Below are positions 1 to 64,000 of a stretch of 64,000 nucleotides of DNA, one piece after another. This DNA is from Pedobacter steynii. Its GTDB lineage: Bacteria > Bacteroidota > Bacteroidia > Sphingobacteriales > Sphingobacteriaceae. The notes beneath the pieces were generated by a model. That model was not told the origin of the DNA. It searched no databases and was given only the letters and a program-made list of their open reading frames with translations. Numbering within the stretch: position 1 is the first letter of the stretch; every line of letters starts with the position of its first letter. The DNA lies in the NCBI RefSeq assembly GCF_001721645.1, contig NZ_CP017141.1:3410001-3474000 (forward strand). Direction: 5' to 3'. The position numbers and the translations under genes are program-made.

Positions 1-1
1 T

Positions 2-1291
2 GCGGGGAATCAGAAAGAAGCGAGGTCAGAGTTTCAAAGAGATTACGACAGAATCATATTCTCTTCACCGTTTAGGCGATTGCAAAATAAGACGCAGGTA
101 TTTCCTTTACCGGGAAGTGTATTTGTCCATAACCGCTTAACCCATAGTCTGGAAGTGGCTAGTGTTGGTCGCTCATTGGGAACAATATTTTACAATAAGA
201 TCAAAGAGAACGATCCAAATATCGATGAATCCTGTCCTTTGCTTTGTGAAATAGGAAATATTATTGCATCTGCCTGTCTGGCACACGATCTTGGGAATCC
301 TGCTTTTGGGCACTCAGGAGAGTCGGCCATTTCTCATTACTTTACTGATGGCGATGGTAAGCAATACCAATCACAGGTAAGTCCAGGGCAATGGGAAGAC
401 CTGATTCATTTTGAAGGAAATGCAAATGCATTGAGGATCCTGACCCATCAGTTTGCCGGAAAGGGGACGGGTGGTTTTGCATTGACATATGCTACCCTGG
501 CTTCTATTGCCAAGTATCCTTGTGCTTCATTGGCCGGACACAACAAGAAGAATATTTACACTAAGAAATATGGATTCTTCCAGTCGGAAGAAAGTGGGTT
601 TGAAAAGATTGCTCTAGAGATGGACCTGATTAAGGTCCAGGATGAGCCTTTAGTTTATAAGCGTCATCCATTGGTATACCTGGTAGAAGCTGCGGATGAT
701 ATTTGTTATAACATCATTGACCTGGAAGATGCTCATAGACTAAAGATACTTTCTTATGAAGAGGTTCAGACTTTGTTATTGCCTTTATGTAATGATCCTA
801 AATTGCCAGCTAGGCTAGCTGAAATGGAGGATGATGATGCCAAGATTACCCTGATGAGGGCAAAGTCTATAAGCACGTTGATCTGGCAATGTTCCATGGT
901 GTTTTTTAAGGAACAGGAAGCCATTCTGAATGGTGATTTCAATAGAAGCCTGATGGATGCAATTGAAGAACCCTTCCTTTCCGTGATGAAAGAGATTGAA
1001 AAGATTTCTTATAAAAGGATTTATAACTATTCTTCCGTGGTTCAGATAGAAGTGGCCGGTTACCAGGTGATGGGTGGTTTGCTGGAAGAGTTTATTCCTG
1101 CTTACCTCCAGAATGAATCAAAGTATCATAAAAAACTGGTAGAACTGATTCCTAAACAATTTCTGACCAAAGAGACAGATGCTTATTCTAAAATACAAAG
1201 CGTGCTTGATTTCATATCAGGAATGACAGATTTATATGCTGTAGAGCTTTTCAGAAAGATTAAAGGAATTTCTTTTCCTTCTATGAGTTAA
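2..1291 (+). CDS. dgt: dGTPase (dNTP triphosphohydrolase), 5' partial
   Basis: HD-superfamily deoxynucleoside triphosphate triphosphohydrolase, which cleaves dGTP to deoxyguanosine and triphosphate in the cytoplasm. The frame is open from the first bases of the window, so the true start lies upstream. The first residues already match the family (RSEFQRDYDRIIFSSPFRRL, then QNKTQVFPL). Metal-binding HD residues are visible in HNRLTHSLEVA and, about 60 residues later, in CLAHDLGNPAFGHSGE. A later YLVEAADDICYNIIDLEDA stretch supplies the conserved Asp of the HD fold. About 429 residues are present, near full family length, so only a short N-terminal piece is missing. The gene ends in a good terminator and its downstream neighbour is convergent. 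The family assignment is strong; which dNTP is preferred cannot be read from sequence. Confidence 0.95.
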   Translation, partial: AGNQKEARSEFQRDYDRIIFSSPFRRLQNKTQVFPLPGSVFVHNRLTHSLEVASVGRSLGTIFYNKIKENDPNIDESCPLLCEIGNIIASACLAHDLGNPAFGHSGESAISHYFTDGDGKQYQSQVSPGQWEDLIHFEGNANALRILTHQFAGKGTGGFALTYATLASIAKYPCASLAGHNKKNIYTKKYGFFQSEESGFEKIALEMDLIKVQDEPLVYKRHPLVYLVEAADDICYNIIDLEDAHRLKILSYEEVQTLLLPLCNDPKLPARLAEMEDDDAKITLMRAKSISTLIWQCSMVFFKEQEAILNGDFNRSLMDAIEEPFLSVMKEIEKISYKRIYNYSSVVQIEVAGYQVMGGLLEEFIPAYLQNESKYHKKLVELIPKQFLTKETDAYSKIQSVLDFISGMTDLYAVELFRKIKGISFPSMS

Positions 1292-1308
1292 GCCGAATTA
1301 AGGCAGCG

Positions 1309-1350
1309 TCATCAGTTGTGCTTTTTAGTTCAGCTGATGATATCTTTTTT
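1309..1350 (+). terminator. Intrinsic terminator of the dGTPase gene
   Basis: A 10-bp stem (TCATCAGTTG with CAGCTGATGA, one G-U pair) with a 12-nt loop is followed by a T-rich tail (TATCTTTTTT). It starts 17 nt after the dgt stop codon. Confidence 0.7.
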
Positions 1351-1380
1351 AGTAATAGAGAGCATTAAAAGCCCTTCAGG

Positions 1381-2082
1381 CTATTGTTTTTTGTAAACAT
1401 AGGCATTTGAAAAATGAGCTTCGGTTCCCGGACCAATCCACAATCCAATGCTACCATTAATGTCTGTACCAAGTTTCAGATCATTTATGATCAGTGTTGG
1501 TTGTGAATTTCCATGTACATATAGTTTCGCCTTATTTCCCTCCACTTCGATCTTTATTTTTGTCCACTCTCCAGGCTGCAGGTCAACATAAGATTCGTAT
1601 TTTTCCGGAAAATCTTTCCGTAGTTTATGCCATGGAAAATCTGGATAGGAAATATACTGCACGGAGTGATTTCTTCGTTCTTGTTCTTCTGCTCTTCCGT
1701 TGGTGGGGCGTAAATAAATACATTCGAACCTGGAATTGTCGTCGGCAATTCTAAACGCTATGCCAACAAAACCCCTTGCATCTTTTGATGAAGTTTGAGC
1801 AGGTTTTCCGGAAATATCTATTTCAATGATCCCATTAGAAAAATTTAAATTACCGATTTTCAGAAATTTCAGTTCGGTATTGTTTCCGTTGTCTGTTATT
1901 TTTAACGATCTTTTTCCCAAGTAGGTTTCTTCGGATGCGAGTACGTTAACTAACGTCATATCCTTATTGCTAAACAATGAAACTGAATCTTTTCTGAGTT
2001 GTGCAAATAGAACATTGGAGGAAAAAACAATAATGCAGATCAAATAGAAGGATAGTAATGTCGTTGTTTTCATCATATTCAA
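1381..2082 (-). CDS. Secreted concanavalin-A-like lectin/glucanase-fold protein
   Basis: A 233-residue exported protein. The N-terminus is a type I signal peptide with a hydrophobic core (TLLSFYLICIIVFSSNVLFA) and likely cleavage before QLRKDS. The mature part has the pattern of a jelly-roll lectin/laminin-G-like domain: a buried strand FSNGIIEIDISGK, then ARGFVGIAFRIADDNSRFECIYLR, a GEWTKIKIEVEGNKAKLYVHG strand pair and a closing GSIGLWIGPGTEAHFSNAYV strand. These features recur in DUF1080-like and family-16-like beta-sandwiches. No catalytic glutamate motif of a GH16 hydrolase is evident, so binding rather than hydrolysis is likely (inference). The gene lies 26 nt downstream of the stop of the next minus-strand gene and may be co-transcribed with it. 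The start could also be the ATG nine bases further in (MKTTT). Confidence 0.7.
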   Translation of the reverse strand: MNMMKTTTLLSFYLICIIVFSSNVLFAQLRKDSVSLFSNKDMTLVNVLASEETYLGKRSLKITDNGNNTELKFLKIGNLNFSNGIIEIDISGKPAQTSSKDARGFVGIAFRIADDNSRFECIYLRPTNGRAEEQERRNHSVQYISYPDFPWHKLRKDFPEKYESYVDLQPGEWTKIKIEVEGNKAKLYVHGNSQPTLIINDLKLGTDINGSIGLWIGPGTEAHFSNAYVYKKQ

Positions 2083-2108
2083 TTTTTTGACAGCGGAAGA
2101 CTTTTATG

Positions 2109-2579
2109 CTATTCTGTAATTTTTAGTAAGCCATTGCCTCTGAAGTCCTGTAAATTGCCTTTACGGGTTTTAGGCTTTCCTTCGATATCTGTTTCCTTAT
2201 TTGTTTTCAGATTGGTGATCAGTATGCCTGTCTCAGGTGTTTTATCATAAATAGTATACTTATATCCCTTGTTCTTGAAATGGACATAGTTTAGATCCAG
2301 TGCATCGTTTTGTGTTCCGCCACCTCTGAAATAAAAAGAGTAGTTAAATTTTGACCAGCTGTCTTTAGTTTTTTCAGGAAATTCAAATTCGATCTTTTGA
2401 GGGGTACCAAAGCGGTAAACGATATAGGCATTGGCTTTATCTTTTGCTAATACTGCATATTTGTTGTTTTTGGTATTAAACGAAAAAATAACCTCTTCAT
2501 TGGCGAGTAGATATTTTTGCGCATGAGAAGAAATGGCTAGAGTGAGTAGAACTATTATTGCAAATACATGTTTTCTCAT
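2109..2579 (-). CDS. Hypothetical secreted protein
   Basis: A 156-residue protein of unrecognised family. The start was placed at the ATG beginning MRKHVFAIIVLLTLAISSHAQ, a textbook signal peptide cleaved after the Ala of SHA. A longer reading frame exists but would overlap the upstream gene by more than 150 bp. The mature protein is rich in beta-strand-forming and aromatic residues (IEFEFPEKTKDSWSKFNYSF, then FYFRGGGTQNDA) and has no cysteines, which suggests a small periplasmic or surface beta-fold. It follows the 2608-3882 gene by 28 nt on the same strand, so the two are probably one transcript. No function can be assigned. Confidence 0.7.
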   Translation of the reverse strand: MRKHVFAIIVLLTLAISSHAQKYLLANEEVIFSFNTKNNKYAVLAKDKANAYIVYRFGTPQKIEFEFPEKTKDSWSKFNYSFYFRGGGTQNDALDLNYVHFKNKGYKYTIYDKTPETGILITNLKTNKETDIEGKPKTRKGNLQDFRGNGLLKITE

Positions 2580-2607
2580 GCGGTAAAAGTAGAAAAACAA
2601 TTGATTA

Positions 2608-3882
2608 TTAGGAGTCAATACTTTCATTTTCGTTCTGAATAAGCTGTTTACTAAAATATGGGGCATCGGCCAGGTATTGTAATATAGATTCAGGATCTTT
2701 GTCTTTGATCTGATTGGCTGTGAATTCCTGAAGATAACCCAATTGCAATAAAGATCCGCAACCGGCATCTTTGAATAATTTACTCAGCCTTTCATTCTGA
2801 TCAATATGATAGGAATTAAATGTAGGAAGAGTATCAATCTTTAAATATTCCTTGTCAACTTTGTTAATGCTCAGGAGGCGACCTAATTTTTCTCCTTCAA
2901 ATGTACCACTGTTGGTTAAAAAGAGAAAAGTGCGAACAACCAGTTTATCACCATGTAACCTCACTACAAAATAGCCTACTTTATGATCCGCTATTTTAAA
3001 ATCTACATGGCTTTCATTTCCGCTCCAGCGGTGTGGAATCTTATCCTGTATAAATGTAAGCAGCATAATTTCATGCATGATTCCAGGAGTGATGTTGACT
3101 CTTTCTCTAAGTCTGTCCAGAGTATGAAAGGTAATGTACAATTGTAAAGGAATGTCTAATCCCACTGTTTTAAAGCCAATTTTTGAGGGTTTGACATTAA
3201 AGTATTCCCAGGTTAAATCTGGGGAAGCCCAGCCAAGACGTATTGCACTACGTACACCATCTTCCAGCATAATCTGATGCTTTTCTGGTTTTAATTCATG
3301 GATGATGATGTCGTTTTGTGGGTTAAATCTGGCGAAGTAAGGAGTCATGGATAGATCTGCACTATAAATACGGTCATTGTAATCCGCCAGAAGCCTGCAG
3401 GTATGGGTAACGAGATCAACCAGATCATCCTGAAGCTCCCGATGCATTTTGCTGTCGTGCAGATATGGTGTAAAATATGTTTTCAGTTCCAATAAATCTG
3501 GATTGGCGATTACATCGGTCTCACCCACACAATCGATCAGTGTCAGTCCTTCAGAAAGATACCAGCTTAATGGAACCGTATTTCCATTAGGCAGTATAAG
3601 GTCAACACCTTCCATCAGTTGGTACATCAATTTATTAAATTGAACCACCCGCGTTTTAGACATCTCTGATCCTGGAGCAGCCTTGGCTTTCAGTACCGGA
3701 TACCGGACTCCGTATAGGTGATGAATAAAAATTGGAGGAAACTTGGCCAACAGTTCAGGGCCACCTATGAGTACGATGAATTTTTTGATGCGGTCCATGA
3801 ATCGCTCTTTTAAAGCTTTACGTTGCTGTTCCACATTTGCCGCGGATTTGCTTGCAGCCAGCTTTTTTTTCTTTCTATCCAT
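2608..3882 (-). CDS. Hypothetical cytoplasmic protein (424 aa)
   Basis: A soluble protein without signal peptide or membrane segments. It begins with a very basic patch (MDRKKKKLAASKSAAN, then a coiled-coil-like QQRKALKERFMDRIKKF) followed by a mixed alpha/beta body. No known catalytic motif was recognised. The ATG at 3882 was preferred over a GTG nine bases upstream. The gene is the first of a probable minus-strand transcript with the secreted protein at 2109-2579. It is divergent from the membrane-protein gene at 3983, with a perfect palindrome in the shared promoter region. The basic N-terminus could bind nucleic acid, but that is speculation. Confidence 0.75.
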   Translation of the reverse strand: MDRKKKKLAASKSAANVEQQRKALKERFMDRIKKFIVLIGGPELLAKFPPIFIHHLYGVRYPVLKAKAAPGSEMSKTRVVQFNKLMYQLMEGVDLILPNGNTVPLSWYLSEGLTLIDCVGETDVIANPDLLELKTYFTPYLHDSKMHRELQDDLVDLVTHTCRLLADYNDRIYSADLSMTPYFARFNPQNDIIIHELKPEKHQIMLEDGVRSAIRLGWASPDLTWEYFNVKPSKIGFKTVGLDIPLQLYITFHTLDRLRERVNITPGIMHEIMLLTFIQDKIPHRWSGNESHVDFKIADHKVGYFVVRLHGDKLVVRTFLFLTNSGTFEGEKLGRLLSINKVDKEYLKIDTLPTFNSYHIDQNERLSKLFKDAGCGSLLQLGYLQEFTANQIKDKDPESILQYLADAPYFSKQLIQNENESIDS

Positions 3883-3914
3883 ATGGAGCACGGTTTGATT
3901 ATTGGTGAAATTAA

Positions 3915-3935
3915 ATAAACTTCCTGGAAGTTTAT
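3915..3935. promoter_or_regulatory. Perfect 21-bp palindrome between divergent genes, candidate operator
   Basis: Two 10-bp arms, ATAAACTTCC and GGAAGTTTAT, surround a single central T. It lies 33 bp upstream of the minus-strand start at 3882 and 23 bp upstream of the plus-strand -7 box at 3958, which is the place for a shared repressor site. A one-base loop argues against a terminator. Confidence 0.5.
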
Positions 3936-3957
3936 CTAATCTGTTTGGGTTTATGTT

Positions 3958-3965
3958 TACTTTTG
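3958..3965 (+). promoter_or_regulatory. Candidate -7 promoter box (TACTTTTG)
   Basis: Matches the Bacteroidota -7 consensus TAnnTTTG, 17 nt before the ATG at 3983. No clear TTTG -33 box is present at the usual distance; the palindrome at 3915-3935 occupies roughly that region. Confidence 0.45.
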
Positions 3966-3982
3966 ATCAAAACCTTAATTAA

Positions 3983-4522
3983 ATGACGCCTCAGGACAAT
4001 TCTGTTTATTTAGATCAATCAACTCACTATAACTTTGAAATCGAGCCTCAATATCTTATTAAAGAATCAAAATTCTTATTATTAAGTATACTAACTTTTG
4101 GTTTCTATCCGATTTGGTGGATTTATAAGAGCTGGACCTTTTTTATTCAGAAGGAAGGATCCAATGCAAATCCTGCAATGAGGGTCGTATTTAATGTTTT
4201 TTTTATGCTATCCTTGTTAAACAAAATTCAACGATTCGGCAAACAGGAAGGATATCAAGGTCGCAGCTTTCCTGTAATCAGTTATATTTTAATTATCGGA
4301 GCGGGCTTATGTTCGGTTTTTCCTCCGCCCTTTTTTCTAATTAATACCTTAAGCTGTTTATTTTTCCTGCCTTACCTTAGAACTTTAAATTACTGCCTGC
4401 AACAATCTTCTGAAATACGCAGCTATGAAGATACGGGATTAAGTACAAGGCAAACTGTCCTGGTGGTAATAGGTCTTGTTTTTTGGATACTTGTTACTAT
4501 TGGATTGTTGTTTGGCAAATAA
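3983..4522 (+). CDS. Small integral membrane protein, DUF4234-like
   Basis: 179 residues with three hydrophobic segments: about residues 27-45 (FLLLSILTFGFYPIWWIYKS), 98-125 (ISYILIIGAGLCSVF onward) and 157-177. The first contains the aromatic 'FGFYPIWWIYK' pattern found in DUF4234-type membrane proteins. There is no signal peptide or known catalytic motif. It is transcribed alone, convergent with selO (23 nt between stop codons). The family link is only a pattern resemblance. Confidence 0.65.
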   Translation: MTPQDNSVYLDQSTHYNFEIEPQYLIKESKFLLLSILTFGFYPIWWIYKSWTFFIQKEGSNANPAMRVVFNVFFMLSLLNKIQRFGKQEGYQGRSFPVISYILIIGAGLCSVFPPPFFLINTLSCLFFLPYLRTLNYCLQQSSEIRSYEDTGLSTRQTVLVVIGLVFWILVTIGLLFGK

Positions 4523-4545
4523 ATTAAAAGCAGTGCGGCTCAATC

Positions 4546-6102
4546 TCATGAACTGCAGGATAATGTGGCACTTCCAGGTTGTTCGTTCGCCCAGAAAGGT
4601 CTCAATCCAAAAAACTCATCATGATTTTTAGAATAGGGATCTTGTAATGCAGTCTGTAATCTTTTGAAAAGCCCATTGTCTCCTTTTTCCAGATCCTGTA
4701 TTGCCTGATAAAGCAGAAAATTCCTGAGGACAAACCTTGGGTTGTTTGCTGTCATCTGTGATTGAGCTGCAGTTCTTGAAATCTTATTTGAAGCCATTCT
4801 GGTTTGATAATTTTTGATGTTCTTACTCAGCAATACCCGGTCCGCATCATTGAGCTGGTTATATAAAGCGGGGGTAAAATGAGAGACAATAGCTGGTTCA
4901 TCAACCATATCTTCCGGCAATTCAATCAGCAACTGATAAAAAATGGTCATATCCGGTTGTACGGTTGCCAATAGATTTTCAAACTGATCAATCAGCTCGA
5001 TATCATGATCCGATACGTTATCCAGTCCCATTTTTCCGGCCTTCATTGCATAATATTTTTCATAAAAGACAGGAGCAAAGCTTTCCAGTGTCTTGATCAG
5101 ATCTGCGGTATCTTCAAATAAAGGGGCAATGGCATTTGCCAGGCAGCCCAGGTTCCAGTACGCGATAGAGTGTTGTTTGCCAAAAGCATAACGAAGTCCA
5201 GGATGATCAGTAGTATTCGGGCTAAAATCCGGATCATAAGCATCCAGAAATGAAAAAGGTCCATAATCTATCGTCAATCCCAGAATCGACATGTTATCTG
5301 TATTCATCACTCCATGTACGAAACCTACACGAAGCCATTCTACAACCATTGTTGCCGTTTTCTCCAGAACCTCTTCAAACCAGATTAGGGTTTTATCTGC
5401 TCCATCGATATGAGGGTGAAACCGCTCAATCGTCCAATCCACCAGTTGTCTTAAATGATCATATTCTTTTCTTGCGGCAAGCATTTCAAAATTCCCAAAA
5501 CGCAAAAAACTGGACGCTGCACGCATCACTATCGCTCCTGGTTCATTTGCAGGCCTTCCATCATAAAACATATCACGCCTTACCGGATCACCTGTAGCGA
5601 CCAAACTCAATGCTCTTGTGGTGGGTACACCTAAATGATACATGGCTTCACTCATGAGGTATTCTCTTAGGGACGACCGGAGTACAGCTCTTCCATCCGC
5701 TCTACGGGAGTAGGGGGTAAGGCCGGCGCCTTTCAATTGCAGTTCCCAGGACCTGCCGGATGGCAAGGGCCATTCTCCCAGGGTAATTGCTCTTCCGTCG
5801 CCTAGTTGTCCGGCCCAGTTACCAAATTGATGCCCGGCATAACAGGCGGCATAGGGCTGCATTGTAGGATTAACAAAGTTTCCCCCAAGTAAGTCTATAT
5901 CCTTTTCATTTGGCTTGTCTATTCCCAGCTCCGCGGCAAGATCTTCCGTCCAGGCTAGTAATCGAGGTTCTCTTACCGGGCTTGGCATTACTTTACTATA
6001 TAATACTCCAGGGGTTTGTCTTGGTTGAGGGTTCCCGCTTTGGTCTCCTGCGAAGCTTTCGGTAAAGTTATTGACGAATGTATTGGAACTCAGATTTTGC
6101 AT
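4546..6102 (-). CDS. selO: Protein adenylyltransferase SelO (YdiU family pseudokinase)
   Basis: SelO proteins have an inverted-ATP pseudokinase fold and transfer AMP to Ser/Thr/Tyr of other proteins; in bacteria they are linked to oxidative-stress protection. This one is 518 residues, the usual bacterial length. Visible family signatures are YAACYAGHQFGNWAGQLGDG and RAITLGE near the N-terminus, LKGAGLTPYSRRADGRAVLR, SLREYLMSEAMYHLGVPTTR, and the metal/active-site segment VHGVMNTDNMSILGLTIDYG. The C-terminus ends SCSS: this third-last cysteine is the position occupied by selenocysteine in vertebrate SelO. The ATG at 6102 (MQNLSSNTF) was chosen over an upstream TTG at 6132. The gene is monocistronic and convergent with 3983-4522. 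Confidence 0.95.
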   Translation of the reverse strand: MQNLSSNTFVNNFTESFAGDQSGNPQPRQTPGVLYSKVMPSPVREPRLLAWTEDLAAELGIDKPNEKDIDLLGGNFVNPTMQPYAACYAGHQFGNWAGQLGDGRAITLGEWPLPSGRSWELQLKGAGLTPYSRRADGRAVLRSSLREYLMSEAMYHLGVPTTRALSLVATGDPVRRDMFYDGRPANEPGAIVMRAASSFLRFGNFEMLAARKEYDHLRQLVDWTIERFHPHIDGADKTLIWFEEVLEKTATMVVEWLRVGFVHGVMNTDNMSILGLTIDYGPFSFLDAYDPDFSPNTTDHPGLRYAFGKQHSIAYWNLGCLANAIAPLFEDTADLIKTLESFAPVFYEKYYAMKAGKMGLDNVSDHDIELIDQFENLLATVQPDMTIFYQLLIELPEDMVDEPAIVSHFTPALYNQLNDADRVLLSKNIKNYQTRMASNKISRTAAQSQMTANNPRFVLRNFLLYQAIQDLEKGDNGLFKRLQTALQDPYSKNHDEFFGLRPFWANEQPGSATLSCSS

Positions 6103-6215
6103 AAGATAAACGGACTTTTTGACGAATGGCAAATATCGGGTTAATCAGGAAGACCTGTGCAGGGGATCAAGCTTAAATAAAAAGATGACTTTACTAGCAT
6201 TATAAATGAGCTAAA

Positions 6216-7007
6216 TTAGCTGAATAGCTTTTTCCAAAAACCTTTCTTTTCTTTCTCTTCTGATTCCGCTGTGTTTATGACAATACGTTCTGCATGATCG
6301 GTTATTTCTCCGGATTTCAGGTTATTTTGCTCTTCAATTGCTTTCAGTTGTTCGATTGCAGCTTCCCGGAATAAATAGGCCCCTTCCTGATCACAATTGA
6401 GTAAGTTGGAATAACAGGCCGAGTCATTAAGGTCTAGTGGATTGGGTTCTACCACTTCTGTTGCTTCAAACAGACCAAGGTCTTGTTGTCTGGCATCTGC
6501 TAATGCCTTGCGGAAAATCCGGATTCTGCCTTGTGAGAAAAAGCCATCGAGGTCTGCCCGGACAGCTGGATCATGCTCGTAATCTGAAAGCAGCTGAATC
6601 ACCTGTGCGGCGGGAATAAAAACACCTGAACTGTAATTTTGTACAATTCGGTTGCTGATTGGTGTGGTAATGTGAGGAGGAACTATGGTTTTTAAATCTT
6701 GGGTATATCTTTCAAAATATGGTCTTTCTTCCAGTAAAAAAGAGAAGGCAGCGCCTCTCGTATAATAGTATTTACGGAGAAAACCCTGGATAACTGCGAT
6801 GTAATAGCCATGCGAGCGTTCAAATGAATCATCTGACTTTGTTCCTGAACCAATATTAATTACCTGCTGATATTTTTCCTTATAGAATTCTTCTACCTGA
6901 TATTGGGAAGTAATGCCGGAAATTAAGGCCGGATCCTGGAGTACGTCAAAATACCATTCTTTAATCTCTGTTTCATTTATTGGATGATAGCTGATGTCAT
7001 ATCCCAT
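6216..7007 (-). CDS. Hypothetical cytoplasmic protein (263 aa)
   Basis: The start was placed at MGYDISYHPINETEIKEWYF; the longer frame adds 18 unlikely residues from a TTG-rich leader. There is no signal peptide or membrane span. The sequence is acidic overall, with a C-terminal low-complexity charged tail (ESEEKEKKGFWKKLFS) ending in an aromatic/basic peptide that could bind a membrane or a partner. The MGYD(I/V)SYHPI opening recurs in uncharacterised Bacteroidota proteins, but no fold or function is recognised. It stands alone, 113 bp upstream of selO on the same strand. Confidence 0.65.
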   Translation of the reverse strand: MGYDISYHPINETEIKEWYFDVLQDPALISGITSQYQVEEFYKEKYQQVINIGSGTKSDDSFERSHGYYIAVIQGFLRKYYYTRGAAFSFLLEERPYFERYTQDLKTIVPPHITTPISNRIVQNYSSGVFIPAAQVIQLLSDYEHDPAVRADLDGFFSQGRIRIFRKALADARQQDLGLFEATEVVEPNPLDLNDSACYSNLLNCDQEGAYLFREAAIEQLKAIEEQNNLKSGEITDHAERIVINTAESEEKEKKGFWKKLFS

Positions 7008-7086
7008 AGTTCTGATGTTTTTAATGTGGTGTAAAATACGTAAAAAGCAATATTCTGTCAATATTTAGGTTAATCTAACTTTTTGT

Positions 7087-7117
7087 TTTAGTTGTATTGT
7101 TATTTTATTTAGATTTG
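7087..7117 (+). promoter_or_regulatory. Candidate promoter of the 7253-7934 gene pair
   Basis: A -7 box TAGATTTG at 7110-7117 matches TAnnTTTG exactly and lies 19 nt after a TTTA (7087-7090) in the -33 position. Transcription would begin near 7124, leaving a leader of about 130 nt with the hairpin at 7208-7233. Confidence 0.45.
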
Positions 7118-7207
7118 ACTAAATATACTTAGGCTGTTTAAGGTAGGAGGTATATAAAGATATTGGAAGCTCATCTGTAACGCAGGTAAAAGCCATAGGT
7201 TTCCTTT

Positions 7208-7233
7208 TAAGTGCCTGTAATTGCGGGCACTTA
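7208..7233 (+). other. Leader hairpin upstream of the small gene at 7253
   Basis: TAAGTGCC and GGCACTTA pair over 8 bp around a 10-nt loop, followed by ATTTAATT. It ends 20 nt before the ATG at 7253. It may be a weak terminator/attenuator or a leader structure. Confidence 0.35.
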
Positions 7234-7252
7234 TTTAATTAAATCATGAATT

Positions 7253-7441
7253 ATGGAAATTGCAATAAAAGTACTTCAGACGGAAATATCGAACAGAAAA
7301 GTGTTGATCAGAAGGGAGAACCTGATGTTTAAGGATAGGAAGAAAGCAAGCGAACTGCTTAAGGAAATCTCAAAATTGAAACAGGCATTAAAAATTGTGA
7401 AAGATCACCATCAAAGAAAAGCGGCGCATGATTTTGAATAG
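7253..7441 (+). CDS. Small basic coiled-coil hypothetical protein
   Basis: 62 residues, Lys/Glu-rich, with a heptad-like pattern (ASELLKEISKLKQALKIVKD) predicting one long amphipathic helix. It has no signal peptide. Its last codons overlap the ATG of the thioredoxin-like gene at 7428 by 14 nt, so the two are probably translationally coupled. No function is known. Confidence 0.55.
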   Translation: MEIAIKVLQTEISNRKVLIRRENLMFKDRKKASELLKEISKLKQALKIVKDHHQRKAAHDFE

Positions 7442-7934
7442 ACTTTATTTAGTGATGTTACTGGTTTTTTTGCCTTTTATGGGATTTCCACAGAAAAAGG
7501 ATGTCGCGATTTCTTTCGAATCGCTCTCAGACAGTCTGGCGAAAGATCCAAAGCCCATTCTCATTCATGTATATACAAATTGGTGTACCTATTGTATGAT
7601 GCAGGAGAATGGAATAAAGAAGTCTGCAGAACTTTCTTCTTTATTAGGAAAAGAGCTGTATTACCTTAAGCTTAACGCAGAAAATAAAGAAACGATCTCT
7701 TTTAATCATGAACAGTATCATTTTAAACCGAACGGACCAAGTACAGGAATGCATGAGTTGGCATTAGCGTTAGGAAAGGGTAATAAAGATTTTGCTTATC
7801 CCATGTGGTTTATTCTGGATACTAATTATAAGGTACAATATCGTTTCTCTGGTTACCTTAAACCAAAAGACTTGAATACATTGTTACTGGCTTATCTGAA
7901 AGAAAAAAAGATCCGCCCGACAACAATGCCCTAG
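7428..7934 (+). CDS. Exported thioredoxin-like protein
   Basis: 168 residues with an N-terminal signal peptide (LYLVMLLVFLPFMGFPQ) and then a thioredoxin fold. The redox motif is WCTYC, inside HVYTNWCTYCMMQENG, and the strand IPT-type segment is YPMWFILDTNYKVQYRFSGY. The arrangement resembles thioredoxin-fold proteins of the DUF255/Thioredoxin_7 type that act in the periplasm as disulfide reductases or cytochrome/metal maturation helpers (family knowledge). The cis-proline position reads 'AYPMWF', typical of the fold. It is translationally coupled to the preceding coiled-coil gene and ends before the regulatory region of the TonB receptor. The substrate is unknown. Confidence 0.8.
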   Translation: MILNRLYLVMLLVFLPFMGFPQKKDVAISFESLSDSLAKDPKPILIHVYTNWCTYCMMQENGIKKSAELSSLLGKELYYLKLNAENKETISFNHEQYHFKPNGPSTGMHELALALGKGNKDFAYPMWFILDTNYKVQYRFSGYLKPKDLNTLLLAYLKEKKIRPTTMP

Positions 7935-8030
7935 CTATATTAATTCTCCGTAGCTTTCTCATCAACTTCTTTTTCCTGCTCATTTTGAGTCCTTTTTTAG
8001 CTTTCTTTTTGTGTTAAGGTATTGTTATCG

Positions 8031-8063
8031 TTTGTTTACTATTTGTATACAATAGTAATTAAT
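8031..8063 (+). promoter_or_regulatory. Direct-repeat activator site upstream of the TonB receptor
   Basis: TTTGTTTACTATTTGTA at 8031-8047 contains TTTGT twice, 11 bp apart, with a weaker third 11-bp unit (TAGTAATTAAT) to 8063. The 11-bp spacing is typical of OmpR/PhoB-family response-regulator sites. A 16/17 identical copy lies at 11185-11201 before the metallophosphoesterase gene. Confidence 0.5.
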
Positions 8064-8077
8064 GCTAAACATCAGCT

Positions 8078-8085
8078 TAGGTTTG
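8078..8085 (+). promoter_or_regulatory. Candidate -7 box TAGGTTTG of the TonB receptor gene
   Basis: Exact match to TAnnTTTG, 29 nt before the ATG at 8115. The -33 region (about 8051-8056) is non-consensus and overlaps the third unit of the direct repeat, as expected for an activator-dependent promoter. Confidence 0.5.
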
Positions 8086-8114
8086 CATATCGATTAACAA
8101 CGAAAAAAAGCCTG

Positions 8115-10928
8115 ATGAAACTAAAATTTCTACTCTCTTGTACGCTGGTATTGCTTGGCAGTATGGCGTTTGCCCAGAAAGGGGCATTAACTGGTAAAAT
8201 CACCGATAACACAGGGCCTCTTCCCGGTGCTTCCATCTTCCTGAAAGGTAATAATTCTGCTTCCAGCTCAGATGTAAAAGGAGAGTTCCGAATCTCAAAT
8301 GTTGCCAACGGAGATTATACTTTATTGGTAAAATTTATTGGCTACAAGCCACTGTCAAAAGAAGTGACCGTAAAGGCCGGAGAAATTACCAATCTCGGTA
8401 TTTTGCTACTCAGCTCTAATGAAAATAACCTAACTGAGGTTAGGGTAAGCGGATCATCTTCCAGAAGAGGAAGTGAGGCCAGGGCACTAAACATGCAAAA
8501 GGAAAGTCCAAGAATCGTGAATGTGATTGCGGCAGATGGAATTGGAAAATTACCGGACCGTAATGCGGGTGAAGCTGTTCAAAGGGTTTCTGGTGTTGTT
8601 TTGGAAAGAGACCAGGGTGAAGGAAGGTTCATCTCCCTGAGAGGCTTACCATCCGAATGGAGTTCTTCAAGTATTAATGGCGACAGGATTCCGACGGCCG
8701 AGGAACAAACAACTTCACGCTCCACTGCATTCGATTTCTTCCCCACTGAACTGATTCAGTTTGTTGAAATTTCCAAGGCACTGACTCCGGACATGGAAGG
8801 AGATGCGCTAGGAGGAAATGTTAATTTTATTACCCGTACTTCTCCGGATAAGGAGACTTTCGACATTTCTTTGGGTGGCGGCTATAACGCAAAAGCCGAC
8901 GGTGCTGCCTTTAGTGGGAATGTACTTTATGGCAATCGCAGTAAGAACGATAAATTTGGCTTCCTGGTAAATGGATCTATCTGGAACAGACAGTGGGCAA
9001 CAGACAACTATGAACCTCGTTTTGCTGGTCAGAATATTGCGCGCATGGAATTGCGTGATTACTATGGTCGTCGTCGTACGATGGGCTTTAATGGAGCCGC
9101 AGATTATAAACTGGCTGAAAATTCCAAAATCTATATCAGAGGAATGTATGGTTCTTTAAATGACAATGAGAAACATTATAAACTACGGTTGCGCTATGAA
9201 AAAGATCGTGCTGAGGCGCAGAATATCCATAACATCCTAAAAACACGTTTGTTTGGTGGAGATGTAGGTGGTGATTTCAGTTTAGGAACAAACTCAACCT
9301 TAGACTTTAAGATCTCACATTATAACAACGACTTTAACTATGGGGATATCCCAAACAAAGATTTTCCTTCTTATTATATTGTTCAATACGACCAGAATAA
9401 AGTTGGATATACGAATCTGATTAATGGAAAATATGCTGCCTATCAGGTGGATGGTGGTGATGTTGATCCGAACTCTCCTCAGACTCATCTCCCAGGGCAG
9501 GATGCGGTTAATGATGCCAGTAAATATACCTTCAGCTCCGTACAAATGGAGCTTCATCACATCAATGAAACAGATCGTGTTGTGGCTCAGGTAAATTTTA
9601 AGAACAAGATCAGTTCTGATTTTGAATTCAAGGCAGGATTAAAATACAGAGATAAATTACGTACTGAAAGGTATGAGTTGCCAACCTGGATATGGGACAG
9701 TAAGGGGGGAACAATGCCAGCTCCGGAATACACCAGTTTCAACCTGGTAGATAAGCCTTATGCTAATGATTATGCAAAAGAATTCGGTAATCAGTTTATG
9801 GGAATATTCCCTGAGTTCATGTCGATACCGGAAACAGATAACTTTTTCAATAAATACAGAGCTAACCTGAAAGTTGATTCCACTGGGTCTTCCCTGCTTG
9901 CAAACGGAGTACAAACAGGTTCCAATTTTGATGTGTATGAAAAGCAAAGCGCGGGATATGTTATGGGAACGTGGAAAGCGTCACAAGAACTGACGGTGAT
10001 CGGTGGACTAAGGATCGAAAATACAGATCTTAAAGTAAAAGGTTGGTTGTATGAAGCGGTCGCAGGCCAGCCAAACTACAAAGGGAAATTAACACCTCAA
10101 ATTAAAACCAATAACTATACTGTGCTTTTACCGATGCTCCATTTAAAATATTCTCCAAATGATCACGTAAATGTTCGGATTGCAGCAACGAAAACCTTTG
10201 CCAGGCCAGATTTTGGTTCATTGGTTGCGGGAGGTACGTATGCGGTACAAGAAAATAGGTTTAATTATGGAAATCCACTAATAAAGCCTGTTAAGTCTTA
10301 TAACCTGGATCTGATGACAGAATACTATTTTGGAAATGTAGGCGCAATTACGGCAGGAGCTTTTTATAAAAATGTAAAGGATCCAATCTTCTCTGACTCT
10401 AAATTTTATGAAGAATTTGAGGGTAAACAAAATGCAAGAGTAGTTCAGGATCAAAATGGAGCAGATGCAAGGGTTGCGGGCTTTGAATTGGGCCTGAGCA
10501 AAAAGCTGGATTTCCTTCCCGGAATGCTTGGTGGGTTGGGTGTAAGTGCCAATTATACCTTTATCCGTTCCAGAATGACTATTCCGGACAGAGCCGAAAA
10601 AGTGCGCATCCCCGGACAAGCTAACAATCTGTTTAATGTGGCGTTGTTTTACGAAAATAAAGTAGTACAGGCGAGAGTAGCTTTAAATCATAAAGGAAAT
10701 AATATTGTAACTCATGGCAATACTGCAAATGCAGACGAGTATTTTGGTGAAAATACTTCAATGGATGCCAATCTTTCTTATCGCATCAGCCAGAAACTAA
10801 TGCTGTCTGCAGAGGCAAATAATTTATTGAATACGGAGTATCGGTATTATTTCGGTGTGCCCGAGCGCCCTTCGCAGGTAGAACGGTATGGTGTTCGTGG
10901 CCAAGTAGGTGTAAAGTTGAGTTTGTAG
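8115..10928 (+). CDS. TonB-dependent receptor with carboxypeptidase-regulatory-like N-domain
   Basis: A 937-residue outer-membrane transporter energised by TonB/ExbBD. The start at MKLKFLLSCTLVLLGSMAFA gives a clean signal peptide; an upstream TTG would add 31 residues in front of it. Residues about 24-110 form a CarboxypepD_reg-like beta domain (ALTGKITDNTGPLPGASIFL). The plug follows, with the signature GKLPDRNAGEAVQRVSGVVL, ERDQGEGRFISLRGL and LTPDMEGDALGGNVNF, a pattern of the TIGR01782 (Xanth/Caul) receptor subfamily. The rest is a 22-strand-type barrel ending in VRGQVGVKLSL. The gene has its own promoter with a direct-repeat site and its own terminator. Two exported phosphoesterases follow, so uptake of a phosphorylated compound or its product is a reasonable but unproven idea. 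Confidence 0.93.
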   Translation: MKLKFLLSCTLVLLGSMAFAQKGALTGKITDNTGPLPGASIFLKGNNSASSSDVKGEFRISNVANGDYTLLVKFIGYKPLSKEVTVKAGEITNLGILLLSSNENNLTEVRVSGSSSRRGSEARALNMQKESPRIVNVIAADGIGKLPDRNAGEAVQRVSGVVLERDQGEGRFISLRGLPSEWSSSSINGDRIPTAEEQTTSRSTAFDFFPTELIQFVEISKALTPDMEGDALGGNVNFITRTSPDKETFDISLGGGYNAKADGAAFSGNVLYGNRSKNDKFGFLVNGSIWNRQWATDNYEPRFAGQNIARMELRDYYGRRRTMGFNGAADYKLAENSKIYIRGMYGSLNDNEKHYKLRLRYEKDRAEAQNIHNILKTRLFGGDVGGDFSLGTNSTLDFKISHYNNDFNYGDIPNKDFPSYYIVQYDQNKVGYTNLINGKYAAYQVDGGDVDPNSPQTHLPGQDAVNDASKYTFSSVQMELHHINETDRVVAQVNFKNKISSDFEFKAGLKYRDKLRTERYELPTWIWDSKGGTMPAPEYTSFNLVDKPYANDYAKEFGNQFMGIFPEFMSIPETDNFFNKYRANLKVDSTGSSLLANGVQTGSNFDVYEKQSAGYVMGTWKASQELTVIGGLRIENTDLKVKGWLYEAVAGQPNYKGKLTPQIKTNNYTVLLPMLHLKYSPNDHVNVRIAATKTFARPDFGSLVAGGTYAVQENRFNYGNPLIKPVKSYNLDLMTEYYFGNVGAITAGAFYKNVKDPIFSDSKFYEEFEGKQNARVVQDQNGADARVAGFELGLSKKLDFLPGMLGGLGVSANYTFIRSRMTIPDRAEKVRIPGQANNLFNVALFYENKVVQARVALNHKGNNIVTHGNTANADEYFGENTSMDANLSYRISQKLMLSAEANNLLNTEYRYYFGVPERPSQVERYGVRGQVGVKLSL

Positions 10929-10957
10929 TTTAATTGTATCAAATTTTTAGTGCCAGC

Positions 10958-11003
10958 AGCCCTGGTTATCTTACTGTACCTGGAAAGATGATCAGGGCTT
11001 TTT
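10958..11003 (+). terminator. Intrinsic terminator of the TonB receptor gene
   Basis: A 15-bp stem (AGCCCTGGTTATCTT with AAAGATGATCAGGGCT, two G-U pairs) with a 12-nt loop runs into TTTTT. It separates the receptor from the phosphoesterase genes. Confidence 0.85.
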
Positions 11004-11257
11004 ATGAAAATCTGATTTAACTAATGTTTAGTATTTATGTTTAATTCTAGTTCGGTGTCGGGTTGTTTCTTTTCCTTTAAGAAAGTGCAGTTGAGCATTA
11101 TGTGCTTTTAATTTATTGAATATGTGCGATTTTTTTGTTGTTTATTCTTTTTTATCTTAAAAACGAGTAGATTTAAATCAAACTTTTGTTTAGTATTTGT
11201 AATCATTTATTTTATGTAAATGATCCGCTATGCTAATTACAGGAAACACACAACCAA
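11004..11257 (+). promoter_or_regulatory. Promoter region of the metallophosphoesterase pair with direct-repeat site at 11185-11201
   Basis: TTTGTTTAGTATTTGTA (11185-11201) differs by one base from the site before the TonB receptor and has the same 11-bp TTTGT spacing. A -7-like TATGCTAA lies 44 bp further on (47 bp in the receptor promoter). A related element with two ATGTTTA copies lies at 11024-11043. Apart from these the region is AT-rich without recognisable content. Confidence 0.45.
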
Positions 11258-12187
11258 ATGAAAAGAAGAGATTTACTTAAAAAGTTAGGCCTTGCAACCG
11301 GAACCATTGCGTTAACAGGCGTTGCTGTCAGCCCTTCCCTTGCTGCAATCCCGAAAAAGAAGAAGGTTTTAAAAATCGCACACATTACCGATGTACACAT
11401 CAGACCAGAATATAATGCGGTGCAGCGGTTTAAAAAATGTCTGGAAAGAATCAAAAATGATAAAGTTGACCTGATTCTGAACGGTGGAGATTCTATCTAT
11501 GCTGCAGATTATGAAAACATAAAAAAAGAAAGGGTGCTGGAACAATGGGCTTGCTGGAAAGACGCAGTGAAGGTTGTTGGCCATATCAAAATGCACCATG
11601 TTCTAGGGAATCATGATATGTGGTGGCAGGGAAAAGGTGATGAAATGTATGGGAAACCCGGAGTGTTGAAGATGTTGGACATGCCACACAACTATTACAG
11701 TTTTGACCGCAATGGCTGGCATTTTATAATGCTGGACAGCAATCATCCTACCAGTCCTGGGATGCTGGATGAAACACAGTGGAAGTGGTTTGTTGGTGAT
11801 GTAGAGAAGAATAGTCAGGGTAAACCGATCCTGATTATGTCTCATTATCCACTATTGAGTTGTACAGGAATTACAGACAGCAAACCGGATGCAACAGGAC
11901 CTTTTAAGATCAGTGGTAGTTATAATCACCTCGATATCATGAAGTTTATCGACCTATTCAATAAAAATAAAAACGTCAAGGTGTGTTTAAGTGGACATAT
12001 TCACCTATTGGATAAGGTTTGGTATAATGATGTTACCTATTTATGTAATGGGGCAACCAGTGGTTTTTGGTGGGAGCCTGGGGATGATGGAAAAAGTGCA
12101 TATAAACAGACTGTACCAGGATATACGTTGCTTAATCTTTACGATGATGGCAGTTTTGATCATGAATACATTAAATATGAAGCTTAA
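11258..12187 (+). CDS. Tat-type exported calcineurin-like metallophosphoesterase
   Basis: 309 residues. The N-terminus MKRRDLLKKLGLATGTIALT has the twin-arginine and hydrophobic stretch of a Tat signal, fitting a protein exported folded with bound metals. The body carries all the metallophosphoesterase motifs in order: ITDVH (D-x-H), LNGGDS (GD), HVLGNHDMWW (GNHD), IMSHYPLL (H) and LSGHIH (GHxH), giving a dinuclear Fe/Mn/Zn-type centre. It resembles CpdA/PhoD-like 3',5'-cyclic or phosphodiesterase families, but the substrate cannot be told. It is 23 nt upstream of a paralogous phosphoesterase, probably in one operon, and shares an upstream site with the TonB receptor. Confidence 0.9.
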   Translation: MKRRDLLKKLGLATGTIALTGVAVSPSLAAIPKKKKVLKIAHITDVHIRPEYNAVQRFKKCLERIKNDKVDLILNGGDSIYAADYENIKKERVLEQWACWKDAVKVVGHIKMHHVLGNHDMWWQGKGDEMYGKPGVLKMLDMPHNYYSFDRNGWHFIMLDSNHPTSPGMLDETQWKWFVGDVEKNSQGKPILIMSHYPLLSCTGITDSKPDATGPFKISGSYNHLDIMKFIDLFNKNKNVKVCLSGHIHLLDKVWYNDVTYLCNGATSGFWWEPGDDGKSAYKQTVPGYTLLNLYDDGSFDHEYIKYEA

Positions 12188-12210
12188 AAATCCAGGTTAA
12201 ACATAGACAA

Positions 12211-13182
12211 ATGAATAGAAAAGAATTTTTAACAAAAACCGGACTTGCAGGAGGGACATTTCTGCTGGCTCGCTATCCTGAACTACAGCCTGCGGAAAAA
12301 AGGGTTCGCTTTGGCGTAATCGCAGATCTGCATCACGATATTATGCACGATGGTATTGAACGCTTATCTGCTTTCGTTGATGATATGAATAAGAAAAAAC
12401 CTGATTTCATTATCCAGATGGGTGATTTTTGTATGCCTAAAAAAACAAATACTCCTTTAATGGAAGTGTGGAATCAATTTAAGGGCCCTAAATATCACGT
12501 GATAGGAAATCATGATACGGATGGCGGATTTAAACCTGATGAGGTAGTAGATTTCTGGAAAGCTGAAGGAAAATATTATTCTTTTGACCGCAATGGTTTT
12601 CATTTTGTAGTCCTCAATGGAAATGAACATAATGAAAGTAAATCGCGTCCTGTCGGTTATGCAAGGTTTATTTCTACCACACAAATAGACTGGTTGAAAA
12701 AGGATCTCGAGGCAACTTTGTTACCGGTGATTATCTGTTGTCATCAGGGACTTGATAATGATTCCGGTGGTCTAGAAAATGGTACTTTGCTGAGATATAC
12801 ACTGGAGCAGGCAAACCAAAAGGCTGGTTGGAAAAAGGTGATCCTGGTGCTGAGCGGGCATCACCATCAGGATTATTATAACCGCATTAACGACATCCAC
12901 TATGTGCAGATCAACAGTGCTTCTTATCAATGGTTAGGGGATGATTTTAAAGAAATACGTTATTCTGAGGCGATAGATAAAGGGCATCCGAATATTAAAT
13001 ATACGGTTCCATATCAGGATCCACTTTGGGCGATGATCGAAATTGACCATAAAGATAGAATTACCATTCAGGGGAAGAAAACGGTTTTCGTAGGATCTTC
13101 TCCCGAAAAACTGGGTGTAAATATGGAGGATTATATCTATCCGATTGTTCCATATATTTCCAGCAGAAACCTCATCAAATAA
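12211..13182 (+). CDS. Exported calcineurin-like metallophosphoesterase (second of pair)
   Basis: 323 residues and paralogous to the preceding gene. The motifs are FGVIADLHHD (D-x-H), IQMGDFCMP (GD), HVIGNHDTDG (GNHD), IICCHQG (H) and LSGHHHQDYY (GHxH). The N-terminus MNRKEFLTKTGLAGGTFLLA is a Tat-like or weak signal sequence with an Arg-Lys pair instead of Arg-Arg. Both proteins share the motif YYSFDRNG(W/F)HF, which supports origin by duplication. It is the last gene of the two-gene operon and ends 21 bp before a terminator hairpin. The substrate is unknown; periplasmic hydrolysis of phosphate esters taken up by or presented to the neighbouring TonB receptor is an inference. Confidence 0.88.
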   Translation: MNRKEFLTKTGLAGGTFLLARYPELQPAEKRVRFGVIADLHHDIMHDGIERLSAFVDDMNKKKPDFIIQMGDFCMPKKTNTPLMEVWNQFKGPKYHVIGNHDTDGGFKPDEVVDFWKAEGKYYSFDRNGFHFVVLNGNEHNESKSRPVGYARFISTTQIDWLKKDLEATLLPVIICCHQGLDNDSGGLENGTLLRYTLEQANQKAGWKKVILVLSGHHHQDYYNRINDIHYVQINSASYQWLGDDFKEIRYSEAIDKGHPNIKYTVPYQDPLWAMIEIDHKDRITIQGKKTVFVGSSPEKLGVNMEDYIYPIVPYISSRNLIK

Positions 13183-13203
13183 TGGTGATGCTCCTTTAGA
13201 GTT

Positions 13204-13246
13204 ACAATAAAAGCTGCTCCATTCTAAAACGAACAGCTTTTATTGT
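13204..13246. terminator. Strong hairpin between convergent genes (bidirectional terminator)
   Basis: ACAATAAAAGCTG and CAGCTTTTATTGT pair perfectly over 13 bp around a 17-nt loop. It lies directly after the second phosphoesterase gene and before the convergent partner gene of parA. Confidence 0.75.
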
Positions 13247-13277
13247 GATATATAGATGTCTTGATTTCTATATATCA
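13246..13277. repeat. Perfect 11-bp inverted repeat beside the parA-partner gene
   Basis: TGATATATAGA and TCTATATATCA flank a 10-nt spacer, 17 bp downstream of the minus-strand gene 13295-13552. It abuts the previous hairpin. The sequence resembles the AGATATATTGAT repeats upstream of parA, so it could be a terminator of the par operon or an outlying partition site. Confidence 0.45.
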
Positions 13278-13294
13278 TATTTTTTGCAGCAGAT

Positions 13295-13552
13295 TTATAA
13301 ATCGTAAGCTTTATCTACTACTGAAAGAATCAATTCTTTTACGGTAACACCCTTTTGGGCAGCGAGAATTTTTAATGCCTTTAGTGAGCTCTTTTTAAGT
13401 CTCAGGGGATAGGTTACCGTTTCTTCTTCAGCTACCGCTGCAGGTTTTTCAGCTTTGGCAGGATTCTCTTTTGCCGGAGAATTAAATAGGGCAGATACAC
13501 CTCCTAAGTTTTTATTATTGTCTTCTATGTCACCTAAGTTTTTCTTTGCCAT
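13295..13552 (-). CDS. Small ParA-partner protein, probable ribbon-helix-helix DNA binder
   Basis: 85 residues. The N-terminal 45 are flexible, with Asn/Gly and Ala/Lys/Pro-rich stretches (AKENPAKAEKPAAVAEEE). The C-terminal 40 have a short strand then two helices (TYPLRLKKSSLKALKILAAQ, then KGVTVKELILSVVDKAYDL), which is the shape of a ribbon-helix-helix domain. In small type Ib-like partition systems such a protein binds centromere repeats and stimulates ParA (family knowledge). It lies 5 bp downstream of the ParA gene on the same strand, which strongly supports that role. The family is inferred from pattern and context, not from a recognised profile. Confidence 0.65.
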   Translation of the reverse strand: MAKKNLGDIEDNNKNLGGVSALFNSPAKENPAKAEKPAAVAEEETVTYPLRLKKSSLKALKILAAQKGVTVKELILSVVDKAYDL

Positions 13553-13557
13553 AATTC

Positions 13558-14301
13558 TTATATTTTTTCTACTATTTCATCAGTCAGATTCGCGTAATCT
13601 ACTGCTGCATTTGATACCGGGGCATATTCAAATACATCTACCCCTTTAAGCTGAGCTTCTACCAACGCTACGTTAACCCTAATAGAAGTTTCAAATAATT
13701 TATCACTGAAATATTTCTTGATGCTTTCCGTAATTTGTTCTGTGATGACACGTCTAGGGTTGATTTTAGTAATGAATACTCCACCAATAGTCAGGTTTTC
13801 ATTATAGTGTGTCCTGACATCCGAAATGATGGAGATCAAACGATCTATTCCTCTGTAGGCGAAATATTCAGCTTCTAAAGGAATCATTACGGTATCGGCT
13901 GCAACCAATGCATTGACGGTAAGCATTCCTAAAGCCGGTGCGCAATCAATCAATACATAATCATACTTTCCTTCGACGCTTTTTAACAGCCTCTTAAGAA
14001 TGGTTTCTCTGCCAAGTCTGGAAACCAATTCTATTTCTGCCCCTAATAAATCGAGAGAAGAGGGGATGATATCCAGATATTCTGAAACAGATTCTATAGG
14101 TAGTGCTACATCATCTTTTATACTATCATAGATTGAAATTTTTACATCCCTGAATCCTAAGCCCTCCGTTAGGTTCGACTGAGGATCAATATCAACCAAT
14201 AAGGTTTTCTTCTTTATACGCGCTAATCCAGCGCCAATATTTAGGGTGGAAGTCGTTTTCCCTGTACCACCTTTATGGTTTATTATAGCAATAATCTTCA
14301 T
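13558..14301 (-). CDS. parA: ParA/Soj-family partition ATPase
   Basis: 247 residues, the usual size of small ParA ATPases without an N-terminal DNA-binding domain. The deviant Walker A motif KGGTGKTT (residues 10-17, signature Lys10) is followed by LLVDIDPQSNLTEGLG (Walker A') and YVLIDCAPALGMLTVNAL (Walker B). A conserved AEYFAYRGIDRL segment and the VFITKINPR strand complete the MinD/ParA fold. ParA dimers bind DNA non-specifically with ATP and move cargo bound by a partner. The partner gene follows 5 bp downstream, and an array of 12-bp repeats begins at the base next to the start codon, so the operon is probably autoregulated. This could be an integrated plasmid-type partition module or a protein-positioning ParA. 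Confidence 0.92.
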   Translation of the reverse strand: MKIIAIINHKGGTGKTTSTLNIGAGLARIKKKTLLVDIDPQSNLTEGLGFRDVKISIYDSIKDDVALPIESVSEYLDIIPSSLDLLGAEIELVSRLGRETILKRLLKSVEGKYDYVLIDCAPALGMLTVNALVAADTVMIPLEAEYFAYRGIDRLISIISDVRTHYNENLTIGGVFITKINPRRVITEQITESIKKYFSDKLFETSIRVNVALVEAQLKGVDVFEYAPVSNAAVDYANLTDEIVEKI

Positions 14302-14525
14302 ATCAATATATCTTTATACAAGAACACAATGATACTAAGATATATTGATATGTTTATTTCATTGATTCATTATGTCTAGATATATTCTATATATGGTTAG
14401 TTTTTAGCAATTTAAAATTGCGATTTATAGCTCAAAGTAGTGTTTTAGGGTAAAATTGAGATTTATATATCAATATATCTTTATATTATAGATATGTTGA
14501 TACCTAAGTGCTGAGATGTATTGAT
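14302..14525. repeat. Cluster of AGATATATTGAT repeats: candidate centromere (parS) / parA operator
   Basis: Five copies of a 12-bp element occur here: ATCAATATATCT at 14302-14313 and 14469-14480 (identical over 17 bp, ATCAATATATCTTTATA), and its reverse complement at 14338-14349 (exact), 14490-14501 (one change, AGATATGTTGAT) and 14514-14525 (one change, AGATGTATTGAT). Copies 1/2 and 3/4 form inverted pairs. The first copy touches the parA start codon, which fits autoregulation as well as partition. Confidence 0.65.
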
Positions 14526-14951
14526 ATCTTAATTATTTACGGTTTATATATGTATAGGTGTCTGGATGCCAATGCGTCAATATGTTTTGATATCATGATA
14601 TCTTTATGTAAAGATGTTTCAGTGCGAAATCGTATCTGTAAGTCCATTTTGATTGATGTTTCTGTTGTTTGTTCCTCATTTTTAAGGAGATACATTTGTT
14701 GGGGCCTGGTTGGTTCTACGTCAGACAATTTCCTGATATACTTCATGTTGAGGATGATGAACATTATATTGGTTTTTTATCAAAAATGCCTGTAAAGACC
14801 ACTGAAGTGATATCTGTTAAAGATGATCTAATAATTGTAAATAATTTATTTTTCTGAGTTTAGCTGTTTTAGTATCTATTTGTTTTATTATGATAATTTT
14901 AGCTAAATTATATGTCAATAATTATTAACCAACTCTTAAATGTTAAAAAAA
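14526..14951. other. AT-rich non-coding stretch with degenerate repeat copies
   Basis: No convincing gene is present. A 14-bp palindrome GATATCATGATATC at 14589-14602 and fragments such as GTCAATATG and ATCTTTATGTAAAGAT continue the repeat theme up to about 14615. Open frames here use poor codons and show no domain; nothing else was recognised up to the broken gene at 14952. Confidence 0.5.
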
Positions 14952-15362
14952 ATGAAAAAGACTGTAATTGTATGCCTGTCCCTATTTTTTTTGATAGGTT
15001 CATTAAATTAGAATGCAGATAATGATGCTGGTTCAAAGAGAAAAACAGAATCTAAAAAGACACTCGTCAAAAAAAGTAAGGCAGTGCTTAATATGACTGG
15101 TCTCCGTAATGTTAGTCTGACTGGTGGTCCTTACGAGTATACTGCAAATGTAGTATTTGGAAATGCAACAGACCTCAGATGGGTGGTGATGGGAAATCCC
15201 CGATTGGAGTTTTATGCTTCGGCGCCTGTCAATGGCAAAACTTTTATCACACTGAGTGGAGCAGATTTTGGTGAAATAGGTCAGCAGTTTATTTGCCTTG
15301 TTGGAGAAACCGATTTTGGCTCTACCATTTTTGCCAATATGGGTGTTACTGTTAGCAATTAA
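14952..15362 (+). pseudogene. Small secreted-protein gene interrupted by an in-frame TAG
   Basis: Translation from 14952 gives a signal peptide MKKTVIVCLSLFFLIGSLN, then TAG at 15009-15011, and the same frame stays open for 116 more codons (NADNDAGSKRKTESKKTLVK onward) to TAA. The downstream part (e.g. GGPYEYTANVVFGNATDLRW, GKTFITLSGADFGEIGQQF) looks like a small beta-sandwich. Indels in the preceding run of eight Ts do not restore a longer frame, so a point nonsense mutation is the simplest reading. An internal ATG at 15084 could yield a 92-residue product without a signal peptide. Readthrough is an alternative. A good terminator follows. The family is unrecognised. Confidence 0.6.
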
Positions 15363-15382
15363 AATTAATAGTATATAAACTT

Positions 15383-15427
15383 AACCGAACGGCTAAAACT
15401 CTTTTAAAATGAGCTGTCGGTTTTTTT
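15383..15427 (+). terminator. Intrinsic terminator after the broken small gene
   Basis: AACCGAACGGCT pairs with AGCTGTCGGTT (11 bp, one bulged A, one G-U), with a 16-nt loop and a run of seven or more Ts. Its presence shows that the broken gene was a genuine transcription unit. Confidence 0.8.
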
Positions 15428-15526
15428 AATATCCATGATATTTCTCACCAGGTAGTCCATTATTATTGTTACCGCCACTTCTTTATAAGTTAATGTTCCC
15501 TTAATATACCCACGGATTTCAGCTCC

Positions 15527-15534
15527 TATTTTTG
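15527..15534 (+). promoter_or_regulatory. Candidate -7 box TATTTTTG of the sigma/anti-sigma operon
   Basis: Exact TAnnTTTG match 26 nt before the sigma-factor ATG. The -33 region is weak (TTAA at 15501-15504, 22 nt away). Autoregulation by the ECF sigma factor itself cannot be judged from sequence. Confidence 0.4.
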
Positions 15535-15560
15535 CCTCAAAGAGTTTCTTTGGTACAGGC

Positions 15561-16157
15561 ATGTCAAAATCAATTACATCATTAGGGGATAAAATTTTAT
15601 TGGAAAAATATAGTCGGGGAAATACTTCCGCTTATAATGTTCTTTTTAAGCGTTATTATGACCCACTTTATGGCTATGCTTTAAAAAATGTTAAAGAAGC
15701 AGAGGTTGCTGAAGAACTCACCATGGATGTCATGCTTGGTCTATGGAAGACAAAAGGAGAGGTAGCGGTTGAAGATAATCTCAAGGCTTACCTCTATCGT
15801 TCTGTAAAGAATGCCATCTATAACCATCACCGTAAAAAGATCCTGAATACTGTGTCTCTGGAATTGGTTTCAGAAGATCTAAACCATACCTCAAGGTCTG
15901 CTGACCATGAACTGGATAGTAGAGAACTGGAGCAGGTTTATCGTCAGAAGCTAAACCAGTTAAGCCCTCAGCGCAAAAAGGTTTATGAAATGAGCAGAGA
16001 AGAAAATATGACCTATTCGGAGATTGCCAGAAATCTGGACTTATCGGTCAATACGGTAGAAAATTATATGGTCGCTTCTTTGAGCTTTTTTCGCAAGCAA
16101 TTGAAAGAACATGCTGACTTTACCCTGATTATACTAATTAGCTTGTTGTTGGGTTAA
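15561..16157 (+). CDS. ECF sigma-70 factor, FecI-like
   Basis: 198 residues. Sigma region 2 spans about residues 25-95 (YNVLFKRYYDPLYGYALKNV, then AEELTMDVMLGLWKTK), and region 4 about 130-185 with the helix-turn-helix NMTYSEIARNLDLSVNTVEN. A short hydrophobic tail (FTLIILISLLLG) is typical of Bacteroidota FecI-like sigma factors. It directs RNA polymerase to the promoters of surface-uptake operons when released by its anti-sigma factor. The FecR gene follows 109 bp downstream and the STN-domain TonB receptor after that, the classical trans-envelope signalling triad. It is the first gene of a same-strand run ending at 32754. Confidence 0.93.
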   Translation: MSKSITSLGDKILLEKYSRGNTSAYNVLFKRYYDPLYGYALKNVKEAEVAEELTMDVMLGLWKTKGEVAVEDNLKAYLYRSVKNAIYNHHRKKILNTVSLELVSEDLNHTSRSADHELDSRELEQVYRQKLNQLSPQRKKVYEMSREENMTYSEIARNLDLSVNTVENYMVASLSFFRKQLKEHADFTLIILISLLLG

Positions 16158-16266
16158 TCGCCCTTTTTTCAGTTTTCTCCTTTCCCATACAAATTATCGA
16201 TTTTTTTTACACCTCATAGGTGGTGTCCCTCAATAATGGTGTTTTACATCATGAAGGACAATAAGA

Positions 16267-17298
16267 ATGGAGCCAGAGCATAAAGATAAAACCCTGATTA
16301 GAAAATACCTCAATCACAATTGTACTCCTGAAGAGATGAAGGAGATAAAGAGATTGATGTTGGTTCCGGGTACACAACAAATTTTTGACGAGCTGCTGTC
16401 GGAAAACTGGACAGGGCTGGAAGCAGAAGAAAATACAGCTCAGCTACACCTGCAGAAAAAGCTGCAGCAGTTTTATAAAAAACTGGAGGCTGAAGAAATG
16501 CAGCATTTTCAGCAAAAGGAAGAAGATGAGAGAACAGTCCGTTCAATAAAACAACGTAACTATTTACGATACGCTGCTGTAATGGCTGTCATCTTTCTCG
16601 GCCTGGGTACTTATGGAATTCTCCAATATAAAAAAACTCCGGTAGAGGAGCAGATCGCCATGCGTGAGATTCTAAATCCTCGCGGGCAACGTTCGAGGAT
16701 TGTGTTGCCAGACAGCTCCGCTGTTTATCTTGGAGCCGGTAGCCGAATCACTTTCCCTGAACAGTTTGATGCAAATTCCCGGGAGATTGAACTCGAAGGT
16801 GAAGCCTTTTTTGAAGTCACACGAGATGCTAAGAAACCTTTCATTGTCCATACCGGAAAAGTACAAACTAGAGTACTCGGAACTTCCTTTAAAATTGATG
16901 CATTCAGAAGCCGTCCTTTAACCGTAGCAGTGGCGACTGGAAAAGTAAGGGTAGATGACTATACAGGACAGACTGGTAAGTCCCTGGCCGTTCTGAACCC
17001 TGGACAAAAAGTAACCTATAATCAGGGGCTGATAAAAACTGCAAATACGGAAATCGATGAGATCAGTGGCTGGAAAGATGCCCGTCTGGTCTTTCATAAT
17101 CAATCCCTTAAAGAGATCACTACAGAACTGGAACGCTGGTATAACGTGGAAATCAGCTTTGAGCATAAAGGAAAAGCAAAAGAAAAGATTTCAGTCGTAC
17201 TACAGGCTGATGTTCCACTGAATAAGATCATGAAAGTATTGGCAGCAACAGGCCATTTTAAATATAACATAACCTCTCGGAATGTCTCGATTAATTAA
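16267..17298 (+). CDS. FecR-family anti-sigma factor
   Basis: 343 residues. A cytoplasmic N-terminal helical domain (residues 1-95, LIRKYLNHNCTPEEMKEIKR) binds the sigma factor, and one membrane helix spans about residues 97-117 (YLRYAAVMAVIFLGLGTYGI). The periplasmic FecR domain follows (LNPRGQRSRIVLPDSSAVYL through VQTRVLGTSFKIDAF) and then a DUF4974-type C-terminal domain (FHNQSLKEITTELERWYNVE onward to the end). It senses occupancy of the cognate receptor through the receptor's STN domain and controls the sigma factor encoded just upstream. Family and topology are clear; the inducing ligand is unknown. Confidence 0.94.
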   Translation: MEPEHKDKTLIRKYLNHNCTPEEMKEIKRLMLVPGTQQIFDELLSENWTGLEAEENTAQLHLQKKLQQFYKKLEAEEMQHFQQKEEDERTVRSIKQRNYLRYAAVMAVIFLGLGTYGILQYKKTPVEEQIAMREILNPRGQRSRIVLPDSSAVYLGAGSRITFPEQFDANSREIELEGEAFFEVTRDAKKPFIVHTGKVQTRVLGTSFKIDAFRSRPLTVAVATGKVRVDDYTGQTGKSLAVLNPGQKVTYNQGLIKTANTEIDEISGWKDARLVFHNQSLKEITTELERWYNVEISFEHKGKAKEKISVVLQADVPLNKIMKVLAATGHFKYNITSRNVSIN

Positions 17299-17489
17299 CA
17301 GCACAAATCAGGAAAGGAAAGCTATGTAAGGTTGTCTACAAACAAACATTCCCCGCCTGGAAGGGCAGGGAACGAATTTAATGTCCATAAACCGTATGAT
17401 TTCGACGTCCTAACGGTTTAAAGCAACCCGTACCTGTAAACAGCTACGGAATTTTAACAGATCATCGCCTCGCAGCGAATAAACCAGTA
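17299..17489 (+). other. Leader between anti-sigma and TonB receptor genes
   Basis: 191 bp without a gene. Two weak inverted repeats are visible: TTCCC/GGGAA with a GCC/GGC extension (about 17349-17372), and AACCGT/ACGGTT around 17391-17419. No TAnnTTTG box was found, so either the operon reads through or a sigma-specific promoter lies here. Confidence 0.3.
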
Positions 17490-20400
17490 ATGTTCAAAAA
17501 TATGCAAAAAGGATTAAAACAATGTCCTTCAATTCGATTTATTATGAAATGCTCTTTTATCCTCATTGCGGCCCAGCTTACTTTTATAAGTGTCCTGATG
17601 GCCAGTAATGTAAAGAGTCAGGATCTTGATCATAAAATAAGCCTGCGGTTAGAAAATGTGACCATCGCACAGGGGTTGTCTGCAATTGGGAAGGTAGGAA
17701 ACATCCGTTTTTCCCTGAGAGAGCAATCTGTACAAAGGGAAAGGAAGAATGTGACGCTTGTTGCCGCACAGATCAGTGTTAGAGAAGCCATCAATAAGCT
17801 GCTGGCCAATACTGGTTTGCAATATAAACTGGTGGAAGGTTATGTGGTGATCGACAGTAAACCTGTTCCTATTGTCATTACAGGAACAGTGAGTGACGCA
17901 AAAACCAGGGAAACCCTCATCGGCGTTAGTGTAAAACTGAAAGGAACGAATACTGCCGCATCTACCGATGTGAACGGTAAATTCAAAATCTCAGTCCCCG
18001 AAGGCGGAGGTATTCTTATCGTTTCTTATATGGGCTACCAAAGCAGGGAAATTAAAGTGGATGCGGCGACAAAAGAGCTGAGCATCAATTTAAGTGCTTC
18101 TTCTACTCAACTCAGCGAGGTAACCGTTCAGGCAAGGCGAAAAACAAATACCGAAGTTGCTGTGCTGGACGAACGTAAAAAATCGGCCGTTGTACAGGAT
18201 GCGATTTCAGCGGTGCAGATAGAACGTACCGGAAGTATTACTACCACTCAGGCTTTACAAAGGGTTTCAGGAGTGACCATCACAGATGATAAGTATGTGG
18301 CGATCCGTGGTTTGGGAGATAGAAGTGTGATCGGGCAACTGAATGGTGTCCGTCTGGCTTCTTCTGATCCGGACCGTAGTTCTATTCCTTTGGACCTGGT
18401 TCCGGCCTCACTTTTAGACAACATCACGATTTATAAAACAGTAACCCCGGATAAACCTGCAGATGCTGCTGCCGGAATTGTAGAGCTAAAGACGAAATCC
18501 GTACCAGACAGTATGGTCTTTGATGTGATCATTCAATCTGGTTTCAATTCCAATATCGGAATCGGCGGACAACACAATAGTTTTTTCAATAGTGATATGG
18601 GTTTCTTAGGCGATAAGATCAACAAGAAAAACTTATCCTCTGATTTCTTAAATCTTGCCACACAATACAAAGGCGGACTTCCGCAAATCCAGAGCATGAT
18701 TGCCAACAGCGGATACAGTCCGGAGATGAAACAGGAAGTCAAAAGAATCAATGGAATTATGCAGGGTTTTGATCCGGTAATGACCACGCGTTACAAACAA
18801 AGTCCTCTAAATCAGTTGTACTCTGCTACTTTCGGAAACAGCTATACCTTGTTTAAAAAACATAAACTTGGTGTAATTGCAGGTGGGAATTATTACCGCC
18901 GTACCACAGATATTTCGGGTGGTGACATTCAGCAATATAGCATCTATCAGGGGGTTGTGACAGGTAATCCTCAAGTGAGCAGCCCAAGGAATATACCTAA
19001 TTACATTACCCCAAATAGCTTATATATGGGTAAATATCAGACCTATAAAGAGAATACAGGAACAGAAACCCTGAATTATGGAACTTTATTGGGTTTAACT
19101 TACCGTTTTAGTCCGCAGCATGAAATCAGCATGCAATACCTGGGAAGCTGGGGCGGTGAAACACAAGCGACCAATATGTTCGGGGGCTATGAATACACCG
19201 GGTTGCCTGGTGATGTCCGCAGTACGATCTACTCGCTTAAACAATCTTACCGTAAGCTCAATACGTTTAACCTTCAGGGAGAACATAAATTCCTGACCGG
19301 GGAATATTCACCAAGGTTAAGTTATAACGTGGCTTCTTCAAGAGCAGGTCAAAATGATCCGGATTATCGTTTCATCACCCTTGCAGACTACATGCCAAAA
19401 GGAGGCGCTTATTACAGCAGGCCAACAACAGGTCCTAACAATGGAGGTACTGAGCTGGTAAACACAGACCATCTATACGCCTTGTCATCCGGTTATGTAA
19501 ATGGATTTGGTGCCTATGGCATTATCCAGGCAGAACCCAACGGCAGGCGTTACAGAAATCTGGATGAGAAGAATTACAATTATAAAGCAGATATCAGTAT
19601 TCCTTTTAAACTTTTTGGAGAAAAACAGGAATTTAAAACCGGGGTCAATTACCTGAACCGCGACCGTGATTTTACAGAGAATGTGTTGTTTCTTCCGGGC
19701 TCTAACTTCTCTTCTTTAGGCGCATTGCCCTTGTACAGGGTCGAAGGAAATCTGGACCGCCTGGTGAGTCCGGAGATTATCGGGATCCGTCCGATGGCAC
19801 CGGGAACGGGAGAAGGAGCAGCTCCGGTAGGTGGATTTTTATACAATAGCCAGAAATCCCCGAACAATTATACCGGTTTCTTTGAAACCAAGGCTGCTTA
19901 TGCGATGGTCGACCTGAAAGTGACAAAAGACCTGAGGTTAACCGGAGGTCTCCGTTTTGAATCTACCAATATCCAGTCGGCAGTAGATACATCGGGGGTG
20001 TTCTTAGATCCTGCATTAACTGCTCCCGGTGCAGGAGGAACAAGGATTCCATTGTCTTTAACGAGTCCTAACTCAGTTTATAAAACAGGATACAAGCCTT
20101 ACTATTCCTTAAACGCGACTTACAACTTTAAAGATAAAATGAATTTCAGGGCGGGATACAATACGACATTGGCGAGACCTGAACTTAGAGAGATCACCAA
20201 CGTATTTGAGTTTGATGCCTTCCAGATGGGCTTGGTGGTCGGAAATCCAAACCTGATCAACCAATATACCCAAAACCTGGATTTCCGTTGGGAATATTTC
20301 CCGAACAACGGTGAGGTGGTTGCAGTTTCTCTATTCGGAAAACGCATTCAAAACCAATTATATAAAGTATTCAGTTTGCAAACAAGTGGACTGGCGGCAA

Positions 20401-20981
20401 CCTATCCGGAATATCCAACCATCAGGTTTGAAAACGACCCTAACATTGGTAAGGTATGGGGATTAGAGTTGGAAATTGTAAAAGATCTGGGTAGAATCTG
20501 GGACCCGCTACAGAATTTCTTTATCGGTACCAACCTGCTGCTTGCCCAAAGTCAGATTAAAAAATCACCGGAGCGTCTGGAAGCAAACCGTTCCCTGGAC
20601 AGACATACACCAAGCAATAGTCCGCTGTTTGAGCAGGCACCCTATTCCCTTAACGGATGGCTGAACTATAACAACAAACGTGCTGGAACGAGTCTTACCG
20701 GAACATTTAATATGGTAGGGGAGCGTCTGGTACAGATCAACCTGACTGGTGAGCCTGACCTGTATACCCGTCCGGTTCCGATCCTTGATTTCGTATTCAG
20801 TCAGCGGATTTTTAAGAACGTAATTTTTAAAGGTTACATGAAAAACCTGCTGAATCCATCTATCAAAACCGTATATGCCAATCCTGGAACTGGTGGTACC
20901 TGGTATGGAAACGAATACCTTAACCGTGGTTATAAGCGTGGCAGCGAATTTATGATGGGATTCACTTATAATTTGTTTTAA
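17490..20981 (+). CDS. TonB-dependent receptor with STN signalling domain
   Basis: 1163 residues. A long signal sequence ends near residue 44 (MASNVKSQ). An STN (secretin/TonB short N-terminal) domain follows at about 48-125 (ISLRLENVTIAQGLSAIGKV ... LLANTGLQYKLVEGYVVID), the part that contacts FecR. A CarboxypepD_reg-like domain lies at 130-210 (VVITGTVSDAKTRETLIGVS). The plug includes ALQRVSGVTITDDKYVAIRG and TVTPDKPADAAAGIVELKTK, and the beta-barrel ends in GFTYNLF. Receptor, anti-sigma and sigma form a sense-and-import unit. Its stop codon overlaps the start of the next lipoprotein gene by one base (TAATG), so they are coupled. No SusD follows, so a glycan substrate is not implied. Confidence 0.94.
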   Translation: MFKNMQKGLKQCPSIRFIMKCSFILIAAQLTFISVLMASNVKSQDLDHKISLRLENVTIAQGLSAIGKVGNIRFSLREQSVQRERKNVTLVAAQISVREAINKLLANTGLQYKLVEGYVVIDSKPVPIVITGTVSDAKTRETLIGVSVKLKGTNTAASTDVNGKFKISVPEGGGILIVSYMGYQSREIKVDAATKELSINLSASSTQLSEVTVQARRKTNTEVAVLDERKKSAVVQDAISAVQIERTGSITTTQALQRVSGVTITDDKYVAIRGLGDRSVIGQLNGVRLASSDPDRSSIPLDLVPASLLDNITIYKTVTPDKPADAAAGIVELKTKSVPDSMVFDVIIQSGFNSNIGIGGQHNSFFNSDMGFLGDKINKKNLSSDFLNLATQYKGGLPQIQSMIANSGYSPEMKQEVKRINGIMQGFDPVMTTRYKQSPLNQLYSATFGNSYTLFKKHKLGVIAGGNYYRRTTDISGGDIQQYSIYQGVVTGNPQVSSPRNIPNYITPNSLYMGKYQTYKENTGTETLNYGTLLGLTYRFSPQHEISMQYLGSWGGETQATNMFGGYEYTGLPGDVRSTIYSLKQSYRKLNTFNLQGEHKFLTGEYSPRLSYNVASSRAGQNDPDYRFITLADYMPKGGAYYSRPTTGPNNGGTELVNTDHLYALSSGYVNGFGAYGIIQAEPNGRRYRNLDEKNYNYKADISIPFKLFGEKQEFKTGVNYLNRDRDFTENVLFLPGSNFSSLGALPLYRVEGNLDRLVSPEIIGIRPMAPGTGEGAAPVGGFLYNSQKSPNNYTGFFETKAAYAMVDLKVTKDLRLTGGLRFESTNIQSAVDTSGVFLDPALTAPGAGGTRIPLSLTSPNSVYKTGYKPYYSLNATYNFKDKMNFRAGYNTTLARPELREITNVFEFDAFQMGLVVGNPNLINQYTQNLDFRWEYFPNNGEVVAVSLFGKRIQNQLYKVFSLQTSGLAATYPEYPTIRFENDPNIGKVWGLELEIVKDLGRIWDPLQNFFIGTNLLLAQSQIKKSPERLEANRSLDRHTPSNSPLFEQAPYSLNGWLNYNNKRAGTSLTGTFNMVGERLVQINLTGEPDLYTRPVPILDFVFSQRIFKNVIFKGYMKNLLNPSIKTVYANPGTGGTWYGNEYLNRGYKRGSEFMMGFTYNLF

Positions 20982-22657
20982 TGATGAAAGAACTAAAAAA
21001 ATATCTGCTGTTTTTCCTGATGCTGGCCATTATTGGCTGTAAAAAGGATAAAACAGATTTCCAATCTGACAATCGTAAAGTAACGGATGCCCGTAAAAAT
21101 TCCTCTGTAAGACTGGTAAACCTTGCAGGTTATAATCAGCTGCAGCTAAATGGGGATACCCTGACGAATTATGTGGTCAGAGCCCCAAACGATCCCATGA
21201 CAGGACAATATCCGGGGACACTGTATTTTCCTGATAATGGCAGATTAGGAACAACCTGGTTTATCCCGCAAAATCTTCTGGATAAGGGGGCTGCAAAGGT
21301 ATTGGTAGAAACTAAAGTTTATAATCCTATAGAAAATCCACTGGAACTGGAAGTCAGGGAAGAATTTCAGCAAGGGACGGATTATTACCTTTTGCCCACC
21401 CCGGCATCTGGTGTAACCGGGCAGCCTTCGTTTATCAAAATACCAAGATCGGTAGCTTCCCCGGCAAACCCTGCCAATTTTAAGGTCAGGATCTTAAACC
21501 TCTCTGCTAAGGTTCTTCCTGATCAGGAAATGGAAGACCTGCTGGGCCCAATGAGCCTGACCTGGGCAGATGGAACAGCCGTAAGCGATAAAACCAGTAA
21601 TATCCTTCCCGGACAATACTCAGAATATATTGAACTTCCTTACGGTACTGCCCAATTGAAGGTGCTGACGCAAAATGGCATTCAGGTTCCCGGCGGTGGA
21701 CCAGATGTATTGGAGGCAAGCACCTCGACTATATTTGGTACCACACTGACTTATGCTCCGGTAAAAACCTATGCACCTGGTGGAATTTATACGATTGTAG
21801 TGGCAGCAAGGGAATTTGATATTCCCTACAGAAGTGGTAATCCCGGAGAAACAGTAAAAGGCTACCAGAATTCGTTCCGTATCATAAATGACATTTCCGA
21901 GCCTTTAAATCTGACTTATGGAAGGGTTCAGGCGGTAAATGCAGTTCCTGGTACTTCGGGAATGAAGGTGCTGATCAATGGGAAAGTGCTGGATGCCCCT
22001 ATTAATTATACGGCGCATACCGCTTATCAAAGTCTGGTTGTTGGTGGTTATACTGTCGAAGCAGTAGATGTTTCAGGTGCCGTTCTGGCAACCAAAAACT
22101 TTCAGCTGGATGCGAACACAAATTTCTCTTTCTGGGTTCATCCCGATGCAAATGGCAAGACCACGATCAGCGCAGTTGCCAATGATTTGAGCGGGACATT
22201 TGTTAGGGAAGCTGGAGATGATGCCTCTTCTTCACGATTTACACAGGAATTTCCTTTCAGTATCCGCTTCCTGAACCTTTGCCCGGATGTTCCTTACCTC
22301 ACGCTGACTACAGATAATGCGCAGGCATTTTCCAGCGTGTACGGATTTAATACCGTTGCAGTCAACAACCTGAGGCCAGGTATTGCACCTACGAATTCAC
22401 CTTACATCAGACCTTATCAGGACGCCAGAGCGTACCAGATTATGGCTTTCCGTTCCTCGCCATCAGTGGTTCCGGGAACCTGGGCAAGTGATATTCCGGT
22501 GTTGACGGGCAGGAGCCTGATTGCCAGACCTGAACTGTATGTGAGGGGAGAATTGCCGAATCATGAGGCTGGTTTTTATACGATTGCTTTGGTAGGCAGG
22601 ACCAAAGCTACAGCCAGCGAGAAAGCTAAAATGATCATTGTGAAACACAGTAAATAG
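20981..22657 (+). CDS. Surface lipoprotein with DUF4397-like repeats
   Basis: 558 residues. The SPII signal ends at the lipobox LAIIGC (Cys20), followed by the charged KKDKTD stretch. Three segments start with a similar strand pattern, VRLVNLAGYNQLQLNGDTL, FKVRILNLSAKVLPD and FSIRFLNLCPDVPYLTLTTD, each resembling DUF4397 Ig-like modules. A further module (YGRVQAVNAVPGTSGMKVLI) fits the same scheme, giving about four beta-domains. No catalytic motif is visible. It is translationally coupled to the TonB receptor, in the place where SusD-like partners normally sit, so it may be the receptor's extracellular ligand-binding partner (inference). Confidence 0.75.
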   Translation: MMKELKKYLLFFLMLAIIGCKKDKTDFQSDNRKVTDARKNSSVRLVNLAGYNQLQLNGDTLTNYVVRAPNDPMTGQYPGTLYFPDNGRLGTTWFIPQNLLDKGAAKVLVETKVYNPIENPLELEVREEFQQGTDYYLLPTPASGVTGQPSFIKIPRSVASPANPANFKVRILNLSAKVLPDQEMEDLLGPMSLTWADGTAVSDKTSNILPGQYSEYIELPYGTAQLKVLTQNGIQVPGGGPDVLEASTSTIFGTTLTYAPVKTYAPGGIYTIVVAAREFDIPYRSGNPGETVKGYQNSFRIINDISEPLNLTYGRVQAVNAVPGTSGMKVLINGKVLDAPINYTAHTAYQSLVVGGYTVEAVDVSGAVLATKNFQLDANTNFSFWVHPDANGKTTISAVANDLSGTFVREAGDDASSSRFTQEFPFSIRFLNLCPDVPYLTLTTDNAQAFSSVYGFNTVAVNNLRPGIAPTNSPYIRPYQDARAYQIMAFRSSPSVVPGTWASDIPVLTGRSLIARPELYVRGELPNHEAGFYTIALVGRTKATASEKAKMIIVKHSK

Positions 22658-22664
22658 AAGCGTT

Positions 22665-23861
22665 ATGCCACAATTAAGATTACAAAATATATTGTTCTGT
22701 GCTGCGGTTCTGCTGCTTTTTGCCAGCGGATGCAGTAAAGTCGATTATGCGAAAATAGATGACCCCGCTTATTTAAGGGTTTTCAATAACCTGAATTATG
22801 TTGTCGGACTGGAGAATAAAGATGAAGAAGTCCCTTTCCTGACGATGTTGATTGATCCGGAAATGGATAAAGATGGAATACCGGTTAAGGCAGGCATTAA
22901 GGGCGATTTTCTCGATCAACGAGAACCTTATGCACCTCCGTATCCTTCCCATGTGGGCAGCAGTACTTCTTACAAAAATCCGGAGTATCCGGGAAAGGAA
23001 AATGTCCTTGTAGGTCCTGTGCTGAACGGTTTTGACCTGAGCAGCTGGGCACAGATCCCTTCCGGAAAACACCGGATTGTATTTATGTTCCGCCCGGTAA
23101 ATAACGTGCCTTTCTTCAATCTGGAATCCCGCTTGAAGCAGAAAGTGCTGATTGATACCACCATTATGCTGGACTCAAAAGAGGTGTATACGCTCCATAT
23201 CCTGCAGAAAAATTTCCTGACCAAGAAGAACGGAATCTACCTGAGAAAAGAAAATTTTCATAAGCTCCCTCTGTCGGATTCACTGGTTTACGTGAATTTC
23301 TATAACATGAGTGCGAAAGGGTTTCGGGAGTCTAATGACGACCTGAAAGAAGCGAATAGAAAATCAGGTTCATTGAGATATGGGATCAAGGACAACATGA
23401 ACATTTTTCAATCGCTGTTCACCAGTGAGAAAACAATGTTGAGTCCGGTTTATTCCAGTACTTATAAATTCATGGGACAGCTGACAAGGAATTCTGAAGT
23501 CCTGGAAGTGAGTAAATACTATAGCTTTCCACTGTTCGCAGATCCTAACTCAGATGGGATATACACCAATATCTGGCAACGTTTTGACCTGATGGCGGTC
23601 GGTATGAATCCTGCAAATAATCCTTATGAACCATTTCTCATGAATACCGAAGGGAATTGGGCTCCGATCAACTGTATGCTGGATGGCAAATCGACACTGT
23701 TGGGAAATGACAATGCAGCGCAGTTGCCAAACATGATTGTAAACATCCATTCCGGAAAATATAATCCCCGCTCTTTTGCAACGGTAAATACGATAGAAAT
23801 TGTAAACGGTGACGTTTACCTGACTACGATTCAGCGAAAATATGCCCCACCTATGTATTAA
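22665..23861 (+). CDS. Lipoprotein of unknown function, DUF4397-like N-terminus
   Basis: 398 residues with an SPII signal ending at FASGC (Cys23). The mature start AYLRVFNNLNYVVGLENKDE and a later SLVYVNFYNMSAKGF resemble the first strands of DUF4397-like modules in the preceding lipoprotein. The rest is beta-rich with many aromatic residues and no recognised motif. The gene starts 7 bp after the previous stop, so it belongs to the same transcript. A structural or binding role at the surface is an inference. Confidence 0.65.
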   Translation: MPQLRLQNILFCAAVLLLFASGCSKVDYAKIDDPAYLRVFNNLNYVVGLENKDEEVPFLTMLIDPEMDKDGIPVKAGIKGDFLDQREPYAPPYPSHVGSSTSYKNPEYPGKENVLVGPVLNGFDLSSWAQIPSGKHRIVFMFRPVNNVPFFNLESRLKQKVLIDTTIMLDSKEVYTLHILQKNFLTKKNGIYLRKENFHKLPLSDSLVYVNFYNMSAKGFRESNDDLKEANRKSGSLRYGIKDNMNIFQSLFTSEKTMLSPVYSSTYKFMGQLTRNSEVLEVSKYYSFPLFADPNSDGIYTNIWQRFDLMAVGMNPANNPYEPFLMNTEGNWAPINCMLDGKSTLLGNDNAAQLPNMIVNIHSGKYNPRSFATVNTIEIVNGDVYLTTIQRKYAPPMY

Positions 23862-23885
23862 CAATGCAGATCAGATTCTAAAAAT

Positions 23886-24977
23886 ATGCTAATGAACACT
23901 AGAAAATCAATAACACAGGCATTACTCCTGATCCCCGTATTCTTGCTGCTGGTTCTCCAGTCATGCAAGCACAATGATCTGGAAATTGAAAAGGAAAATG
24001 AAAATTTCAGGCTGGCGACAGATTTTATAAAGAACAATTATGACATGACCCTTTTTTACGCTGCTGTGGAAAAGGTCGGACTGGCAGATAAACTGAAAGA
24101 AAACGGACCCTTTACCTTATTGGTGCCCAATGATGCTGCCTTCCGGGAATTGGGCATTAACCGCCCCTCAGATTTTAGCAAAATGAACCAGGATAGTCTT
24201 AAAAGTCTTGTGGAAAGACACATTCTGAGCAGACGGCTATTGTTTAGCGATATGCCTCACAATGGTGTGGATGTACGTTATGCGACTTTGGCAGGGACAG
24301 AGGTGTATGCTTCCATGGCGGGATATGCTCCTGGAAATGCTGCTTTTGCAGCCAACGACCTTTATTTTGATGGCTCTCCAGTAACGCGCAAGGATGTAAC
24401 CCTGGCGAATGGAACCCTGCACATGCTGAATAAAGTGATGAAATATACGCCTGCAATGACCATTCAGGCATGGTTGGCAGCCCGTCCGAAGTACAGCATT
24501 TTTGTAGCGGGTTTGAAGAAATTCGGATTCTGGGATCAGCTGGCCACAGCTGGGCCATTCACGGTATTTGCGCCAGACAATGAAGGCTTGGAAGCAAACG
24601 GGATTACTGAAGCTTCAATTGCTGAGATGGATGTACAGAAATATCATGGAACACGGTTATTTGGAAGTTATATCCTGCCCAAGACCCATTTCTTCCTTTC
24701 AGATTTTGAGGTGTTTAAAGTCAACAATGGCCAGGAGTTTCTGGCGAAAAAGATTGATAATGATACCTGGTTTTCATTTGTGTCTACAACGAAAGACTTT
24801 TTTACAAAAGTGGTTACAGGAGGTGTAAACCTGAGAACGGCACCTTCTTACCCCAATGTAATCTATGGAAGCGCAGGAGCGAGTGTTCCGGCCTTATCAG
24901 ATCACCTGTTTGATAACGGAGTCTTGCATGAAGTAAAAGGAGTGTTGTTGCTGCCAGAACAAGCCTTAAAAAATTGA
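23886..24977 (+). CDS. Double-fasciclin (FAS1) lipoprotein 1
   Basis: 363 residues, lipobox VLQSC (Cys27) followed by KHNDLEIEKENE. Two FAS1 domains follow. The first is about residues 42-185, with the H1-type motif ENGPFTLLVPNDAAFRELGI and the closing LANGTLHMLNKVM. The second is about 190-360, with TAGPFTVFAPDNEGLEANGI and VLHEVKGVLLLPE. FAS1 domains are adhesion modules that bind other proteins or glycans (family knowledge). It is the first of three adjacent FAS1 lipoprotein genes in this operon, with 24 bp to the upstream gene and 20 bp to the next. Confidence 0.88.
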   Translation: MLMNTRKSITQALLLIPVFLLLVLQSCKHNDLEIEKENENFRLATDFIKNNYDMTLFYAAVEKVGLADKLKENGPFTLLVPNDAAFRELGINRPSDFSKMNQDSLKSLVERHILSRRLLFSDMPHNGVDVRYATLAGTEVYASMAGYAPGNAAFAANDLYFDGSPVTRKDVTLANGTLHMLNKVMKYTPAMTIQAWLAARPKYSIFVAGLKKFGFWDQLATAGPFTVFAPDNEGLEANGITEASIAEMDVQKYHGTRLFGSYILPKTHFFLSDFEVFKVNNGQEFLAKKIDNDTWFSFVSTTKDFFTKVVTGGVNLRTAPSYPNVIYGSAGASVPALSDHLFDNGVLHEVKGVLLLPEQALKN

Positions 24978-24997
24978 TAAAATTAAAGACAAAACAG

Positions 24998-26233
24998 ATG
25001 AAACCAATTCATATCCTTACTTTTTGCCTGCTGTTTCTTACACTGGCATCCTGTAGAAAAAAAGAGTTTATGCCCGAAGTAGAGGGGCTACCGGTTCCGC
25101 ATCCGGAAATTACGGCCAGCCTGAAAGATGTCCTGAATACTTCTCCTTATACCATTTTCAAGGCCGCCTGGGAGCGGAGTAATATGGATAAGATCATGAA
25201 AGAAAAGGGAGATAAGGCGTATTATACGATGCTTGTGCCTACAAATGAGGCCTTTATTGCTGATGGACTAACCATGGAGAAAATCAATAGTACTGAGCCA
25301 GCTTTATTGGACAGCATTTTGCTTTACCATACGCTAACCGGAACTTTTAATCCTGAAGATGTAAAAGACAGAGTAGACAATTATCCGGGGAAATCCCTGT
25401 TGGAAAACCCCTATCTAAAGGTAAAAGCCCCCTTTTCGGGCTCAGCTTTAGCTGCTCCTTATTTTTACCTCCAATACCTGAAAGTAAGTGGTAATGAGCT
25501 TTTTGTAAATGGTAAAAAAGCCGGCTCTGCCGCTGCTGTTCTGGCAAAAAATGGCGTGCTTTTGCCGGTCAGCCGTGTTTTGCACAAACCAACAAAGACG
25601 ATTTTACAGGTGCTCCAGGAGGATGGCCGCTTCGGAATGTACCTCGACCTGACTGCCCGTACAGACGCTTTATTTGCAGAACTGACTTACGGGAGTTTTC
25701 AACATGATTTTACAGCTGGTTTGAAGGTAAGCGAGATTGGAGATTATAACATTACTTTTCATTCCATTTTTGCCATCACTGATGATGCTTTCCGTAAGGC
25801 TGGCTACAATACGGTAGATGAAATGATGGAATTGAATAACCGGAATCCATTGCCTTATGTCGATTGGGATACCTATGCCGTAAAGGGCGGATTGGTAACC
25901 GATACTTTAGTTGGATATCACAGATGGGGAACCTTCTTTTCTCATGATGAACCAAACGTAGGCCGGGGTACTGCCAATGCCACTAATTTTTACTCCAATG
26001 ATTTAAATAATACGGTCTTGGGGGATTATACGCTGGTTCTTGGAGGCTATCCAACACCCTTTCCTGCCTACAAAATGCCATTGGATTTCAATAACGAAGG
26101 TGGGGTCATTAAAGTAAAAGTAAAAGGATCAGATTACCCGGCAGCGAGTGTGATCGAGTCGGATATCAATACGATTATGGGGCCGGTTCATATCGTCGAC
26201 CGATTGCTGCTGCCAAAGGGCTTCAAATTGTAA
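24998..26233 (+). CDS. Double-fasciclin (FAS1) lipoprotein 2
   Basis: 411 residues. The start is the ATG of MKPIHILTFCLLFLTLASC, with lipobox Cys19 followed by RKKEFMPEVE; a longer TTG-initiated frame would overlap the preceding gene. The first FAS1 domain is about residues 38-200 (DKAYYTMLVPTNEAFIADGL and NGVLLPVSRVLHK). The second is about 205-408 and divergent, with an insertion (DYNITFHSIFAITDDAFRKA, then VHIVDRLLLPKGF). The second domain lacks the compact spacing of its neighbours and may have a different partner. It sits between two other FAS1 lipoprotein genes. Confidence 0.85.
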   Translation: MKPIHILTFCLLFLTLASCRKKEFMPEVEGLPVPHPEITASLKDVLNTSPYTIFKAAWERSNMDKIMKEKGDKAYYTMLVPTNEAFIADGLTMEKINSTEPALLDSILLYHTLTGTFNPEDVKDRVDNYPGKSLLENPYLKVKAPFSGSALAAPYFYLQYLKVSGNELFVNGKKAGSAAAVLAKNGVLLPVSRVLHKPTKTILQVLQEDGRFGMYLDLTARTDALFAELTYGSFQHDFTAGLKVSEIGDYNITFHSIFAITDDAFRKAGYNTVDEMMELNNRNPLPYVDWDTYAVKGGLVTDTLVGYHRWGTFFSHDEPNVGRGTANATNFYSNDLNNTVLGDYTLVLGGYPTPFPAYKMPLDFNNEGGVIKVKVKGSDYPAASVIESDINTIMGPVHIVDRLLLPKGFKL

Positions 26234-26259
26234 TTCCCGCATATCACGAATGATTTAAC

Positions 26260-27261
26260 ATGAACGCAATGAATAACTTTAAATATATCCTGATGCCTGT
26301 ACTCGCATTAAGTGTGAGTCTTTCTGCTTGCAAAAAAGAGGAAAAACAGTCGTCCGGAAAAGACAGCAACAAAATCAGCGCTGTAATTGCAGATAATTTT
26401 AACTTATCTGTATTCAGTACAGGACTTAATCGTAGCGGATTAAAAGCAAAGATGCAGGAAACAGGACCCTTTACGGTAATCGCTCCTTCGGATGATGCTT
26501 TTCTCAAGGCGGGCTTCGCAAATGCTGTGGCGATTCTTAGTGCAGAGCCTTCCCGGATTTCTGCAATTATGAACTATCATCTGTTAAACGGAACCTACGA
26601 ATTGAATAAACTGCCCTTTCTGTTTAATCAGGAAATCCGTTCTGCAAACGGAGGAAAGCTATTTGTCACCCATTGGGTAAAAGGCCCGGATACAGTGCTT
26701 ACTATTAACGGTTCCAGGGTCTTATCACAAAATATCCGTGCTACTAATGGATTGATTCAGGTGGTAGACCAGATGTTGGAACCCTATACACACGAACTGG
26801 TGACCGAGGCCATTGCTTCAGACAGGAGCCTGAGTTTGTTTTATCAGGCCATTCAACGGTCAGGTTTGATGACGGTACTCAATGGTAAAGGTTCTTTTAC
26901 AGTATTCGCGCCTGAAAATGCAGCCATGGCTGCTTATGGGTTGTCCAGTCTGGCTGATATCAATGCCGCAGATCCTGCAACACTTGCTGCGTTAATGCGC
27001 TACCACATCATCACAGACCGTCGCTTTGTCTATGATTATATCCTGAGCACTAGTGCAAGTGGAAAAAGCGATCAGACGATGCTGGATGGGAATTCCATTC
27101 AGATTCAGCTCATTCCAAATGAGAATGTTCCGGGTGCTTTTACAGGAATTAGATTACAAGGAACGGGAAATACCGCATTTATTGCTGTAAAGAAACAGGA
27201 TGTACTTACCGGAAACGGCGTGCTGCATACCATTACTGGTATGTTGAAGATCACCCAGTAA
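26260..27261 (+). CDS. Double-fasciclin (FAS1) lipoprotein 3
   Basis: 333 residues, lipobox VSLSAC (Cys24) followed by KKEEKQSSGKD. The two FAS1 domains are compact and canonical: residues about 38-180 (ETGPFTVIAPSDDAFLKAGF and ATNGLIQVVDQMLEP) and 183-331 (GKGSFTVFAPENAAMAAYGL and TGNGVLHTITGMLKI). Of the three FAS1 lipoproteins in the operon this one is closest to the family consensus. A 26-bp gap precedes it and a 21-bp gap separates it from the Oar-like receptor, so one transcript is likely. Confidence 0.9.
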   Translation: MNAMNNFKYILMPVLALSVSLSACKKEEKQSSGKDSNKISAVIADNFNLSVFSTGLNRSGLKAKMQETGPFTVIAPSDDAFLKAGFANAVAILSAEPSRISAIMNYHLLNGTYELNKLPFLFNQEIRSANGGKLFVTHWVKGPDTVLTINGSRVLSQNIRATNGLIQVVDQMLEPYTHELVTEAIASDRSLSLFYQAIQRSGLMTVLNGKGSFTVFAPENAAMAAYGLSSLADINAADPATLAALMRYHIITDRRFVYDYILSTSASGKSDQTMLDGNSIQIQLIPNENVPGAFTGIRLQGTGNTAFIAVKKQDVLTGNGVLHTITGMLKITQ

Positions 27262-27282
27262 TTAAAAATTAAGATTTCAGAG

Positions 27283-30200
27283 ATGATTTTAAATAAGATA
27301 CTCAAAAAAATAAGTGTATTCCTGATACTGATGCTACCCCTTGTGGCAACAGCTCAGGAAACCAGTGGTACCCTGAATGGAACGGTTTATGATGCCGGCG
27401 GACAAGTTTTGCCTGGCGCTTCGGTGATTGCTATTCATCAACCATCCGGTACTAAATATGCCACTTCTGCCGATGCCAAGGGGCGATATTATTTACCTAA
27501 TCTTCGTATCGGCGGACCTTATTCCGTAGAAGCAGCGATGATCAGCATGAAAACGGACAAGAAAGAAGGCATTACCATTCGCCTGGGTGCCGCAATATTA
27601 TTAAACTTTGCACTAACCGATCAGACGCAGCAACTGGGAGAAGTGGTGATTAAAGCTACCAAAAGAGGGCCTCAGGCCAGTACTTATGGAACAGGTAAAA
27701 ATATCAGTGCCGATCAGGTGCGCAATATGCCGACGGTTTCCAGAAGCATTACCGACATTACCCGTCAGGTGCCACAGGCAAGTAAGGACAATAGTTTTGG
27801 CGGAACAAATTTCCGTTACAATAACGTCACGATCGATGGAGCTATCAATAACGATGCAATTGGCTTTAGTCCATCTTTAGGCGGACAGTCGGGAACTTCA
27901 GGTATGGCCGGAAGCTCTACCCGTACCAATCCGGTATCCCTCGATGCCATCGAAGACATGCAGGTCTATCTTGCTCCTTATGATGTGAAGATTGGAAACT
28001 TTACCGGCGGATCCGTAAATGCGGTGACCAGAAGCGGAACCAATACCCTCAGCGGATCTGCCTATGGTTTTGGCCGGAATGCCAGCTTAACCGGTAAGGA
28101 TAGGGTAGGAACATTGGGTAAAATGAACAGTGATTTTTACGATTATCAGGCAGGTTTCCGTTTAGGTTTTCCCATCATTAAAAACAAGCTTTTCTTTTTT
28201 ACCAATGAGGAATTTACCCGCAGGAGAGATCCTTTGCAACTGTTGGCCGGAAGAGCGGAAACGAGTCATATCCTAAGTGGGGAGGACGCAAAGGCGATCA
28301 GTGCCGCTAATTTCCTGGATGCAGGTACCGCAGGTGAATTTAATACCTATTCGAAATCTCGTAAGTTCTTCAACCGCCTGGATTGGAACATCAACGATAA
28401 ACATCAATTGGCCATCAGGAACAATACCATCGTTTCTGAAGCCACGCATATGGACCGTGATCAACAGGATTTCCGGTTCAGCAGCATGGCCTTTCTACAG
28501 AAAAATAACCAAAGTTCTACCGTGGCTGAATTAAAAAGCAGGTTCAGTAATAACTTGTCAGGAAATTTACTGGCAGGTTATACGATGGTAAACGATTTCA
28601 GAGATCCATCGGCTGATCCAAGCCTGCCACAGGTGCAAATCGCCGGACGTACCCCAGGTACGACGATCTATTTAGGAACAGATCGTGAGGCCAGCATCTT
28701 TGATATGAAACAAAGAACACTGGAGCTGACCGCCAACCTGAACTGGAACCTTGGGAAACATACCTTCACCCTGGGTACCCATAACGAGTTTTATAACATC
28801 ACCTATGGTTTTGTGAATGCATGGAATGGAAGGGTAGATTATTTAAGTATTGAGGATTACCTGAACAACAATCCATACCGCGTTCGTGGGGCTTATGACT
28901 ACCAGAACAACAATAGAAATGACATCCTGGATCATCCGGGTGCAAAATTTAATGTCAACCTGTATAGTCTTTATTTCCAGGATGAGATCCGTGTTTCTGA
29001 TAAGTTAAAAGTCATCCCCGGACTTAGGGCTGATATGGCGCACTTGCCGGAAATGCCGCAGCTGAGCGATAAAACGCGTACGGCTATGGATGATCCATTT
29101 TTCGGAAGTACCTATACATATACACCACTAAAAAGAATTACCAATAATTTCCTGAACAAAGTACAGCTCTCACCAAGAGTAGGATTCAGGTACGATTGGA
29201 TGGGTGATCAGAGTCTGATCCTCAGAGGGGGAGCAGGTTTGTTCACCGGAAGGATTCCAATGGCATGGCTGGCTTATGCTTTTTACAATACCGGAGATAG
29301 TTATGGTGGTTTTGATCAGAAAGCAGATCAGAAACCTTTTGTCCCAGGTAGTAATCCATTAAAAGGAGGTCCAAATGGAATCGCAGATTTCATTCAGGAG
29401 AATGGTGCGGCGACCAATAACCGCAATAGCGGAAAAACTCAGATTGACCTGGTGGACAATGGGTTTGTAATGCCGCAAGTGTTAAGAACAAGTCTGGGGA
29501 TTGATTATACTACGCCTACGCAATGGAAATTTGGCTTGGAGGCGATCTATACTAAAAACATTAAGGATGTGCTTTTTCAACAACTCAATGTGCAGGACAA
29601 TCCTACTTATTATGGATATGATAAATCACGTCTACAACCGGTTTATAGCGGGACAGTAGATCAGCGCTTTTCTAATACTTACTTGTTAAGTAACACCAGT
29701 AAAGGATACCGTTACAGCCTTACCGGAAGTATCAGTAAAAATATTGCTGAGGTATTGCAGGCTTCGGTTGCTTATACCTACGGACAGTCTAAAGATTTGT
29801 CGAACGGTGTACGTAACTCTATGGAATCGAACTGGCAGTTGAACCAGTCGCTGGTACCTAATAATCCGGTATTGGCCAATAGTAATTTTGACATCAGACA
29901 CCGTATTGTCAGCACCATCAGTTACAATAAAATATGGAACAAGGGTAAAACAAATGTTTCCTTGTTCTTCAGTGCACAATCGGGAAGTCCGTTTACTTAT
30001 GGTATTGTAAATAATAGCATTCAGGGTTTGCCACAACAGGTGAGTCTGGCATACATCCCGAATAGAGAAGAAAGTATCCGCTATTTTCAGGACCGCAATA
30101 CAGGCGGACAACTGGTTACTGCTCAGCAACAAGCCGAAGCATTTAATGCTTATGTGGATGGAGATGAATACCTGAGCAGCAGAAGAGGGCAGTTTACCGA

Positions 30201-30534
30201 AAGAAATAAAGGGCGTACGCCATGGAACCTGCAGGCCGATTTACACCTTTCCCATGATTTGTTTGTTTCAGGAGATAAGAAACAATTCATCACCCTGACT
30301 GCAGATGTGATGAATCTGACCAATCTGATCAGTAAAAGTTGGGGCATTCAATATTTCTCACCCAATACCTTTAACTCTACTTCCAGTGTGGGATTAACTC
30401 CGGTATTGTTTCCGCCACAACAAAATGCAGGTGGATATCCTTCTTTCCAGTTTAATGCGCCGGGTAAACCTTATAGCGTGGATTATTATGGTTCAAGAAG
30501 TCAGGTGCAATTTGGTTTAAGATATACTTTTTAA
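27283..30534 (+). CDS. Oar-like TonB-dependent receptor
   Basis: 1083 residues with signal peptide ISVFLILMLPLVATAQ. An N-terminal carboxypeptidase-regulatory-like domain spans about residues 29-115 (GTLNGTVYDAGGQVLPGASV). The plug is of the Oar type (RNMPTVSRSITDITRQVPQA and FRYNNVTIDGAINNDAIGFS, then GGSVNAVTRSGTNTLSGSAY). The large beta-barrel ends in VQFGLRYTF. Oar-type receptors in Bacteroidota and myxobacteria are linked to protein or peptide uptake/secretion and adhesion rather than sugars (family knowledge). It has no STN domain, so regulation must come through the other receptor in the operon. Two TonB receptors of different classes in one operon is unusual. Confidence 0.92.
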   Translation: MILNKILKKISVFLILMLPLVATAQETSGTLNGTVYDAGGQVLPGASVIAIHQPSGTKYATSADAKGRYYLPNLRIGGPYSVEAAMISMKTDKKEGITIRLGAAILLNFALTDQTQQLGEVVIKATKRGPQASTYGTGKNISADQVRNMPTVSRSITDITRQVPQASKDNSFGGTNFRYNNVTIDGAINNDAIGFSPSLGGQSGTSGMAGSSTRTNPVSLDAIEDMQVYLAPYDVKIGNFTGGSVNAVTRSGTNTLSGSAYGFGRNASLTGKDRVGTLGKMNSDFYDYQAGFRLGFPIIKNKLFFFTNEEFTRRRDPLQLLAGRAETSHILSGEDAKAISAANFLDAGTAGEFNTYSKSRKFFNRLDWNINDKHQLAIRNNTIVSEATHMDRDQQDFRFSSMAFLQKNNQSSTVAELKSRFSNNLSGNLLAGYTMVNDFRDPSADPSLPQVQIAGRTPGTTIYLGTDREASIFDMKQRTLELTANLNWNLGKHTFTLGTHNEFYNITYGFVNAWNGRVDYLSIEDYLNNNPYRVRGAYDYQNNNRNDILDHPGAKFNVNLYSLYFQDEIRVSDKLKVIPGLRADMAHLPEMPQLSDKTRTAMDDPFFGSTYTYTPLKRITNNFLNKVQLSPRVGFRYDWMGDQSLILRGGAGLFTGRIPMAWLAYAFYNTGDSYGGFDQKADQKPFVPGSNPLKGGPNGIADFIQENGAATNNRNSGKTQIDLVDNGFVMPQVLRTSLGIDYTTPTQWKFGLEAIYTKNIKDVLFQQLNVQDNPTYYGYDKSRLQPVYSGTVDQRFSNTYLLSNTSKGYRYSLTGSISKNIAEVLQASVAYTYGQSKDLSNGVRNSMESNWQLNQSLVPNNPVLANSNFDIRHRIVSTISYNKIWNKGKTNVSLFFSAQSGSPFTYGIVNNSIQGLPQQVSLAYIPNREESIRYFQDRNTGGQLVTAQQQAEAFNAYVDGDEYLSSRRGQFTERNKGRTPWNLQADLHLSHDLFVSGDKKQFITLTADVMNLTNLISKSWGIQYFSPNTFNSTSSVGLTPVLFPPQQNAGGYPSFQFNAPGKPYSVDYYGSRSQVQFGLRYTF

Positions 30535-30537
30535 GCA

Positions 30538-32754
30538 ATGAAGATGAATCTACATGTAAAGAATATGATGAAAAATGGATTGTTCGGTTTCGGCCTGGTC
30601 TTGCTGATGCTGGCTGCCTGTAAAAAGGACAAAACGGAAATGATTAAAGAGCCGTTAAAGCTGACGGACTATTATCCCAACAGTGGAAATCAAGGAACAC
30701 TGGTGACCGTAGAGGGAACCGGTTTCAGTAATAATCCTTCGGATATTTCCGCTACATTCTCAGGTACACCTGCGGATGTGGTGAGCGCAACGGCTACGGC
30801 TGTGGTGCTGAGAGCACCGCAAAAAGGAAGTACGGGAGAGATCGTGATGAAAGTATCGGGAGAGACGCTGAATATTGGCCGTTATACTTATCAGGAATTA
30901 AGTGTGCAGCGGATTAGTCCCTCAAATGGTGCTGCCGGTGCACACATCCGGATTTCAGGTGCTGGTTTTAGCAGCTTAAAAGGTCCTGCTGAAGTGTTTA
31001 TCAACGGGAAAGCGAGTGTTGTGGTGAGTGCCTCAGATACGCTTTTAGTGGTGGAGGTTCCTGAAGCAGTAGGTACCGGACCGGTGAAAGTGAAAGTAGA
31101 TGGGAAGGAATCCATGGGGCAGACTTTTAAATACCAGGCGATTGCAGGCATTAGCCCATTAACCGGGGGGAAAGGTACCCAGGTGAGGATTACCGGAGAG
31201 GGATTTGAAGAACTTGCGGAGGGTAATTATGTAGACTTTAATGGTAAACCTGCATTGGTGAAAGAAGCTAGTGGAACATCGCTCTTGGTAGTTGCTCCCG
31301 CGGAAGTAGGTACGGGGCCATTGTCGATAACGATCAATAAACAAAAAGTTACCGGACCCGTCTTCACTGTCGTTCCTCCACCAGTGATCGAGACCGTTTC
31401 TCCCCTGAGCGGTCCCGGAGGTTCGGTGATGACCATTGTCGGAAATACTTTCAGTACAATTCTGGAAGAGAATAAAGTAAGCATTAACGGAAAAGTTATT
31501 CCGGTAACTACTGCTTCAGCAACAAAGCTGACTTTAACACTTCCCGGAAATACCGGAAACGGAAAAGTAGTGTTAAGTGTAAATGATCAGGTGGTGCAGG
31601 GACCGGAATTTAAAGATCAGTCGCTGGGAATTAATAAGCTGAGTCCTGAAAACGGCCTTGCCGGAACTCAGGTGACCATTACGGGAACAGGATTTAATGC
31701 CAATGCGGCTCAGAATACCGTGACTTTTAATGGATTGCCGGCAGCAATACTCAGTGCTACGGAAAGCACCATTGTGGTAAAGGCGCCTATCGGTTTAAGC
31801 ACAGGCATTGTAAAAGTAATAAATAATGGCGCTGAAGCCATCTCGCCGGTTGTCTTTAGCAGAGCAGGAGTGCTGACCATAGCGGGAGGTCCTGGAAACA
31901 CGGATCTGGATATTTCTGCTTTCCGGACTGGTAGTTTGGCAATAGACAGGCAGGGCAATATTTTTGTACTGGAAGTCGAGCGCAGCAGGATAAAGAAAAT
32001 TAGCCCTGAGGGTGTGGTGACCTTGTTTGCGGGAAGCCCTACGGGACAACGTGGCAATAAGAACGGAAAGGGTGCCGAAGCTTTATTTAATTTTGCTGCA
32101 GATCCCGGGATGGACATTGACGCTAACGGCAACCTTTACATCAGCGATGGTGGTAACCTGAGCATTAGAAAAGTTAGTCCGCAGGGCGAGGTTAGCAATT
32201 TTGCAATAGGTTTTGGAAACATCAATAAACTGGCATTTGATGGTCGTGGTATATTGTATGTTCTCGGATCTTTTAACGGAGCATGGAGAATTAATCCTGA
32301 AGGATTGAGAAGCACAATTAACATCACTTCCATGTCTGATGTATGTCGTCCTGTAGTTGTCGACAATATTATCTATAAGTTGAACAATGAGAATTTTTAT
32401 ATTGATACTTATAATTTAACGACTAACCAGAACATGACTTCCGTTATTGGTGGAAATTATGGACATACGGACGGAATTGGCAGGGCTGCAGCTTTTGCCA
32501 GCATCAATGGCATGGCTGCTGATAACGATGGAAACATCATCATTGCGGATGCAGGCAATACCGCTATCCGAAAGCTGAACCCGAAAACGAAAGAAGTAAC
32601 TACACTTGCCAAATTTACAAGAGGAGGGGCGGTAGATGGTAGCTTAAATGAGGCTAAAGCGGGTAGTATCGGTGATGTGATCGTAGATAAAGCTGGAAAT
32701 ATCTATTTTATAGACAGTAGTAATAATGCGGTGAGAAAAATTTTTCTTAAATAA
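30538..32754 (+). CDS. Lipoprotein with five IPT/TIG domains and an NHL-type beta-propeller
   Basis: 738 residues, lipobox LMLAAC (Cys28), then KKDKTEMIKEP. Five IPT/TIG Ig-like domains occur at about residues 38-118, 120-200, 202-282, 283-362 and 364-446. Each begins with a pattern like ISPSNGAAGAHIRISGAGF or LSPENGLAGTQVTITGTGF. The C-terminal 290 residues are NHL-type propeller blades (GSLAIDRQGNIFVLEVERSR, MDIDANGNLYISDGGNLSIR, MAADNDGNIIIADAGNTAIR, VIVDKAGNIYFIDSSNNAVR). IPT-NHL lipoproteins occur at many SusCD-like loci as surface glycan- or protein-binding subunits. It begins 3 bp after the Oar-like receptor stop and is the last gene before the terminator. Confidence 0.9.
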   Translation: MKMNLHVKNMMKNGLFGFGLVLLMLAACKKDKTEMIKEPLKLTDYYPNSGNQGTLVTVEGTGFSNNPSDISATFSGTPADVVSATATAVVLRAPQKGSTGEIVMKVSGETLNIGRYTYQELSVQRISPSNGAAGAHIRISGAGFSSLKGPAEVFINGKASVVVSASDTLLVVEVPEAVGTGPVKVKVDGKESMGQTFKYQAIAGISPLTGGKGTQVRITGEGFEELAEGNYVDFNGKPALVKEASGTSLLVVAPAEVGTGPLSITINKQKVTGPVFTVVPPPVIETVSPLSGPGGSVMTIVGNTFSTILEENKVSINGKVIPVTTASATKLTLTLPGNTGNGKVVLSVNDQVVQGPEFKDQSLGINKLSPENGLAGTQVTITGTGFNANAAQNTVTFNGLPAAILSATESTIVVKAPIGLSTGIVKVINNGAEAISPVVFSRAGVLTIAGGPGNTDLDISAFRTGSLAIDRQGNIFVLEVERSRIKKISPEGVVTLFAGSPTGQRGNKNGKGAEALFNFAADPGMDIDANGNLYISDGGNLSIRKVSPQGEVSNFAIGFGNINKLAFDGRGILYVLGSFNGAWRINPEGLRSTINITSMSDVCRPVVVDNIIYKLNNENFYIDTYNLTTNQNMTSVIGGNYGHTDGIGRAAAFASINGMAADNDGNIIIADAGNTAIRKLNPKTKEVTTLAKFTRGGAVDGSLNEAKAGSIGDVIVDKAGNIYFIDSSNNAVRKIFLK

Positions 32755-32777
32755 ATAATACGTTAAATTTTCCTTGT

Positions 32778-32811
32778 ACCGGGCCTGGCGAAAGCCAGCC
32801 CGGTTTTTTTT
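32778..32811 (+). terminator. Strong terminator of the fasciclin/TonB operon
   Basis: ACCGGGCCTGGC and GCCAGCCCGGT form an 11-bp GC-rich stem with one bulged C and a GAAA tetraloop, followed by eight Ts. It ends the 17-kb gene run that begins with the sigma factor. Confidence 0.93.
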
Positions 32812-32894
32812 GCAGATAGTGCTAATGATATCATAACGTATCGGAGACCGATACCTGATTGGAAATGGAGAAAAGAAGACTCCTGTCTTTGGGG

Positions 32895-33380
32895 CTAAGT
32901 GCTGAAAATAGCATTTAGTTTGTTAAACATTTTGATCCAGCTTTGGTAAGCTCCACTTTGTTTGGCTGCGGCTTCAGCGACTGTTTGGTGTACAGAAACT
33001 GTCGTTTGATTTCCAATAGGTTTAAAAGTAACAGTAGTCTGGATCTCTTCCGGCCAGTCTTCTGCTTTTCCTGCTTCTACGGAGCGCAGCGTTTGTCCTT
33101 GTTCATTTGTTAGGATCATGGAAAAAACTAATCTTTCTGGAGCAACAACTTCCTGATAAGTACCCATAATCCAGCATTCTCCGTGAATGGGGTCGTGAAT
33201 ACAGGAATGGAAACTCCCGCCTTCTTTTACAGTGATGGATTTAAATTCAATGGTACAACCATCAGGAGCGTACCAATGTTTCAATTGCTCAGGATCTGTC
33301 CATGCTTTGAACACCAATTCGGGAGAAGCGTTAAAAAGATGATTGATGAGCAGTTCTTTTTCTTTCTTATTTTGTTTCAT
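32895..33380 (-). CDS. AHSA1/SRPBCC-family protein
   Basis: 161 residues of the START/Bet v1-like AHSA1 family, beta-sheet proteins with a deep hydrophobic cavity. Signatures are LLINHLFNASPELVFKAWTD, PEQLKHWYAP and the C-terminal helix SGAYQSWIKMFNKLNAI. In many bacteria such genes sit directly behind an ArsR-type repressor and are induced with it; the ligand is usually unknown. Its start overlaps the end of that repressor gene by 14 bp (ATG at 33380), or by 35 bp if the ATG at 33401 is used, so the two are coupled. Confidence 0.85.
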   Translation of the reverse strand: MKQNKKEKELLINHLFNASPELVFKAWTDPEQLKHWYAPDGCTIEFKSITVKEGGSFHSCIHDPIHGECWIMGTYQEVVAPERLVFSMILTNEQGQTLRSVEAGKAEDWPEEIQTTVTFKPIGNQTTVSVHQTVAEAAAKQSGAYQSWIKMFNKLNAIFST

Positions 33381-33702
33381 GGTCTTTGGTTTTGATTTCA
33401 TTTAAGTAATTATCCAGTTTTTCGAACTTGTTAATCCACTGTTTTCTGGATTGTTCTACCCAGTCGGATACTTCATTCAATTTGTCAAGCTGGGCTTCGC
33501 AATAGCGTTCCCTTCCTCTTTGTGTGATCACTACCAGCCCACATTCTGTAAGGATCTGTATGTGTTTGGAAATGGCCTGCCGGCTACTGTTAAAGGTCTC
33601 GGCGATGGCATTCAGGTTCATTGCTCCCTGAGCAATCTTTTCAATGATTTCTCTGCGGGTTGGATCTGCTATGGCCTGAAATACGTCTCTTCTTATTTTC
33701 AT
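33367..33702 (-). CDS. ArsR-family winged-helix repressor
   Basis: 111 residues. The winged helix is visible as FQAIADPTRREIIEKIAQGA, MNLNAIAETFNSSRQAISKH (recognition helix) and GLVVITQRGRERYCEAQLDK (wing). No metal-binding Cys pairs of ArsR/SmtB are present, so this belongs to the metal-independent branch commonly paired with AHSA1 proteins. The ATG at 33702 (MKIRRDVFQ) was chosen because the longer TTG start lies inside the operator. An inverted-repeat operator immediately upstream overlaps its own promoter, so negative autoregulation is very likely. Confidence 0.92.
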   Translation of the reverse strand: MKIRRDVFQAIADPTRREIIEKIAQGAMNLNAIAETFNSSRQAISKHIQILTECGLVVITQRGRERYCEAQLDKLNEVSDWVEQSRKQWINKFEKLDNYLNEIKTKDHETK

Positions 33703-33704
33703 AT

Positions 33705-33751
33705 GCAACTAAATGATTGCAAATATAAGTGCAATCATTTAGTTGCGCAAA
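33705..33751 (-). promoter_or_regulatory. Promoter with overlapping double operator of the ArsR/AHSA1 operon
   Basis: GCAACTAAATGATTGCA (33705-33721) and its exact reverse complement (33730-33746) form a perfect 17-bp inverted repeat with an 8-bp spacer. Each arm, TGCAACTAAATGATTGCA, is itself a dyad (TGCAA/TTGCA). On the minus strand a -7 box TATATTTG (33720-33727) and a -33 TTTG (33748-33751) are 20 bp apart, matching the Bacteroidota consensus. The operators cover the -7 box, spacer and expected start point (near 33713). Confidence 0.85.
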
Positions 33752-33972
33752 TTTTTATGAAAATAATTAAAAACCGGGATTGGTCCTGGTTGATAGTTAT
33801 TGATCATTTTGCTGAAAGTGCTGTTGAAATGAAAAGTTTTTACCTTTTTTTTTGAAAATGAAAGGAATTCTATAATTAAGTCTGTTTTTAAAGGTTATTT
33901 CCCTTTCCTGCTTAAAAATGTGTGAAAATAACTTCTAAAAAAGCAATAAAAATGTGAAACTTTAATTGATGG

Positions 33973-34002
33973 TTTAGAATTGAGCGTGTATATTTACATT
34001 TG
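33973..34002 (+). promoter_or_regulatory. Candidate promoter of the small gene at 34102
   Basis: TACATTTG (33995-34002) matches TAnnTTTG and is preceded at 18 bp by TTTA (33973-33976). Transcription would start near 34009, giving a leader of about 90 nt. The rest of the gap from 33752 to 34101 shows nothing else except the inverted repeat at 34051. Confidence 0.45.
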
Positions 34003-34050
34003 CGTAGTAATTATTAATAAACTTTCAATATAGTTGAGAGGGTTCCTTAA

Positions 34051-34071
34051 TGTGTTACGCTTGATAACACA
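34051..34071 (+). repeat. 7-bp inverted repeat in the leader of 34102-34326
   Basis: TGTGTTA and TAACACA flank CGCTTGA. It ends 30 nt before the ATG and could be an operator or a leader hairpin that affects translation. Confidence 0.35.
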
Positions 34072-34101
34072 AATGAAATGTTGTTTGTTGACCACTGACA
34101 A

Positions 34102-34326
34102 ATGAAGAAATTACATATAAAAGGCCGCAGGGAAAATTATCACGTCTATCAACTGACGGAAGGGGTGGATTTATTTAAAGTTGAGGTGAACGAATCCGTT
34201 TATGAGATCTTCAAATCCAGATCCGGAGAATGGAGGCTTTTATATCACTCTCCCAACTCCGGGGAAATACGGCTAAAGTCATTAGGGTCTCTGGTGGATG
34301 CTGAAATGTCAAAGACTGTCCGATAA
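34102..34326 (+). CDS. Small hypothetical protein (74 aa)
   Basis: A short soluble protein without signal peptide or transmembrane segment. The pattern of alternating hydrophobic residues (YHVYQLTEGVDLFKVEVNES, then WRLLYHSPNSGEIRL) suggests a small beta-sheet. It has a candidate promoter of its own and lies 67 bp before the next gene. The family is not recognised. Confidence 0.5.
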   Translation: MKKLHIKGRRENYHVYQLTEGVDLFKVEVNESVYEIFKSRSGEWRLLYHSPNSGEIRLKSLGSLVDAEMSKTVR

Positions 34327-34378
34327 ATTTACTTTGGAAATCTTTAATTTATTGCAAATAGGTTGCAATCGTGTTTCG

Positions 34379-34386
34379 TATCTTTG
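34379..34386 (+). promoter_or_regulatory. Candidate leaderless promoter (-7 box TATCTTTG)
   Basis: The -7 box ends 7 nt before the ATG at 34394, so transcription would begin at or next to the start codon. The same TATCTTTGTG plus 7-nt layout occurs before the helicase gene at 41293. No clear -33 box was found. Confidence 0.4.
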
Positions 34387-34393
34387 TGAAAAA

Positions 34394-34966
34394 ATGAAAA
34401 GAAAAGGGAGCATGAAGCGGATGAGTAAATTGCTGTTAATTTTTTCGGTATTGATGCTTACTGGGATCTGCTGTTTTGGGCAAGAGGGGCTGGACTGTGA
34501 AAAGATCCTGGATCGGGAGCCTTATTTTGTAAGACATAAATCCGGAGAAAAGGACCTGGCCTTAAAACGTGACATTGAGATTTTAAAACGTTGTGGCAAT
34601 TTTGATCCGGTAGATAGTGCTTTCCTGAAAGGGGCGATGTTAGGGACGTTGATGTTACAGGAAGTGAGGGCTGGAAAACCGGCAACTTACCGGACTATTG
34701 TGAACTTTTTCCGTGATTTCAGAAAAACACCTGAGTATAAGGATTTTTCTTACGGGTTGTCTATGTACAGAAAGCTGGGAGGGAAAAAGGTGAATCTGAA
34801 AGATTGGGAAATGGATAAAGAATTGTTTGTTAGGATGGGCTTTACAGTCAATGATCTGGAGGATTTTAAAAATTTTATCGCTCAGCCTGATCACTCGGAG
34901 CTAACTTATATGCAGGCTTTCTCTCAGTATATGAGTGAGATAGAAGCGATGAGGGTTGATAAGTAA
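34394..34966 (+). CDS. Hypothetical secreted protein (190 aa)
   Basis: The start was set at MKRKGSMKRMSKLLLIFSVL; a 32-residue upstream extension precedes the hydrophobic stretch and has no export features. The signal peptide core is LLLIFSVLMLTGICCFG, with cleavage near CCFGQ. The mature protein is helical and charged (VDSAFLKGAMLGTLMLQEVR), with no catalytic signature. ATGs at 34412 or 34421 are alternative starts. The function is unknown; it stands between other small hypothetical genes. Confidence 0.65.
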   Translation: MKRKGSMKRMSKLLLIFSVLMLTGICCFGQEGLDCEKILDREPYFVRHKSGEKDLALKRDIEILKRCGNFDPVDSAFLKGAMLGTLMLQEVRAGKPATYRTIVNFFRDFRKTPEYKDFSYGLSMYRKLGGKKVNLKDWEMDKELFVRMGFTVNDLEDFKNFIAQPDHSELTYMQAFSQYMSEIEAMRVDK

Positions 34967-35022
34967 AGCAATATAAACTTATTTTTTTCTTTTACTAAGA
35001 ATACTAGTAATATTGCGCTGTT

Positions 35023-35367
35023 ATGGATGTGCAAGAATTTGTAGAAATTGATCAGCAGCATTTTAATAAAAGTATGGCGAATTGGGTAAGGGGGAACCGT
35101 CATATTATGCGTGCAATACCCGATTATAACCGGTTTATCGTCATGAATGGTCCGACTTTACGGATCAATTTAAATTATTTTTCCCTTCAGTATCAGTATA
35201 AATTTATCGATCATAATTTTGAGCATTATTGTGAGAAATTTATTGATCGGCTTAATGAACCTGTTTCTATTTATCTGCATAAGAATGGATTTGCAGGGTA
35301 TGAGGTTACTTTCATTTTTCTTTTAAATGGGAAAAGCTACGAGAAGTTTATTACCTATAAAGTGTAA
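35023..35367 (+). CDS. Hypothetical protein (114 aa)
   Basis: A soluble, aromatic-rich small protein (LRINLNYFSLQYQYKFIDHN). There is no signal peptide, membrane segment or known motif. It is 56 bp downstream of the preceding gene and 40 bp upstream of the radical SAM gene, which has its own -7 box. Confidence 0.55.
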   Translation: MDVQEFVEIDQQHFNKSMANWVRGNRHIMRAIPDYNRFIVMNGPTLRINLNYFSLQYQYKFIDHNFEHYCEKFIDRLNEPVSIYLHKNGFAGYEVTFIFLLNGKSYEKFITYKV

Positions 35368-35382
35368 CAAAAATAAAAGCCG

Positions 35383-35390
35383 TACTTTTG
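35383..35390 (+). promoter_or_regulatory. Candidate -7 box TACTTTTG of the radical SAM gene
   Basis: Exact TAnnTTTG match. The predicted start point is near 35397, 11 nt before the TTG start codon at 35408 and just at an in-frame TAA (35399-35401) that rules out a longer protein. Confidence 0.45.
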
Positions 35391-35407
35391 TGAAAAAATA
35401 AAAGCAA

Positions 35408-36364
35408 TTGGGAACTCTACTGGACTTAGGTATAAAAGGATATAAGAATTACGGAACGCACTTGAAAGAGAAGTATAAGGGGCAGCGTGTATTCAAAGTA
35501 ATTGTTGACGGTGGTTTCACTTGTCCTAATCGTGATGGCAGTAAAGGCTATGGCGGTTGTACCTATTGTAATGTAGATTCCTTCACTCCGGAACTTTCCC
35601 GGAAACTTCCTACAATCCGTGAACAGCTGGAGCAGGGGATGGAAAGAGGAAAAGGTTTTTATAAAGCGGATAAATTCATTGTTTATTTTCAACCAAACAC
35701 CAATACTTATGCACCGGTTCATTATTTAAAGATGATGTATGATGAGGCACTTTCCATTAATACAGAAGATGTAGTCGGATTCTCTGTTGGCACACGTCCG
35801 GATTGTATTGATGCAGAAAAAGTGGCTTTACTGGAAAGTTATGCAGATCGTTTTGATGTGGATCTGGAAATGGGAATGGAATCTATCTACGATGAAACTT
35901 TGAACCAGATTAACCGTGGCTGTAGTCACGGTGAATTTGTTGAGGCAGTGAAATTACTGGAAAACTCGAAGCTGGACTTATGCGTCCACACTATTTTTGG
36001 TTTTCCATGGGAAACAGAAGAGATGATGCTGGGCTATATTCATGAGATCAATAGATTTCCCCAGATTAAATTTGTGAAATTCCACCACCTTCATATTGTA
36101 GAAGGGTCTATTATGGGGGTAAAATATAAAAAAGAACCTTTCAAATTATTCTCTTTAGAGGAGTATACCGATTTGCTTTGTAAGCTGATCCCTTTGCTAC
36201 GACCTGATATTGTGATTCAGCGTTTGTTTGGTATCTCTGATTGGGACTTACTGATTGCGCCAAATTGGGGATTAAACAAATCTGCGATCCAGACTTATAT
36301 TGATAAAGAGATTGAACGCAGGGGAGTGGTGCAAGGATCCGCTTATGTTCCGGTAGAAGGATAA
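35408..36364 (+). CDS. TIGR01212-family radical SAM protein (YhcC-like)
   Basis: 318 residues. The N-terminal cluster motif CPNRDGSKGYGGCTYC (Cys39, Cys51, Cys54) is the diagnostic C-x11-C-x2-C variant of this radical SAM family. It is preceded by FKVIVDGGFT, and later come FQPNTNTYAP, VGFSVGTRPDCI, DLEMGMESIYDETL and HTIFGFPWET. These enzymes bind a 4Fe-4S cluster and SAM; their substrate is not established. The protein must start at the TTG of 35408: an in-frame stop lies seven bases upstream and the next ATG falls after the cluster. The gene overlaps the convergent SRPBCC gene by 22 bp. Confidence 0.93.
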   Translation: MGTLLDLGIKGYKNYGTHLKEKYKGQRVFKVIVDGGFTCPNRDGSKGYGGCTYCNVDSFTPELSRKLPTIREQLEQGMERGKGFYKADKFIVYFQPNTNTYAPVHYLKMMYDEALSINTEDVVGFSVGTRPDCIDAEKVALLESYADRFDVDLEMGMESIYDETLNQINRGCSHGEFVEAVKLLENSKLDLCVHTIFGFPWETEEMMLGYIHEINRFPQIKFVKFHHLHIVEGSIMGVKYKKEPFKLFSLEEYTDLLCKLIPLLRPDIVIQRLFGISDWDLLIAPNWGLNKSAIQTYIDKEIERRGVVQGSAYVPVEG

Positions 36365-36822
36365 ATCCCAAATAAACTGTTTACTTTTTCTTTTCTATAG
36401 CTGAAGATCTTCCGGATCTTATCTGCTACAAAAATAGCGTTGGCCATCCGTCCAAATATGCCCATGGGTAAACCATAGGTCAGAATATCCGTCATTTCGA
36501 CGCCGGCTTCAACCGCTTTGAAGTGATGCTGATGATGCCAGAACTGATATGGACCAAAACGTTGCTCATCAATAAAATATTCCTGTGGTACTACCTGGGT
36601 AATTTCTGTCATCCAGTTGAATCGAATACCGGGTATTGGAGATACTTTATAAGTAATAATCATTCCCGGATACATCGTTTTAAGTTGTGGGGCAGAAGTA
36701 ATTTCGAAAGCCATATCGTCCGGCGTGATCTGTGCCAGATTCATCGGAGATGAGAAGAAATCCCATGCTTCAGAGAGAGAAATAGGGAGTTGCTGACTAA
36801 AATGTAATTGATATGATTTCAT
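36343..36822 (-). CDS. SRPBCC-family (cyclase/dehydrase-like) protein
   Basis: 159 residues with the START-like pattern of ligand-binding SRPBCC proteins: an opening strand YQLHFSQQLPISLSEAWDFF, then SSPMNLAQITPDDM, central strands PGIRFNWMTEITQVVPQEYF, and a long C-terminal helix (FGRMANAIFVADKIRKIFSY). Family members bind hydrophobic ligands or act in polyketide or coenzyme metabolism; nothing specific can be said. Its 3' end overlaps the convergent radical SAM gene. Confidence 0.8.
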   Translation of the reverse strand: MKSYQLHFSQQLPISLSEAWDFFSSPMNLAQITPDDMAFEITSAPQLKTMYPGMIITYKVSPIPGIRFNWMTEITQVVPQEYFIDEQRFGPYQFWHHQHHFKAVEAGVEMTDILTYGLPMGIFGRMANAIFVADKIRKIFSYRKEKVNSLFGIYPSTGT

Positions 36823-37150
36823 TGCTTATAAATATACGGGAATTTGAGGAATCAGTTTTTTTATCTACTTGTTTTCGTGTTTTCGTAATTTTTATCTCTT
36901 TTTTAGTTTTTAGTCTGTAATTTTTAGGATATCCTATATTATATCTGGTGTTTTGCTGTGATTTTATCATTTTGTTAGAAAAATTGGTCATTTTGTTTTG
37001 TGTTTTTTATTATTTTGATGATTTTATTGATGATTATGTATTCATTTTGTGATTTTATTTTGTAAAAACTTCATTATAAAAGGAATATTTTCTAGATTTA
37101 TAAAAAATAACCGATGTAAATCAATTATAAACTAGTAAAATCTAATAATT
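36823..37150. other. AT-rich intergenic region upstream of the ammonium transporter
   Basis: About 330 bp, extremely T-rich on the plus strand, with many TTTTG and TTATT runs but no exact TAnnTTTG box and no sigma-54 or NtrC-like site that I can support. No gene was recognised. Confidence 0.5.
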
Positions 37151-38533
37151 ATGGCCAAAATTTTATTAAAACAGGTGGGTCCTTTTGTAGTTTTATCAAT
37201 AATTGCAATTTTAGCCCTTTTTACTCCCTTACTTCCGAACTTTGATGAGGGAAAATACAATGCATCCGACATTGCATTCATACTTGTTGCCACGGCACTT
37301 GTCTTTTTGATGACTCCGGGCCTTGCATTCTTCTATGGAGGTATGGTTCATCGTAAAAATGTAATCTCTACAATGATTAAAAGCGTAGTTGCTGCAGGAG
37401 TAATCAGCGTATTATGGGTAACTGTAAGTTTTAGCCTGGCCTTTGGGGAGAGTATTAATGGGCTGATCGGTAATCCTTTAACTTATATGTTCTTTCATGG
37501 GGTGAATTCCGGGCCTGCATGGAGCCTGGCGCCAACAATTCCTTTAACTTTATTTGCCTTATTTCAATTGATGTTTGCCATCATTACTCCAGGACTTGTG
37601 GTAGGAGCCGTTGCGGAACGTATCCGTTTCACTTCCTATATCTTATTTATCGTTTTGTTCGCCCTTTTCGTTTATTCTCCATTGGCACATTGGACCTGGC
37701 ACCCTGATGGTATCCTGTTTAAAATGGGGGTGCTTGATTTTGCTGGTGGTACGGTTGTACATATTTCTGCCGGCATGGCTGCTTTGGCAGGTGCATTGGT
37801 ATTGAAAAGAAGAAGAAGTCACCAGGAACACCAGGAGATTCCTCCTGCCAATATTCCGTATGTACTGATTGGTACAGGTTTGCTGTGGTTTGGTTGGTTC
37901 GGTTTTAATGCCGGTTCTGCTTTAGGTGCGAATAGCCTTGCCGTATCTGCTTTTGCGACAACTAATATTGCTGCTGGGGCAGCTGGTTTGTCCTGGATGT
38001 TTTTTGATGTAGCCAGAGGTAAAAAACCTTCAGTACTTGGTTTTTGTATAGGTGCGGTAGTAGGTCTGGTTGCAATTACTCCGGGGGCAGGTTTTGTGAG
38101 TATTCCTTCCAGCATCTTTATTGGGGTAGCTGCAGCAGTGATCTCTAATCTTGCAGTGGCATGGAAATCAAAAACAAGTCTGGATGATACTTTAGATGTA
38201 TTCCCATGTCATGGGGTAGGTGGTATCGTAGGAATGTTGCTTACTGGTGTATTCGCCACTAAAACAGTGAATTCTGCAGGTGTCGATGGTTTGTTATATG
38301 GCAATCCGGCTTTCTTCTTTACCCAGTTGAAAGGAGTGTTAATCGTAATTGTATTCAGCTTTGTTGTTTCCTTTGTGATTTTCAAATTCATCAACCTGAT
38401 TCAGCCAATTCGTGTGAGCTCTGAAGAGGAAGAAGAGGGATTAGATGCAAGTCAGCACAATGAAAAATATTTTCAGGGTACTTTGATTGTAGCTTCTACA
38501 GGAATGGAAATTGAACAAGAGCCAACCACTTAA
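37151..38533 (+). CDS. amt: Ammonium transporter (Amt family)
   Basis: 460 residues with 11-12 hydrophobic helices. Amt proteins conduct ammonium/ammonia into the cell. Family signatures are FLMTPGLAFFYGGMVHRKNV (N-terminal, binding the neighbour subunit), the first channel histidine in PLAHWTWHPDG (His180) and the second in DTLDVFPCHGVGGIVGMLLT (His354), plus FDFAGGTVVH-like DFAGGTVVHISAG. The C-terminal cytoplasmic tail is acidic (SSEEEEEGLDASQHN). No glnB/glnK regulator gene follows, unlike in many bacteria. Instead an outer-membrane beta-barrel gene lies 70 bp downstream, which suggests paired inner- and outer-membrane nitrogen uptake. Confidence 0.95.
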   Translation: MAKILLKQVGPFVVLSIIAILALFTPLLPNFDEGKYNASDIAFILVATALVFLMTPGLAFFYGGMVHRKNVISTMIKSVVAAGVISVLWVTVSFSLAFGESINGLIGNPLTYMFFHGVNSGPAWSLAPTIPLTLFALFQLMFAIITPGLVVGAVAERIRFTSYILFIVLFALFVYSPLAHWTWHPDGILFKMGVLDFAGGTVVHISAGMAALAGALVLKRRRSHQEHQEIPPANIPYVLIGTGLLWFGWFGFNAGSALGANSLAVSAFATTNIAAGAAGLSWMFFDVARGKKPSVLGFCIGAVVGLVAITPGAGFVSIPSSIFIGVAAAVISNLAVAWKSKTSLDDTLDVFPCHGVGGIVGMLLTGVFATKTVNSAGVDGLLYGNPAFFFTQLKGVLIVIVFSFVVSFVIFKFINLIQPIRVSSEEEEEGLDASQHNEKYFQGTLIVASTGMEIEQEPTT

Positions 38534-38603
38534 TATCCCTTTATAAATCCTGACCAGATTTATTCGAGCCCGCAACCTAAAATCAACCTAAACCGACCAA
38601 ACT

Positions 38604-39629
38604 ATGAAACTAAAATCAATACTCACTAGTTTATCTATATCTTTTGCCTCATTTTCCTATGCCCAGGAAGCTGCGCCTTTGCAAATCTCTGGTTCTGTGG
38701 ATACCTATTATAAATATGATTTTGCTAAAGTGCCGAATATCGGAACCAGCTTTGCAAATGATCAGAATTCCATCTCTTTAGGGATGATTGATCTGGCCCT
38801 GAAAAAAACTACAGGAAAAGCTTCATTTGTGGGAGAATTGTCCTTTGGGCCACGAGGTCAGTATGGATCATTGTTAAATGGAGATGGAACGGACGACAAT
38901 TCCTTTCATATTCAGAATTTGTATGCTTCTTATGCTTTTACCGATAAGTTTACGATGACCGCCGGATATATGGGTACGTTTATCGGTTATGAGGTGATTT
39001 CTCCAACAGGAAATTATAATTACTCCACTTCTTATTTGTTTACCAATGGACCATTTCAAAATGCAGGAATTAAGGGAGCTTATGCCTTTTCCAGTAAGGT
39101 GAGTTTAATGGTGGGCTTGTTTAATGACTGGAATGTATATAAAGACCTGAATGGGGTGTCTCATGTCGGTGCCCAGCTTACGGTGAGCCCTGTAGAGGGA
39201 TGGACCGCTTATCTGAATGTGTTGTCGGGCAAATCGGCGGGTGCAGTGGGAACCGGAACAATTCTGGATCTGACAACTTCCTATCAGGTGACGGAAAAAG
39301 TGAAGCTGGGATTGAATGCCGCTGACTATTCGGTCACCAATGATGGTGGCGGTTACAGCGGAGCGGCTCTGTATGTGCAAAATGCTTTCACTACTGCCTT
39401 TTCTCTCGGCCTGAGGGGTGAATATTTCAATTGGAAAGGAGTTGCTGGGGAGTCAGATGAGCATGTTGCTGCGTTGACGCTTTCAGGAAATGTAAAGGCA
39501 GGAGGACTGACTTTTATCCCTGAGGTAAGGCTGGATAACGGCTCCTCTTCAGATATGTTTAAGAAAAAGAACCTAAATCCATCGAAAAATGCGTCTCAAT
39601 TCGCATTGGCGGTGGTATATGCCTTTTAG
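38604..39629 (+). CDS. Outer-membrane beta-barrel (putative porin)
   Basis: 341 residues, signal peptide MKLKSILTSLSISFASFSYA. The mature protein has the alternating pattern of amphipathic beta-strands (VDTYYKYDFAKVPNIG, KFTMTAGYMGTFIGYEV, LRGEYFNWKGVAGESDE) and ends in the barrel-closing aromatic signature FALAVVYAF. It resembles the BBP2-type putative porins often found next to amt genes in Bacteroidota. A role as the outer-membrane diffusion route for ammonium or nitrogen compounds is an inference from context. Confidence 0.82.
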   Translation: MKLKSILTSLSISFASFSYAQEAAPLQISGSVDTYYKYDFAKVPNIGTSFANDQNSISLGMIDLALKKTTGKASFVGELSFGPRGQYGSLLNGDGTDDNSFHIQNLYASYAFTDKFTMTAGYMGTFIGYEVISPTGNYNYSTSYLFTNGPFQNAGIKGAYAFSSKVSLMVGLFNDWNVYKDLNGVSHVGAQLTVSPVEGWTAYLNVLSGKSAGAVGTGTILDLTTSYQVTEKVKLGLNAADYSVTNDGGGYSGAALYVQNAFTTAFSLGLRGEYFNWKGVAGESDEHVAALTLSGNVKAGGLTFIPEVRLDNGSSSDMFKKKNLNPSKNASQFALAVVYAF

Positions 39630-39647
39630 TCTCTATTAAACTACCCT

Positions 39648-39700
39648 GGAAGGTTGTTCTGAACGTGTGTGCTATAAGAAAACGTTTTGAGCAACCTTCC
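39648..39700 (+). terminator. Long hairpin after the porin gene
   Basis: GGAAGGTTG (39648-39656) pairs with CAACCTTCC (39692-39700), and the stem extends inward through GAACGT/ACGTTTT with one mismatch, about 18 pairs in all. It is followed by TTAATTC rather than a long T run, so it is a weak terminator or an mRNA-stabilising structure. The next gene starts 16 bp later. Confidence 0.55.
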
Positions 39701-39715
39701 TTAATTCATGCTATT

Positions 39716-40306
39716 ATGATGAAAAGAATCTTTGTTTTTGCGCTATTGTGTGGTATGACTGCAGTCGGATTGGCTCAGGATAAAGCTTTGCCACTTGATG
39801 AACGGGGGAAGTTGATCTATTATGAGGTAGTGGAGAAGAAAGAAGTTGATCTGGCTACTTTGAAGGAGCGGGCCAGATTGTTTTTTGATAAGGCCAAAGA
39901 GCTGACAGTGGAGGTGCAGGAAGTGGATTCTCTATGGTACGCTAAAGGTAAATTGTTGATCAATAAAACGGCTTTTGTACTTAGCAGACCGTCTGGCGAG
40001 GTGTTATACCGTCTGTATGTAGATTTTAAGCCTGGTAAATACCGGTTTTGGTTGACCGATTTTAGTTTTATCCCTTATCAACGGGATCGTTATGGTAATT
40101 TTGTTCCTTCTACTACAATTGGAATTCCATTGGAGCGTAAGCAGGGAAAATTAAATGCAGGAGAATGGGAGAGTTATGTAAAAGCAACAGCCAGAGAGGC
40201 TAAACTTTTTGCAGAGCGTTTTAAGCAGTCGATGTCAGAGCAGCCAATAAATCCCCCTACAGCCAAAGCTGTTCCTGCAGTTGCTACAAAAAATCAAAAA
40301 TGGTAA
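39716..40306 (+). CDS. Secreted DUF4468-like protein
   Basis: 196 residues. The start was set at MMKRIFVFALLCGMTAVGLA, a good signal peptide. The mature part has the DUF4468 (TBP-like fold) pattern: an opening strand GKLIYYEVVEKKEVD, helix LKERARLFFDKAKEL, strands LWYAKGKLLINKTA and YRLYVDFKPGKYRFWLTDFS. These are common Bacteroidota proteins of unknown function, probably periplasmic or surface. Its stop codon lies inside the hairpin that also contains the stop of the convergent YkuK-like gene. Confidence 0.75.
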   Translation: MMKRIFVFALLCGMTAVGLAQDKALPLDERGKLIYYEVVEKKEVDLATLKERARLFFDKAKELTVEVQEVDSLWYAKGKLLINKTAFVLSRPSGEVLYRLYVDFKPGKYRFWLTDFSFIPYQRDRYGNFVPSTTIGIPLERKQGKLNAGEWESYVKATAREAKLFAERFKQSMSEQPINPPTAKAVPAVATKNQKW

Positions 40307-40321
40307 CTAGTGTACCATTTT
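40297..40321. terminator. Bidirectional hairpin containing both stop codons
   Basis: AAAATGGTA (40297-40305) and TACCATTTT (40313-40321) pair over 9 bp, with A/T tails on both sides. The plus-strand TAA and the minus-strand TAG lie inside the hairpin, a very compact convergent junction. Confidence 0.6.
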
Positions 40322-40780
40322 ATCTGCACAGGTAGAACTGGCAAAAGCCTCTGGTTTTGCCTTAAAAATAAAGCCCATGCTTAAAATGTAACCCATAGCT
40401 TCGTTTAATGCTTTGTTAGACTTAAACATTGGGTTGGTGTTGATGTCAGCATGAACTTCCAGGTCTACATCGTACAGGTCCAGGAGGTCACATACCGAGT
40501 AAGCTGTCTCAATGGATTTCTGTACTTCTACCAACATTCTTTCTTTAATGCTCATCTTTTGAAGGGTCTTTTCCTGATGGATGTACATAAAGCCTCCATG
40601 ATGTTCTCTTAATAAAACAATTACGGTGGCAAAATCAGTTAAAGCGCCCTTTACCTGAGAGTCTGTACCGATACAGACCTTGAGACGGAACCCTTTTTCG
40701 GTTTCCCTGATGATGGCTTGTTCTACTTCTTCTAAGATTGACGAGTGGATCACTTCGCCGCTAAATTTCTTCCAGGTCAT
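40307..40780 (-). CDS. YkuK-like RNase H-fold protein (DUF458)
   Basis: 157 residues. The opening RLKVCIGTDSQVKGALTDFA carries the GTDSQ motif of the DUF458/YkuK family, which has an RNase H-like fold with an Asp in the first strand. A second conserved Asp region is VDLEVHADINTNPMFKSNKA. B. subtilis YkuK is linked to sporulation-era nucleic-acid handling, but family function is unproven. The gene is monocistronic, stop-to-stop with 39716-40306. Confidence 0.85.
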   Translation of the reverse strand: MTWKKFSGEVIHSSILEEVEQAIIRETEKGFRLKVCIGTDSQVKGALTDFATVIVLLREHHGGFMYIHQEKTLQKMSIKERMLVEVQKSIETAYSVCDLLDLYDVDLEVHADINTNPMFKSNKALNEAMGYILSMGFIFKAKPEAFASSTCADKMVH

Positions 40781-41054
40781 ACGTTATTGGTGTTATGGTG
40801 AACAACCCGTATTCAGGTTTCCTAAAAATAAGCTGATTAAATTAAAAACCGGTTAATTTTTTATTGTTTAATTGCTAACAAATCCTTAATTTTCAACAGC
40901 TTGAGTTTATTTATGCTACGGATTTAAGATGGGAGGCCCCTTTTTAGCTCAACAAAAAAATAAAACCCTTGCGGACTGCATTTGTTATACTAATGGCTTT
41001 TGAATTTTCGTTCAATTATTTAAGGACCAATTTATTAACCTAAAGATAAGCATT

Positions 41055-41273
41055 ATGAAGAGTGAATTGATTAACGAATTTTATTTACTTCAGCAAAGCA
41101 GAGCTCCTTACGACTACCAGGAGCTGTTAGATGAGCAGGTATACATGCCGATCAAAAAGGCAAACCGCAAGATGACCACCTGGATTTCTAAACGTGGAAG
41201 TATGCTGATGAACCTGGATGCGAAATTAAATAGTTCTATGAAGCACTTGAGGAAGAAGTATTTGAAATTTTAA
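41055..41273 (+). CDS. Small basic hypothetical protein (72 aa)
   Basis: Helical and basic, without a signal peptide (LLDEQVYMPIKKANRKMTTW, then a C-terminal KHLRKKYLKF). It lies 19 bp upstream of the helicase start, whose -7 box falls between them. The charge fits nucleic-acid binding, but no family is recognised. The upstream region 40781-41054 shows nothing definite. Confidence 0.5.
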   Translation: MKSELINEFYLLQQSRAPYDYQELLDEQVYMPIKKANRKMTTWISKRGSMLMNLDAKLNSSMKHLRKKYLKF

Positions 41274-41277
41274 GCCT

Positions 41278-41285
41278 TATCTTTG
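41278..41285 (+). promoter_or_regulatory. Candidate leaderless promoter of the DEAD-box gene (-7 box TATCTTTG)
   Basis: The box ends 7 nt before the ATG at 41293, so the mRNA would start at the start codon. The layout is identical to the one at 34379-34386. Confidence 0.45.
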
Positions 41286-41292
41286 TGCCATT

Positions 41293-42597
41293 ATGGTAGA
41301 AAAGATACTGGAGAAATTAAAAATTACTTCTTTGAACGAGATGCAGCAGGCATCACTTGCGGCTGCCGGGAAGGGGAGTGACGTTGTTTTATTGGCACCC
41401 ACAGGTTCCGGAAAGACATTAGGTTTTTTATTTCCTCTATTCAAAAACCTGGATGTAAATGTAAAAGGGGTTCAGGCCCTGATTCTTGTTCCTTCACGTG
41501 AGCTTGCTTTACAGATTGAACAGGTATTTAAACAAATGGGGACCGGATTTAAGGTAAACTGTTGTTATGGCGGACATCCGGTACGGACAGAAAGAAATAA
41601 TTTTGAACAGCCACCAGCGGTGTTAATTGGCACTCCGGGGAGAATAGCTTATCATTTGCGCCATGAAAATTTTGACGAATCTCCGATTAGTACCCTGGTA
41701 CTGGACGAGTTTGATAAAGCACTGGAATTTGGTTTCCAGGAAGATATGTCCTATATCATTTCCAAATTACTTTCTTTAAAACAAAGGATACTGACTTCTG
41801 CTACTGCAATGGAAGAGATTCCGGATTTTACAGGAGTAAAGAAAGCGGTGGAGATTGATTTTTTAAAAGATGTTAAAGTTGCACCTGATCTGAAGCTGAA
41901 AAAGGTCTTGACTTCAGCCGAAGATAAACTCGATACCTTATTTCAGTTGATTTGTAAAATAGGCAACAAAACCACATTAATCTTTTGTAATCATAGAGAA
42001 ACGGTAGACCGGATCAGTGATTTGCTGATTGATAAAGATTTGGCGCATGATATTTTTCATGGTGGAATGGAGCAGGATGAGCGGGAACGCGCATTGTTGA
42101 AATTCAGAAATGGAAGTATCAGAATTCTGATTACAACAGACCTCGCTTCCCGTGGACTGGATATTCCTGAGGTAGAATACATCATTCACTATCAGTTGCC
42201 TTATACGGAGGATGCATTCTTACACCGTAATGGACGTACCGCCCGTATGAATGCAAAAGGAACGGCTTATCTGGTTATTGCAGATGATGAGAAATACCCT
42301 TTTTTAAAGGGGGATCTTGAAACTGAAAACCTGAAAGGAAATTATGCCTTACCTAAAGATAGCCAATGGCAGACCCTGTATATTGCTGCAGGCAAAAAAG
42401 ATAAGGTCAACAAGATTGATATTGTAGGCTTGTTGCTGAAAAAAGGTGGGTTGCAGAAAGAAGATGTGGGACTGATCGAGGTTAAGGATCAGGCATCATA
42501 TGTAGCTGTGAAGCGAAATATGGTGGGAAGAGTACTACACGCTTTAACCCATGAGAAAATCAAAAATAAAAAGGTGAAAATTGAAATCGCAATGTAA
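41293..42597 (+). CDS. DEAD-box RNA helicase with DbpA-type C-terminal domain
   Basis: 434 residues. Helicase motifs in order: Q-motif region LNEMQ, Walker A APTGSGKT (35-42), PSRELA, GTPGRI, the Walker B motif as DEFD (138-141) instead of DEAD, TSAT, then TTDLASRGLDIPEVEYIIHY and HRNGRTAR. The last 70 residues (LYIAAGKKDKVNKIDIVGLL through VKIEIAM) match the DbpA C-terminal RNA-binding domain. In E. coli that domain directs the helicase to hairpin 92 of 23S rRNA during 50S assembly. The DEFD variant keeps both acidic residues. It probably has a role in ribosome assembly. Confidence 0.93.
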   Translation: MVEKILEKLKITSLNEMQQASLAAAGKGSDVVLLAPTGSGKTLGFLFPLFKNLDVNVKGVQALILVPSRELALQIEQVFKQMGTGFKVNCCYGGHPVRTERNNFEQPPAVLIGTPGRIAYHLRHENFDESPISTLVLDEFDKALEFGFQEDMSYIISKLLSLKQRILTSATAMEEIPDFTGVKKAVEIDFLKDVKVAPDLKLKKVLTSAEDKLDTLFQLICKIGNKTTLIFCNHRETVDRISDLLIDKDLAHDIFHGGMEQDERERALLKFRNGSIRILITTDLASRGLDIPEVEYIIHYQLPYTEDAFLHRNGRTARMNAKGTAYLVIADDEKYPFLKGDLETENLKGNYALPKDSQWQTLYIAAGKKDKVNKIDIVGLLLKKGGLQKEDVGLIEVKDQASYVAVKRNMVGRVLHALTHEKIKNKKVKIEIAM

Positions 42598-42645
42598 TTG
42601 CTTTATCCGAAGCCGATCTAAATACCATACAAAAAGTTCAAAAAA

Positions 42646-42894
42646 ATGAGCAATAACGATATTTTTAAGAAATTGCGTGTAGCGCTGGAGCTGACCAATG
42701 ATGACATTATTAAAATTATGGAGCTGGTGAACTTCAAAATTACTAAAAGCGAACTTGGTTCGTTTTTCAGGAGTGATGACCATCCAAATTTTAAAGCTTG
42801 CGGAGATCAGATTTTAAGAAATTTTCTAAATGGCCTGGTGATTTATAAGCGAGGACCACGACCTCCAAAAACAGTAGATGAGCCAAAAGGTTAA
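42646..42894 (+). CDS. DUF1456 (YehS-like) protein, single-repeat form
   Basis: 82 residues. MSNNDIFKKLRVALELTNDD and LVNFKITKSELGSFFRSDDH match one repeat of the DUF1456 family; E. coli YehS has two such repeats in about 156 residues. Here only one repeat is present and it ends in a short KRGPRPPKTVDEPKG tail. It starts 48 bp after the helicase gene on the same strand and is followed by a strong terminator, so the two may be one operon. The function of the family is unknown. Confidence 0.8.
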   Translation: MSNNDIFKKLRVALELTNDDIIKIMELVNFKITKSELGSFFRSDDHPNFKACGDQILRNFLNGLVIYKRGPRPPKTVDEPKG

Positions 42895-42911
42895 GCTTTT
42901 TTTTAATTCCT

Positions 42912-42956
42912 AAAAACAGGTTAGAAAATAATTTATTTTCTAACCTGTTTTTTTTT
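42912..42956 (+). terminator. Strong intrinsic terminator after the DUF1456 gene
   Basis: AAAAACAGGTTAGAAAAT and ATTTTCTAACCTGTTTTT form a perfect 18-bp stem with a 5-nt loop, continuing into a T tract. It is probably bidirectional because of the A/T arms. Confidence 0.92.
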
Positions 42957-43260
42957 GATGTAATTTTAAATGGCGCTTTTGAGCATTAATTTGAAGCTTT
43001 TTTGTGTAATTTGCTGATATTTAATGTAATATATTTATGTAAAAAATTTGTTGAAAATTTTATCTGATTTAGTTGAGTAGGTATAAATGAGTAATAAAAT
43101 TCCCAGTTTTTTGTATATTGACATTATTATGAGGAAACTATTGCCTTAGAATGACGAAGGGGTGCTCCTTTCAAGGTGGAACGTGAATTGTAAAAGGCAA
43201 GAAGGCTTATCATAGATAACGCTGAATACCTTTATTTATTACATACCATATCTACCTAAT
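42957..43260 (+). promoter_or_regulatory. Leader region of the giant adhesin gene with a structured element at 43141-43200
   Basis: About 300 bp without a gene. TTGCCTT (43141-43147) can pair with AAGGCAA (43194-43200), enclosing an AAGG/CCTT hairpin (43157-43170). This could be a leader RNA structure just before the 20-kb gene. No exact TAnnTTTG box was found; AT-rich sequence around 43000-43130 presumably holds the promoter. Confidence 0.35.
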
Positions 43261-46200
43261 ATGAGTACACTTCTACCTCTCTCAGCAGATTCTGCTGCAA
43301 TACGCTCGTTTTTATACTTTTTTAGAAAATTTTCCCGGATTGCCGGCGGATTGCTGCCTCATCAATGGAAGTTGTTGAGCTGTTTGCTGTTGTTCGGTGT
43401 TTTCGGAAATGAGGCTGCGGCACAATTTACGATAACGGAAAATTTTAAAGGAAGCTCTACCGGAAATGTGGTAATCGGAGGAGCTGCCAGATTAACCTCA
43501 GGAAATCCGGACCCTGTTGGAGCCGGTTGGCTGAGGCTGACCTCGGATGGTACCAGTCAGTCGGGATATGGATATGTAAATCAATCCTTTCCTTCTTCAT
43601 TAGGAGTCCTTGTTGATTTTGAATATGTTTCCTGGAGAAGTACTAATGTGCCGGGAGCAGATGGTTTTTCTGTGTTCTTATTCGATGCAGCGACACCCAC
43701 TTTTAGCATTGGGCAACCTGGAGGGTCTTTAGGATATGCAAACGGTAATCGTACCGGTACCATGTTGCCGGGACTTGCAGGAGGATATGTAGGATTAGGA
43801 ATTGATGAATTTGGAAACTATTCTTCTACAGTGGATGGAAAGAATGGTGCAGCCAGTTATACCCCCACAGATAACTCGATTGCACTTAGGGGAGAAGCTC
43901 CTACTTATACTTATCTTACCGGAGTATCAACAGCCCCAACAAGTATAGATTATGATGTAATTACCTCAACACGCCCAACACCAACTCAGTTTTATAGACG
44001 GGTGCAGGTAGAAATTCTTCCTGCGGCAGCTCCGAATGTGGGGAAATATACCATTACGGTAAAATGGAAAACCAGTGTGAACGGAACGTTTTCGACCGTT
44101 TTTGGGCCTTATCTTTTAAATAAAGTACCTCCTCCAAATTTAAAACTCGGTTTTGCCGCCTCAACAGGTGGTTTTGTGAATTATCATGAGATCCGTAATG
44201 TGCTGATCACCACACCAGGTGGTGTTCGTACAGATAAAGCAGTGGATAAAAGTACTGCGCTGGTAAATGATCAGCTTACTTATACCGTTAACGCAGTTAA
44301 TTCTACCGCAGTTGCTATTGGCGGACTTAAACTGGCGGATACGATCAGAAATAATAACAATGTTATTCTCCCTTCTTCGGATTTTACTATTGATAATATT
44401 ACCTTCAACAATAACGGAAATGCAGCCAATACAGCGCCAGGTTATCCTAGCGGGGTAGCGGTTGCAGGAGGGACAAACCCGTTTAATGCAACATTAAACC
44501 TCGCGGCAAACAGTACCGGTACATTTATTATAAAGGGAACGATCAAGACTCAACCTGCGGGAGGAATTATTAAAAACTCTGTTGGAGTTGACCCTACGAA
44601 TACGGGAATAACGGACACAGATTTAACAAATAACAATTATACCGTAACAACGAATGTATTTTCACCAAATGTAGATCTTGACATTGTTAAAGAGGTAAAT
44701 AATTCATGCGTGGTTTCAGGTACGGATAATACGTATTCATTAATTGTATCTAATAAGGGGCTTACGGCCACAGGCTCAACATTAGTCACAGTGGTTGATC
44801 AATTACCTCCGGGATTTACCTTTAATGCCACTGGTAGCAGCAATCCGGGATGGGGCAGATTGGTTACCGGGCTGGTTAGCACCGGGCAGATTATTACTTA
44901 TACCAGGACCAGTTCATTGGGGTCTGGCCTTGTTTATCCAACCATTATTCTAGCGACAACTCCTCCTGCCAGTCCGGCTGCAACAAGTTGGGTCAATACT
45001 GCTACTGTCACATTTGGTTTGGCAGAAAGTAACCTTAGCAATAATCAAAGTTCTGCAACCATTTATGCTAAGCCGGTAGCGCCTACAGCGACAAACGTCA
45101 CTTACTGTCAGGGAGCTATTGCAACAGCATTAACTGCCACGGGCACTAATCTGAAATGGTATACTTCGGCTGTAGGAGGAAGTGGAAGCTCAACCGCACC
45201 GATACCTGTTACGACTACTGCAGGTGTGACCACCTACTATGTAAGTCAGAGTAACGGAACCTGCGAAAGTGCGTTGACTCCAATTACGGTAACGATACAA
45301 GCTGCTATTGCAGGAAATAGCATTGCCGCTAACCAAACGATCTGTACCAATACAAATGCAGCCAGTTTAACGGGAAGTTTACCCACTGGAGGCTCGGGAA
45401 CATACGCTTACTTGTGGGAACAAAGCACAAATGGAGGAACCACATGGACAACTGCGACAGGAACCAGTAATGGACAAAATTATAATCCAGGAACCTTAAC
45501 TGCGACAACACAATACCGTCGTACGGTATCGAGTGGATCCTGTTCAAATACAAGTGCTGTAATAACTGTTACCGTACAAGCGACGATTACCGGCAATACC
45601 ATTACAGCGCCTTCACTAGTGTCGATATGTGTAACCGGAGATCCGGGACTAATCACTGGCTCAGCGCCTTCAGGTGGAAGTGGCTCTGCGACTTATCAAT
45701 GGCAAATCAGTACTGACGGGACTACATTTAGCAATATCTCACTGGCAACAGGTATCAATTACGATCCTCCCGGACCAGTGACCGTAGATACCTGGTATCG
45801 TCGTCTGGCGCAATCGGGAGCTTGTACCGTACCTAGTATTAGTAACCTGGTTAAGTTTACTGTATTTCCTGCTTTAACTGCCGGATCAATAGGGGCAAAC
45901 CAGGTTTTTTGTCAGACCGGAACACCTGCCGTGTTGAATGAATTAAGTCCTGCAACTGGTGGTGATGCTATTTATGCCTATCAGTGGGAAAGCAGCACCA
46001 CAAGTACGAGCACTGGATTCAGCCCTATTAGTGGAGCAACACAAAAAACATATACAGCTTCAGCTGCCATCAACCAGACCACCTATTATAGAAGGATAGT
46101 CAGTTCAGTTGGTTCCAGCTGCGGACCGCAAATCAGCAATGTAGTTACTGTAACAGTAAACCCTGTTATTACCGGCAATACCTTAACTCTTGCCGGAACT

Positions 46201-49200
46201 TCAGCATTCTGTCTGAGCGGAGATCCCGGAAATATTACCGGTGCAACTCTTTCAGGTGGAAGTGGTGTTTACAGCTACTCATGGGAACAGAGTATTGATG
46301 GAGGGGCAAACTGGACTCCATTAGCCACGATAACCGCAAATCTTGATCCTACTGTAATCACGACGACTACACAATACCGTAGAATCGTAAATTCAGGAAC
46401 CTGTAGCTCAACAAGCGCTCCGGTCACCGTGACTATTTATACGGCACCAACAGTAGCTGTAGCCGGGCCGGATCAATCGCAATGTAATACGACAGCCTTC
46501 ACTATGGCTGCCAATGTACCAACATCAGGTACTGGAGTCTGGGCAGTGGTTTCAGGATCTGCAGTGATTACGAATACTGCTTTGGCAAATACAGGAGTGA
46601 CTCTTGCTGCCGGCCAGACTGCTACTTTATCCTGGACCATCAGTAATGGAAATTGTGCAGTGAGTACCGATCAGGTTACCATTACCAATTTTGCTTCTCC
46701 TACCACTGCAAATGCAGGAACCAACAGCACTCAATATAATTCCGGAACATTTACATTGAATGGTAATTTACCGGTTGCGGGAACGGGTGTGTGGTCGGTG
46801 AAACCTGGAAGTACGGCTACAATTACTGATCCGGCTAACAGAAATACTACCGTTACTATTGCTCCAAATACATCCGCTACACTGATCTGGACCATCTCCA
46901 ATGGTTTATGTGCAGCCTCCTCTGCAGAAGTAACAGTAACTTATACCAGATCGGCAGACCTGAAAGTTGTCAAATCTATTGTTACTCCCGGGCCTTTCAC
47001 CGCTGGTCAGCCAATCGTTTATCGTATTATCGCAAGTAATGATGGGCCAAGTGATGCCCAGGGCATACAAATCATTGATGCCGTGCCGGCTGAAATGGTG
47101 GTTTCCACCATCAACGCAAATACCGCCGGTACTGCTGCAATTATCCAAAATGCCTCCGCAGGGAACAGTATTAATGTAACTGCTGATATTAACGCAGGTA
47201 CAGGGAATACGGTGACTATTGACGTAAACGGAACAATTGCTGCAAACTATTCAGGAAACCTGACGAATACGGTTACCGTGACCTCTCCTAATGTTCCTGA
47301 CCCTGATGGCGCTACTTCTACAGTAACCAATCCGGTGGATCGGAAACCTGTATTAGTGATCGACAAACAAGGGCCTTCCAATGTAATTGCAGGAGATGCA
47401 ATTGCTTATAAAATTACGATAAAGAATACCAGTACAAGTGATGCGATTGGAACAGCCATTGCGGATGCTATTCCATCTCAGATTATTAATACGACCTGGT
47501 CAGTGAGCAAGACCGGAACGGCGACTTTTACCGGTCCTGCCTCAAACACAGGAAATAACATCAGTTTTAATGGTACGATTCCAGCTGGTACTGCGAATAC
47601 CATTGTCATTGATGTAACCGGTACCGTATCACCTGCTGCAACCGGAAGCTTTAATAATACTGCAACTGCAACGCCGGCAGAATCGGTTCCTCCGGTTAAT
47701 TCAAATACCGTAACTACAAACATTTCCAGCAAATCGGGATTGGTGATGTTGAAAAATGGTCCGTCAACCGCTCAGGCAGGAACTTCGATTTCCTATACTT
47801 TAAAAATCACGAATAACGGACTGAGTGATGCCATCAATGCCTTGATTACAGATGCGGTTCCAGCAGAAATAAAAACAGTAAGCTGGACTTCTTCTGTGCA
47901 GGGATCAGCTACGCTGATTGGTTCAGGCAGCGGAACAGGAAACTCAGTTATTGTGAATGGTAATATTCCAACCGGTACAGCAAACGCCATTCTGGTAACC
48001 ATCAATGGAACCGTTGATCCCTCATTTAGTGGTAACATCAGCAATACCGGAACCGCAGATCCTTCGGAAACAGGTAGTCCTTCGTCGAATTCTACGGTAA
48101 CTACACAGGTAAACCGCACTCCGGTACTTACCATTACCAAAGTGGGGCCTGCTACATTAACCGCCGGACAAAACATCAGTTATACGATAGAGGTGACGAA
48201 TTTAAGTGTTGCCGATGCAAAAGCATTAGCGATTACCGATGCAGTACCAGCAGAAATCAGTAATGTAAACTGGACCACCGGTACAACTGGTTCAGCCAGC
48301 CTGATTGGTGCGGGCACGGGAACAGGAAATAACATTAGCATTACCGGAAACCTGAGTGCTGGTGCTGGAAATAAAATCACGATAACGGTAACAGGAACGG
48401 TAGCGGCTTCATTTAATGGCTCCTTGTCTAATACCGCCACAGCAACCCCTGCAGAACCAGGAACAGCACCTAAGTCCGCTACCAGCACCACGCAGGTAGA
48501 TAGAAAGCCGACCTTAAGTATTGTGAAAACCGGACCTGCAACTGTTATTTCTGGCGATCAGATTACCTACACGGTGACTATTGCCAATACCGGTACTTCA
48601 AATGCAGAAAATGTTGCCATTACAGACGTGGTTCCTGCCAGCATAAAAAATGTAAGCTGGAGCTCAACTGTTTCAGGGGCAGCATTGGTTAATGCCGGGG
48701 CAATAGGATCGGGTAATAACCTAATCGTTTCAGCTGATATTCCTGCAGGCACGGCAAATAAAGTTACACTAACCATCAGAGGAACGGTTGATGCCGCTTT
48801 TGATGGGAATATTGTCAATATAGCAACTGCTACGCCATCAGAAAGCGGAACTATTGCGGTGACTTCTTCAACAACGGCTGCGGCAAGCCGTAAACCAGAT
48901 CTGAGCATTAGTAAGACAGGACCGGCAACATTGGTTTCTGGACAGAATATCAGTTATACGATTACCGTAAATAACTTCAGTAGTTCTGATGCGAAAGCCT
49001 TAGTCGTTGCAGATCAGGTACCGGCATCCATTACTAATGTAACCTGGTCAGCAGCAACATCAGGTGCTGCGGTGATTAATGGCACCGCCAACGGTACAGG
49101 AAATGGAATCAATATCAATGCAGACCTTGCGGCGGGTAGTGGTAATGTCATCACCATTACTGTAAACGGAACAGTATCTGCTGCGTTTAGCGGTAGCATT

Positions 49201-52200
49201 ACCAATACCGTAACCGCAACACCTGCCGAGCCCGGAACTCAGGTTAAAACGGCAAGCAGCACTGCGATAATAAATAAAATACCAACATTAAGCATTCAAA
49301 AAACAGGGCCTGCAACAATTTCCGCAGGTCAACAGATTAACTATACCTTAACAATTAGCAATACCGGAACAGCAAATGCTGATAATGCGAGTATTACAGA
49401 TGTTATTCCGGCAGGGATTTCAAATATAAGCTGGCAGGCCGTTGCCGATCCGGCCGGAACTGCAACAATTGTAGGAACCTCGTCAGGTACTGGTAATAAC
49501 ATCAGTGTGAATGCCAATATTCCGGCAGGTGCCGCTAACATGGTGAAAGTGAATATTCAGGGAACAGTAAATTCTTCGGCAACAGGCACTATTTCCAATA
49601 CGGGTACGGTGACACCTGCTGAAGCAGGTACGATACCTAAAAGTTCTACAGTGACCACTACTTTACAATCGACCCCAGGTATCACGTTGTCTAAATCCGG
49701 GCCTTCAGAAATAGCTGCAGGACAGACTATCACCTATACTTTGATTGCAGGAAACAGTGGGCCTTCTGATGCGACAAATTTAAGCATCAGGGATCTTGTA
49801 CCTGCTCCATTAACCAATGTGAGCTGGACTGCAGTTTCAGAAGGCACGGCCGCGGTGACTTCAGGAGGAACAGGAACAAACAATAGTAATGTTCTTGTTC
49901 AGGGTAATATTGCTGCAGGTACAGGAAACCGTATTGTCATTACGATCAGTGGTCAGGTTCCTTCATCTACCACGGCGACATCATTCGCCAATAGCGCAAC
50001 AGCAACACCGTCTGAGCCAGGTGTACCTCCGGTAAATTCTAATACCATTACCACAATTATTATCAAAAAGGTGACCATCTCGGCTGTTAAGTCAGCAACA
50101 GCATCACTTTTCGCAGGAGAGAACATTACTTATACATTAGAAGTAAAAAATAGCGGACCAAGTGATGCGCTAAATCTGTTAGTCTCTGATCAGCTTCCTG
50201 CAGGTATCAGCAATATCAGCTGGACAAGCAGCGCCTCTGGTTCAGCCAGTGTGCTTTCTGGGGGAACTGGAACGGGTAGCGACTTAAGTTTAAGAGCAAA
50301 TATCCCTGCAGGTAATGCCAATGTGATCCTGATTACGGTAACGGGCAAAGTAGATCCTGCTTTTGGCGGAACGCAATTGGTGAATACTTTTAGTGTAACT
50401 CCTTCGGAATCCGGAAATCCACCAGTATCTTCTAACACGACTACTACGTTAATCAGTAAAAAAGCAGATATTCAGATTCAGAAAACAGGCCCTGCAACAT
50501 TGATTGCTGGTCGTCCGATAGCTTATACCATAACCGTAAATAATGCGGGACCATCGGATGCAGGCAATGTGAACATCTTGGATATAGTTCCTGTAGGAGT
50601 AACCGGCGTTAACTGGACTGCCACTGCTCAGAACGGGGCCGTCATCAATGGCACAGCCACAGGAGCGACTAATAATATTAATGTTTTAGCAACCATCCCT
50701 TCCGGATCTGGTACGGTGATGATCAATGTAACAGGAATTATTGCTTCGGACTTTACAGGAACATCATTAATTAATACGGCTACTGCTACACCGGAGGCAG
50801 GTATCACAGACCCTACACCCGCAACAAGTACCGTAACTACGGCCATTACCCGAGTTGCCAACGTGAGGATCATCAAATCTGGTCCTGCTAATATCATTGC
50901 AGGTGCTCCGATTACTTATAACCTTCGAATCGTGAATGATGGTCCAAGCGATGCACCAGGAGTTGTCATAAATGATCAGATTCCTGCAGGTATCATTACT
51001 GCAAGCTGGACCGCAACCGGCATTAACGGGGCAACAGTAAGCAGCACAAATGGAAATGGAAATGTGAATTTTACTGCTGACCTACCTGTTGGTACGGCTG
51101 AAGTAAATGTCGTGATTACCGCAAGAGTTAATCCTTCTGTACCACAAAATACAAACATTATCAATACTGCTACGGCCAACTTCCCTCCCGGAAGTCCCGT
51201 TACAGATTCGGACCCGACTTCCAATACCAGTTCTGTGCCAACCAGAGTAGGCGTGCAGACGGATATCCTGGTTTCGAAAAGCGGACCGGCTACAATTGAT
51301 ATCGGAGATAGAATAGATTATACCATAGAAGTTAAAAATGGAGGAATCAGTAACATTACTAACGCTGCGATTACAGATATTATTCCGAATTCAGTAGCCG
51401 TAACCAGCTGGACGATAACTCCGTCAAATGGGGCAACAATTGAAGGTGGTATAACTCCAATCACCGGGACCGGTAATTCTATTGTGACTTATGGGGATAT
51501 CCCGGCGGGCCCTAACAGCCTTATTCTCATCAGAATTCAGGGAACGGTAAAAACAACTGCTGATGCATCATTTACAAATGAGGTGGTGGTGACTGCAAAC
51601 GGAGAAGAAAGAAGTGCCGTGGTAACTGCGGTAAATCAATCAACAGATATTTATATAGAGAAAAGTGGTCCGCAGACTATTACAGCAGGATCAGCAATTA
51701 CATATCAGCTGAAAGTCGGTAATGATGGACCGATAGATATTAACGGGTTGTCTATTGCCGATAATATCCCTGCTGACATCAAGAATGTAAGCTGGACAAG
51801 TACCGTCGTCGGTACAGCAACAATTACCGGATCAACGGCAGGAACAGGTAATGCCATCGCAACTACTGCAGACATCGCTGCTGGTACTGGTAATTACATT
51901 CTTATCGATGTTCAGGGGACAGTCGATGCGGCAACTGCAGGTAAAAACATCGCCAATACTGCTAATGTAACGCTACCTGCCGGGAAAAGCGATTTCAATA
52001 TGGCAAATAACAGCAGTTCGGTACAAACAGCGATCATCTCTAAATCAGGTCTTTCAGTTCGTAAGATGGGACCTGCTGATGCGGTATCGGGAGCTGAAAT
52101 TACGTACACCATAATTGTGTCAAATGCAGGCCCAAGTAATGCAGTACAAACGGTTATTACTGACGCGGTTCCTGCAAACATTAGTAACGTGACCTGGACA

Positions 52201-55200
52201 TCCGCACAAAGCGGAACAGCAAATATTACCGCTGGTGGAACAGGTACTAACAGTCTCGTTAGGCTTACAGCTGATATCCCTGCAGGCTCAGGAAATGAGG
52301 TAACGATTACCATCAAAGGAAAAATTGACCCTTCATTTACCGGTTCTCTGGTAAATAATGCGGTAGCTACACCTGCAGAAGCCGGCAATCCGCCGGTAAC
52401 CTCGGAGAATGTAACCACTACGGTAACCAATAAATCTGGATTCAGTATAGTGAAATCAGGACCATCGACAGTCGATGCCGGAGGAACGGTACAATATACT
52501 GTTGAAGTAACCAATGCCGGACCAAGTAATGCACTTGCTGCTGTCATCACTGATGCTGTTCCTGCAGGGCTAACTAATGTCCGCTGGTCAACAGCAGTGA
52601 CCCCGGGCGCAATAGTTACCGCAAATGGAACGGGCACAGGCAATGCAGTTTCAGTAACTGCAGATCTTCTTGCAGGTTCAGGAAAAGTGGTATTGACTAT
52701 TACTGGAGATGTTGCAGCAAACAGCCCGGTAGGCAGCATACAGAATTCTGCCCTTGTAGCCCCCTCTGAATCAGGTAATCCGCCAGTTACCTCTAATCAG
52801 GTAACGACTGCAATTGTTAAAAATGTAAGCCTGAGCTTAACAAAATCTGCTCCTGCGACATTAAATGCGGGAGAGGAGATTACTTATACATTGGCAATTA
52901 GCAATGCAGGCCCGTCGAATGCTACAGCTGCAAGGCTGATCGATGCGGTGCCTTCAGCGATCAAAGTTGTTTCATGGACGAGTACCGCAACTGGTGGGGC
53001 AGTGATCAGTAATGGTGCTACCGGCGCCGGAAATAATGTAGACCTAACGGCAGATGTTCCGGTCAACGGAACCATTCTTGTCAATGTTAAAGGAACGGTT
53101 GATCCATTGTTTGCAGGAACACTAACCAATACAGCTGTTTTAACCCCGTCTGAGGCTGGAGAACTTCCAATTGATGCGGAGGCGGTAACTATAGTTAAAA
53201 AACTAACCAATTTACTGATCAGCAAAAGCGGGCCTTCAACTGCCATTGCCGGTCAGGTGATCACTTATCAGATCAAAGTATCTAATAGCGGACCTAGTAC
53301 CGCTTTGAATGCATCGGTAACCGATGCGATTCCGGCAGAACTGGAAGAGGTAAGCTGGACTACGGTTCTTACCGGCGGTTCAGTGATTGTGGAAGGTGCT
53401 ACGGGAACGGGCAATAACTTAAATGTAAAAGCAAATATCCCGGTAGGGCAGCAACATGAAATTACCATTAATGTAACAGGTAAAGTATCTGCTTCTTTTG
53501 GAGGAACGATCAGCAATATTGCTACAGTCACTCCTGGTGACTCAGGTAATCCACCGGTGGTAACTCCACCTGTTGAAACGGTAGTTGTTCAGCGTCCGGT
53601 GATTGTATTGAGTAAAACCGGTCCGGCTACAGGAGTAGCAGGAGGGGAAATTACCTATATCATTGAAGCGGGCAATACTGGTTTGAGTAATGCCACTAAT
53701 CTTGTGATTACAGATGCAGTACCGGCAGACATTAAAAATGTAAGCTGGTCTGCTGTGGTTGCAGGAAACAGTGTGATAAATGGGGTAAATCAGGGAACCG
53801 GTAATGCCATTAGTCTCAACGGTAATATTCCAACTGGCTCCGGCAACAAAATTACAATTACTGTTAAAGGAACAATAGATCCTGCTTTTGCCGGAACGTT
53901 AAGTAATACCGCTACGGCGACACCTGCGGAGCCTGGAAACCCAGTGGTGAATACACCTGCTGTAGAAACAGAAGTAAGCCAGTCGCCCGTTATTGTCGTG
54001 AACAAAACCGGGCCTGCAACGGCTACCGCCGGAGGTGCCATCAGCTATGTAATTGAGGTTAGCAATACCGGTTTGAGTAACGCTAAAAATCTGGCCGTTA
54101 CAGATAACCTTGATCCTGCAATTACCGGGGTAAGCTGGACTGCTACTGCTTCCGGAAACAGTACCATCAATGGTCCTGCAACGGGAGTAGGAAATGTAGG
54201 GTTAAACGCAAATATTCCTGCTGGTTCTGGTAACAAAATCAGCATCACTATTAACGGAACAATAAATCCTGCTTTTGGAGGTAAAGTGACCAATACGGCC
54301 ACAGCTACACCACAAGAACCTGGAAATCCCCCAGTGATTAGTCCTCCTGTGGAGACTAATATAGAACAGAAACCAGTAGTCGTGGTTACTAAAACAGGAC
54401 AGCCGACTGCTACTGCAGGAGCTGAAATAACTTATACTATTGAAGTTGTAAACACGGGTTTAAGTAATGCTGCTGCTACCGCGATAGTGGATGATGTTCC
54501 GGCGGAACTGATCAATGTAAGCTGGACCGCTGTTCAATCCGGTGCTGCAACCATTATCAGTGGCGCATCAGGAACGGGAAATCAGGTGCGTGTGAGCGGA
54601 GATTTACCCGCCGGAAGTGCCGGTAATAAGATCACCATTACCATAAAGGGAACGGTTAATCCTGGTTTCTCCGGAAAAATCAATAACGTTGCTACGGCTT
54701 CAGTGCCAGGTACCAATGTTCCTAATGTAGTTACTCCTCCTGTAGAAACAGAGGTGGATGCAAAACCAGGAATTGTACTGACAAAGGACGGACCTTCTGC
54801 AGCGATAGCCGGTTCTCAGATTACCTATACGATTACCGCAGGCAACACCGGATTAAGTAATGCAACCAACCTTGCGATTACAGACGGAGTGCCGTCGTTA
54901 TTGAGTAATGTAAGCTGGACTTCTCAGGCAACCGGAACTGCAACAGTGACTTCCGGGGCAAGTGGGACGGGGAATGTGATGGCCTTAAATGGAGACATTC
55001 CTGCAGGCGCAGGCAATACGATTGTCATTACCGTTAAAGGAACAATTGATCCTTCATTTAATGGTAATTTAACCAATAAAGCAATTGCAACACCATCAGA
55101 ACCAGGTGCGGTTCCGGTGGAAGCAAATAGTACAGCAGTTGTGAGTAAAACTCCCGTGCTGGCAATTGCTAAAAATGGTCCTGCAAGCATTTCTGCGGGT

Positions 55201-58200
55201 CAGGAGATTACTTATACACTAAATATCACCAATACAGGAACAGCGAATGCTGATAATGCCTCTGTGACGGATCAGATTCCAGTGAATATCAGTAATGTAA
55301 GCTGGAATGCCGTGGCTCAGGGAGCAGCAACTGTTTTGAGTGGTGCCAGCGGCAATAGTAATAACCTTTCTGTGAATGTGAATGTACCTGCCGGTGCAGC
55401 CAATTCCATTCTAATTACTGTGAAAGGAACAGTTAGCCCTTCTGCAACAGCAGATCTGGTGAACAAGGCTACGGTAACTCCTTCAGAACAAAATACTACA
55501 CCTGCAAGCTCTACCGTAACAACGACCTTAAAAGCAGTGCCTTCAGTAAGTCTGGTTAAAAGCGGCCCTTCGCAGATTTCTGCAGGACAAATAGTAACCT
55601 ACACACTGATTGCCGGTAACAACGGCCCTTCAGATGCACGCAATCTTGCGATTGCAGATGATGTGCCTGCCTTGTTAACAAATGTGACCTGGTCTGTTAC
55701 TACTGAGGGAGATGTGAACGTCATCAGTGGTGCTAACGGAACAGGAAACAGTGTCCGGATTAATGCGGATATCAATGCAGGTACAGCCAATCGTATATTG
55801 ATTACCATTACCGGAAAAGTTCCCGGATCAGCTCCTGCGGGAGTACTGACTAATACGGCCAAAGCAACTCCTTCAGAACCTGGTATTCCCGAAGTTCCTT
55901 CAAATACCATTACGACTACAGTAGATCATAAATTGAACATCAGGGCAGTGAAGTCTGCCGTTACTTCAATTGCTGCGGGTGAAGTGATTACTTATAATTT
56001 GCAGGTGTTTAATGATGGGCCTGCTGATGCCGCTAATCTGGCCATTAACGATGCAATTCCTGCGGGTATTACCGGAGTAAGCTGGACCACCAGCTCATCT
56101 GGTGCTGCGAGTATTGTAGCTAATGGAACGGGAACGGGTACTACGGTGAACCCATTAGTGAATATTCCTGCTGGTGCAGGGAATTCGATTACCGTATTGG
56201 TAACCGGAACCGTTGATCCTGCCTACATCGGAACAACATTGAAAAATAGCTTTACTGCCAACCCGTCTGAACCGGGTAACCCTCCGGTGCCTTCCGAAGA
56301 GGTAACTACAAACGTAGTGAAAACGGCAGATATCCGTATTCAGAAAACAGGTCCGTCAATGGTTGTTGTAGGTTCTGCGATTAGTTATACGATAAACGTA
56401 ATTAATGCGGGGCCAAGTAACGCCGGGATTGTAAATATTGTAGATAACCTCCCAGCCGGTCTTAGTAACGTTAGCTGGACGGCAACGGGCCAGAATGGAG
56501 CAACCATTACCGGCGCCGCTACCGGAACGGGTAATATCAATTTAAATGCGGCTATCCCATCCGGAAATGCAGCAATACAGATCATTGTGAATGGAACAGT
56601 AGATCCGTCTTTTGCAGGTAATGAGTTGATTAATACAGCTACAGCCACACCAGGCGGAGGAGTAACTGACCCGACGCCTGCAACGAGTACGGTAACTACT
56701 ACACTTAGCAGAATTGCTAATGTTAGAATTACTAAGTCAGGGCCTGCCAATATTGCGGTAGGAGAAATGATGACTTATAATTTGCGCATCGTCAACGATG
56801 GACCTAGTAATGCAACAGGGGTACTGATCAAAGATCTAATCCCTGCAAATCTGGAAGCAGGTGCAATATGGACCGCAACAGTAACAGGCGGTGCAACCAC
56901 AAGTGTGGCAGGTGGAACTGGAGATATTGATATTACCGGTGATATTCCGGCAGGATCCGGAGTGATTAGTATTGATATCAACGCCAAAGTAAAGGCAGAT
57001 AATGTTGACAAAACAACTTTTGCCAATACTGCGACTGCTTTCTTCCCTCCTGGAAGTCCTATAGTGGATCCGGAACCGGCTTCAAATACCAGCACCGTTC
57101 AAACGGTAATCAACAATGATCCGGTACTTAAAGTGTCGAAAAGCGGTCCTGCAACGGTAAATATTGGTGATCCGATCAATTATACGATCGTTATCCGAAA
57201 CGGAGGTGCCGGTAATATTACAAACGCTGATATCTCCGATCCGGTACCTGCTGATGTTAAAGTGACAAGCTGGACGGTTACCCAGGGAGGTGGAGCAACG
57301 ATTACAGGAGCAACAGGTGGATCAACCAATTCGATTGTTACTAAAGCGGATATACCTGCAGACGGTAACCCGTTAACTGCAATTACAATCAATGTTTCTG
57401 GTATTGTGGAAACGACTGCTAATGCGATATTTACCAATACCGTTACAGTAACTGCAAATGGCGAAAGAACAAGTTCGGTAGTGACTGCTGTAAATCAATC
57501 TACTGATATTAAAGTAGAAAAAACAGGACCTCAGTCAGTTACTTCAGGATCTGCGATTGCATACACGATTAAAGTTAGCAATCAGGGGCCTAGAGAGGTG
57601 ACCGGATTGACCATAACGGATAATGTACCTGCGGTAGTGGGGCAGATCAACTGGACCGCTCAGGCATTTGGAACAGCAAGCCTGACAGGTGCGGCCAGCG
57701 GAACTTTAAATGCGATCCAAACTACTGCAGATGTTCCTGTAGGTGCAGGCAACTACATTCTGATTAATGTAAACGGACTGGTTGATCCGGGTGCTGCATC
57801 AGGAAACATCAGTAATGTAGCCAGTATAATAATGCCATCTACGATTTCTGATTTCAACCTGGCCAACAATAGAAGTGAGGTAAATACTGCAATCAGTTCG
57901 GTATCGGGATTAACGATCAGCAAATCAGGCCCTCAGAATGGGGTGTCGGGTTCTGCAATTACCTACATGATTAAAGTGAAGAATACTGGTCCAGGTAATG
58001 CAAGTCTGGCTCTGATCAGAGATGTCGTTCCGGCAGGAATAAAAGATGTAAGCTGGACGGCAACCAAGACTGGCAATGCAGTGATCAATTCAGGAATTAG
58101 TGGAACAGGAAATACAGTGACTGTTTCTGCGGATATTCCTGCAGGCACTGCCAATGATGTCAATATTACCATTAATGGAACAATTGATGCCGGTTTCAGC

Positions 58201-61200
58201 GGACAACTAATTAATAATGCAACAATTACGCCATCAGAACCAGGTAACCCACCAGTGATTTCAACTGATGTTACTACAGAGGTAATTAATAAATCTGGCG
58301 TCAGAATTGTTAAATCAGGGCCTACCAGTATCGAAGCTGGTAAGACCATTAGTTATACATTGGAACTCAGCAATGCGGGGCCAGGTAATGCAATGAATGT
58401 GGATATTAACGATGCTGTTCCTGCTACGTTGACAAGCGTAAACTGGACTGCAACAGCGACTTCTGGGGCGGTAATCAGATCTGGTGCAAGCGGAACAGGA
58501 AATACTGTTGCACTTAAAGCGGACCTTCCTGCAGGAAGCGGAATCGTAACTGTTAACATTACTGGGCTGGTTCCTGCAAATGCCGCATCTGGAAACATTA
58601 GCAATACTGCAATTGCGACTCCATCAGAACCCGGCAATCCCGCAGTACCTTCAAATGTAATCACGACGGCAATTGTCAATAATGCGAGTCTGAGTCTGGT
58701 AAAAACCGGTCCGGCTGCTCTTCATTCAGGTGAAAATATTGCTTATACGCTGACAGTTCGTAATGCAGGGCCGTCTGATGCCGTCGGTGTAGCACTTAAA
58801 GATATAGTGGCTGCGCAGATTACCGGAGTTTCATGGACTACAACACTTGCAGGTGGAGCAACGATTAGCAGTGGAGCAACAGGTGCGGTAAATAATGTGG
58901 AACTGACTGCAAATGTGCCGGCAAATGGCAGTATTTTGGTGAACATCAGCGGTAAGGTAAATCCAACTTTTGCCGGATCTATTGTGAATACCGCAGTCCT
59001 TACACCTGGAGATCCAGCTAAACCTGCGATTAACTCGGTGGTAACAACAACAGTAACTAACCTGTCCAACCTGAGCATTACTAAAACTGGTCCGGCCACA
59101 GTGGCTGCCGGTCAGGTAATGAAATATCAGATTAAAGTGAGCAACTCTGGTCCAGGTACCGCGCAGGACGCGATTATCAGTGATATTATTCCTGCTCAAT
59201 TAACAGGAGTGACCTGGACTACTACTGCCAGTGGAGCGGCAACAATTGCTAGCGGACAAACGGGATCAGGAAATACGTTAAGTGTAACTGCAACTCTTCC
59301 TACCGGAGTGAGTGATGGCATTACCATTGACATTACTGGTACAGTTGATCCTGCCTTTAGCGGTAAACTGGTAAATACGGCAACGGTGACACCAAAAGAA
59401 CCAGGTAATCCACCAGTGGTGACCCCGCCGGTAGAAACTGAGAGTACGTTGAAACCAAACATTACACTTGCCAAAACAGGCCCTGTAACGATAACCGCAG
59501 GAGCACCGATTACTTATATCATCACAGCTGGAAACACTGGATTGAGTAATGCGAAAGGATTGGTGATTACCGATAATGTACCATCACAAATTAAAAATGT
59601 GAGCTGGACAACCAGTGTTAACGGAGTAGCTGCAGTAACCGCAGGTGGAACCGGCACAGGAAATGCAGTTTCGGTAACAGGAGATATCGCAGCTGGTGCA
59701 GGTAATCAGGTCGTGATTACCATTACGGGTACGGTAGATCCTGCCTTTAGTGGTAAACTGGTAAATACGGCAACAGGAACGCCATCAGAACCAGGTAACC
59801 CACCAGTGGTAACTCCACCGGTAGAAACAACTACCGATCAGAAACCAGGAATTACGATAGCCAAAACAGGTCCGGCAACCATCAGTGCAGGAGCACCTAT
59901 TACTTATATCATCACAGCTGGAAACACTGGATTGAGTAATGCGAAAGCATTGGTGATTACCGATAATGTACCATCACAAATTAAAAACGTGAGCTGGACA
60001 ACCAGTGTTAACGGAGTAGCTGCGGTAACCGCAGGTGGAACCGGCACAGGAAATGCAGTTTCGGTAACAGGAGATATCGCAGCTGGTGCAGGTAATCAGG
60101 TCGTGATTACCATTACGGGTACGGTAGATCCTGCCTTCAGTGGTAAACTGGTAAATACGGCAACAGGAACGCCATCAGAACCAGGTAATCCACCAGTGGT
60201 AACTCCACCGGTAGAAACAACTACGGATCAGAAACCAGGAATTACGATAGCTAAAACAGGTCCGGCAACCATCAGTGCAGGAGCACCTATTACTTATGTC
60301 ATCACAGCTGGAAACACTGGATTGAGTAATGCGAAAGCATTGGTGATTACCGATAATGTACCATCACAAATTAAAAACGTGAGCTGGACAACCAGTGTTA
60401 ACGGAGTAGCTGCGGTAACCGCAGGTGGAACCGGCACAGGAAATGCAGTTTCGGTAACAGGAGATATCGCAGCTGGTGCAGGTAATCAGGTGGTGATTAC
60501 CATTACGGGTACAGTAGATCCTGCCTTCAGTGGTAAACTGGTGAATACCGCAACAGGAACGCCATCAGAACCAGGTAATCCACCAGTGGTAACTCCACCG
60601 GTAGAAACAACTACGGATCAGAAACCAGGAATTACGATAGCTAAAACAGGTCCGGCAACCATCAGTGCAGGAGCACCTATTACTTATGTCATCACAGCTG
60701 GAAACACTGGATTGAGTAATGCGAAAGCATTGGTGATTACCGATAATGTACCATCACAAATTAAAAACGTGAGCTGGACAACCAGTGTTAACGGAGTAGC
60801 TGCGGTAACCGCAGGTGGAACCGGCACAGGAAATGCAGTTTCGGTAACAGGAGATATCGCAGCTGGTGCAGGTAATCAGGTCGTGATTACCATTACGGGT
60901 ACGGTAGATCCTGCCTTCAGTGGTAAACTGGTAAATACCGCAACAGGAACGCCATCAGAACCAGGTAATCCACCAGTGGTAACTCCACCGGTAGAAACAA
61001 CTACGGATCAGAAACCAAACATTACACTTGCCAAAACAGGTCCGGCAACCATCAGTGCAGGAGCACCTATTACTTATGTCATCACAGCTGGAAACACTGG
61101 ATTGAGTAATGCGAAAGCATTGGTGATTACCGATAATGTACCATTACAAATTAAAAACGTGAGCTGGACAACCAGTGTTAACGGAGCCGCTGCGGTAACC

Positions 61201-63222
61201 GCAGATGGAACCGGCACAGGAAATGCAGTTTCGGTAACAGGAGATATCCCAGCTGGCGCAGGTAATCAGGTCGTGATTACCATTACGGGTACGGTAGATC
61301 CTGCCTTTAGTGGTAAACTGGTAAATACGGCAACAGGAACGCCATCAGAACCAGGTAACCCACCAGTGGTAACTCCACCGGTAGAAACAACTACCGATCA
61401 GAAACCAGGAATTACGATAGCCAAAACAGGTCCGGCAACCATCAGTGCAGGAGCACCTATTACTTATATCATCACAGCTGGAAACACTGGATTGAGTAAT
61501 GCGAAAGCATTGGTGATTACCGATAATGTACCATCACAAATTAAAAACGTGAGCTGGACAACCAGTGTTAACGGAGTAGCTGCGGTAACCGCAGGTGGAA
61601 CCGGCACAGGAAATGCAGTTTCGGTAACAGGAGATATCGCAGCTGGTGCAGGTAATCAGGTCGTGATTACCATTACGGGTACGGTAGATCCTGCCTTCAG
61701 TGGTAAACTGGTAAATACGGCAACAGGAACGCCATCAGAACCAGGTAATCCACCAGTGGTAACTCCACCGGTAGAAACAACTACGGATCAGAAACCAGGA
61801 ATTACGATAGCTAAAACAGGTCCGGCAACCATCAGTGCAGGAGCACCTATTACTTATGTCATCACAGCTGGAAACACTGGATTGAGTAATGCGAAAGCAT
61901 TGGTGATTACCGATAATGTACCATCACAAATTAAAAACGTGAGCTGGACAACCAGTGTTAACGGAGTAGCTGCGGTAACCGCAGGTGGAACCGGCACAGG
62001 AAATGCAGTTTCGGTAACAGGAGATATCGCAGCTGGTGCAGGTAATCAGGTCGTGATTACCATTACGGGTACGGTAGATCCTGCCTTCAGTGGTAAACTG
62101 GTAAATACCGCAACAGGAACGCCATCAGAACCAGGTAATCCACCAGTGGTAACTCCACCGGTAGAAACAACTACGGATCAGAAACCAAACATTACACTTG
62201 CCAAAACAGGTCCGGCAACCATCAGTGCAGGAGCACCTATTACTTATGTCATCACAGCTGGAAACACTGGATTGAGTAATGCGAAAGCTCTGGTGATTAC
62301 CGATAATGTACCATCACAAATTAAAAACGTGAGCTGGACAACCCGTGTTAACGGAGTAGCTGCAGTAACCGCAGGTGGAACCGGTACAGGAAATGCAGTT
62401 TCGGTAACAGGAGATATCGCAACTGGTGCAGGTAATCAGGTGGTGATTACCATTACGGGTACGGTAGATCCTGCCTTCAGTGGTAAACTGGTAAATACCG
62501 CAACAGGAACGCCATCAGAGCCAGGTAACCCACCAGTGGTAACTCCACCGGTAGAAACAGATGTAAGTAAAACTCCTGCTTTAACGATCAGTAAAACCGG
62601 GCCAGCTACATTGAAATCTGGAGACTTGATTACTTATGTTGTGGAGGTTAGTAATTCTTCATTAAGTAATGCGGATAATTTAACCATTACTGATTTGGTG
62701 AGCTCAGATATCCTCAATGTGAAATGGACAACGGAAGTTCAGGGAGCTGCAAAAATTCTTTCCGGGGCAACAGGAAGTAGCAGTAACGTCAATGTGGCTG
62801 CTGATATCCCATCTGGTAATGGAAATAAAGTGATCGTTACGATTACCGGTACGATTTCTAAATCATTTACCGGAAGGATTGAAAATACAGCGAGGGCACT
62901 TTCAAATACAGGAACACCAGAGGTGAACAGTAATGTGGTATCCACGGTGGTAGAAAATGCAGATTTTATCATCCCTAATATTATTACGCCAAATGGGGAT
63001 GGCAATAATGATACTTTCAAAATTAAAGGACTGGAAAACTATCCGGGAACGAAGGTTACTATCTTCAACAGATGGGGTAATGAAGTTTACCGATCTGATA
63101 ATTATACCAATGATTGGGACGGTAGTCAGCTGAATGAAGGTACTTACTATTACCTGATCCTCAGAAAAGAGAAATCAGGCAGTACGACAACGTTTAAAGG
63201 ATGGATGTTTATTAAAAGGTAA
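43261..63222 (+). CDS. Giant T9SS-secreted surface protein with tandem DUF11 modules (6,653 aa)
   Basis: A very large surface protein exported by Sec and then T9SS. The N-terminal export signal is long (about 55 residues, core WKLLSCLLLFGVFGNEAAAQ). An L-type-lectin-like domain follows at about 57-320 (PGADGFSVFLFDA, GLAGGYVGLGIDEFGN), then two divergent DUF11-like domains (about 322-603), a CHU_C-associated Ig-like domain (603-680, VTYCQGAIATALTATGTNLK), four Ig/PKD-like modules (680-1060) and two TISNGNCAVS-type modules (1061-1229). Then come 41 tandem DUF11-type modules of about 130 residues (1230-6565), each with a pattern like KTGPATISAG...ITY, D.VP and GTV...F.G. Residues about 6569-6653 are a gliding-motility/CHU_C sorting domain (IITPNGDGNNDTFKI, IFNRWGNEVY, GTYYYLI). 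A PorP/SprF gene follows 22 bp downstream, as with F. johnsoniae SprB. A filamentous adhesin role is inferred. Confidence 0.93.
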   Translation: MSTLLPLSADSAAIRSFLYFFRKFSRIAGGLLPHQWKLLSCLLLFGVFGNEAAAQFTITENFKGSSTGNVVIGGAARLTSGNPDPVGAGWLRLTSDGTSQSGYGYVNQSFPSSLGVLVDFEYVSWRSTNVPGADGFSVFLFDAATPTFSIGQPGGSLGYANGNRTGTMLPGLAGGYVGLGIDEFGNYSSTVDGKNGAASYTPTDNSIALRGEAPTYTYLTGVSTAPTSIDYDVITSTRPTPTQFYRRVQVEILPAAAPNVGKYTITVKWKTSVNGTFSTVFGPYLLNKVPPPNLKLGFAASTGGFVNYHEIRNVLITTPGGVRTDKAVDKSTALVNDQLTYTVNAVNSTAVAIGGLKLADTIRNNNNVILPSSDFTIDNITFNNNGNAANTAPGYPSGVAVAGGTNPFNATLNLAANSTGTFIIKGTIKTQPAGGIIKNSVGVDPTNTGITDTDLTNNNYTVTTNVFSPNVDLDIVKEVNNSCVVSGTDNTYSLIVSNKGLTATGSTLVTVVDQLPPGFTFNATGSSNPGWGRLVTGLVSTGQIITYTRTSSLGSGLVYPTIILATTPPASPAATSWVNTATVTFGLAESNLSNNQSSATIYAKPVAPTATNVTYCQGAIATALTATGTNLKWYTSAVGGSGSSTAPIPVTTTAGVTTYYVSQSNGTCESALTPITVTIQAAIAGNSIAANQTICTNTNAASLTGSLPTGGSGTYAYLWEQSTNGGTTWTTATGTSNGQNYNPGTLTATTQYRRTVSSGSCSNTSAVITVTVQATITGNTITAPSLVSICVTGDPGLITGSAPSGGSGSATYQWQISTDGTTFSNISLATGINYDPPGPVTVDTWYRRLAQSGACTVPSISNLVKFTVFPALTAGSIGANQVFCQTGTPAVLNELSPATGGDAIYAYQWESSTTSTSTGFSPISGATQKTYTASAAINQTTYYRRIVSSVGSSCGPQISNVVTVTVNPVITGNTLTLAGTSAFCLSGDPGNITGATLSGGSGVYSYSWEQSIDGGANWTPLATITANLDPTVITTTTQYRRIVNSGTCSSTSAPVTVTIYTAPTVAVAGPDQSQCNTTAFTMAANVPTSGTGVWAVVSGSAVITNTALANTGVTLAAGQTATLSWTISNGNCAVSTDQVTITNFASPTTANAGTNSTQYNSGTFTLNGNLPVAGTGVWSVKPGSTATITDPANRNTTVTIAPNTSATLIWTISNGLCAASSAEVTVTYTRSADLKVVKSIVTPGPFTAGQPIVYRIIASNDGPSDAQGIQIIDAVPAEMVVSTINANTAGTAAIIQNASAGNSINVTADINAGTGNTVTIDVNGTIAANYSGNLTNTVTVTSPNVPDPDGATSTVTNPVDRKPVLVIDKQGPSNVIAGDAIAYKITIKNTSTSDAIGTAIADAIPSQIINTTWSVSKTGTATFTGPASNTGNNISFNGTIPAGTANTIVIDVTGTVSPAATGSFNNTATATPAESVPPVNSNTVTTNISSKSGLVMLKNGPSTAQAGTSISYTLKITNNGLSDAINALITDAVPAEIKTVSWTSSVQGSATLIGSGSGTGNSVIVNGNIPTGTANAILVTINGTVDPSFSGNISNTGTADPSETGSPSSNSTVTTQVNRTPVLTITKVGPATLTAGQNISYTIEVTNLSVADAKALAITDAVPAEISNVNWTTGTTGSASLIGAGTGTGNNISITGNLSAGAGNKITITVTGTVAASFNGSLSNTATATPAEPGTAPKSATSTTQVDRKPTLSIVKTGPATVISGDQITYTVTIANTGTSNAENVAITDVVPASIKNVSWSSTVSGAALVNAGAIGSGNNLIVSADIPAGTANKVTLTIRGTVDAAFDGNIVNIATATPSESGTIAVTSSTTAAASRKPDLSISKTGPATLVSGQNISYTITVNNFSSSDAKALVVADQVPASITNVTWSAATSGAAVINGTANGTGNGININADLAAGSGNVITITVNGTVSAAFSGSITNTVTATPAEPGTQVKTASSTAIINKIPTLSIQKTGPATISAGQQINYTLTISNTGTANADNASITDVIPAGISNISWQAVADPAGTATIVGTSSGTGNNISVNANIPAGAANMVKVNIQGTVNSSATGTISNTGTVTPAEAGTIPKSSTVTTTLQSTPGITLSKSGPSEIAAGQTITYTLIAGNSGPSDATNLSIRDLVPAPLTNVSWTAVSEGTAAVTSGGTGTNNSNVLVQGNIAAGTGNRIVITISGQVPSSTTATSFANSATATPSEPGVPPVNSNTITTIIIKKVTISAVKSATASLFAGENITYTLEVKNSGPSDALNLLVSDQLPAGISNISWTSSASGSASVLSGGTGTGSDLSLRANIPAGNANVILITVTGKVDPAFGGTQLVNTFSVTPSESGNPPVSSNTTTTLISKKADIQIQKTGPATLIAGRPIAYTITVNNAGPSDAGNVNILDIVPVGVTGVNWTATAQNGAVINGTATGATNNINVLATIPSGSGTVMINVTGIIASDFTGTSLINTATATPEAGITDPTPATSTVTTAITRVANVRIIKSGPANIIAGAPITYNLRIVNDGPSDAPGVVINDQIPAGIITASWTATGINGATVSSTNGNGNVNFTADLPVGTAEVNVVITARVNPSVPQNTNIINTATANFPPGSPVTDSDPTSNTSSVPTRVGVQTDILVSKSGPATIDIGDRIDYTIEVKNGGISNITNAAITDIIPNSVAVTSWTITPSNGATIEGGITPITGTGNSIVTYGDIPAGPNSLILIRIQGTVKTTADASFTNEVVVTANGEERSAVVTAVNQSTDIYIEKSGPQTITAGSAITYQLKVGNDGPIDINGLSIADNIPADIKNVSWTSTVVGTATITGSTAGTGNAIATTADIAAGTGNYILIDVQGTVDAATAGKNIANTANVTLPAGKSDFNMANNSSSVQTAIISKSGLSVRKMGPADAVSGAEITYTIIVSNAGPSNAVQTVITDAVPANISNVTWTSAQSGTANITAGGTGTNSLVRLTADIPAGSGNEVTITIKGKIDPSFTGSLVNNAVATPAEAGNPPVTSENVTTTVTNKSGFSIVKSGPSTVDAGGTVQYTVEVTNAGPSNALAAVITDAVPAGLTNVRWSTAVTPGAIVTANGTGTGNAVSVTADLLAGSGKVVLTITGDVAANSPVGSIQNSALVAPSESGNPPVTSNQVTTAIVKNVSLSLTKSAPATLNAGEEITYTLAISNAGPSNATAARLIDAVPSAIKVVSWTSTATGGAVISNGATGAGNNVDLTADVPVNGTILVNVKGTVDPLFAGTLTNTAVLTPSEAGELPIDAEAVTIVKKLTNLLISKSGPSTAIAGQVITYQIKVSNSGPSTALNASVTDAIPAELEEVSWTTVLTGGSVIVEGATGTGNNLNVKANIPVGQQHEITINVTGKVSASFGGTISNIATVTPGDSGNPPVVTPPVETVVVQRPVIVLSKTGPATGVAGGEITYIIEAGNTGLSNATNLVITDAVPADIKNVSWSAVVAGNSVINGVNQGTGNAISLNGNIPTGSGNKITITVKGTIDPAFAGTLSNTATATPAEPGNPVVNTPAVETEVSQSPVIVVNKTGPATATAGGAISYVIEVSNTGLSNAKNLAVTDNLDPAITGVSWTATASGNSTINGPATGVGNVGLNANIPAGSGNKISITINGTINPAFGGKVTNTATATPQEPGNPPVISPPVETNIEQKPVVVVTKTGQPTATAGAEITYTIEVVNTGLSNAAATAIVDDVPAELINVSWTAVQSGAATIISGASGTGNQVRVSGDLPAGSAGNKITITIKGTVNPGFSGKINNVATASVPGTNVPNVVTPPVETEVDAKPGIVLTKDGPSAAIAGSQITYTITAGNTGLSNATNLAITDGVPSLLSNVSWTSQATGTATVTSGASGTGNVMALNGDIPAGAGNTIVITVKGTIDPSFNGNLTNKAIATPSEPGAVPVEANSTAVVSKTPVLAIAKNGPASISAGQEITYTLNITNTGTANADNASVTDQIPVNISNVSWNAVAQGAATVLSGASGNSNNLSVNVNVPAGAANSILITVKGTVSPSATADLVNKATVTPSEQNTTPASSTVTTTLKAVPSVSLVKSGPSQISAGQIVTYTLIAGNNGPSDARNLAIADDVPALLTNVTWSVTTEGDVNVISGANGTGNSVRINADINAGTANRILITITGKVPGSAPAGVLTNTAKATPSEPGIPEVPSNTITTTVDHKLNIRAVKSAVTSIAAGEVITYNLQVFNDGPADAANLAINDAIPAGITGVSWTTSSSGAASIVANGTGTGTTVNPLVNIPAGAGNSITVLVTGTVDPAYIGTTLKNSFTANPSEPGNPPVPSEEVTTNVVKTADIRIQKTGPSMVVVGSAISYTINVINAGPSNAGIVNIVDNLPAGLSNVSWTATGQNGATITGAATGTGNINLNAAIPSGNAAIQIIVNGTVDPSFAGNELINTATATPGGGVTDPTPATSTVTTTLSRIANVRITKSGPANIAVGEMMTYNLRIVNDGPSNATGVLIKDLIPANLEAGAIWTATVTGGATTSVAGGTGDIDITGDIPAGSGVISIDINAKVKADNVDKTTFANTATAFFPPGSPIVDPEPASNTSTVQTVINNDPVLKVSKSGPATVNIGDPINYTIVIRNGGAGNITNADISDPVPADVKVTSWTVTQGGGATITGATGGSTNSIVTKADIPADGNPLTAITINVSGIVETTANAIFTNTVTVTANGERTSSVVTAVNQSTDIKVEKTGPQSVTSGSAIAYTIKVSNQGPREVTGLTITDNVPAVVGQINWTAQAFGTASLTGAASGTLNAIQTTADVPVGAGNYILINVNGLVDPGAASGNISNVASIIMPSTISDFNLANNRSEVNTAISSVSGLTISKSGPQNGVSGSAITYMIKVKNTGPGNASLALIRDVVPAGIKDVSWTATKTGNAVINSGISGTGNTVTVSADIPAGTANDVNITINGTIDAGFSGQLINNATITPSEPGNPPVISTDVTTEVINKSGVRIVKSGPTSIEAGKTISYTLELSNAGPGNAMNVDINDAVPATLTSVNWTATATSGAVIRSGASGTGNTVALKADLPAGSGIVTVNITGLVPANAASGNISNTAIATPSEPGNPAVPSNVITTAIVNNASLSLVKTGPAALHSGENIAYTLTVRNAGPSDAVGVALKDIVAAQITGVSWTTTLAGGATISSGATGAVNNVELTANVPANGSILVNISGKVNPTFAGSIVNTAVLTPGDPAKPAINSVVTTTVTNLSNLSITKTGPATVAAGQVMKYQIKVSNSGPGTAQDAIISDIIPAQLTGVTWTTTASGAATIASGQTGSGNTLSVTATLPTGVSDGITIDITGTVDPAFSGKLVNTATVTPKEPGNPPVVTPPVETESTLKPNITLAKTGPVTITAGAPITYIITAGNTGLSNAKGLVITDNVPSQIKNVSWTTSVNGVAAVTAGGTGTGNAVSVTGDIAAGAGNQVVITITGTVDPAFSGKLVNTATGTPSEPGNPPVVTPPVETTTDQKPGITIAKTGPATISAGAPITYIITAGNTGLSNAKALVITDNVPSQIKNVSWTTSVNGVAAVTAGGTGTGNAVSVTGDIAAGAGNQVVITITGTVDPAFSGKLVNTATGTPSEPGNPPVVTPPVETTTDQKPGITIAKTGPATISAGAPITYVITAGNTGLSNAKALVITDNVPSQIKNVSWTTSVNGVAAVTAGGTGTGNAVSVTGDIAAGAGNQVVITITGTVDPAFSGKLVNTATGTPSEPGNPPVVTPPVETTTDQKPGITIAKTGPATISAGAPITYVITAGNTGLSNAKALVITDNVPSQIKNVSWTTSVNGVAAVTAGGTGTGNAVSVTGDIAAGAGNQVVITITGTVDPAFSGKLVNTATGTPSEPGNPPVVTPPVETTTDQKPNITLAKTGPATISAGAPITYVITAGNTGLSNAKALVITDNVPLQIKNVSWTTSVNGAAAVTADGTGTGNAVSVTGDIPAGAGNQVVITITGTVDPAFSGKLVNTATGTPSEPGNPPVVTPPVETTTDQKPGITIAKTGPATISAGAPITYIITAGNTGLSNAKALVITDNVPSQIKNVSWTTSVNGVAAVTAGGTGTGNAVSVTGDIAAGAGNQVVITITGTVDPAFSGKLVNTATGTPSEPGNPPVVTPPVETTTDQKPGITIAKTGPATISAGAPITYVITAGNTGLSNAKALVITDNVPSQIKNVSWTTSVNGVAAVTAGGTGTGNAVSVTGDIAAGAGNQVVITITGTVDPAFSGKLVNTATGTPSEPGNPPVVTPPVETTTDQKPNITLAKTGPATISAGAPITYVITAGNTGLSNAKALVITDNVPSQIKNVSWTTRVNGVAAVTAGGTGTGNAVSVTGDIATGAGNQVVITITGTVDPAFSGKLVNTATGTPSEPGNPPVVTPPVETDVSKTPALTISKTGPATLKSGDLITYVVEVSNSSLSNADNLTITDLVSSDILNVKWTTEVQGAAKILSGATGSSSNVNVAADIPSGNGNKVIVTITGTISKSFTGRIENTARALSNTGTPEVNSNVVSTVVENADFIIPNIITPNGDGNNDTFKIKGLENYPGTKVTIFNRWGNEVYRSDNYTNDWDGSQLNEGTYYYLILRKEKSGSTTTFKGWMFIKR
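49282..59454 (+). repeat. Higher-order duplication inside the giant gene (5,871-bp super-repeat)
   Basis: Modules starting at 49282 and at 55153 (offset exactly 5,871 bp, 1,957 codons) match one-to-one in order for 11 modules. Examples: TANADNAS at both first modules; ITYTLIAGN at both second; QIQKTGPATL / RIQKTGPSMV at the fourth; ITYNLRIVNDGPSDA / MTYNLRIVNDGPSNA at the fifth; NITNA at the sixth; TDIYIEKSGPQTI / TDIKVEKTGPQSV at the seventh; YQIKVSNSGPSTA / YQIKVSNSGPGTA at the eleventh. After module 11 both blocks continue with TGLSNA-type modules (four in block 1, eight in block 2). The copies have diverged, so the duplication is old. Confidence 0.85.
59455..62574 (+). repeat. Eight near-identical 390-bp tandem repeats in the giant gene
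   Basis: Exactly 8 x 390 bp (130 codons each; residues 5399-6438), units starting at 59455, 59845, 60235, 60625, 61015, 61405, 61795 and 62185. Most units differ at only a few bases. Units 1, 5 and 8 begin PNITLAKTGP; the others begin PGITIAKTGP. The end of unit 1 and the end of unit 5 share rare variants (CCTTTAG, CTACCGATC), and units 2 and 6 share ITY-I-ITAG, showing multi-unit duplication by unequal recombination. Confidence 0.95.
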
Positions 63223-63244
63223 AACAGATTAAGACACGCTACAC

Positions 63245-64000
63245 ATGAAAGATTTAAAGAAATATAGTTTATTATCCATGCTCATTTTAAGTTTGACCAG
63301 TGGATACGCACAGCAAACGATCCAGTTCAGTCAGTATGTTTTTAATGGTCTTGCCGTTAATCCAGCCTACGCCGGTTATAAAGAAGACTGGACGGCCAAC
63401 TTCAGTTTTCGCTCACAATGGGTGGGAATTGAAGGGGCTCCACGTACCGCCACCGCCTCCTTTGATGGGGTAACTGACCAGCAGGGAAAGAAAATGGGAT
63501 TGGGTTTTATTGCCGCTACTGATCGTTTGGGACCTCAGAATACCTCCGCTTTTTATGCCAATTATGCCTACCGTTTGCAGCTGGATGCAGAAGATACCAA
63601 AAGACTAAGTTTTGGTATCGGTGCGGGAGTTACCCAGTACAACCTGGATGGCGCCAAATTTATCTCCACCGATCCTGGAGATGGGGTCATTCCGATAGGA
63701 AATGAAAGTAAATTACGACCGGATGTTCGTTTTGGGGTTTATTTCTACACACCTAAATTCTATATCGGCGCTTCGGTGATGGACCTGTTATCCGGAATGA
63801 GAAAAGATGAGATCAGTACGGAAGGAGATTATAAAGTGATTCGTCAGGTTCGTCACATTTATTTAACCGGCGGGATGATGATTCCTTTATCCGAATCCCT
63901 TGATCTAAAACCTACCTTTATGCTGAAGGAAGATTTTAAAGGACCTACAAATCTGGATCTGAATGCTTATCTGCTGATCAGCAAGGTACTTTGGTTAGGT
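63245..64000 (+). CDS. PorP/SprF-family T9SS outer-membrane protein, 3' partial
   Basis: Starts at MKDLKKYSLLSMLILSLTSG with cleavage near YAQQ. The mature protein opens with TIQFSQYVFNGLAVNPAYAG, the hallmark of PorP/SprF proteins, then FSFRSQWVGIEGAPRTATAS and beta-barrel strands. About 252 of an expected 300 or so residues are inside the window; the gene runs off the end. In F. johnsoniae, SprF is encoded directly after the giant adhesin SprB and is needed for SprB to reach the surface. PorP/SprF proteins with type B CHU_C cargo are co-encoded widely in Bacteroidota. The 22-bp gap from the giant gene supports the same cargo-partner relation here. Confidence 0.93.
   Translation, partial: MKDLKKYSLLSMLILSLTSGYAQQTIQFSQYVFNGLAVNPAYAGYKEDWTANFSFRSQWVGIEGAPRTATASFDGVTDQQGKKMGLGFIAATDRLGPQNTSAFYANYAYRLQLDAEDTKRLSFGIGAGVTQYNLDGAKFISTDPGDGVIPIGNESKLRPDVRFGVYFYTPKFYIGASVMDLLSGMRKDEISTEGDYKVIRQVRHIYLTGGMMIPLSESLDLKPTFMLKEDFKGPTNLDLNAYLLISKVLWLG

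Follow-up and report, generated by a model that had tools for sequence, protein, structure and literature searches.

The 64,000-nt window analysed here, from a soil-type Bacteroidota bacterium, carries ten open reading frames, all on the + strand, between positions 15561 and 32754. The locus is laid out below; counts out of 82 refer to loci found via gene 5 (G5), the 80 named loci among them being the best 80 of 119, and all such tallies are conditional on gene 5.

15561..16157, + strand: ECF sigma factor of the Bacteroidota type (TIGR02985), just 5' of FecR in 67/82 loci
16267..17298, + strand: FecR anti-sigma factor or sigma regulator with FecR and FecR_C domains, adjoining the receptor in 73/82 loci
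17347..17493, - strand: predicted antisense RNA of ~150 nt opposite the receptor leader, with a terminator at 17347-17374 (prediction only)
17490..20981, + strand: STN-TonB-dependent receptor, 1163 aa, a signal-transducing transporter with STN, plug and barrel domains, whose STN domain tracks FecR
20981..22657, + strand: DUF4397 lipoprotein, 558 aa, its C-terminal half resembling the PepT1/PepT2 extracellular domain
22665..23861, + strand: gene 5 lipoprotein, 398 aa, without a Pfam family, with a DUF4397-like / PepT-ectodomain-like tandem fold
23886..24977, + strand: FAS1 lipoprotein F1, two FAS1 domains (domain search, FAS1 tree)
24974..26233, + strand: FAS1 lipoprotein F2, two FAS1 domains (domain search, FAS1 tree)
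26260..27261, + strand: FAS1 lipoprotein F3, two FAS1 domains (domain search, FAS1 tree)
27283..30534, + strand: Oar-like TonB-dependent receptor, 1083 aa, of an operon-specific clade (OMP_b-brl_4 / CarboxypepD_reg type)
30538..32754, + strand: lipoprotein with five IPT/TIG domains and an NHL propeller, 738 aa (domain search)
32778..32811, + strand: intrinsic terminator of the operon, a stem (32778-32804) followed by a run of eight T

ORF and domain checks confirmed the ten-gene, one-strand operon of the first-pass annotation and its coordinates; the sigma factor, for example, scores 139 bits against TIGR02985 (cut-off 126). The accompanying remark that most gaps are under 30 bp holds for the structural genes, where neighbours from the receptor onward overlap by at most 4 bp or sit at most 26 bp apart, but not for the sigma-FecR (109 bp) and FecR-receptor (191 bp) spacings. 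The F2 start codon is either TTG 24974 or ATG 24998. The strong terminator proposed after the IPT/NHL gene was borne out by its stem, T run and a shuffle test (z -3.0; 0/200 shuffles equally stable). The 256 flanking ORFs fell into 194 clusters, none common to more than three genera, and thus the operon borders are sharp. No Rfam family was found in the operon region; a sub-threshold snoRNA match outside it (14588-14683) was taken as chance.

Each of the three FAS1 proteins contains two stretches above the curated Pfam Fasciclin cut-off, and a tree of 38 of the 82 loci separates F1, F2 and F3 into distinct clades of 38 rows each (support 99-100). Charged residues lie near the lipobox of the window lipoproteins (e.g., C-KKDKTDF and C-KKEEKQS); the pattern used to locate the lipobox did not place it correctly in every row (e.g., 63/82 for F1), and the window F1 was judged by eye. 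The DUF4397 protein and the gene 5 lipoprotein have a common fold resembling the extracellular domain of PepT1/PepT2, while matches of gene 5 outside the PepT group are weak (Z at most 7.0) and were given no functional weight. Streptolysin-type folds listed for both proteins were dismissed as a common sandwich. A PDB sequence search returned nothing for gene 5, the DUF4397 protein or the Oar-like receptor, with only chance-level rows for the first two.

Synteny comparison confirmed that the FAS1 trio and its neighbours recur in fixed order in at least two families (80 named loci, the best 80 of 119). Wherever the contig suffices, the core order STN receptor, DUF4397 protein, gene 5 lipoprotein, FAS1, FAS1, FAS1 is constant over the 82 loci: gene 5 adjoins the DUF4397 gene and F1 in 82/82, with the receptor in 81/82 and F2 and F3 in 81/82, and the core is cut off at contig ends in L104 and L071. 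The gene 5 tree comprised 58 of the 82 rows, near-copies and cut rows being excluded. The sigma and IPT genes are not universal, since L086 has no adjacent sigma gene and seven Oar loci have no IPT gene. Of 395 genomes sampled from the phylum, 2 contained gene 5, so this is not a general Bacteroidota system, and a mobility check found no gene 5 match in plasmids. That these genes are mere neighbours with no common function is extremely improbable: no point was found in its favour, and genome comparison led us to reject a chance cluster, given the core order held in at least two families, flanks that are not conserved, and the presence of gene 5 in 63/63 genomes with an operon-type Oar.

A second TonB transporter stands beside the core in 79/79 assessable loci (80 named loci, the best 80 of 119), and its class changes: Oar in 70, SusC-SusD with an Mx1 zinc metallohydrolase in 8, and a receptor with an XusB-type lipoprotein in 1. 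The SusCD type comprises seven loci plus L089, tallied there because it shares a contig with L098 and forms the second unit of its tandem. DUF4302 is present in the loci whose sequence was read (L009/L010, L098, L110), and for L096, L097, L099 and L101 the Mx1-SusD adjacency was deduced by matching up coordinates. L054 was tallied as Oar type despite a SusC-like fragment downstream of its IPT gene. In L094, the genes directly upstream of the core encode a DUF4374 protein and a TonB protein resembling siderophore receptors. The window genome itself has a sister copy in which SusC-SusD, two DUF4302 proteins and a zinc metallohydrolase of the Mx1 type accompany the core. The absence of SusD, first reported for the window operon and confirmed by the lack of a SusD domain in any of its ten proteins, thus marks a variant and does not define the family.

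The operon-type Oar co-occurs exclusively with the core. With a cut of 1410 bits (plus a shorter G412 match at 68% identity), set post hoc once the scores were seen to break between 1417 and 1324 bits, 69 matches were found in 63 of 399 family genomes; for 67 of the 69, a gene 5 is located 3.4-5.8 kb upstream on the same strand, and the remaining two are on contigs other than that of gene 5. The label "Oar-like", inherited from the first-pass annotation, rests on domain make-up (PF25183 and PF13620), and the SusC/RagA model TIGR04056 gave no hit to this receptor.

The regulatory layout is of the FecIR type, with an ECF sigma factor and FecR beside an STN-bearing TonB receptor. STN and FecR are coupled across relatives: the STN domain is filled in all 73 receptors with an adjacent FecR (named loci, best 80 of 119) and low in four full-length receptors without FecR (L089, L094, L098 and L110), as well as in three split or cut receptors. 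Between the FecR and receptor genes, we also predict a conserved antisense RNA from sequence. A terminator was found on the minus strand of 42/73 leader regions and the plus strand of 0/73 (73 of 75 regions, two shorter than 80 nt being excluded; shuffles hold single-base content only). The RNA start is estimated from a TAnnTTTG box located where the receptor gene begins; this box was found in 56/73 and 0/73, respectively, and overlies the start codon context, whose A-rich composition could favour it. A covariation alignment gave 7/8 pairs, a count biased by the choice of 28 regions for mutual likeness. Among the ATG-stop matches counted (33/81), some are spurious. The cassette-specific pattern is a GWCKTCGAAAW motif with a terminator, and within the genome only the window copy fits it.

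Polysaccharide utilisation loci typically have ECF/FecR/STN control and carry an antisense RNA at the leader of the receptor gene; such traits would suit a glycan utilisation locus that lost SusD and has its enzymes encoded elsewhere. The barrel of the STN receptor also fits TIGR01782 best (205 bits, below the model cut-off), a family whose known members include sugar receptors. Such a locus seems unlikely here, because none of the ten proteins was identified as a glycoside hydrolase, lyase or SusD in domain searches, the flanks are not conserved between genera, and the STN receptor scores 73.8 bits against TIGR04056, far under its cut-off of 368. Domain search and flank comparison likewise found no carbohydrate-active enzyme in the operon or its conserved surroundings.

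In other organisms FAS1 domains mediate adhesion, and the FAS1 proteins could be matrix adhesins of a cassette that builds or decorates a surface matrix, with Oar as the exporter. The Oar of Myxococcus xanthus is needed for protein secretion (PopC) and not import (PMC6434023), and transport through the Oar-like receptor might thus run either way. Such a matrix-building export cassette is very unlikely, as Oar is replaceable by SusCD-Mx1 or by a receptor with DUF4374, both import classes, and flank comparison found no conserved passenger protein adjoining the operon.

The two sister partner types suggest iron: the lipoproteins would bind an iron-loaded protein or siderophore, or strip it, and the two receptors would import the iron. 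The SusC-SusD-Mx1 set (with DUF4302 where read) in seven loci and L089 has the make-up described for icsC-icsG of the transferrin iron capture system. Low iron raises this system ~8-14 fold in Riemerella, and icsE is its zinc metallohydrolase (PMC5429918). The DUF4374 protein upstream of the L094 core belongs to the XusB family (PMC13142918), the best solved match to the plug of the STN receptor is 9gbc (XusA; E 9e-8), and FecIR-type control is present. A putative iron box, however, is missing at the operon (sigma 7.9, receptor 5.7), scores at most 9.2 at the sister copy and does not exceed 11.2 over 69 sigma upstream regions. Its matrix was built from the promoters of four of six iron-linked operons in this genome, so the scores of at least 20.8 at those four are high by construction and only low operon scores are informative; its assignment to Fur is a guess. 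No PepSY gene lies in or beside the operon, and the DUF4302-bearing SusCD locus BT3958-BT3961 of B. theta drops in low iron (PMC10434189), so that the SusCD-DUF4302 module is not always for iron. We consider iron piracy quite unlikely for this operon.

The operon is probably a self-contained, ligand-induced outer-membrane capture-and-import cassette with control like that of polysaccharide utilisation loci and without SusD or linked enzymes. Its six lipoproteins would bind a large ligand on the outer face, perhaps in a joint complex with the receptors, and the STN receptor would import part of that ligand. Signalling from STN through FecR to the ECF sigma factor would switch the operon on, the antisense RNA may hold the basal level low, and the second, exchangeable transporter (Oar here) would move cargo beyond the reach of the first receptor. 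A surface complex for a protein or matrix ligand, not a glycan, had been proposed; the unit is real and conserved, while the hints on its ligand point both ways. We tentatively name peptide, protein or glycoprotein as the most likely class, on indirect hints (no linked enzymes, the zinc metallohydrolase of sister loci and the PepT-ectodomain-like fold of two lipoproteins), whereas the barrel fit to TIGR01782 points the opposite way. It is also possible, though doubtful, that the core (STN receptor, two DUF4397-type and three FAS1 lipoproteins, usually TIG/NHL) is a general hub at the cell surface, sensing cargo and collecting it for an exchangeable transporter (Oar, SusCD with metallohydrolase, or an XusAB-like pair). 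Capture would then be uncoupled from transport in a modular outer-membrane architecture, and the partner would have been exchanged independently at least twice in evolution.

Among open-licence PMC papers we found no published description of such a system, in line with the first-pass statement that none of this composition has been described. New here are the second TonB transporter of changeable class beside each core with enough contig, the resemblance of the DUF4397 and gene 5 folds to the PepT1/PepT2 extracellular domain, and the predicted antisense RNA. TonB systems of Bacteroidota are mostly read via the SusCD model; this conserved family of an STN receptor, three FAS1 and two DUF4397-type lipoproteins, always with a class-switching second transporter (79 assessable loci; named loci, best 80 of 119), points to a concrete function that could be sought for the FAS1, DUF4397 and Oar-like proteins that soil Bacteroidota carry. 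With Oar-type and SusCD-Mx1-type copies in one genome, the role of the core and the addition of its partner could be told apart directly.

Compared with known systems, the operon shares with SusCD / RagAB-type loci under ECF sigma and FecR the sigma-FecR-TonB receptor order, an STN domain with adjacent FecR and surface lipoproteins in one operon. Unlike them, it lacks SusD and enzymes, its receptor lies under the SusC cut-off, and it has three FAS1 and two DUF4397-type lipoproteins and a second receptor of another class. DonS-type antisense RNAs of Bacteroides polysaccharide loci likewise sit between anti-sigma and receptor genes, but the window cassette differs in its GWCKTCGAAAW motif and terminator. 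With M. xanthus Oar, the window receptor shares, by domain make-up only, the class of large TonB receptors with an N-terminal carboxypeptidase-regulatory domain, but it belongs to a ten-gene operon with FAS1 lipoproteins. The XusABC xenosiderophore system similarly pairs a TonB receptor with a surface lipoprotein, as does the L094 core preceded by DUF4374 and a receptor, whereas the window operon has no DUF4374 or PepSY gene, both of which sit elsewhere in the genome. Compared with the iron capture system (ICS; icsA, C-H) of Capnocytophaga and Riemerella, the window operon has FAS1, DUF4397 and Oar-like proteins in place of a SusC-SusD-zinc metallohydrolase-icsF-icsG set, and no iron-type box was found; its sister copy resembles the ICS by make-up, with SusC, SusD, two DUF4302 proteins and a zinc metallohydrolase of the icsE type.

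Reading of ORFs and domains bore out the ten-gene content, closed by a strong terminator directly past the TIG/NHL lipoprotein gene, that the first-pass annotation had proposed for 15561-32754:

Genes of the operon in the window
15561-16157, plus strand: ECF sigma gene
16267-17298, plus strand: FecR gene
17490-20981, plus strand: STN-TonB receptor
20981-22657, plus strand: DUF4397 lipoprotein
22665-23861, plus strand: gene 5, a lipoprotein without Pfam family
23886-24977, plus strand: F1, a two-FAS1 lipoprotein
24974-26233, plus strand: F2, a two-FAS1 lipoprotein
26260-27261, plus strand: F3, a two-FAS1 lipoprotein
27283-30534, plus strand: Oar-like receptor
30538-32754, plus strand: TIG/NHL lipoprotein

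Both neighbours, a ParA-type gene upstream and an AHSA1-type gene downstream, are unrelated and lie on the opposite strand. The window lipoproteins carry charged residues just past the lipid-anchor cysteine, resembling the surface export signals of Bacteroidota. Elsewhere in the window are a SelO-type protein adenylyltransferase (4546-6132, minus strand), an ammonium transporter with an OmpL-like porin after it (37151-39629), a TonB receptor and, next to it, two calcineurin-like phosphoesterases (8022-13182), which together look like a phosphate-ester scavenging set, and a 6653-aa ORF built of DUF11-type repeats, whose C terminus bears a CHU_C type IX secretion signal (43261-63222), predicted to be a giant secreted adhesin-like protein.

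Gene 5, taken as the query, was found in 10 of 59 relatives (all within the genus), in 67 of 399 family genomes (6 of 25 genera), and in 2 of 395 genomes sampled phylum-wide, one of the two being this genome itself. Scanning named genomes turned up 119 gene-5 relatives, the closest from Pedobacter caeni, P. sp. KBW06 and P. steynii (95-92%); the best 80, spanning Pedobacter, Mucilaginibacter, Sphingobacterium, Parapedobacter, Desertivirga, Chitinophaga and other Chitinophagaceae, were compared together with the window and a sister copy from the same genome. Synteny held throughout these 82 loci: the core order, receptor-DUF4397-gene 5-F1-F2-F3, is unbroken as far as contigs extend, with median gaps of 2 to 12 bp. 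In a tree of 114 proteins, drawn from 38 loci, F1, F2 and F3 each form one clade; the FAS1 triplet is therefore old, with a fixed order. Clustering of the 256 flanking ORFs gave 194 clusters, none common to more than three genera, so that the cassette ends sharply and no enzyme neighbour is conserved.

What follows the core varies. FAS1 matches in the own genome (6.58 Mb, single contig) fall in two clusters, the second at ~2.109-2.131 Mb. This sister copy (L009) runs FecR, STN receptor, DUF4397, gene 5, F1, F2, F3, TIG/NHL, SusC, SusD, a zinc metallohydrolase of the Peptidase_Mx1 / TIGR04549 type 3' of SusD, and two DUF4302 genes, beyond which an ECF sigma gene lies on the opposite strand; gene reading of this cluster found no Oar. 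The absence of SusD noted earlier thus stands for the window operon but marks one variant rather than the cassette family, because the sister copy carries SusC-SusD. A DUF6266 protein occupies the expected sigma-gene position there, and such proteins adjoin two cassettes (L009 2822-3643, and L067 3' of the TIG/NHL gene).

After setting aside loci that end too early (L071, L075, L088), a second transporter could be called in 79 of the 82. Seventy have an Oar-like receptor (so labelled by domain make-up), usually 5' of the TIG/NHL gene and 3' of it in L083, L090, L091 and L092. Eight are of the SusCD-Mx1 type (L009, L096, L097, L098, L089, L099, L101, L110; Mx1 placement in L096, L097, L099 and L101 inferred from coordinates), and in the remaining one, L094, a TonB protein resembling siderophore receptors and a DUF4374 protein stop 6 bp 5' of the core. 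By the starred branches of the gene-5 tree (58 rows), the SusCD type has at least two separate placements. L098 and L089 (bacterium A37T11) are tandem core units without FecR, with one common SusD-Mx1-DUF4302 set upstream. Operon-type Oar was defined by a score of at least 1410 bits with the window protein, one truncated match being added. Of the 399 family genomes 63 carry it, each of them together with gene 5; 67 of its 69 matches lie on the same strand, 3.4-5.8 kb 3' of a gene 5, and the other two on a different contig from gene 5. Four gene-5 genomes among the 399 lack it (G077, G106, G287, G383). A second Oar clade (~1240-1320 bits) is widespread and independent of gene 5, and the next Oar-like relative in the own genome reaches only 434 bits.

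Among the 82 loci, STN was filled in all 73 receptors with an adjoining FecR; it was low in four full-length receptors without FecR (L089, L094, L098, L110) and also in three split or cut receptors (L047, L093, L108). The L070 receptor was not flagged for low STN, and FecR is missing there since the contig begins at the receptor. This coupling fits the trans-envelope signalling established for FecA/FecR/FecI.

The FecR-receptor gap (17299-17489, minus strand) holds a conserved leader, with the same gap in 75 loci, that matched no Rfam family. Intrinsic terminators occur in this gap on the minus strand in 42 of 73 regions, where 0.15 would be expected, and on the plus strand in none of the 73; a TAnnTTTG box, the Bacteroidota -7 consensus, sits at the receptor start in 56/73 on the minus strand, where 1.7 would be expected, and in 0/73 on the plus strand. 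Folding of the predicted antisense strand is more stable than that of shuffled sequences (z -3.2), and an alignment of 28 regions picked for mutual resemblance has double changes at 7 of 8 terminator pairs. The motif GWCKTCGAAAW lies 5' of the antisense terminator and, with its spacing, occurs in the own genome at the window operon and at two other, dissimilar places. The gap is thus predicted to encode a cis-antisense RNA, a kind described for Bacteroides polysaccharide loci. On the plus strand (~17311-17329), an SD-like GAAAGGA precedes a start-stop ATGTAA, a pair found 150-180 nt 5' of the receptor in many Pedobacter loci that could be a minimal upstream ORF.

AlphaFold models built from alignments of 57 (gene 5) and 53 (DUF4397 protein) relatives were confident (mean pLDDT 88.3 and 91.7). 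The gene 5 model matched PepT2/PepT1 extracellular domains at Z 12.0 to 10.5 (rmsd 3.0-3.5, 176-186 residues, 12-15% identity), the next fold group scoring Z 7.0; the C-terminal half of the DUF4397 protein matched PepT1/PepT2 extracellular domains at Z 14.4 (rmsd 3.3, 184 aligned). Because both models match these domains, gene 5 is a DUF4397-like lipoprotein by fold, a likeness that by itself shows no function.

The simplest reading of the cassette is a ligand-induced capture-and-import unit. For the window Oar-like receptor import and export are both possible, because Oar of M. xanthus serves secretion (PMC6434023). The cargo may be a peptide or protein, the first-pass annotation having suggested a protein or matrix ligand rather than a glycan; the backing for a peptide or protein is indirect, namely the sister-locus metallohydrolase, the PepT-type fold and the absence of a carbohydrate enzyme. 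That the cassette serves iron uptake seems to us improbable: the sister SusCD module resembles in make-up the iron capture genes icsC-icsG (PMC5429918), and L094 carries next to its core a DUF4374 protein, the XusB family (PMC13142918), but a box present at 4 of 6 iron-linked operons of the own genome was sought at the window operon and the sister copy and found at neither, and a DUF4302-bearing SusCD locus of B. theta decreases under low iron (PMC10434189). The box AATNAATCTWAATAA lies 5' of the iron-linked TonB operons L162, L163, L167 and L168 of the own genome and is a candidate Fur site of the genus.

In line with the first-pass annotation, which was aware of no such system, open-licence full texts on fasciclin with TonB-dependent receptor, DUF4397, SusD or Pedobacter yielded no description of it. 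The parts of the cassette are of known kinds; its composition, its obligate second transporter and the exchange of that transporter are, as far as the literature was searched, new.

Follow-up and report, generated by a model that had tools for sequence, protein, structure and literature searches.

Giant type B adhesins are numerous in the Bacteroidota, and they pose the question of which are mobile and which are static. The question arises for a locus of a soil bacterium, Pedobacter, in the 64,000-nucleotide stretch of DNA analysed here (the window, positions 3,410,001–3,474,000 of a 6.58-Mb genome in one contig), whose relatives at the adhesin locus are Pedobacter. A preliminary description of this DNA had called the locus SprB/SprF-like and proposed a role in adhesion or gliding. 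Analysis of the locus retains the giant type B substrate of the type IX secretion system (T9SS) and its PorP/SprF partner, but not the gliding label, because the carrier lacks cysteine and is accompanied by a PorE-like gene. We consider it quite probable that the adhesin is a T9SS-exported, covalently stiffened lectin fibre, anchored in the cell wall and used for attachment or cell–cell adhesion rather than gliding. Such an anchored fibre is of a known kind and ordinary in the class, while its size and its complete series of isopeptide triads are unusual.

The adhesin is encoded on the plus strand at 43261–63222 by an open reading frame of 6,653 aa with no internal stop, in agreement with the earlier view of a single uninterrupted 20-kb gene. 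From the N-terminus, the protein consists of an extended signal region, a lectin head, an Ig-like region, 41 DUF11/CLIPPER modules and a CHU_C signal. The signal region (43261–43422, plus strand, about 54 aa) ends in ...LFGVFGNEAAAQ and shows, as read by eye, a hydrophobic stretch ending AAA-Q behind an unusually long n-region. The type B C-terminal sorting domain (62971–63219, plus strand, residues 6571–6653) matches TIGR04131 with 55.1 bits (cut-off 35) and CHU_C PF13585 with 1.4e-26, so the CHU_C tail noticed before is confirmed by both profiles. The preliminary description had made its reading depend on a T9SS core elsewhere in the genome. A search of the genome for chosen genes found this core, with SprA (1988+600 bits) and GldL (227 bits) both over their cut-offs and gldKLMN in a row. 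By its C-terminal domain and the T9SS core of the genome, the adhesin is classed as a T9SS type B substrate.

The head of the adhesin (residues ~54–325; 43420–44235, plus strand) was identified by profile, alignment and predicted structure. A first Pfam scan had suggested that there is no lectin, which was overturned by a scan of the head only and by fold comparison. The head matches the L-type lectin family PF18483 with E=3.7e-6 and 27.4 bits, which is below the Pfam curated cut-off of 78.3. Its AlphaFold2 model (pLDDT 82), built together with 24 Pedobacter relatives, resembles legume lectins with a Z of 22.7, 213 aligned residues and an rmsd of 2.6, and Foldseek gives E ~5e-12 against legume lectins. 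The lectin-like head of the preliminary description is thus borne out, and in its predicted structure the head is an L-type lectin by fold. Asp134-Gly135, Gly154, Asp182, Asn186 and His309 are invariant among the 25 Pedobacter heads, and conservation is complete or almost complete in the ADG loop, in the GG..LG loop and at the Asp and Asn of the metal/sugar loop; motifs, not superposition, served to assign the metal and sugar residues. Sugar binding by the modelled head is likely because of the lectin fold and the conservation of these loop residues. Legume and ERGIC-53 L-type lectins (for example FRIL, 9VBY, and peanut lectin, 2PEL) share the fold at Z ~22 and retain the Asn of the metal/sugar loop together with the ADG and GG..LG loops, but are only 16–20% identical in sequence to the Pedobacter head. 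A search of PDB sequences with the head and with the carrier found nothing useful. The head is present in 54 of the 145 Pedobacter genomes searched. In the literature searched, we found no description of a T9SS adhesin that combines DUF11 domains with a lectin.

Between head and stalk lies a linker of about 900 residues (residues 326–1233; 44236–46959, plus strand), which travels with the lectin head. The Ig-like modules described earlier are present in it as several Ig-like domains, seen by eye, but two DUF11-like domains that precede them and the array had been missed; one of these is confirmed by PF01345 and the other was recognized by eye.

The stalk (residues 1234–6566; 46960–62958, plus strand) matches PF01345 with E=6e-197 and TIGR01451 with E=6e-205 over the largest piece of sequence. 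Counting by a shared anchor residue and by profile search gave 41 modules each time, of 127–135 aa in length, so the number reported previously is exact. A model of a tandem DUF11 pair has a pLDDT of 97. The best PDB profile match of the stalk is 9IFR (E=0.011), an isopeptide-bonded DUF11 crystal, with Lys, Asp and Asn in register. In this crystal, reported in 2025, Lys and Asn of DUF11 are joined by an isopeptide bond and an Asp acts as the catalyst; the domain was renamed CLIPPER (PMC12617251). The Lys-Asp-Asn triad is absent from some DUF11 domains (PMC12617251) but is present in 41/41 modules of this stalk and in 374/374 modules across ten sequences at the locus. Identity between stalk modules is only about 41%, yet the triad is invariant. 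We therefore assign the stalk modules to the DUF11/CLIPPER domains with a complete isopeptide triad, in which the bond itself would be expected to form. The CLIPPER fibrillar adhesins (PMC12617251) share with the Pedobacter adhesin the tandem DUF11 stalk, the triad and, among co-occurring domains in the survey of these proteins, CHU_C; in them the bond is known from the crystal structure, whereas in the Pedobacter stalk it is deduced, here for 41 modules all of which carry the triad. Presence of the triad in every one of these domains makes the stalk suitable for single-molecule mechanics.

Comparison of the modules reveals two layers of duplication. The best partners of modules 7–17 (49282–53595, plus strand) are modules 22–32 (55153–59454, plus strand), in the same order, at an offset of 15 modules and with 53–61% identity, and we read this pairing as an old duplication of an 11-module block. 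Modules 33–40 (59455–62574, plus strand) are eight near-identical copies of 390 bp, 93–100% identical at the protein level. Other Pedobacter contain colinear counterparts of modules 2–32, 40 and 41. The repeat 33–40 corresponds to a single module in both P. steynii and PLR and to four in G127; by these alignments it represents a recent, lineage-specific eightfold expansion of one module.

The other end of the protein has changed as well. P. steynii, KBW06 and G127 are nearest to the window genome (helicase ~96%, sorting domain 94%, carrier 94–95%), and the lectin head, the linker and module 1 are absent from their loci. The P. steynii adhesin carries a CshA_NR2+GEVED head instead, and the KBW06 and G127 proteins begin with the same sequence. 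More distant Pedobacter species retain the lectin head at ~60%. Judged from these alignments, the tip is exchangeable, because close relatives share the stalk and the anchor with another head. Homology of P. steynii, KBW06 and G127 extends 77–84 bp into the coding start of the window gene, in the form of a 44-codon frame. This frame (MST..PLSA.SA.R...; loci L133, L135 and L131) is located ~144 bp upstream of the ATG of the swapped-head adhesin. Its differences are spread over the three codon positions as 8/10/11, 5/9/6 and 10/9/7, unlike those of the real gene (24/20/89). A leader peptide is disfavoured by this lack of codon-position bias, and the frame is probably a relic of the replaced head. 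The simplest reading of these sequences is a head replacement in the lineage of P. steynii, KBW06 and G127, which left the old start behind. The locus shows how such a fibre evolves: the tip is exchanged, blocks of the stalk are duplicated and one membrane-proximal module is multiplied, while the anchor stays constant.

The PorP/SprF-like outer-membrane carrier begins 22 bp after the adhesin stop (63245–64000, plus strand, cut by the window edge), as the preliminary description had noted, and matches PF11751 with 6.9e-58 and TIGR03519 with 203 bits. It extends ~240 bp past the window edge to a full length of ~331 aa and ends in ...KRARVLSPRYF. The full-length carrier contains no cysteine at all, and hence no Cys-X-Cys in its C-terminal tail. 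Directly downstream of it, outside the window, lies a PorE-like gene of 667 aa (L019:256-2259). The earlier outline of the unit was right about adhesin and carrier, but this third gene also belongs to it. Its product contains TPR, PD40, CarboxypepD-reg and OmpA domains (PF00691, 1.9e-17), the four-domain layout described for PorE (PMC9143113). The best solved relative is 6TOP, the peptidoglycan-binding C-terminal domain of P. gingivalis PorE (E=2e-23). The Asp, Asn and Arg by which PorE contacts peptidoglycan (PMC7192894) are kept, with Asn 8 residues after Asp and Arg 7 after Asn as judged by eye.

What is known of related systems bears directly on whether such a unit moves. SprF of F. johnsoniae is coupled to the gliding track by a disulfide through a Cys-X-Cys in its C-terminal tail, and loss of either Cys abolishes gliding, while short track contacts are still seen with SprF devoid of cysteines (PMC12635249). 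The mobile adhesins SprB, Fjoh_4750 and Fjoh_1123 have no PorE-like gene alongside (PMC12618676), and type B adhesins whose genes are accompanied by one have been proposed to be static (PMC12618676; also PMC9143113). Among the latter, Fjoh_3952 of F. johnsoniae has been reported to be static on the cell surface, and Fjoh_3952/3951/3950 encode a type B adhesin, a PorP/SprF-like shuttle and a PorE-like protein in the same order as in Pedobacter (PMC12618676). This likeness is one of gene order and description, and the DUF11 stalk and the legume-lectin head are features of the Pedobacter protein. By analogy, the Pedobacter locus is arranged like the static Fjoh_3952/3951/3950 unit and not like SprB. 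In P. gingivalis, the type B protein PG1035 is bound to PorP, which in turn is bound to the peptidoglycan-binding PorE (PMC9143113). This PorE has the same four-domain layout as the Pedobacter homologue; however, PG1035 is small (~50 kDa, PMC9143113), and in Pedobacter all three genes form one locus. SprB/SprF (PMC12635249) resembles the Pedobacter pair in that the gene of a giant type B adhesin is followed immediately by that of the carrier, but SprF forms its CxC disulfide with GldK and has no PorE neighbour, in contrast to the Pedobacter locus with its cysteine-free carrier, PorE, other repeats and lectin tip. In view of the cysteine-free carrier and the adjacent PorE, we reject SprB/SprF as a label and predict that the adhesin is anchored statically.

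Taken together, family knowledge and gene order suggest how the fibre would be built. Sec would deliver the adhesin to the periplasm, and in the outer membrane the dedicated PorP/SprF carrier would accept its type B C-terminal domain. The 41 triad-bearing DUF11 domains would form a stiff, protease-resistant stalk, probably of the order of 200 nm, which would hold the tip with its predicted legume-lectin fold far from the cell for glycan binding. The earlier idea of a long stalk with a distal lectin tip is supported in this respect by the domain order and by the predicted fold of the head. On the periplasmic side, the ...SPRYF tail of the carrier may be held by the PorE homologue, as the linkage of their genes suggests, and the OmpA domain of the latter, with its conserved residues, would grip peptidoglycan and thereby fix the fibre to the wall. 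A role in adhesion fits.

A gliding adhesin in the SprB/SprF sense would instead have its carrier coupled to the moving GldJKN track, so that the lectin fibre is dragged along the cell. The type B domain, the adjacent PorP/SprF gene and the giant size are what such an adhesin would show, and GldK in this genome has the conserved KGC cysteine. A GldJ homologue is also present (529-aa frame, 334+67 bits, below the model cut-off of 458), so that track machinery may exist, which is a caveat to the static reading. However, the carrier offers neither of the two cysteines required in SprF, a PorE gene accompanies it in contrast to the known mobile adhesins, and Pfam reports DUF11-type families but no SprB-type repeat, as the preliminary description had already observed. 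Four other carriers of the strain, which have cysteine tails, would be better candidates. Gliding by this adhesin is therefore unlikely, and we regard this explanation as improbable. A serious possibility, albeit the less likely outcome, is that the fibre is static but its tip binds the polysaccharide of the same or sibling cells, in biofilms or aggregates, and not glycans of plants, fungi or algae. Static anchoring agrees with this, and so does the exchange of the tip among close relatives that keep stalk and anchor, although the latter would accompany any change of target, whether self or foreign. An artefact of assembly or annotation, by which the array was inflated or the gene is decayed, appears highly improbable. 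The eight near-identical 390-bp copies could have been miscounted by an assembler, but no stop interrupts the frame in this single contig or at the corresponding locus of further species, where 34–42 modules were detected, and the triad is kept everywhere.

The genome as a whole contains ten type B domains, many of them in frames of great length. It has seven PorP/SprF genes, and all but one of these lie directly behind a type B gene. Further type B domains end open frames of ~2,200–4,700 aa (G000:C1 6478417, 4721211, 5446269, 4875884 and 1822604), so the strain carries a set of giant surface proteins. Four of the seven carriers have a single Cys near the C-terminus, namely L024 (ICPRVF), L026 (TRCYVF), L025 (FFCPRL) and L030 (TCPQKNW), located at G000:C1 4876163, 133189, 1822895 and 5682816, and three of the four are behind type B proteins. 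Judged by their tails, track coupling of adhesins in this strain would more plausibly involve these carriers. At L025:2843-19884, a 4,673-aa type B protein, a Cys-tail carrier and a PorE-like gene occur together; this is the single exception that joins a Cys tail with PorE.

The relation between carrier tail and PorE was analysed in a discovery set of 169 distinct PorP/SprF carriers. They came from Pedobacter, Mucilaginibacter, Chitinophaga and various families of the class Bacteroidia, and each had 900 bp or more of downstream sequence. The rule reads PR[YFWLV][FLYW] at the C-terminus (last letter optional) with no Cys among the last nine residues. PorE is downstream of 86/88 carriers that match it and of 3/81 others. 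Among 60 carriers fetched after the rule had been fixed, the counts are 25/30 and 4/30 (Fisher p=7e-8). Over all 229 carriers, PorE adjoins 111 of the 118 with PR[YF]F-type tails (leaving seven without PorE next door) and 7 of the 111 with other tails; it adjoins only 1 of the 53 carriers that have a Cys in the last nine residues. In PorE-linked carriers, the last five positions are S/T in 92%, P in 93%, R in 96%, Y/F in 94% and F in 94%, while the linker before the motif is poorly conserved. The sample was chosen by similarity to the window carrier and to one family model, and transitions in it are few. The carrier tree requires 12 state changes for the tail and 14 for PorE; in nine supported independent pairs, PorE changes with the tail in 4.8 on average and never oppositely (sign test p ~0.06). 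In three Pedobacter orthologues (L080, L082 and L083, from G029, G032 and G120), PorE is cleanly missing between the carrier and the next gene. One of these retains SPRYF and the adhesin; the other two end in NPKYF and HAKFF and have lost the adhesin, with the carrier frame still open.

Tail and PorE are strongly associated. Part of this is due to shared ancestry, and a physical contact between carrier and PorE is presumed. It is possible that the pentapeptide [ST]-P-R-[YF]-F is a docking tag for PorE and acts as a swappable address, where PR[YF]F would direct type B adhesins to a fixed wall anchor, and Cys tails (CxC in gliding SprF, one Cys in other carriers) would direct them to the moving track through its GldK-type lipoproteins. 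We put this forward tentatively, as a proposal nearly as likely to be right as wrong. Alternatively, SPR[YF]F could be a signal for barrel assembly or stability in one carrier clade, with the link to PorE due to shared operon ancestry only. Outer-membrane proteins often end in Phe, 53% of the PorE-less carriers likewise end in F, and the independent transitions are few, all of which would suit such a signal. However, the motif comes only after the presumed last strand (seen by eye as GSHELSLSISF) and a variable basic linker, and PorE-less carriers of the same genomes lack it. The similar numbers of state changes, the supported pairs that never run opposite and the decay of the tail in the two orthologues that lost PorE also speak against the barrel signal, which we consider doubtful. 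The docking tag would make the tail code a new, simple sequence rule for carrier fate, and in the literature searched we found no description of the SPR[YF]F carrier tail. Should the tail be decisive, five residues would suffice to tell the fate of each adhesin.

Carriers with CPSF-like tails (L168, L187, L199, L200, L205, L213, L215, L223, L227, L235, L236, L302, L303, L307, L309–L311 and L313) adjoin a gene for a GldK-like lipoprotein of the FGE fold and have no type B gene upstream. Judging by this arrangement, it is as if disulfide partners were encoded together.

Upstream of the adhesin, a gene for a DbpA-type RNA helicase (41293–42597, plus strand) is the constant 5′ neighbour in Pedobacter and serves as a synteny marker outside the system. 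The 5′ leader at 43173–43260 (GGTGGAACGTGAATTGTAA ... GAATACCTTTATTTATTA) is kept across Pedobacter species despite otherwise diverged upstream DNA. It has no Rfam match, and an Rfam scan of 36000–64000 yielded a single chance match to a snoRNA family below the cut-off, so the conserved leader is not explained by a known RNA element. A 275-aa open frame on the minus strand within the stalk (51912–52739) was regarded as a mechanical ORF. Upstream of an ammonium transporter gene lie two short, AT-rich tandem repeats of 31 bp, at 36858–36926 and 36990–37064.
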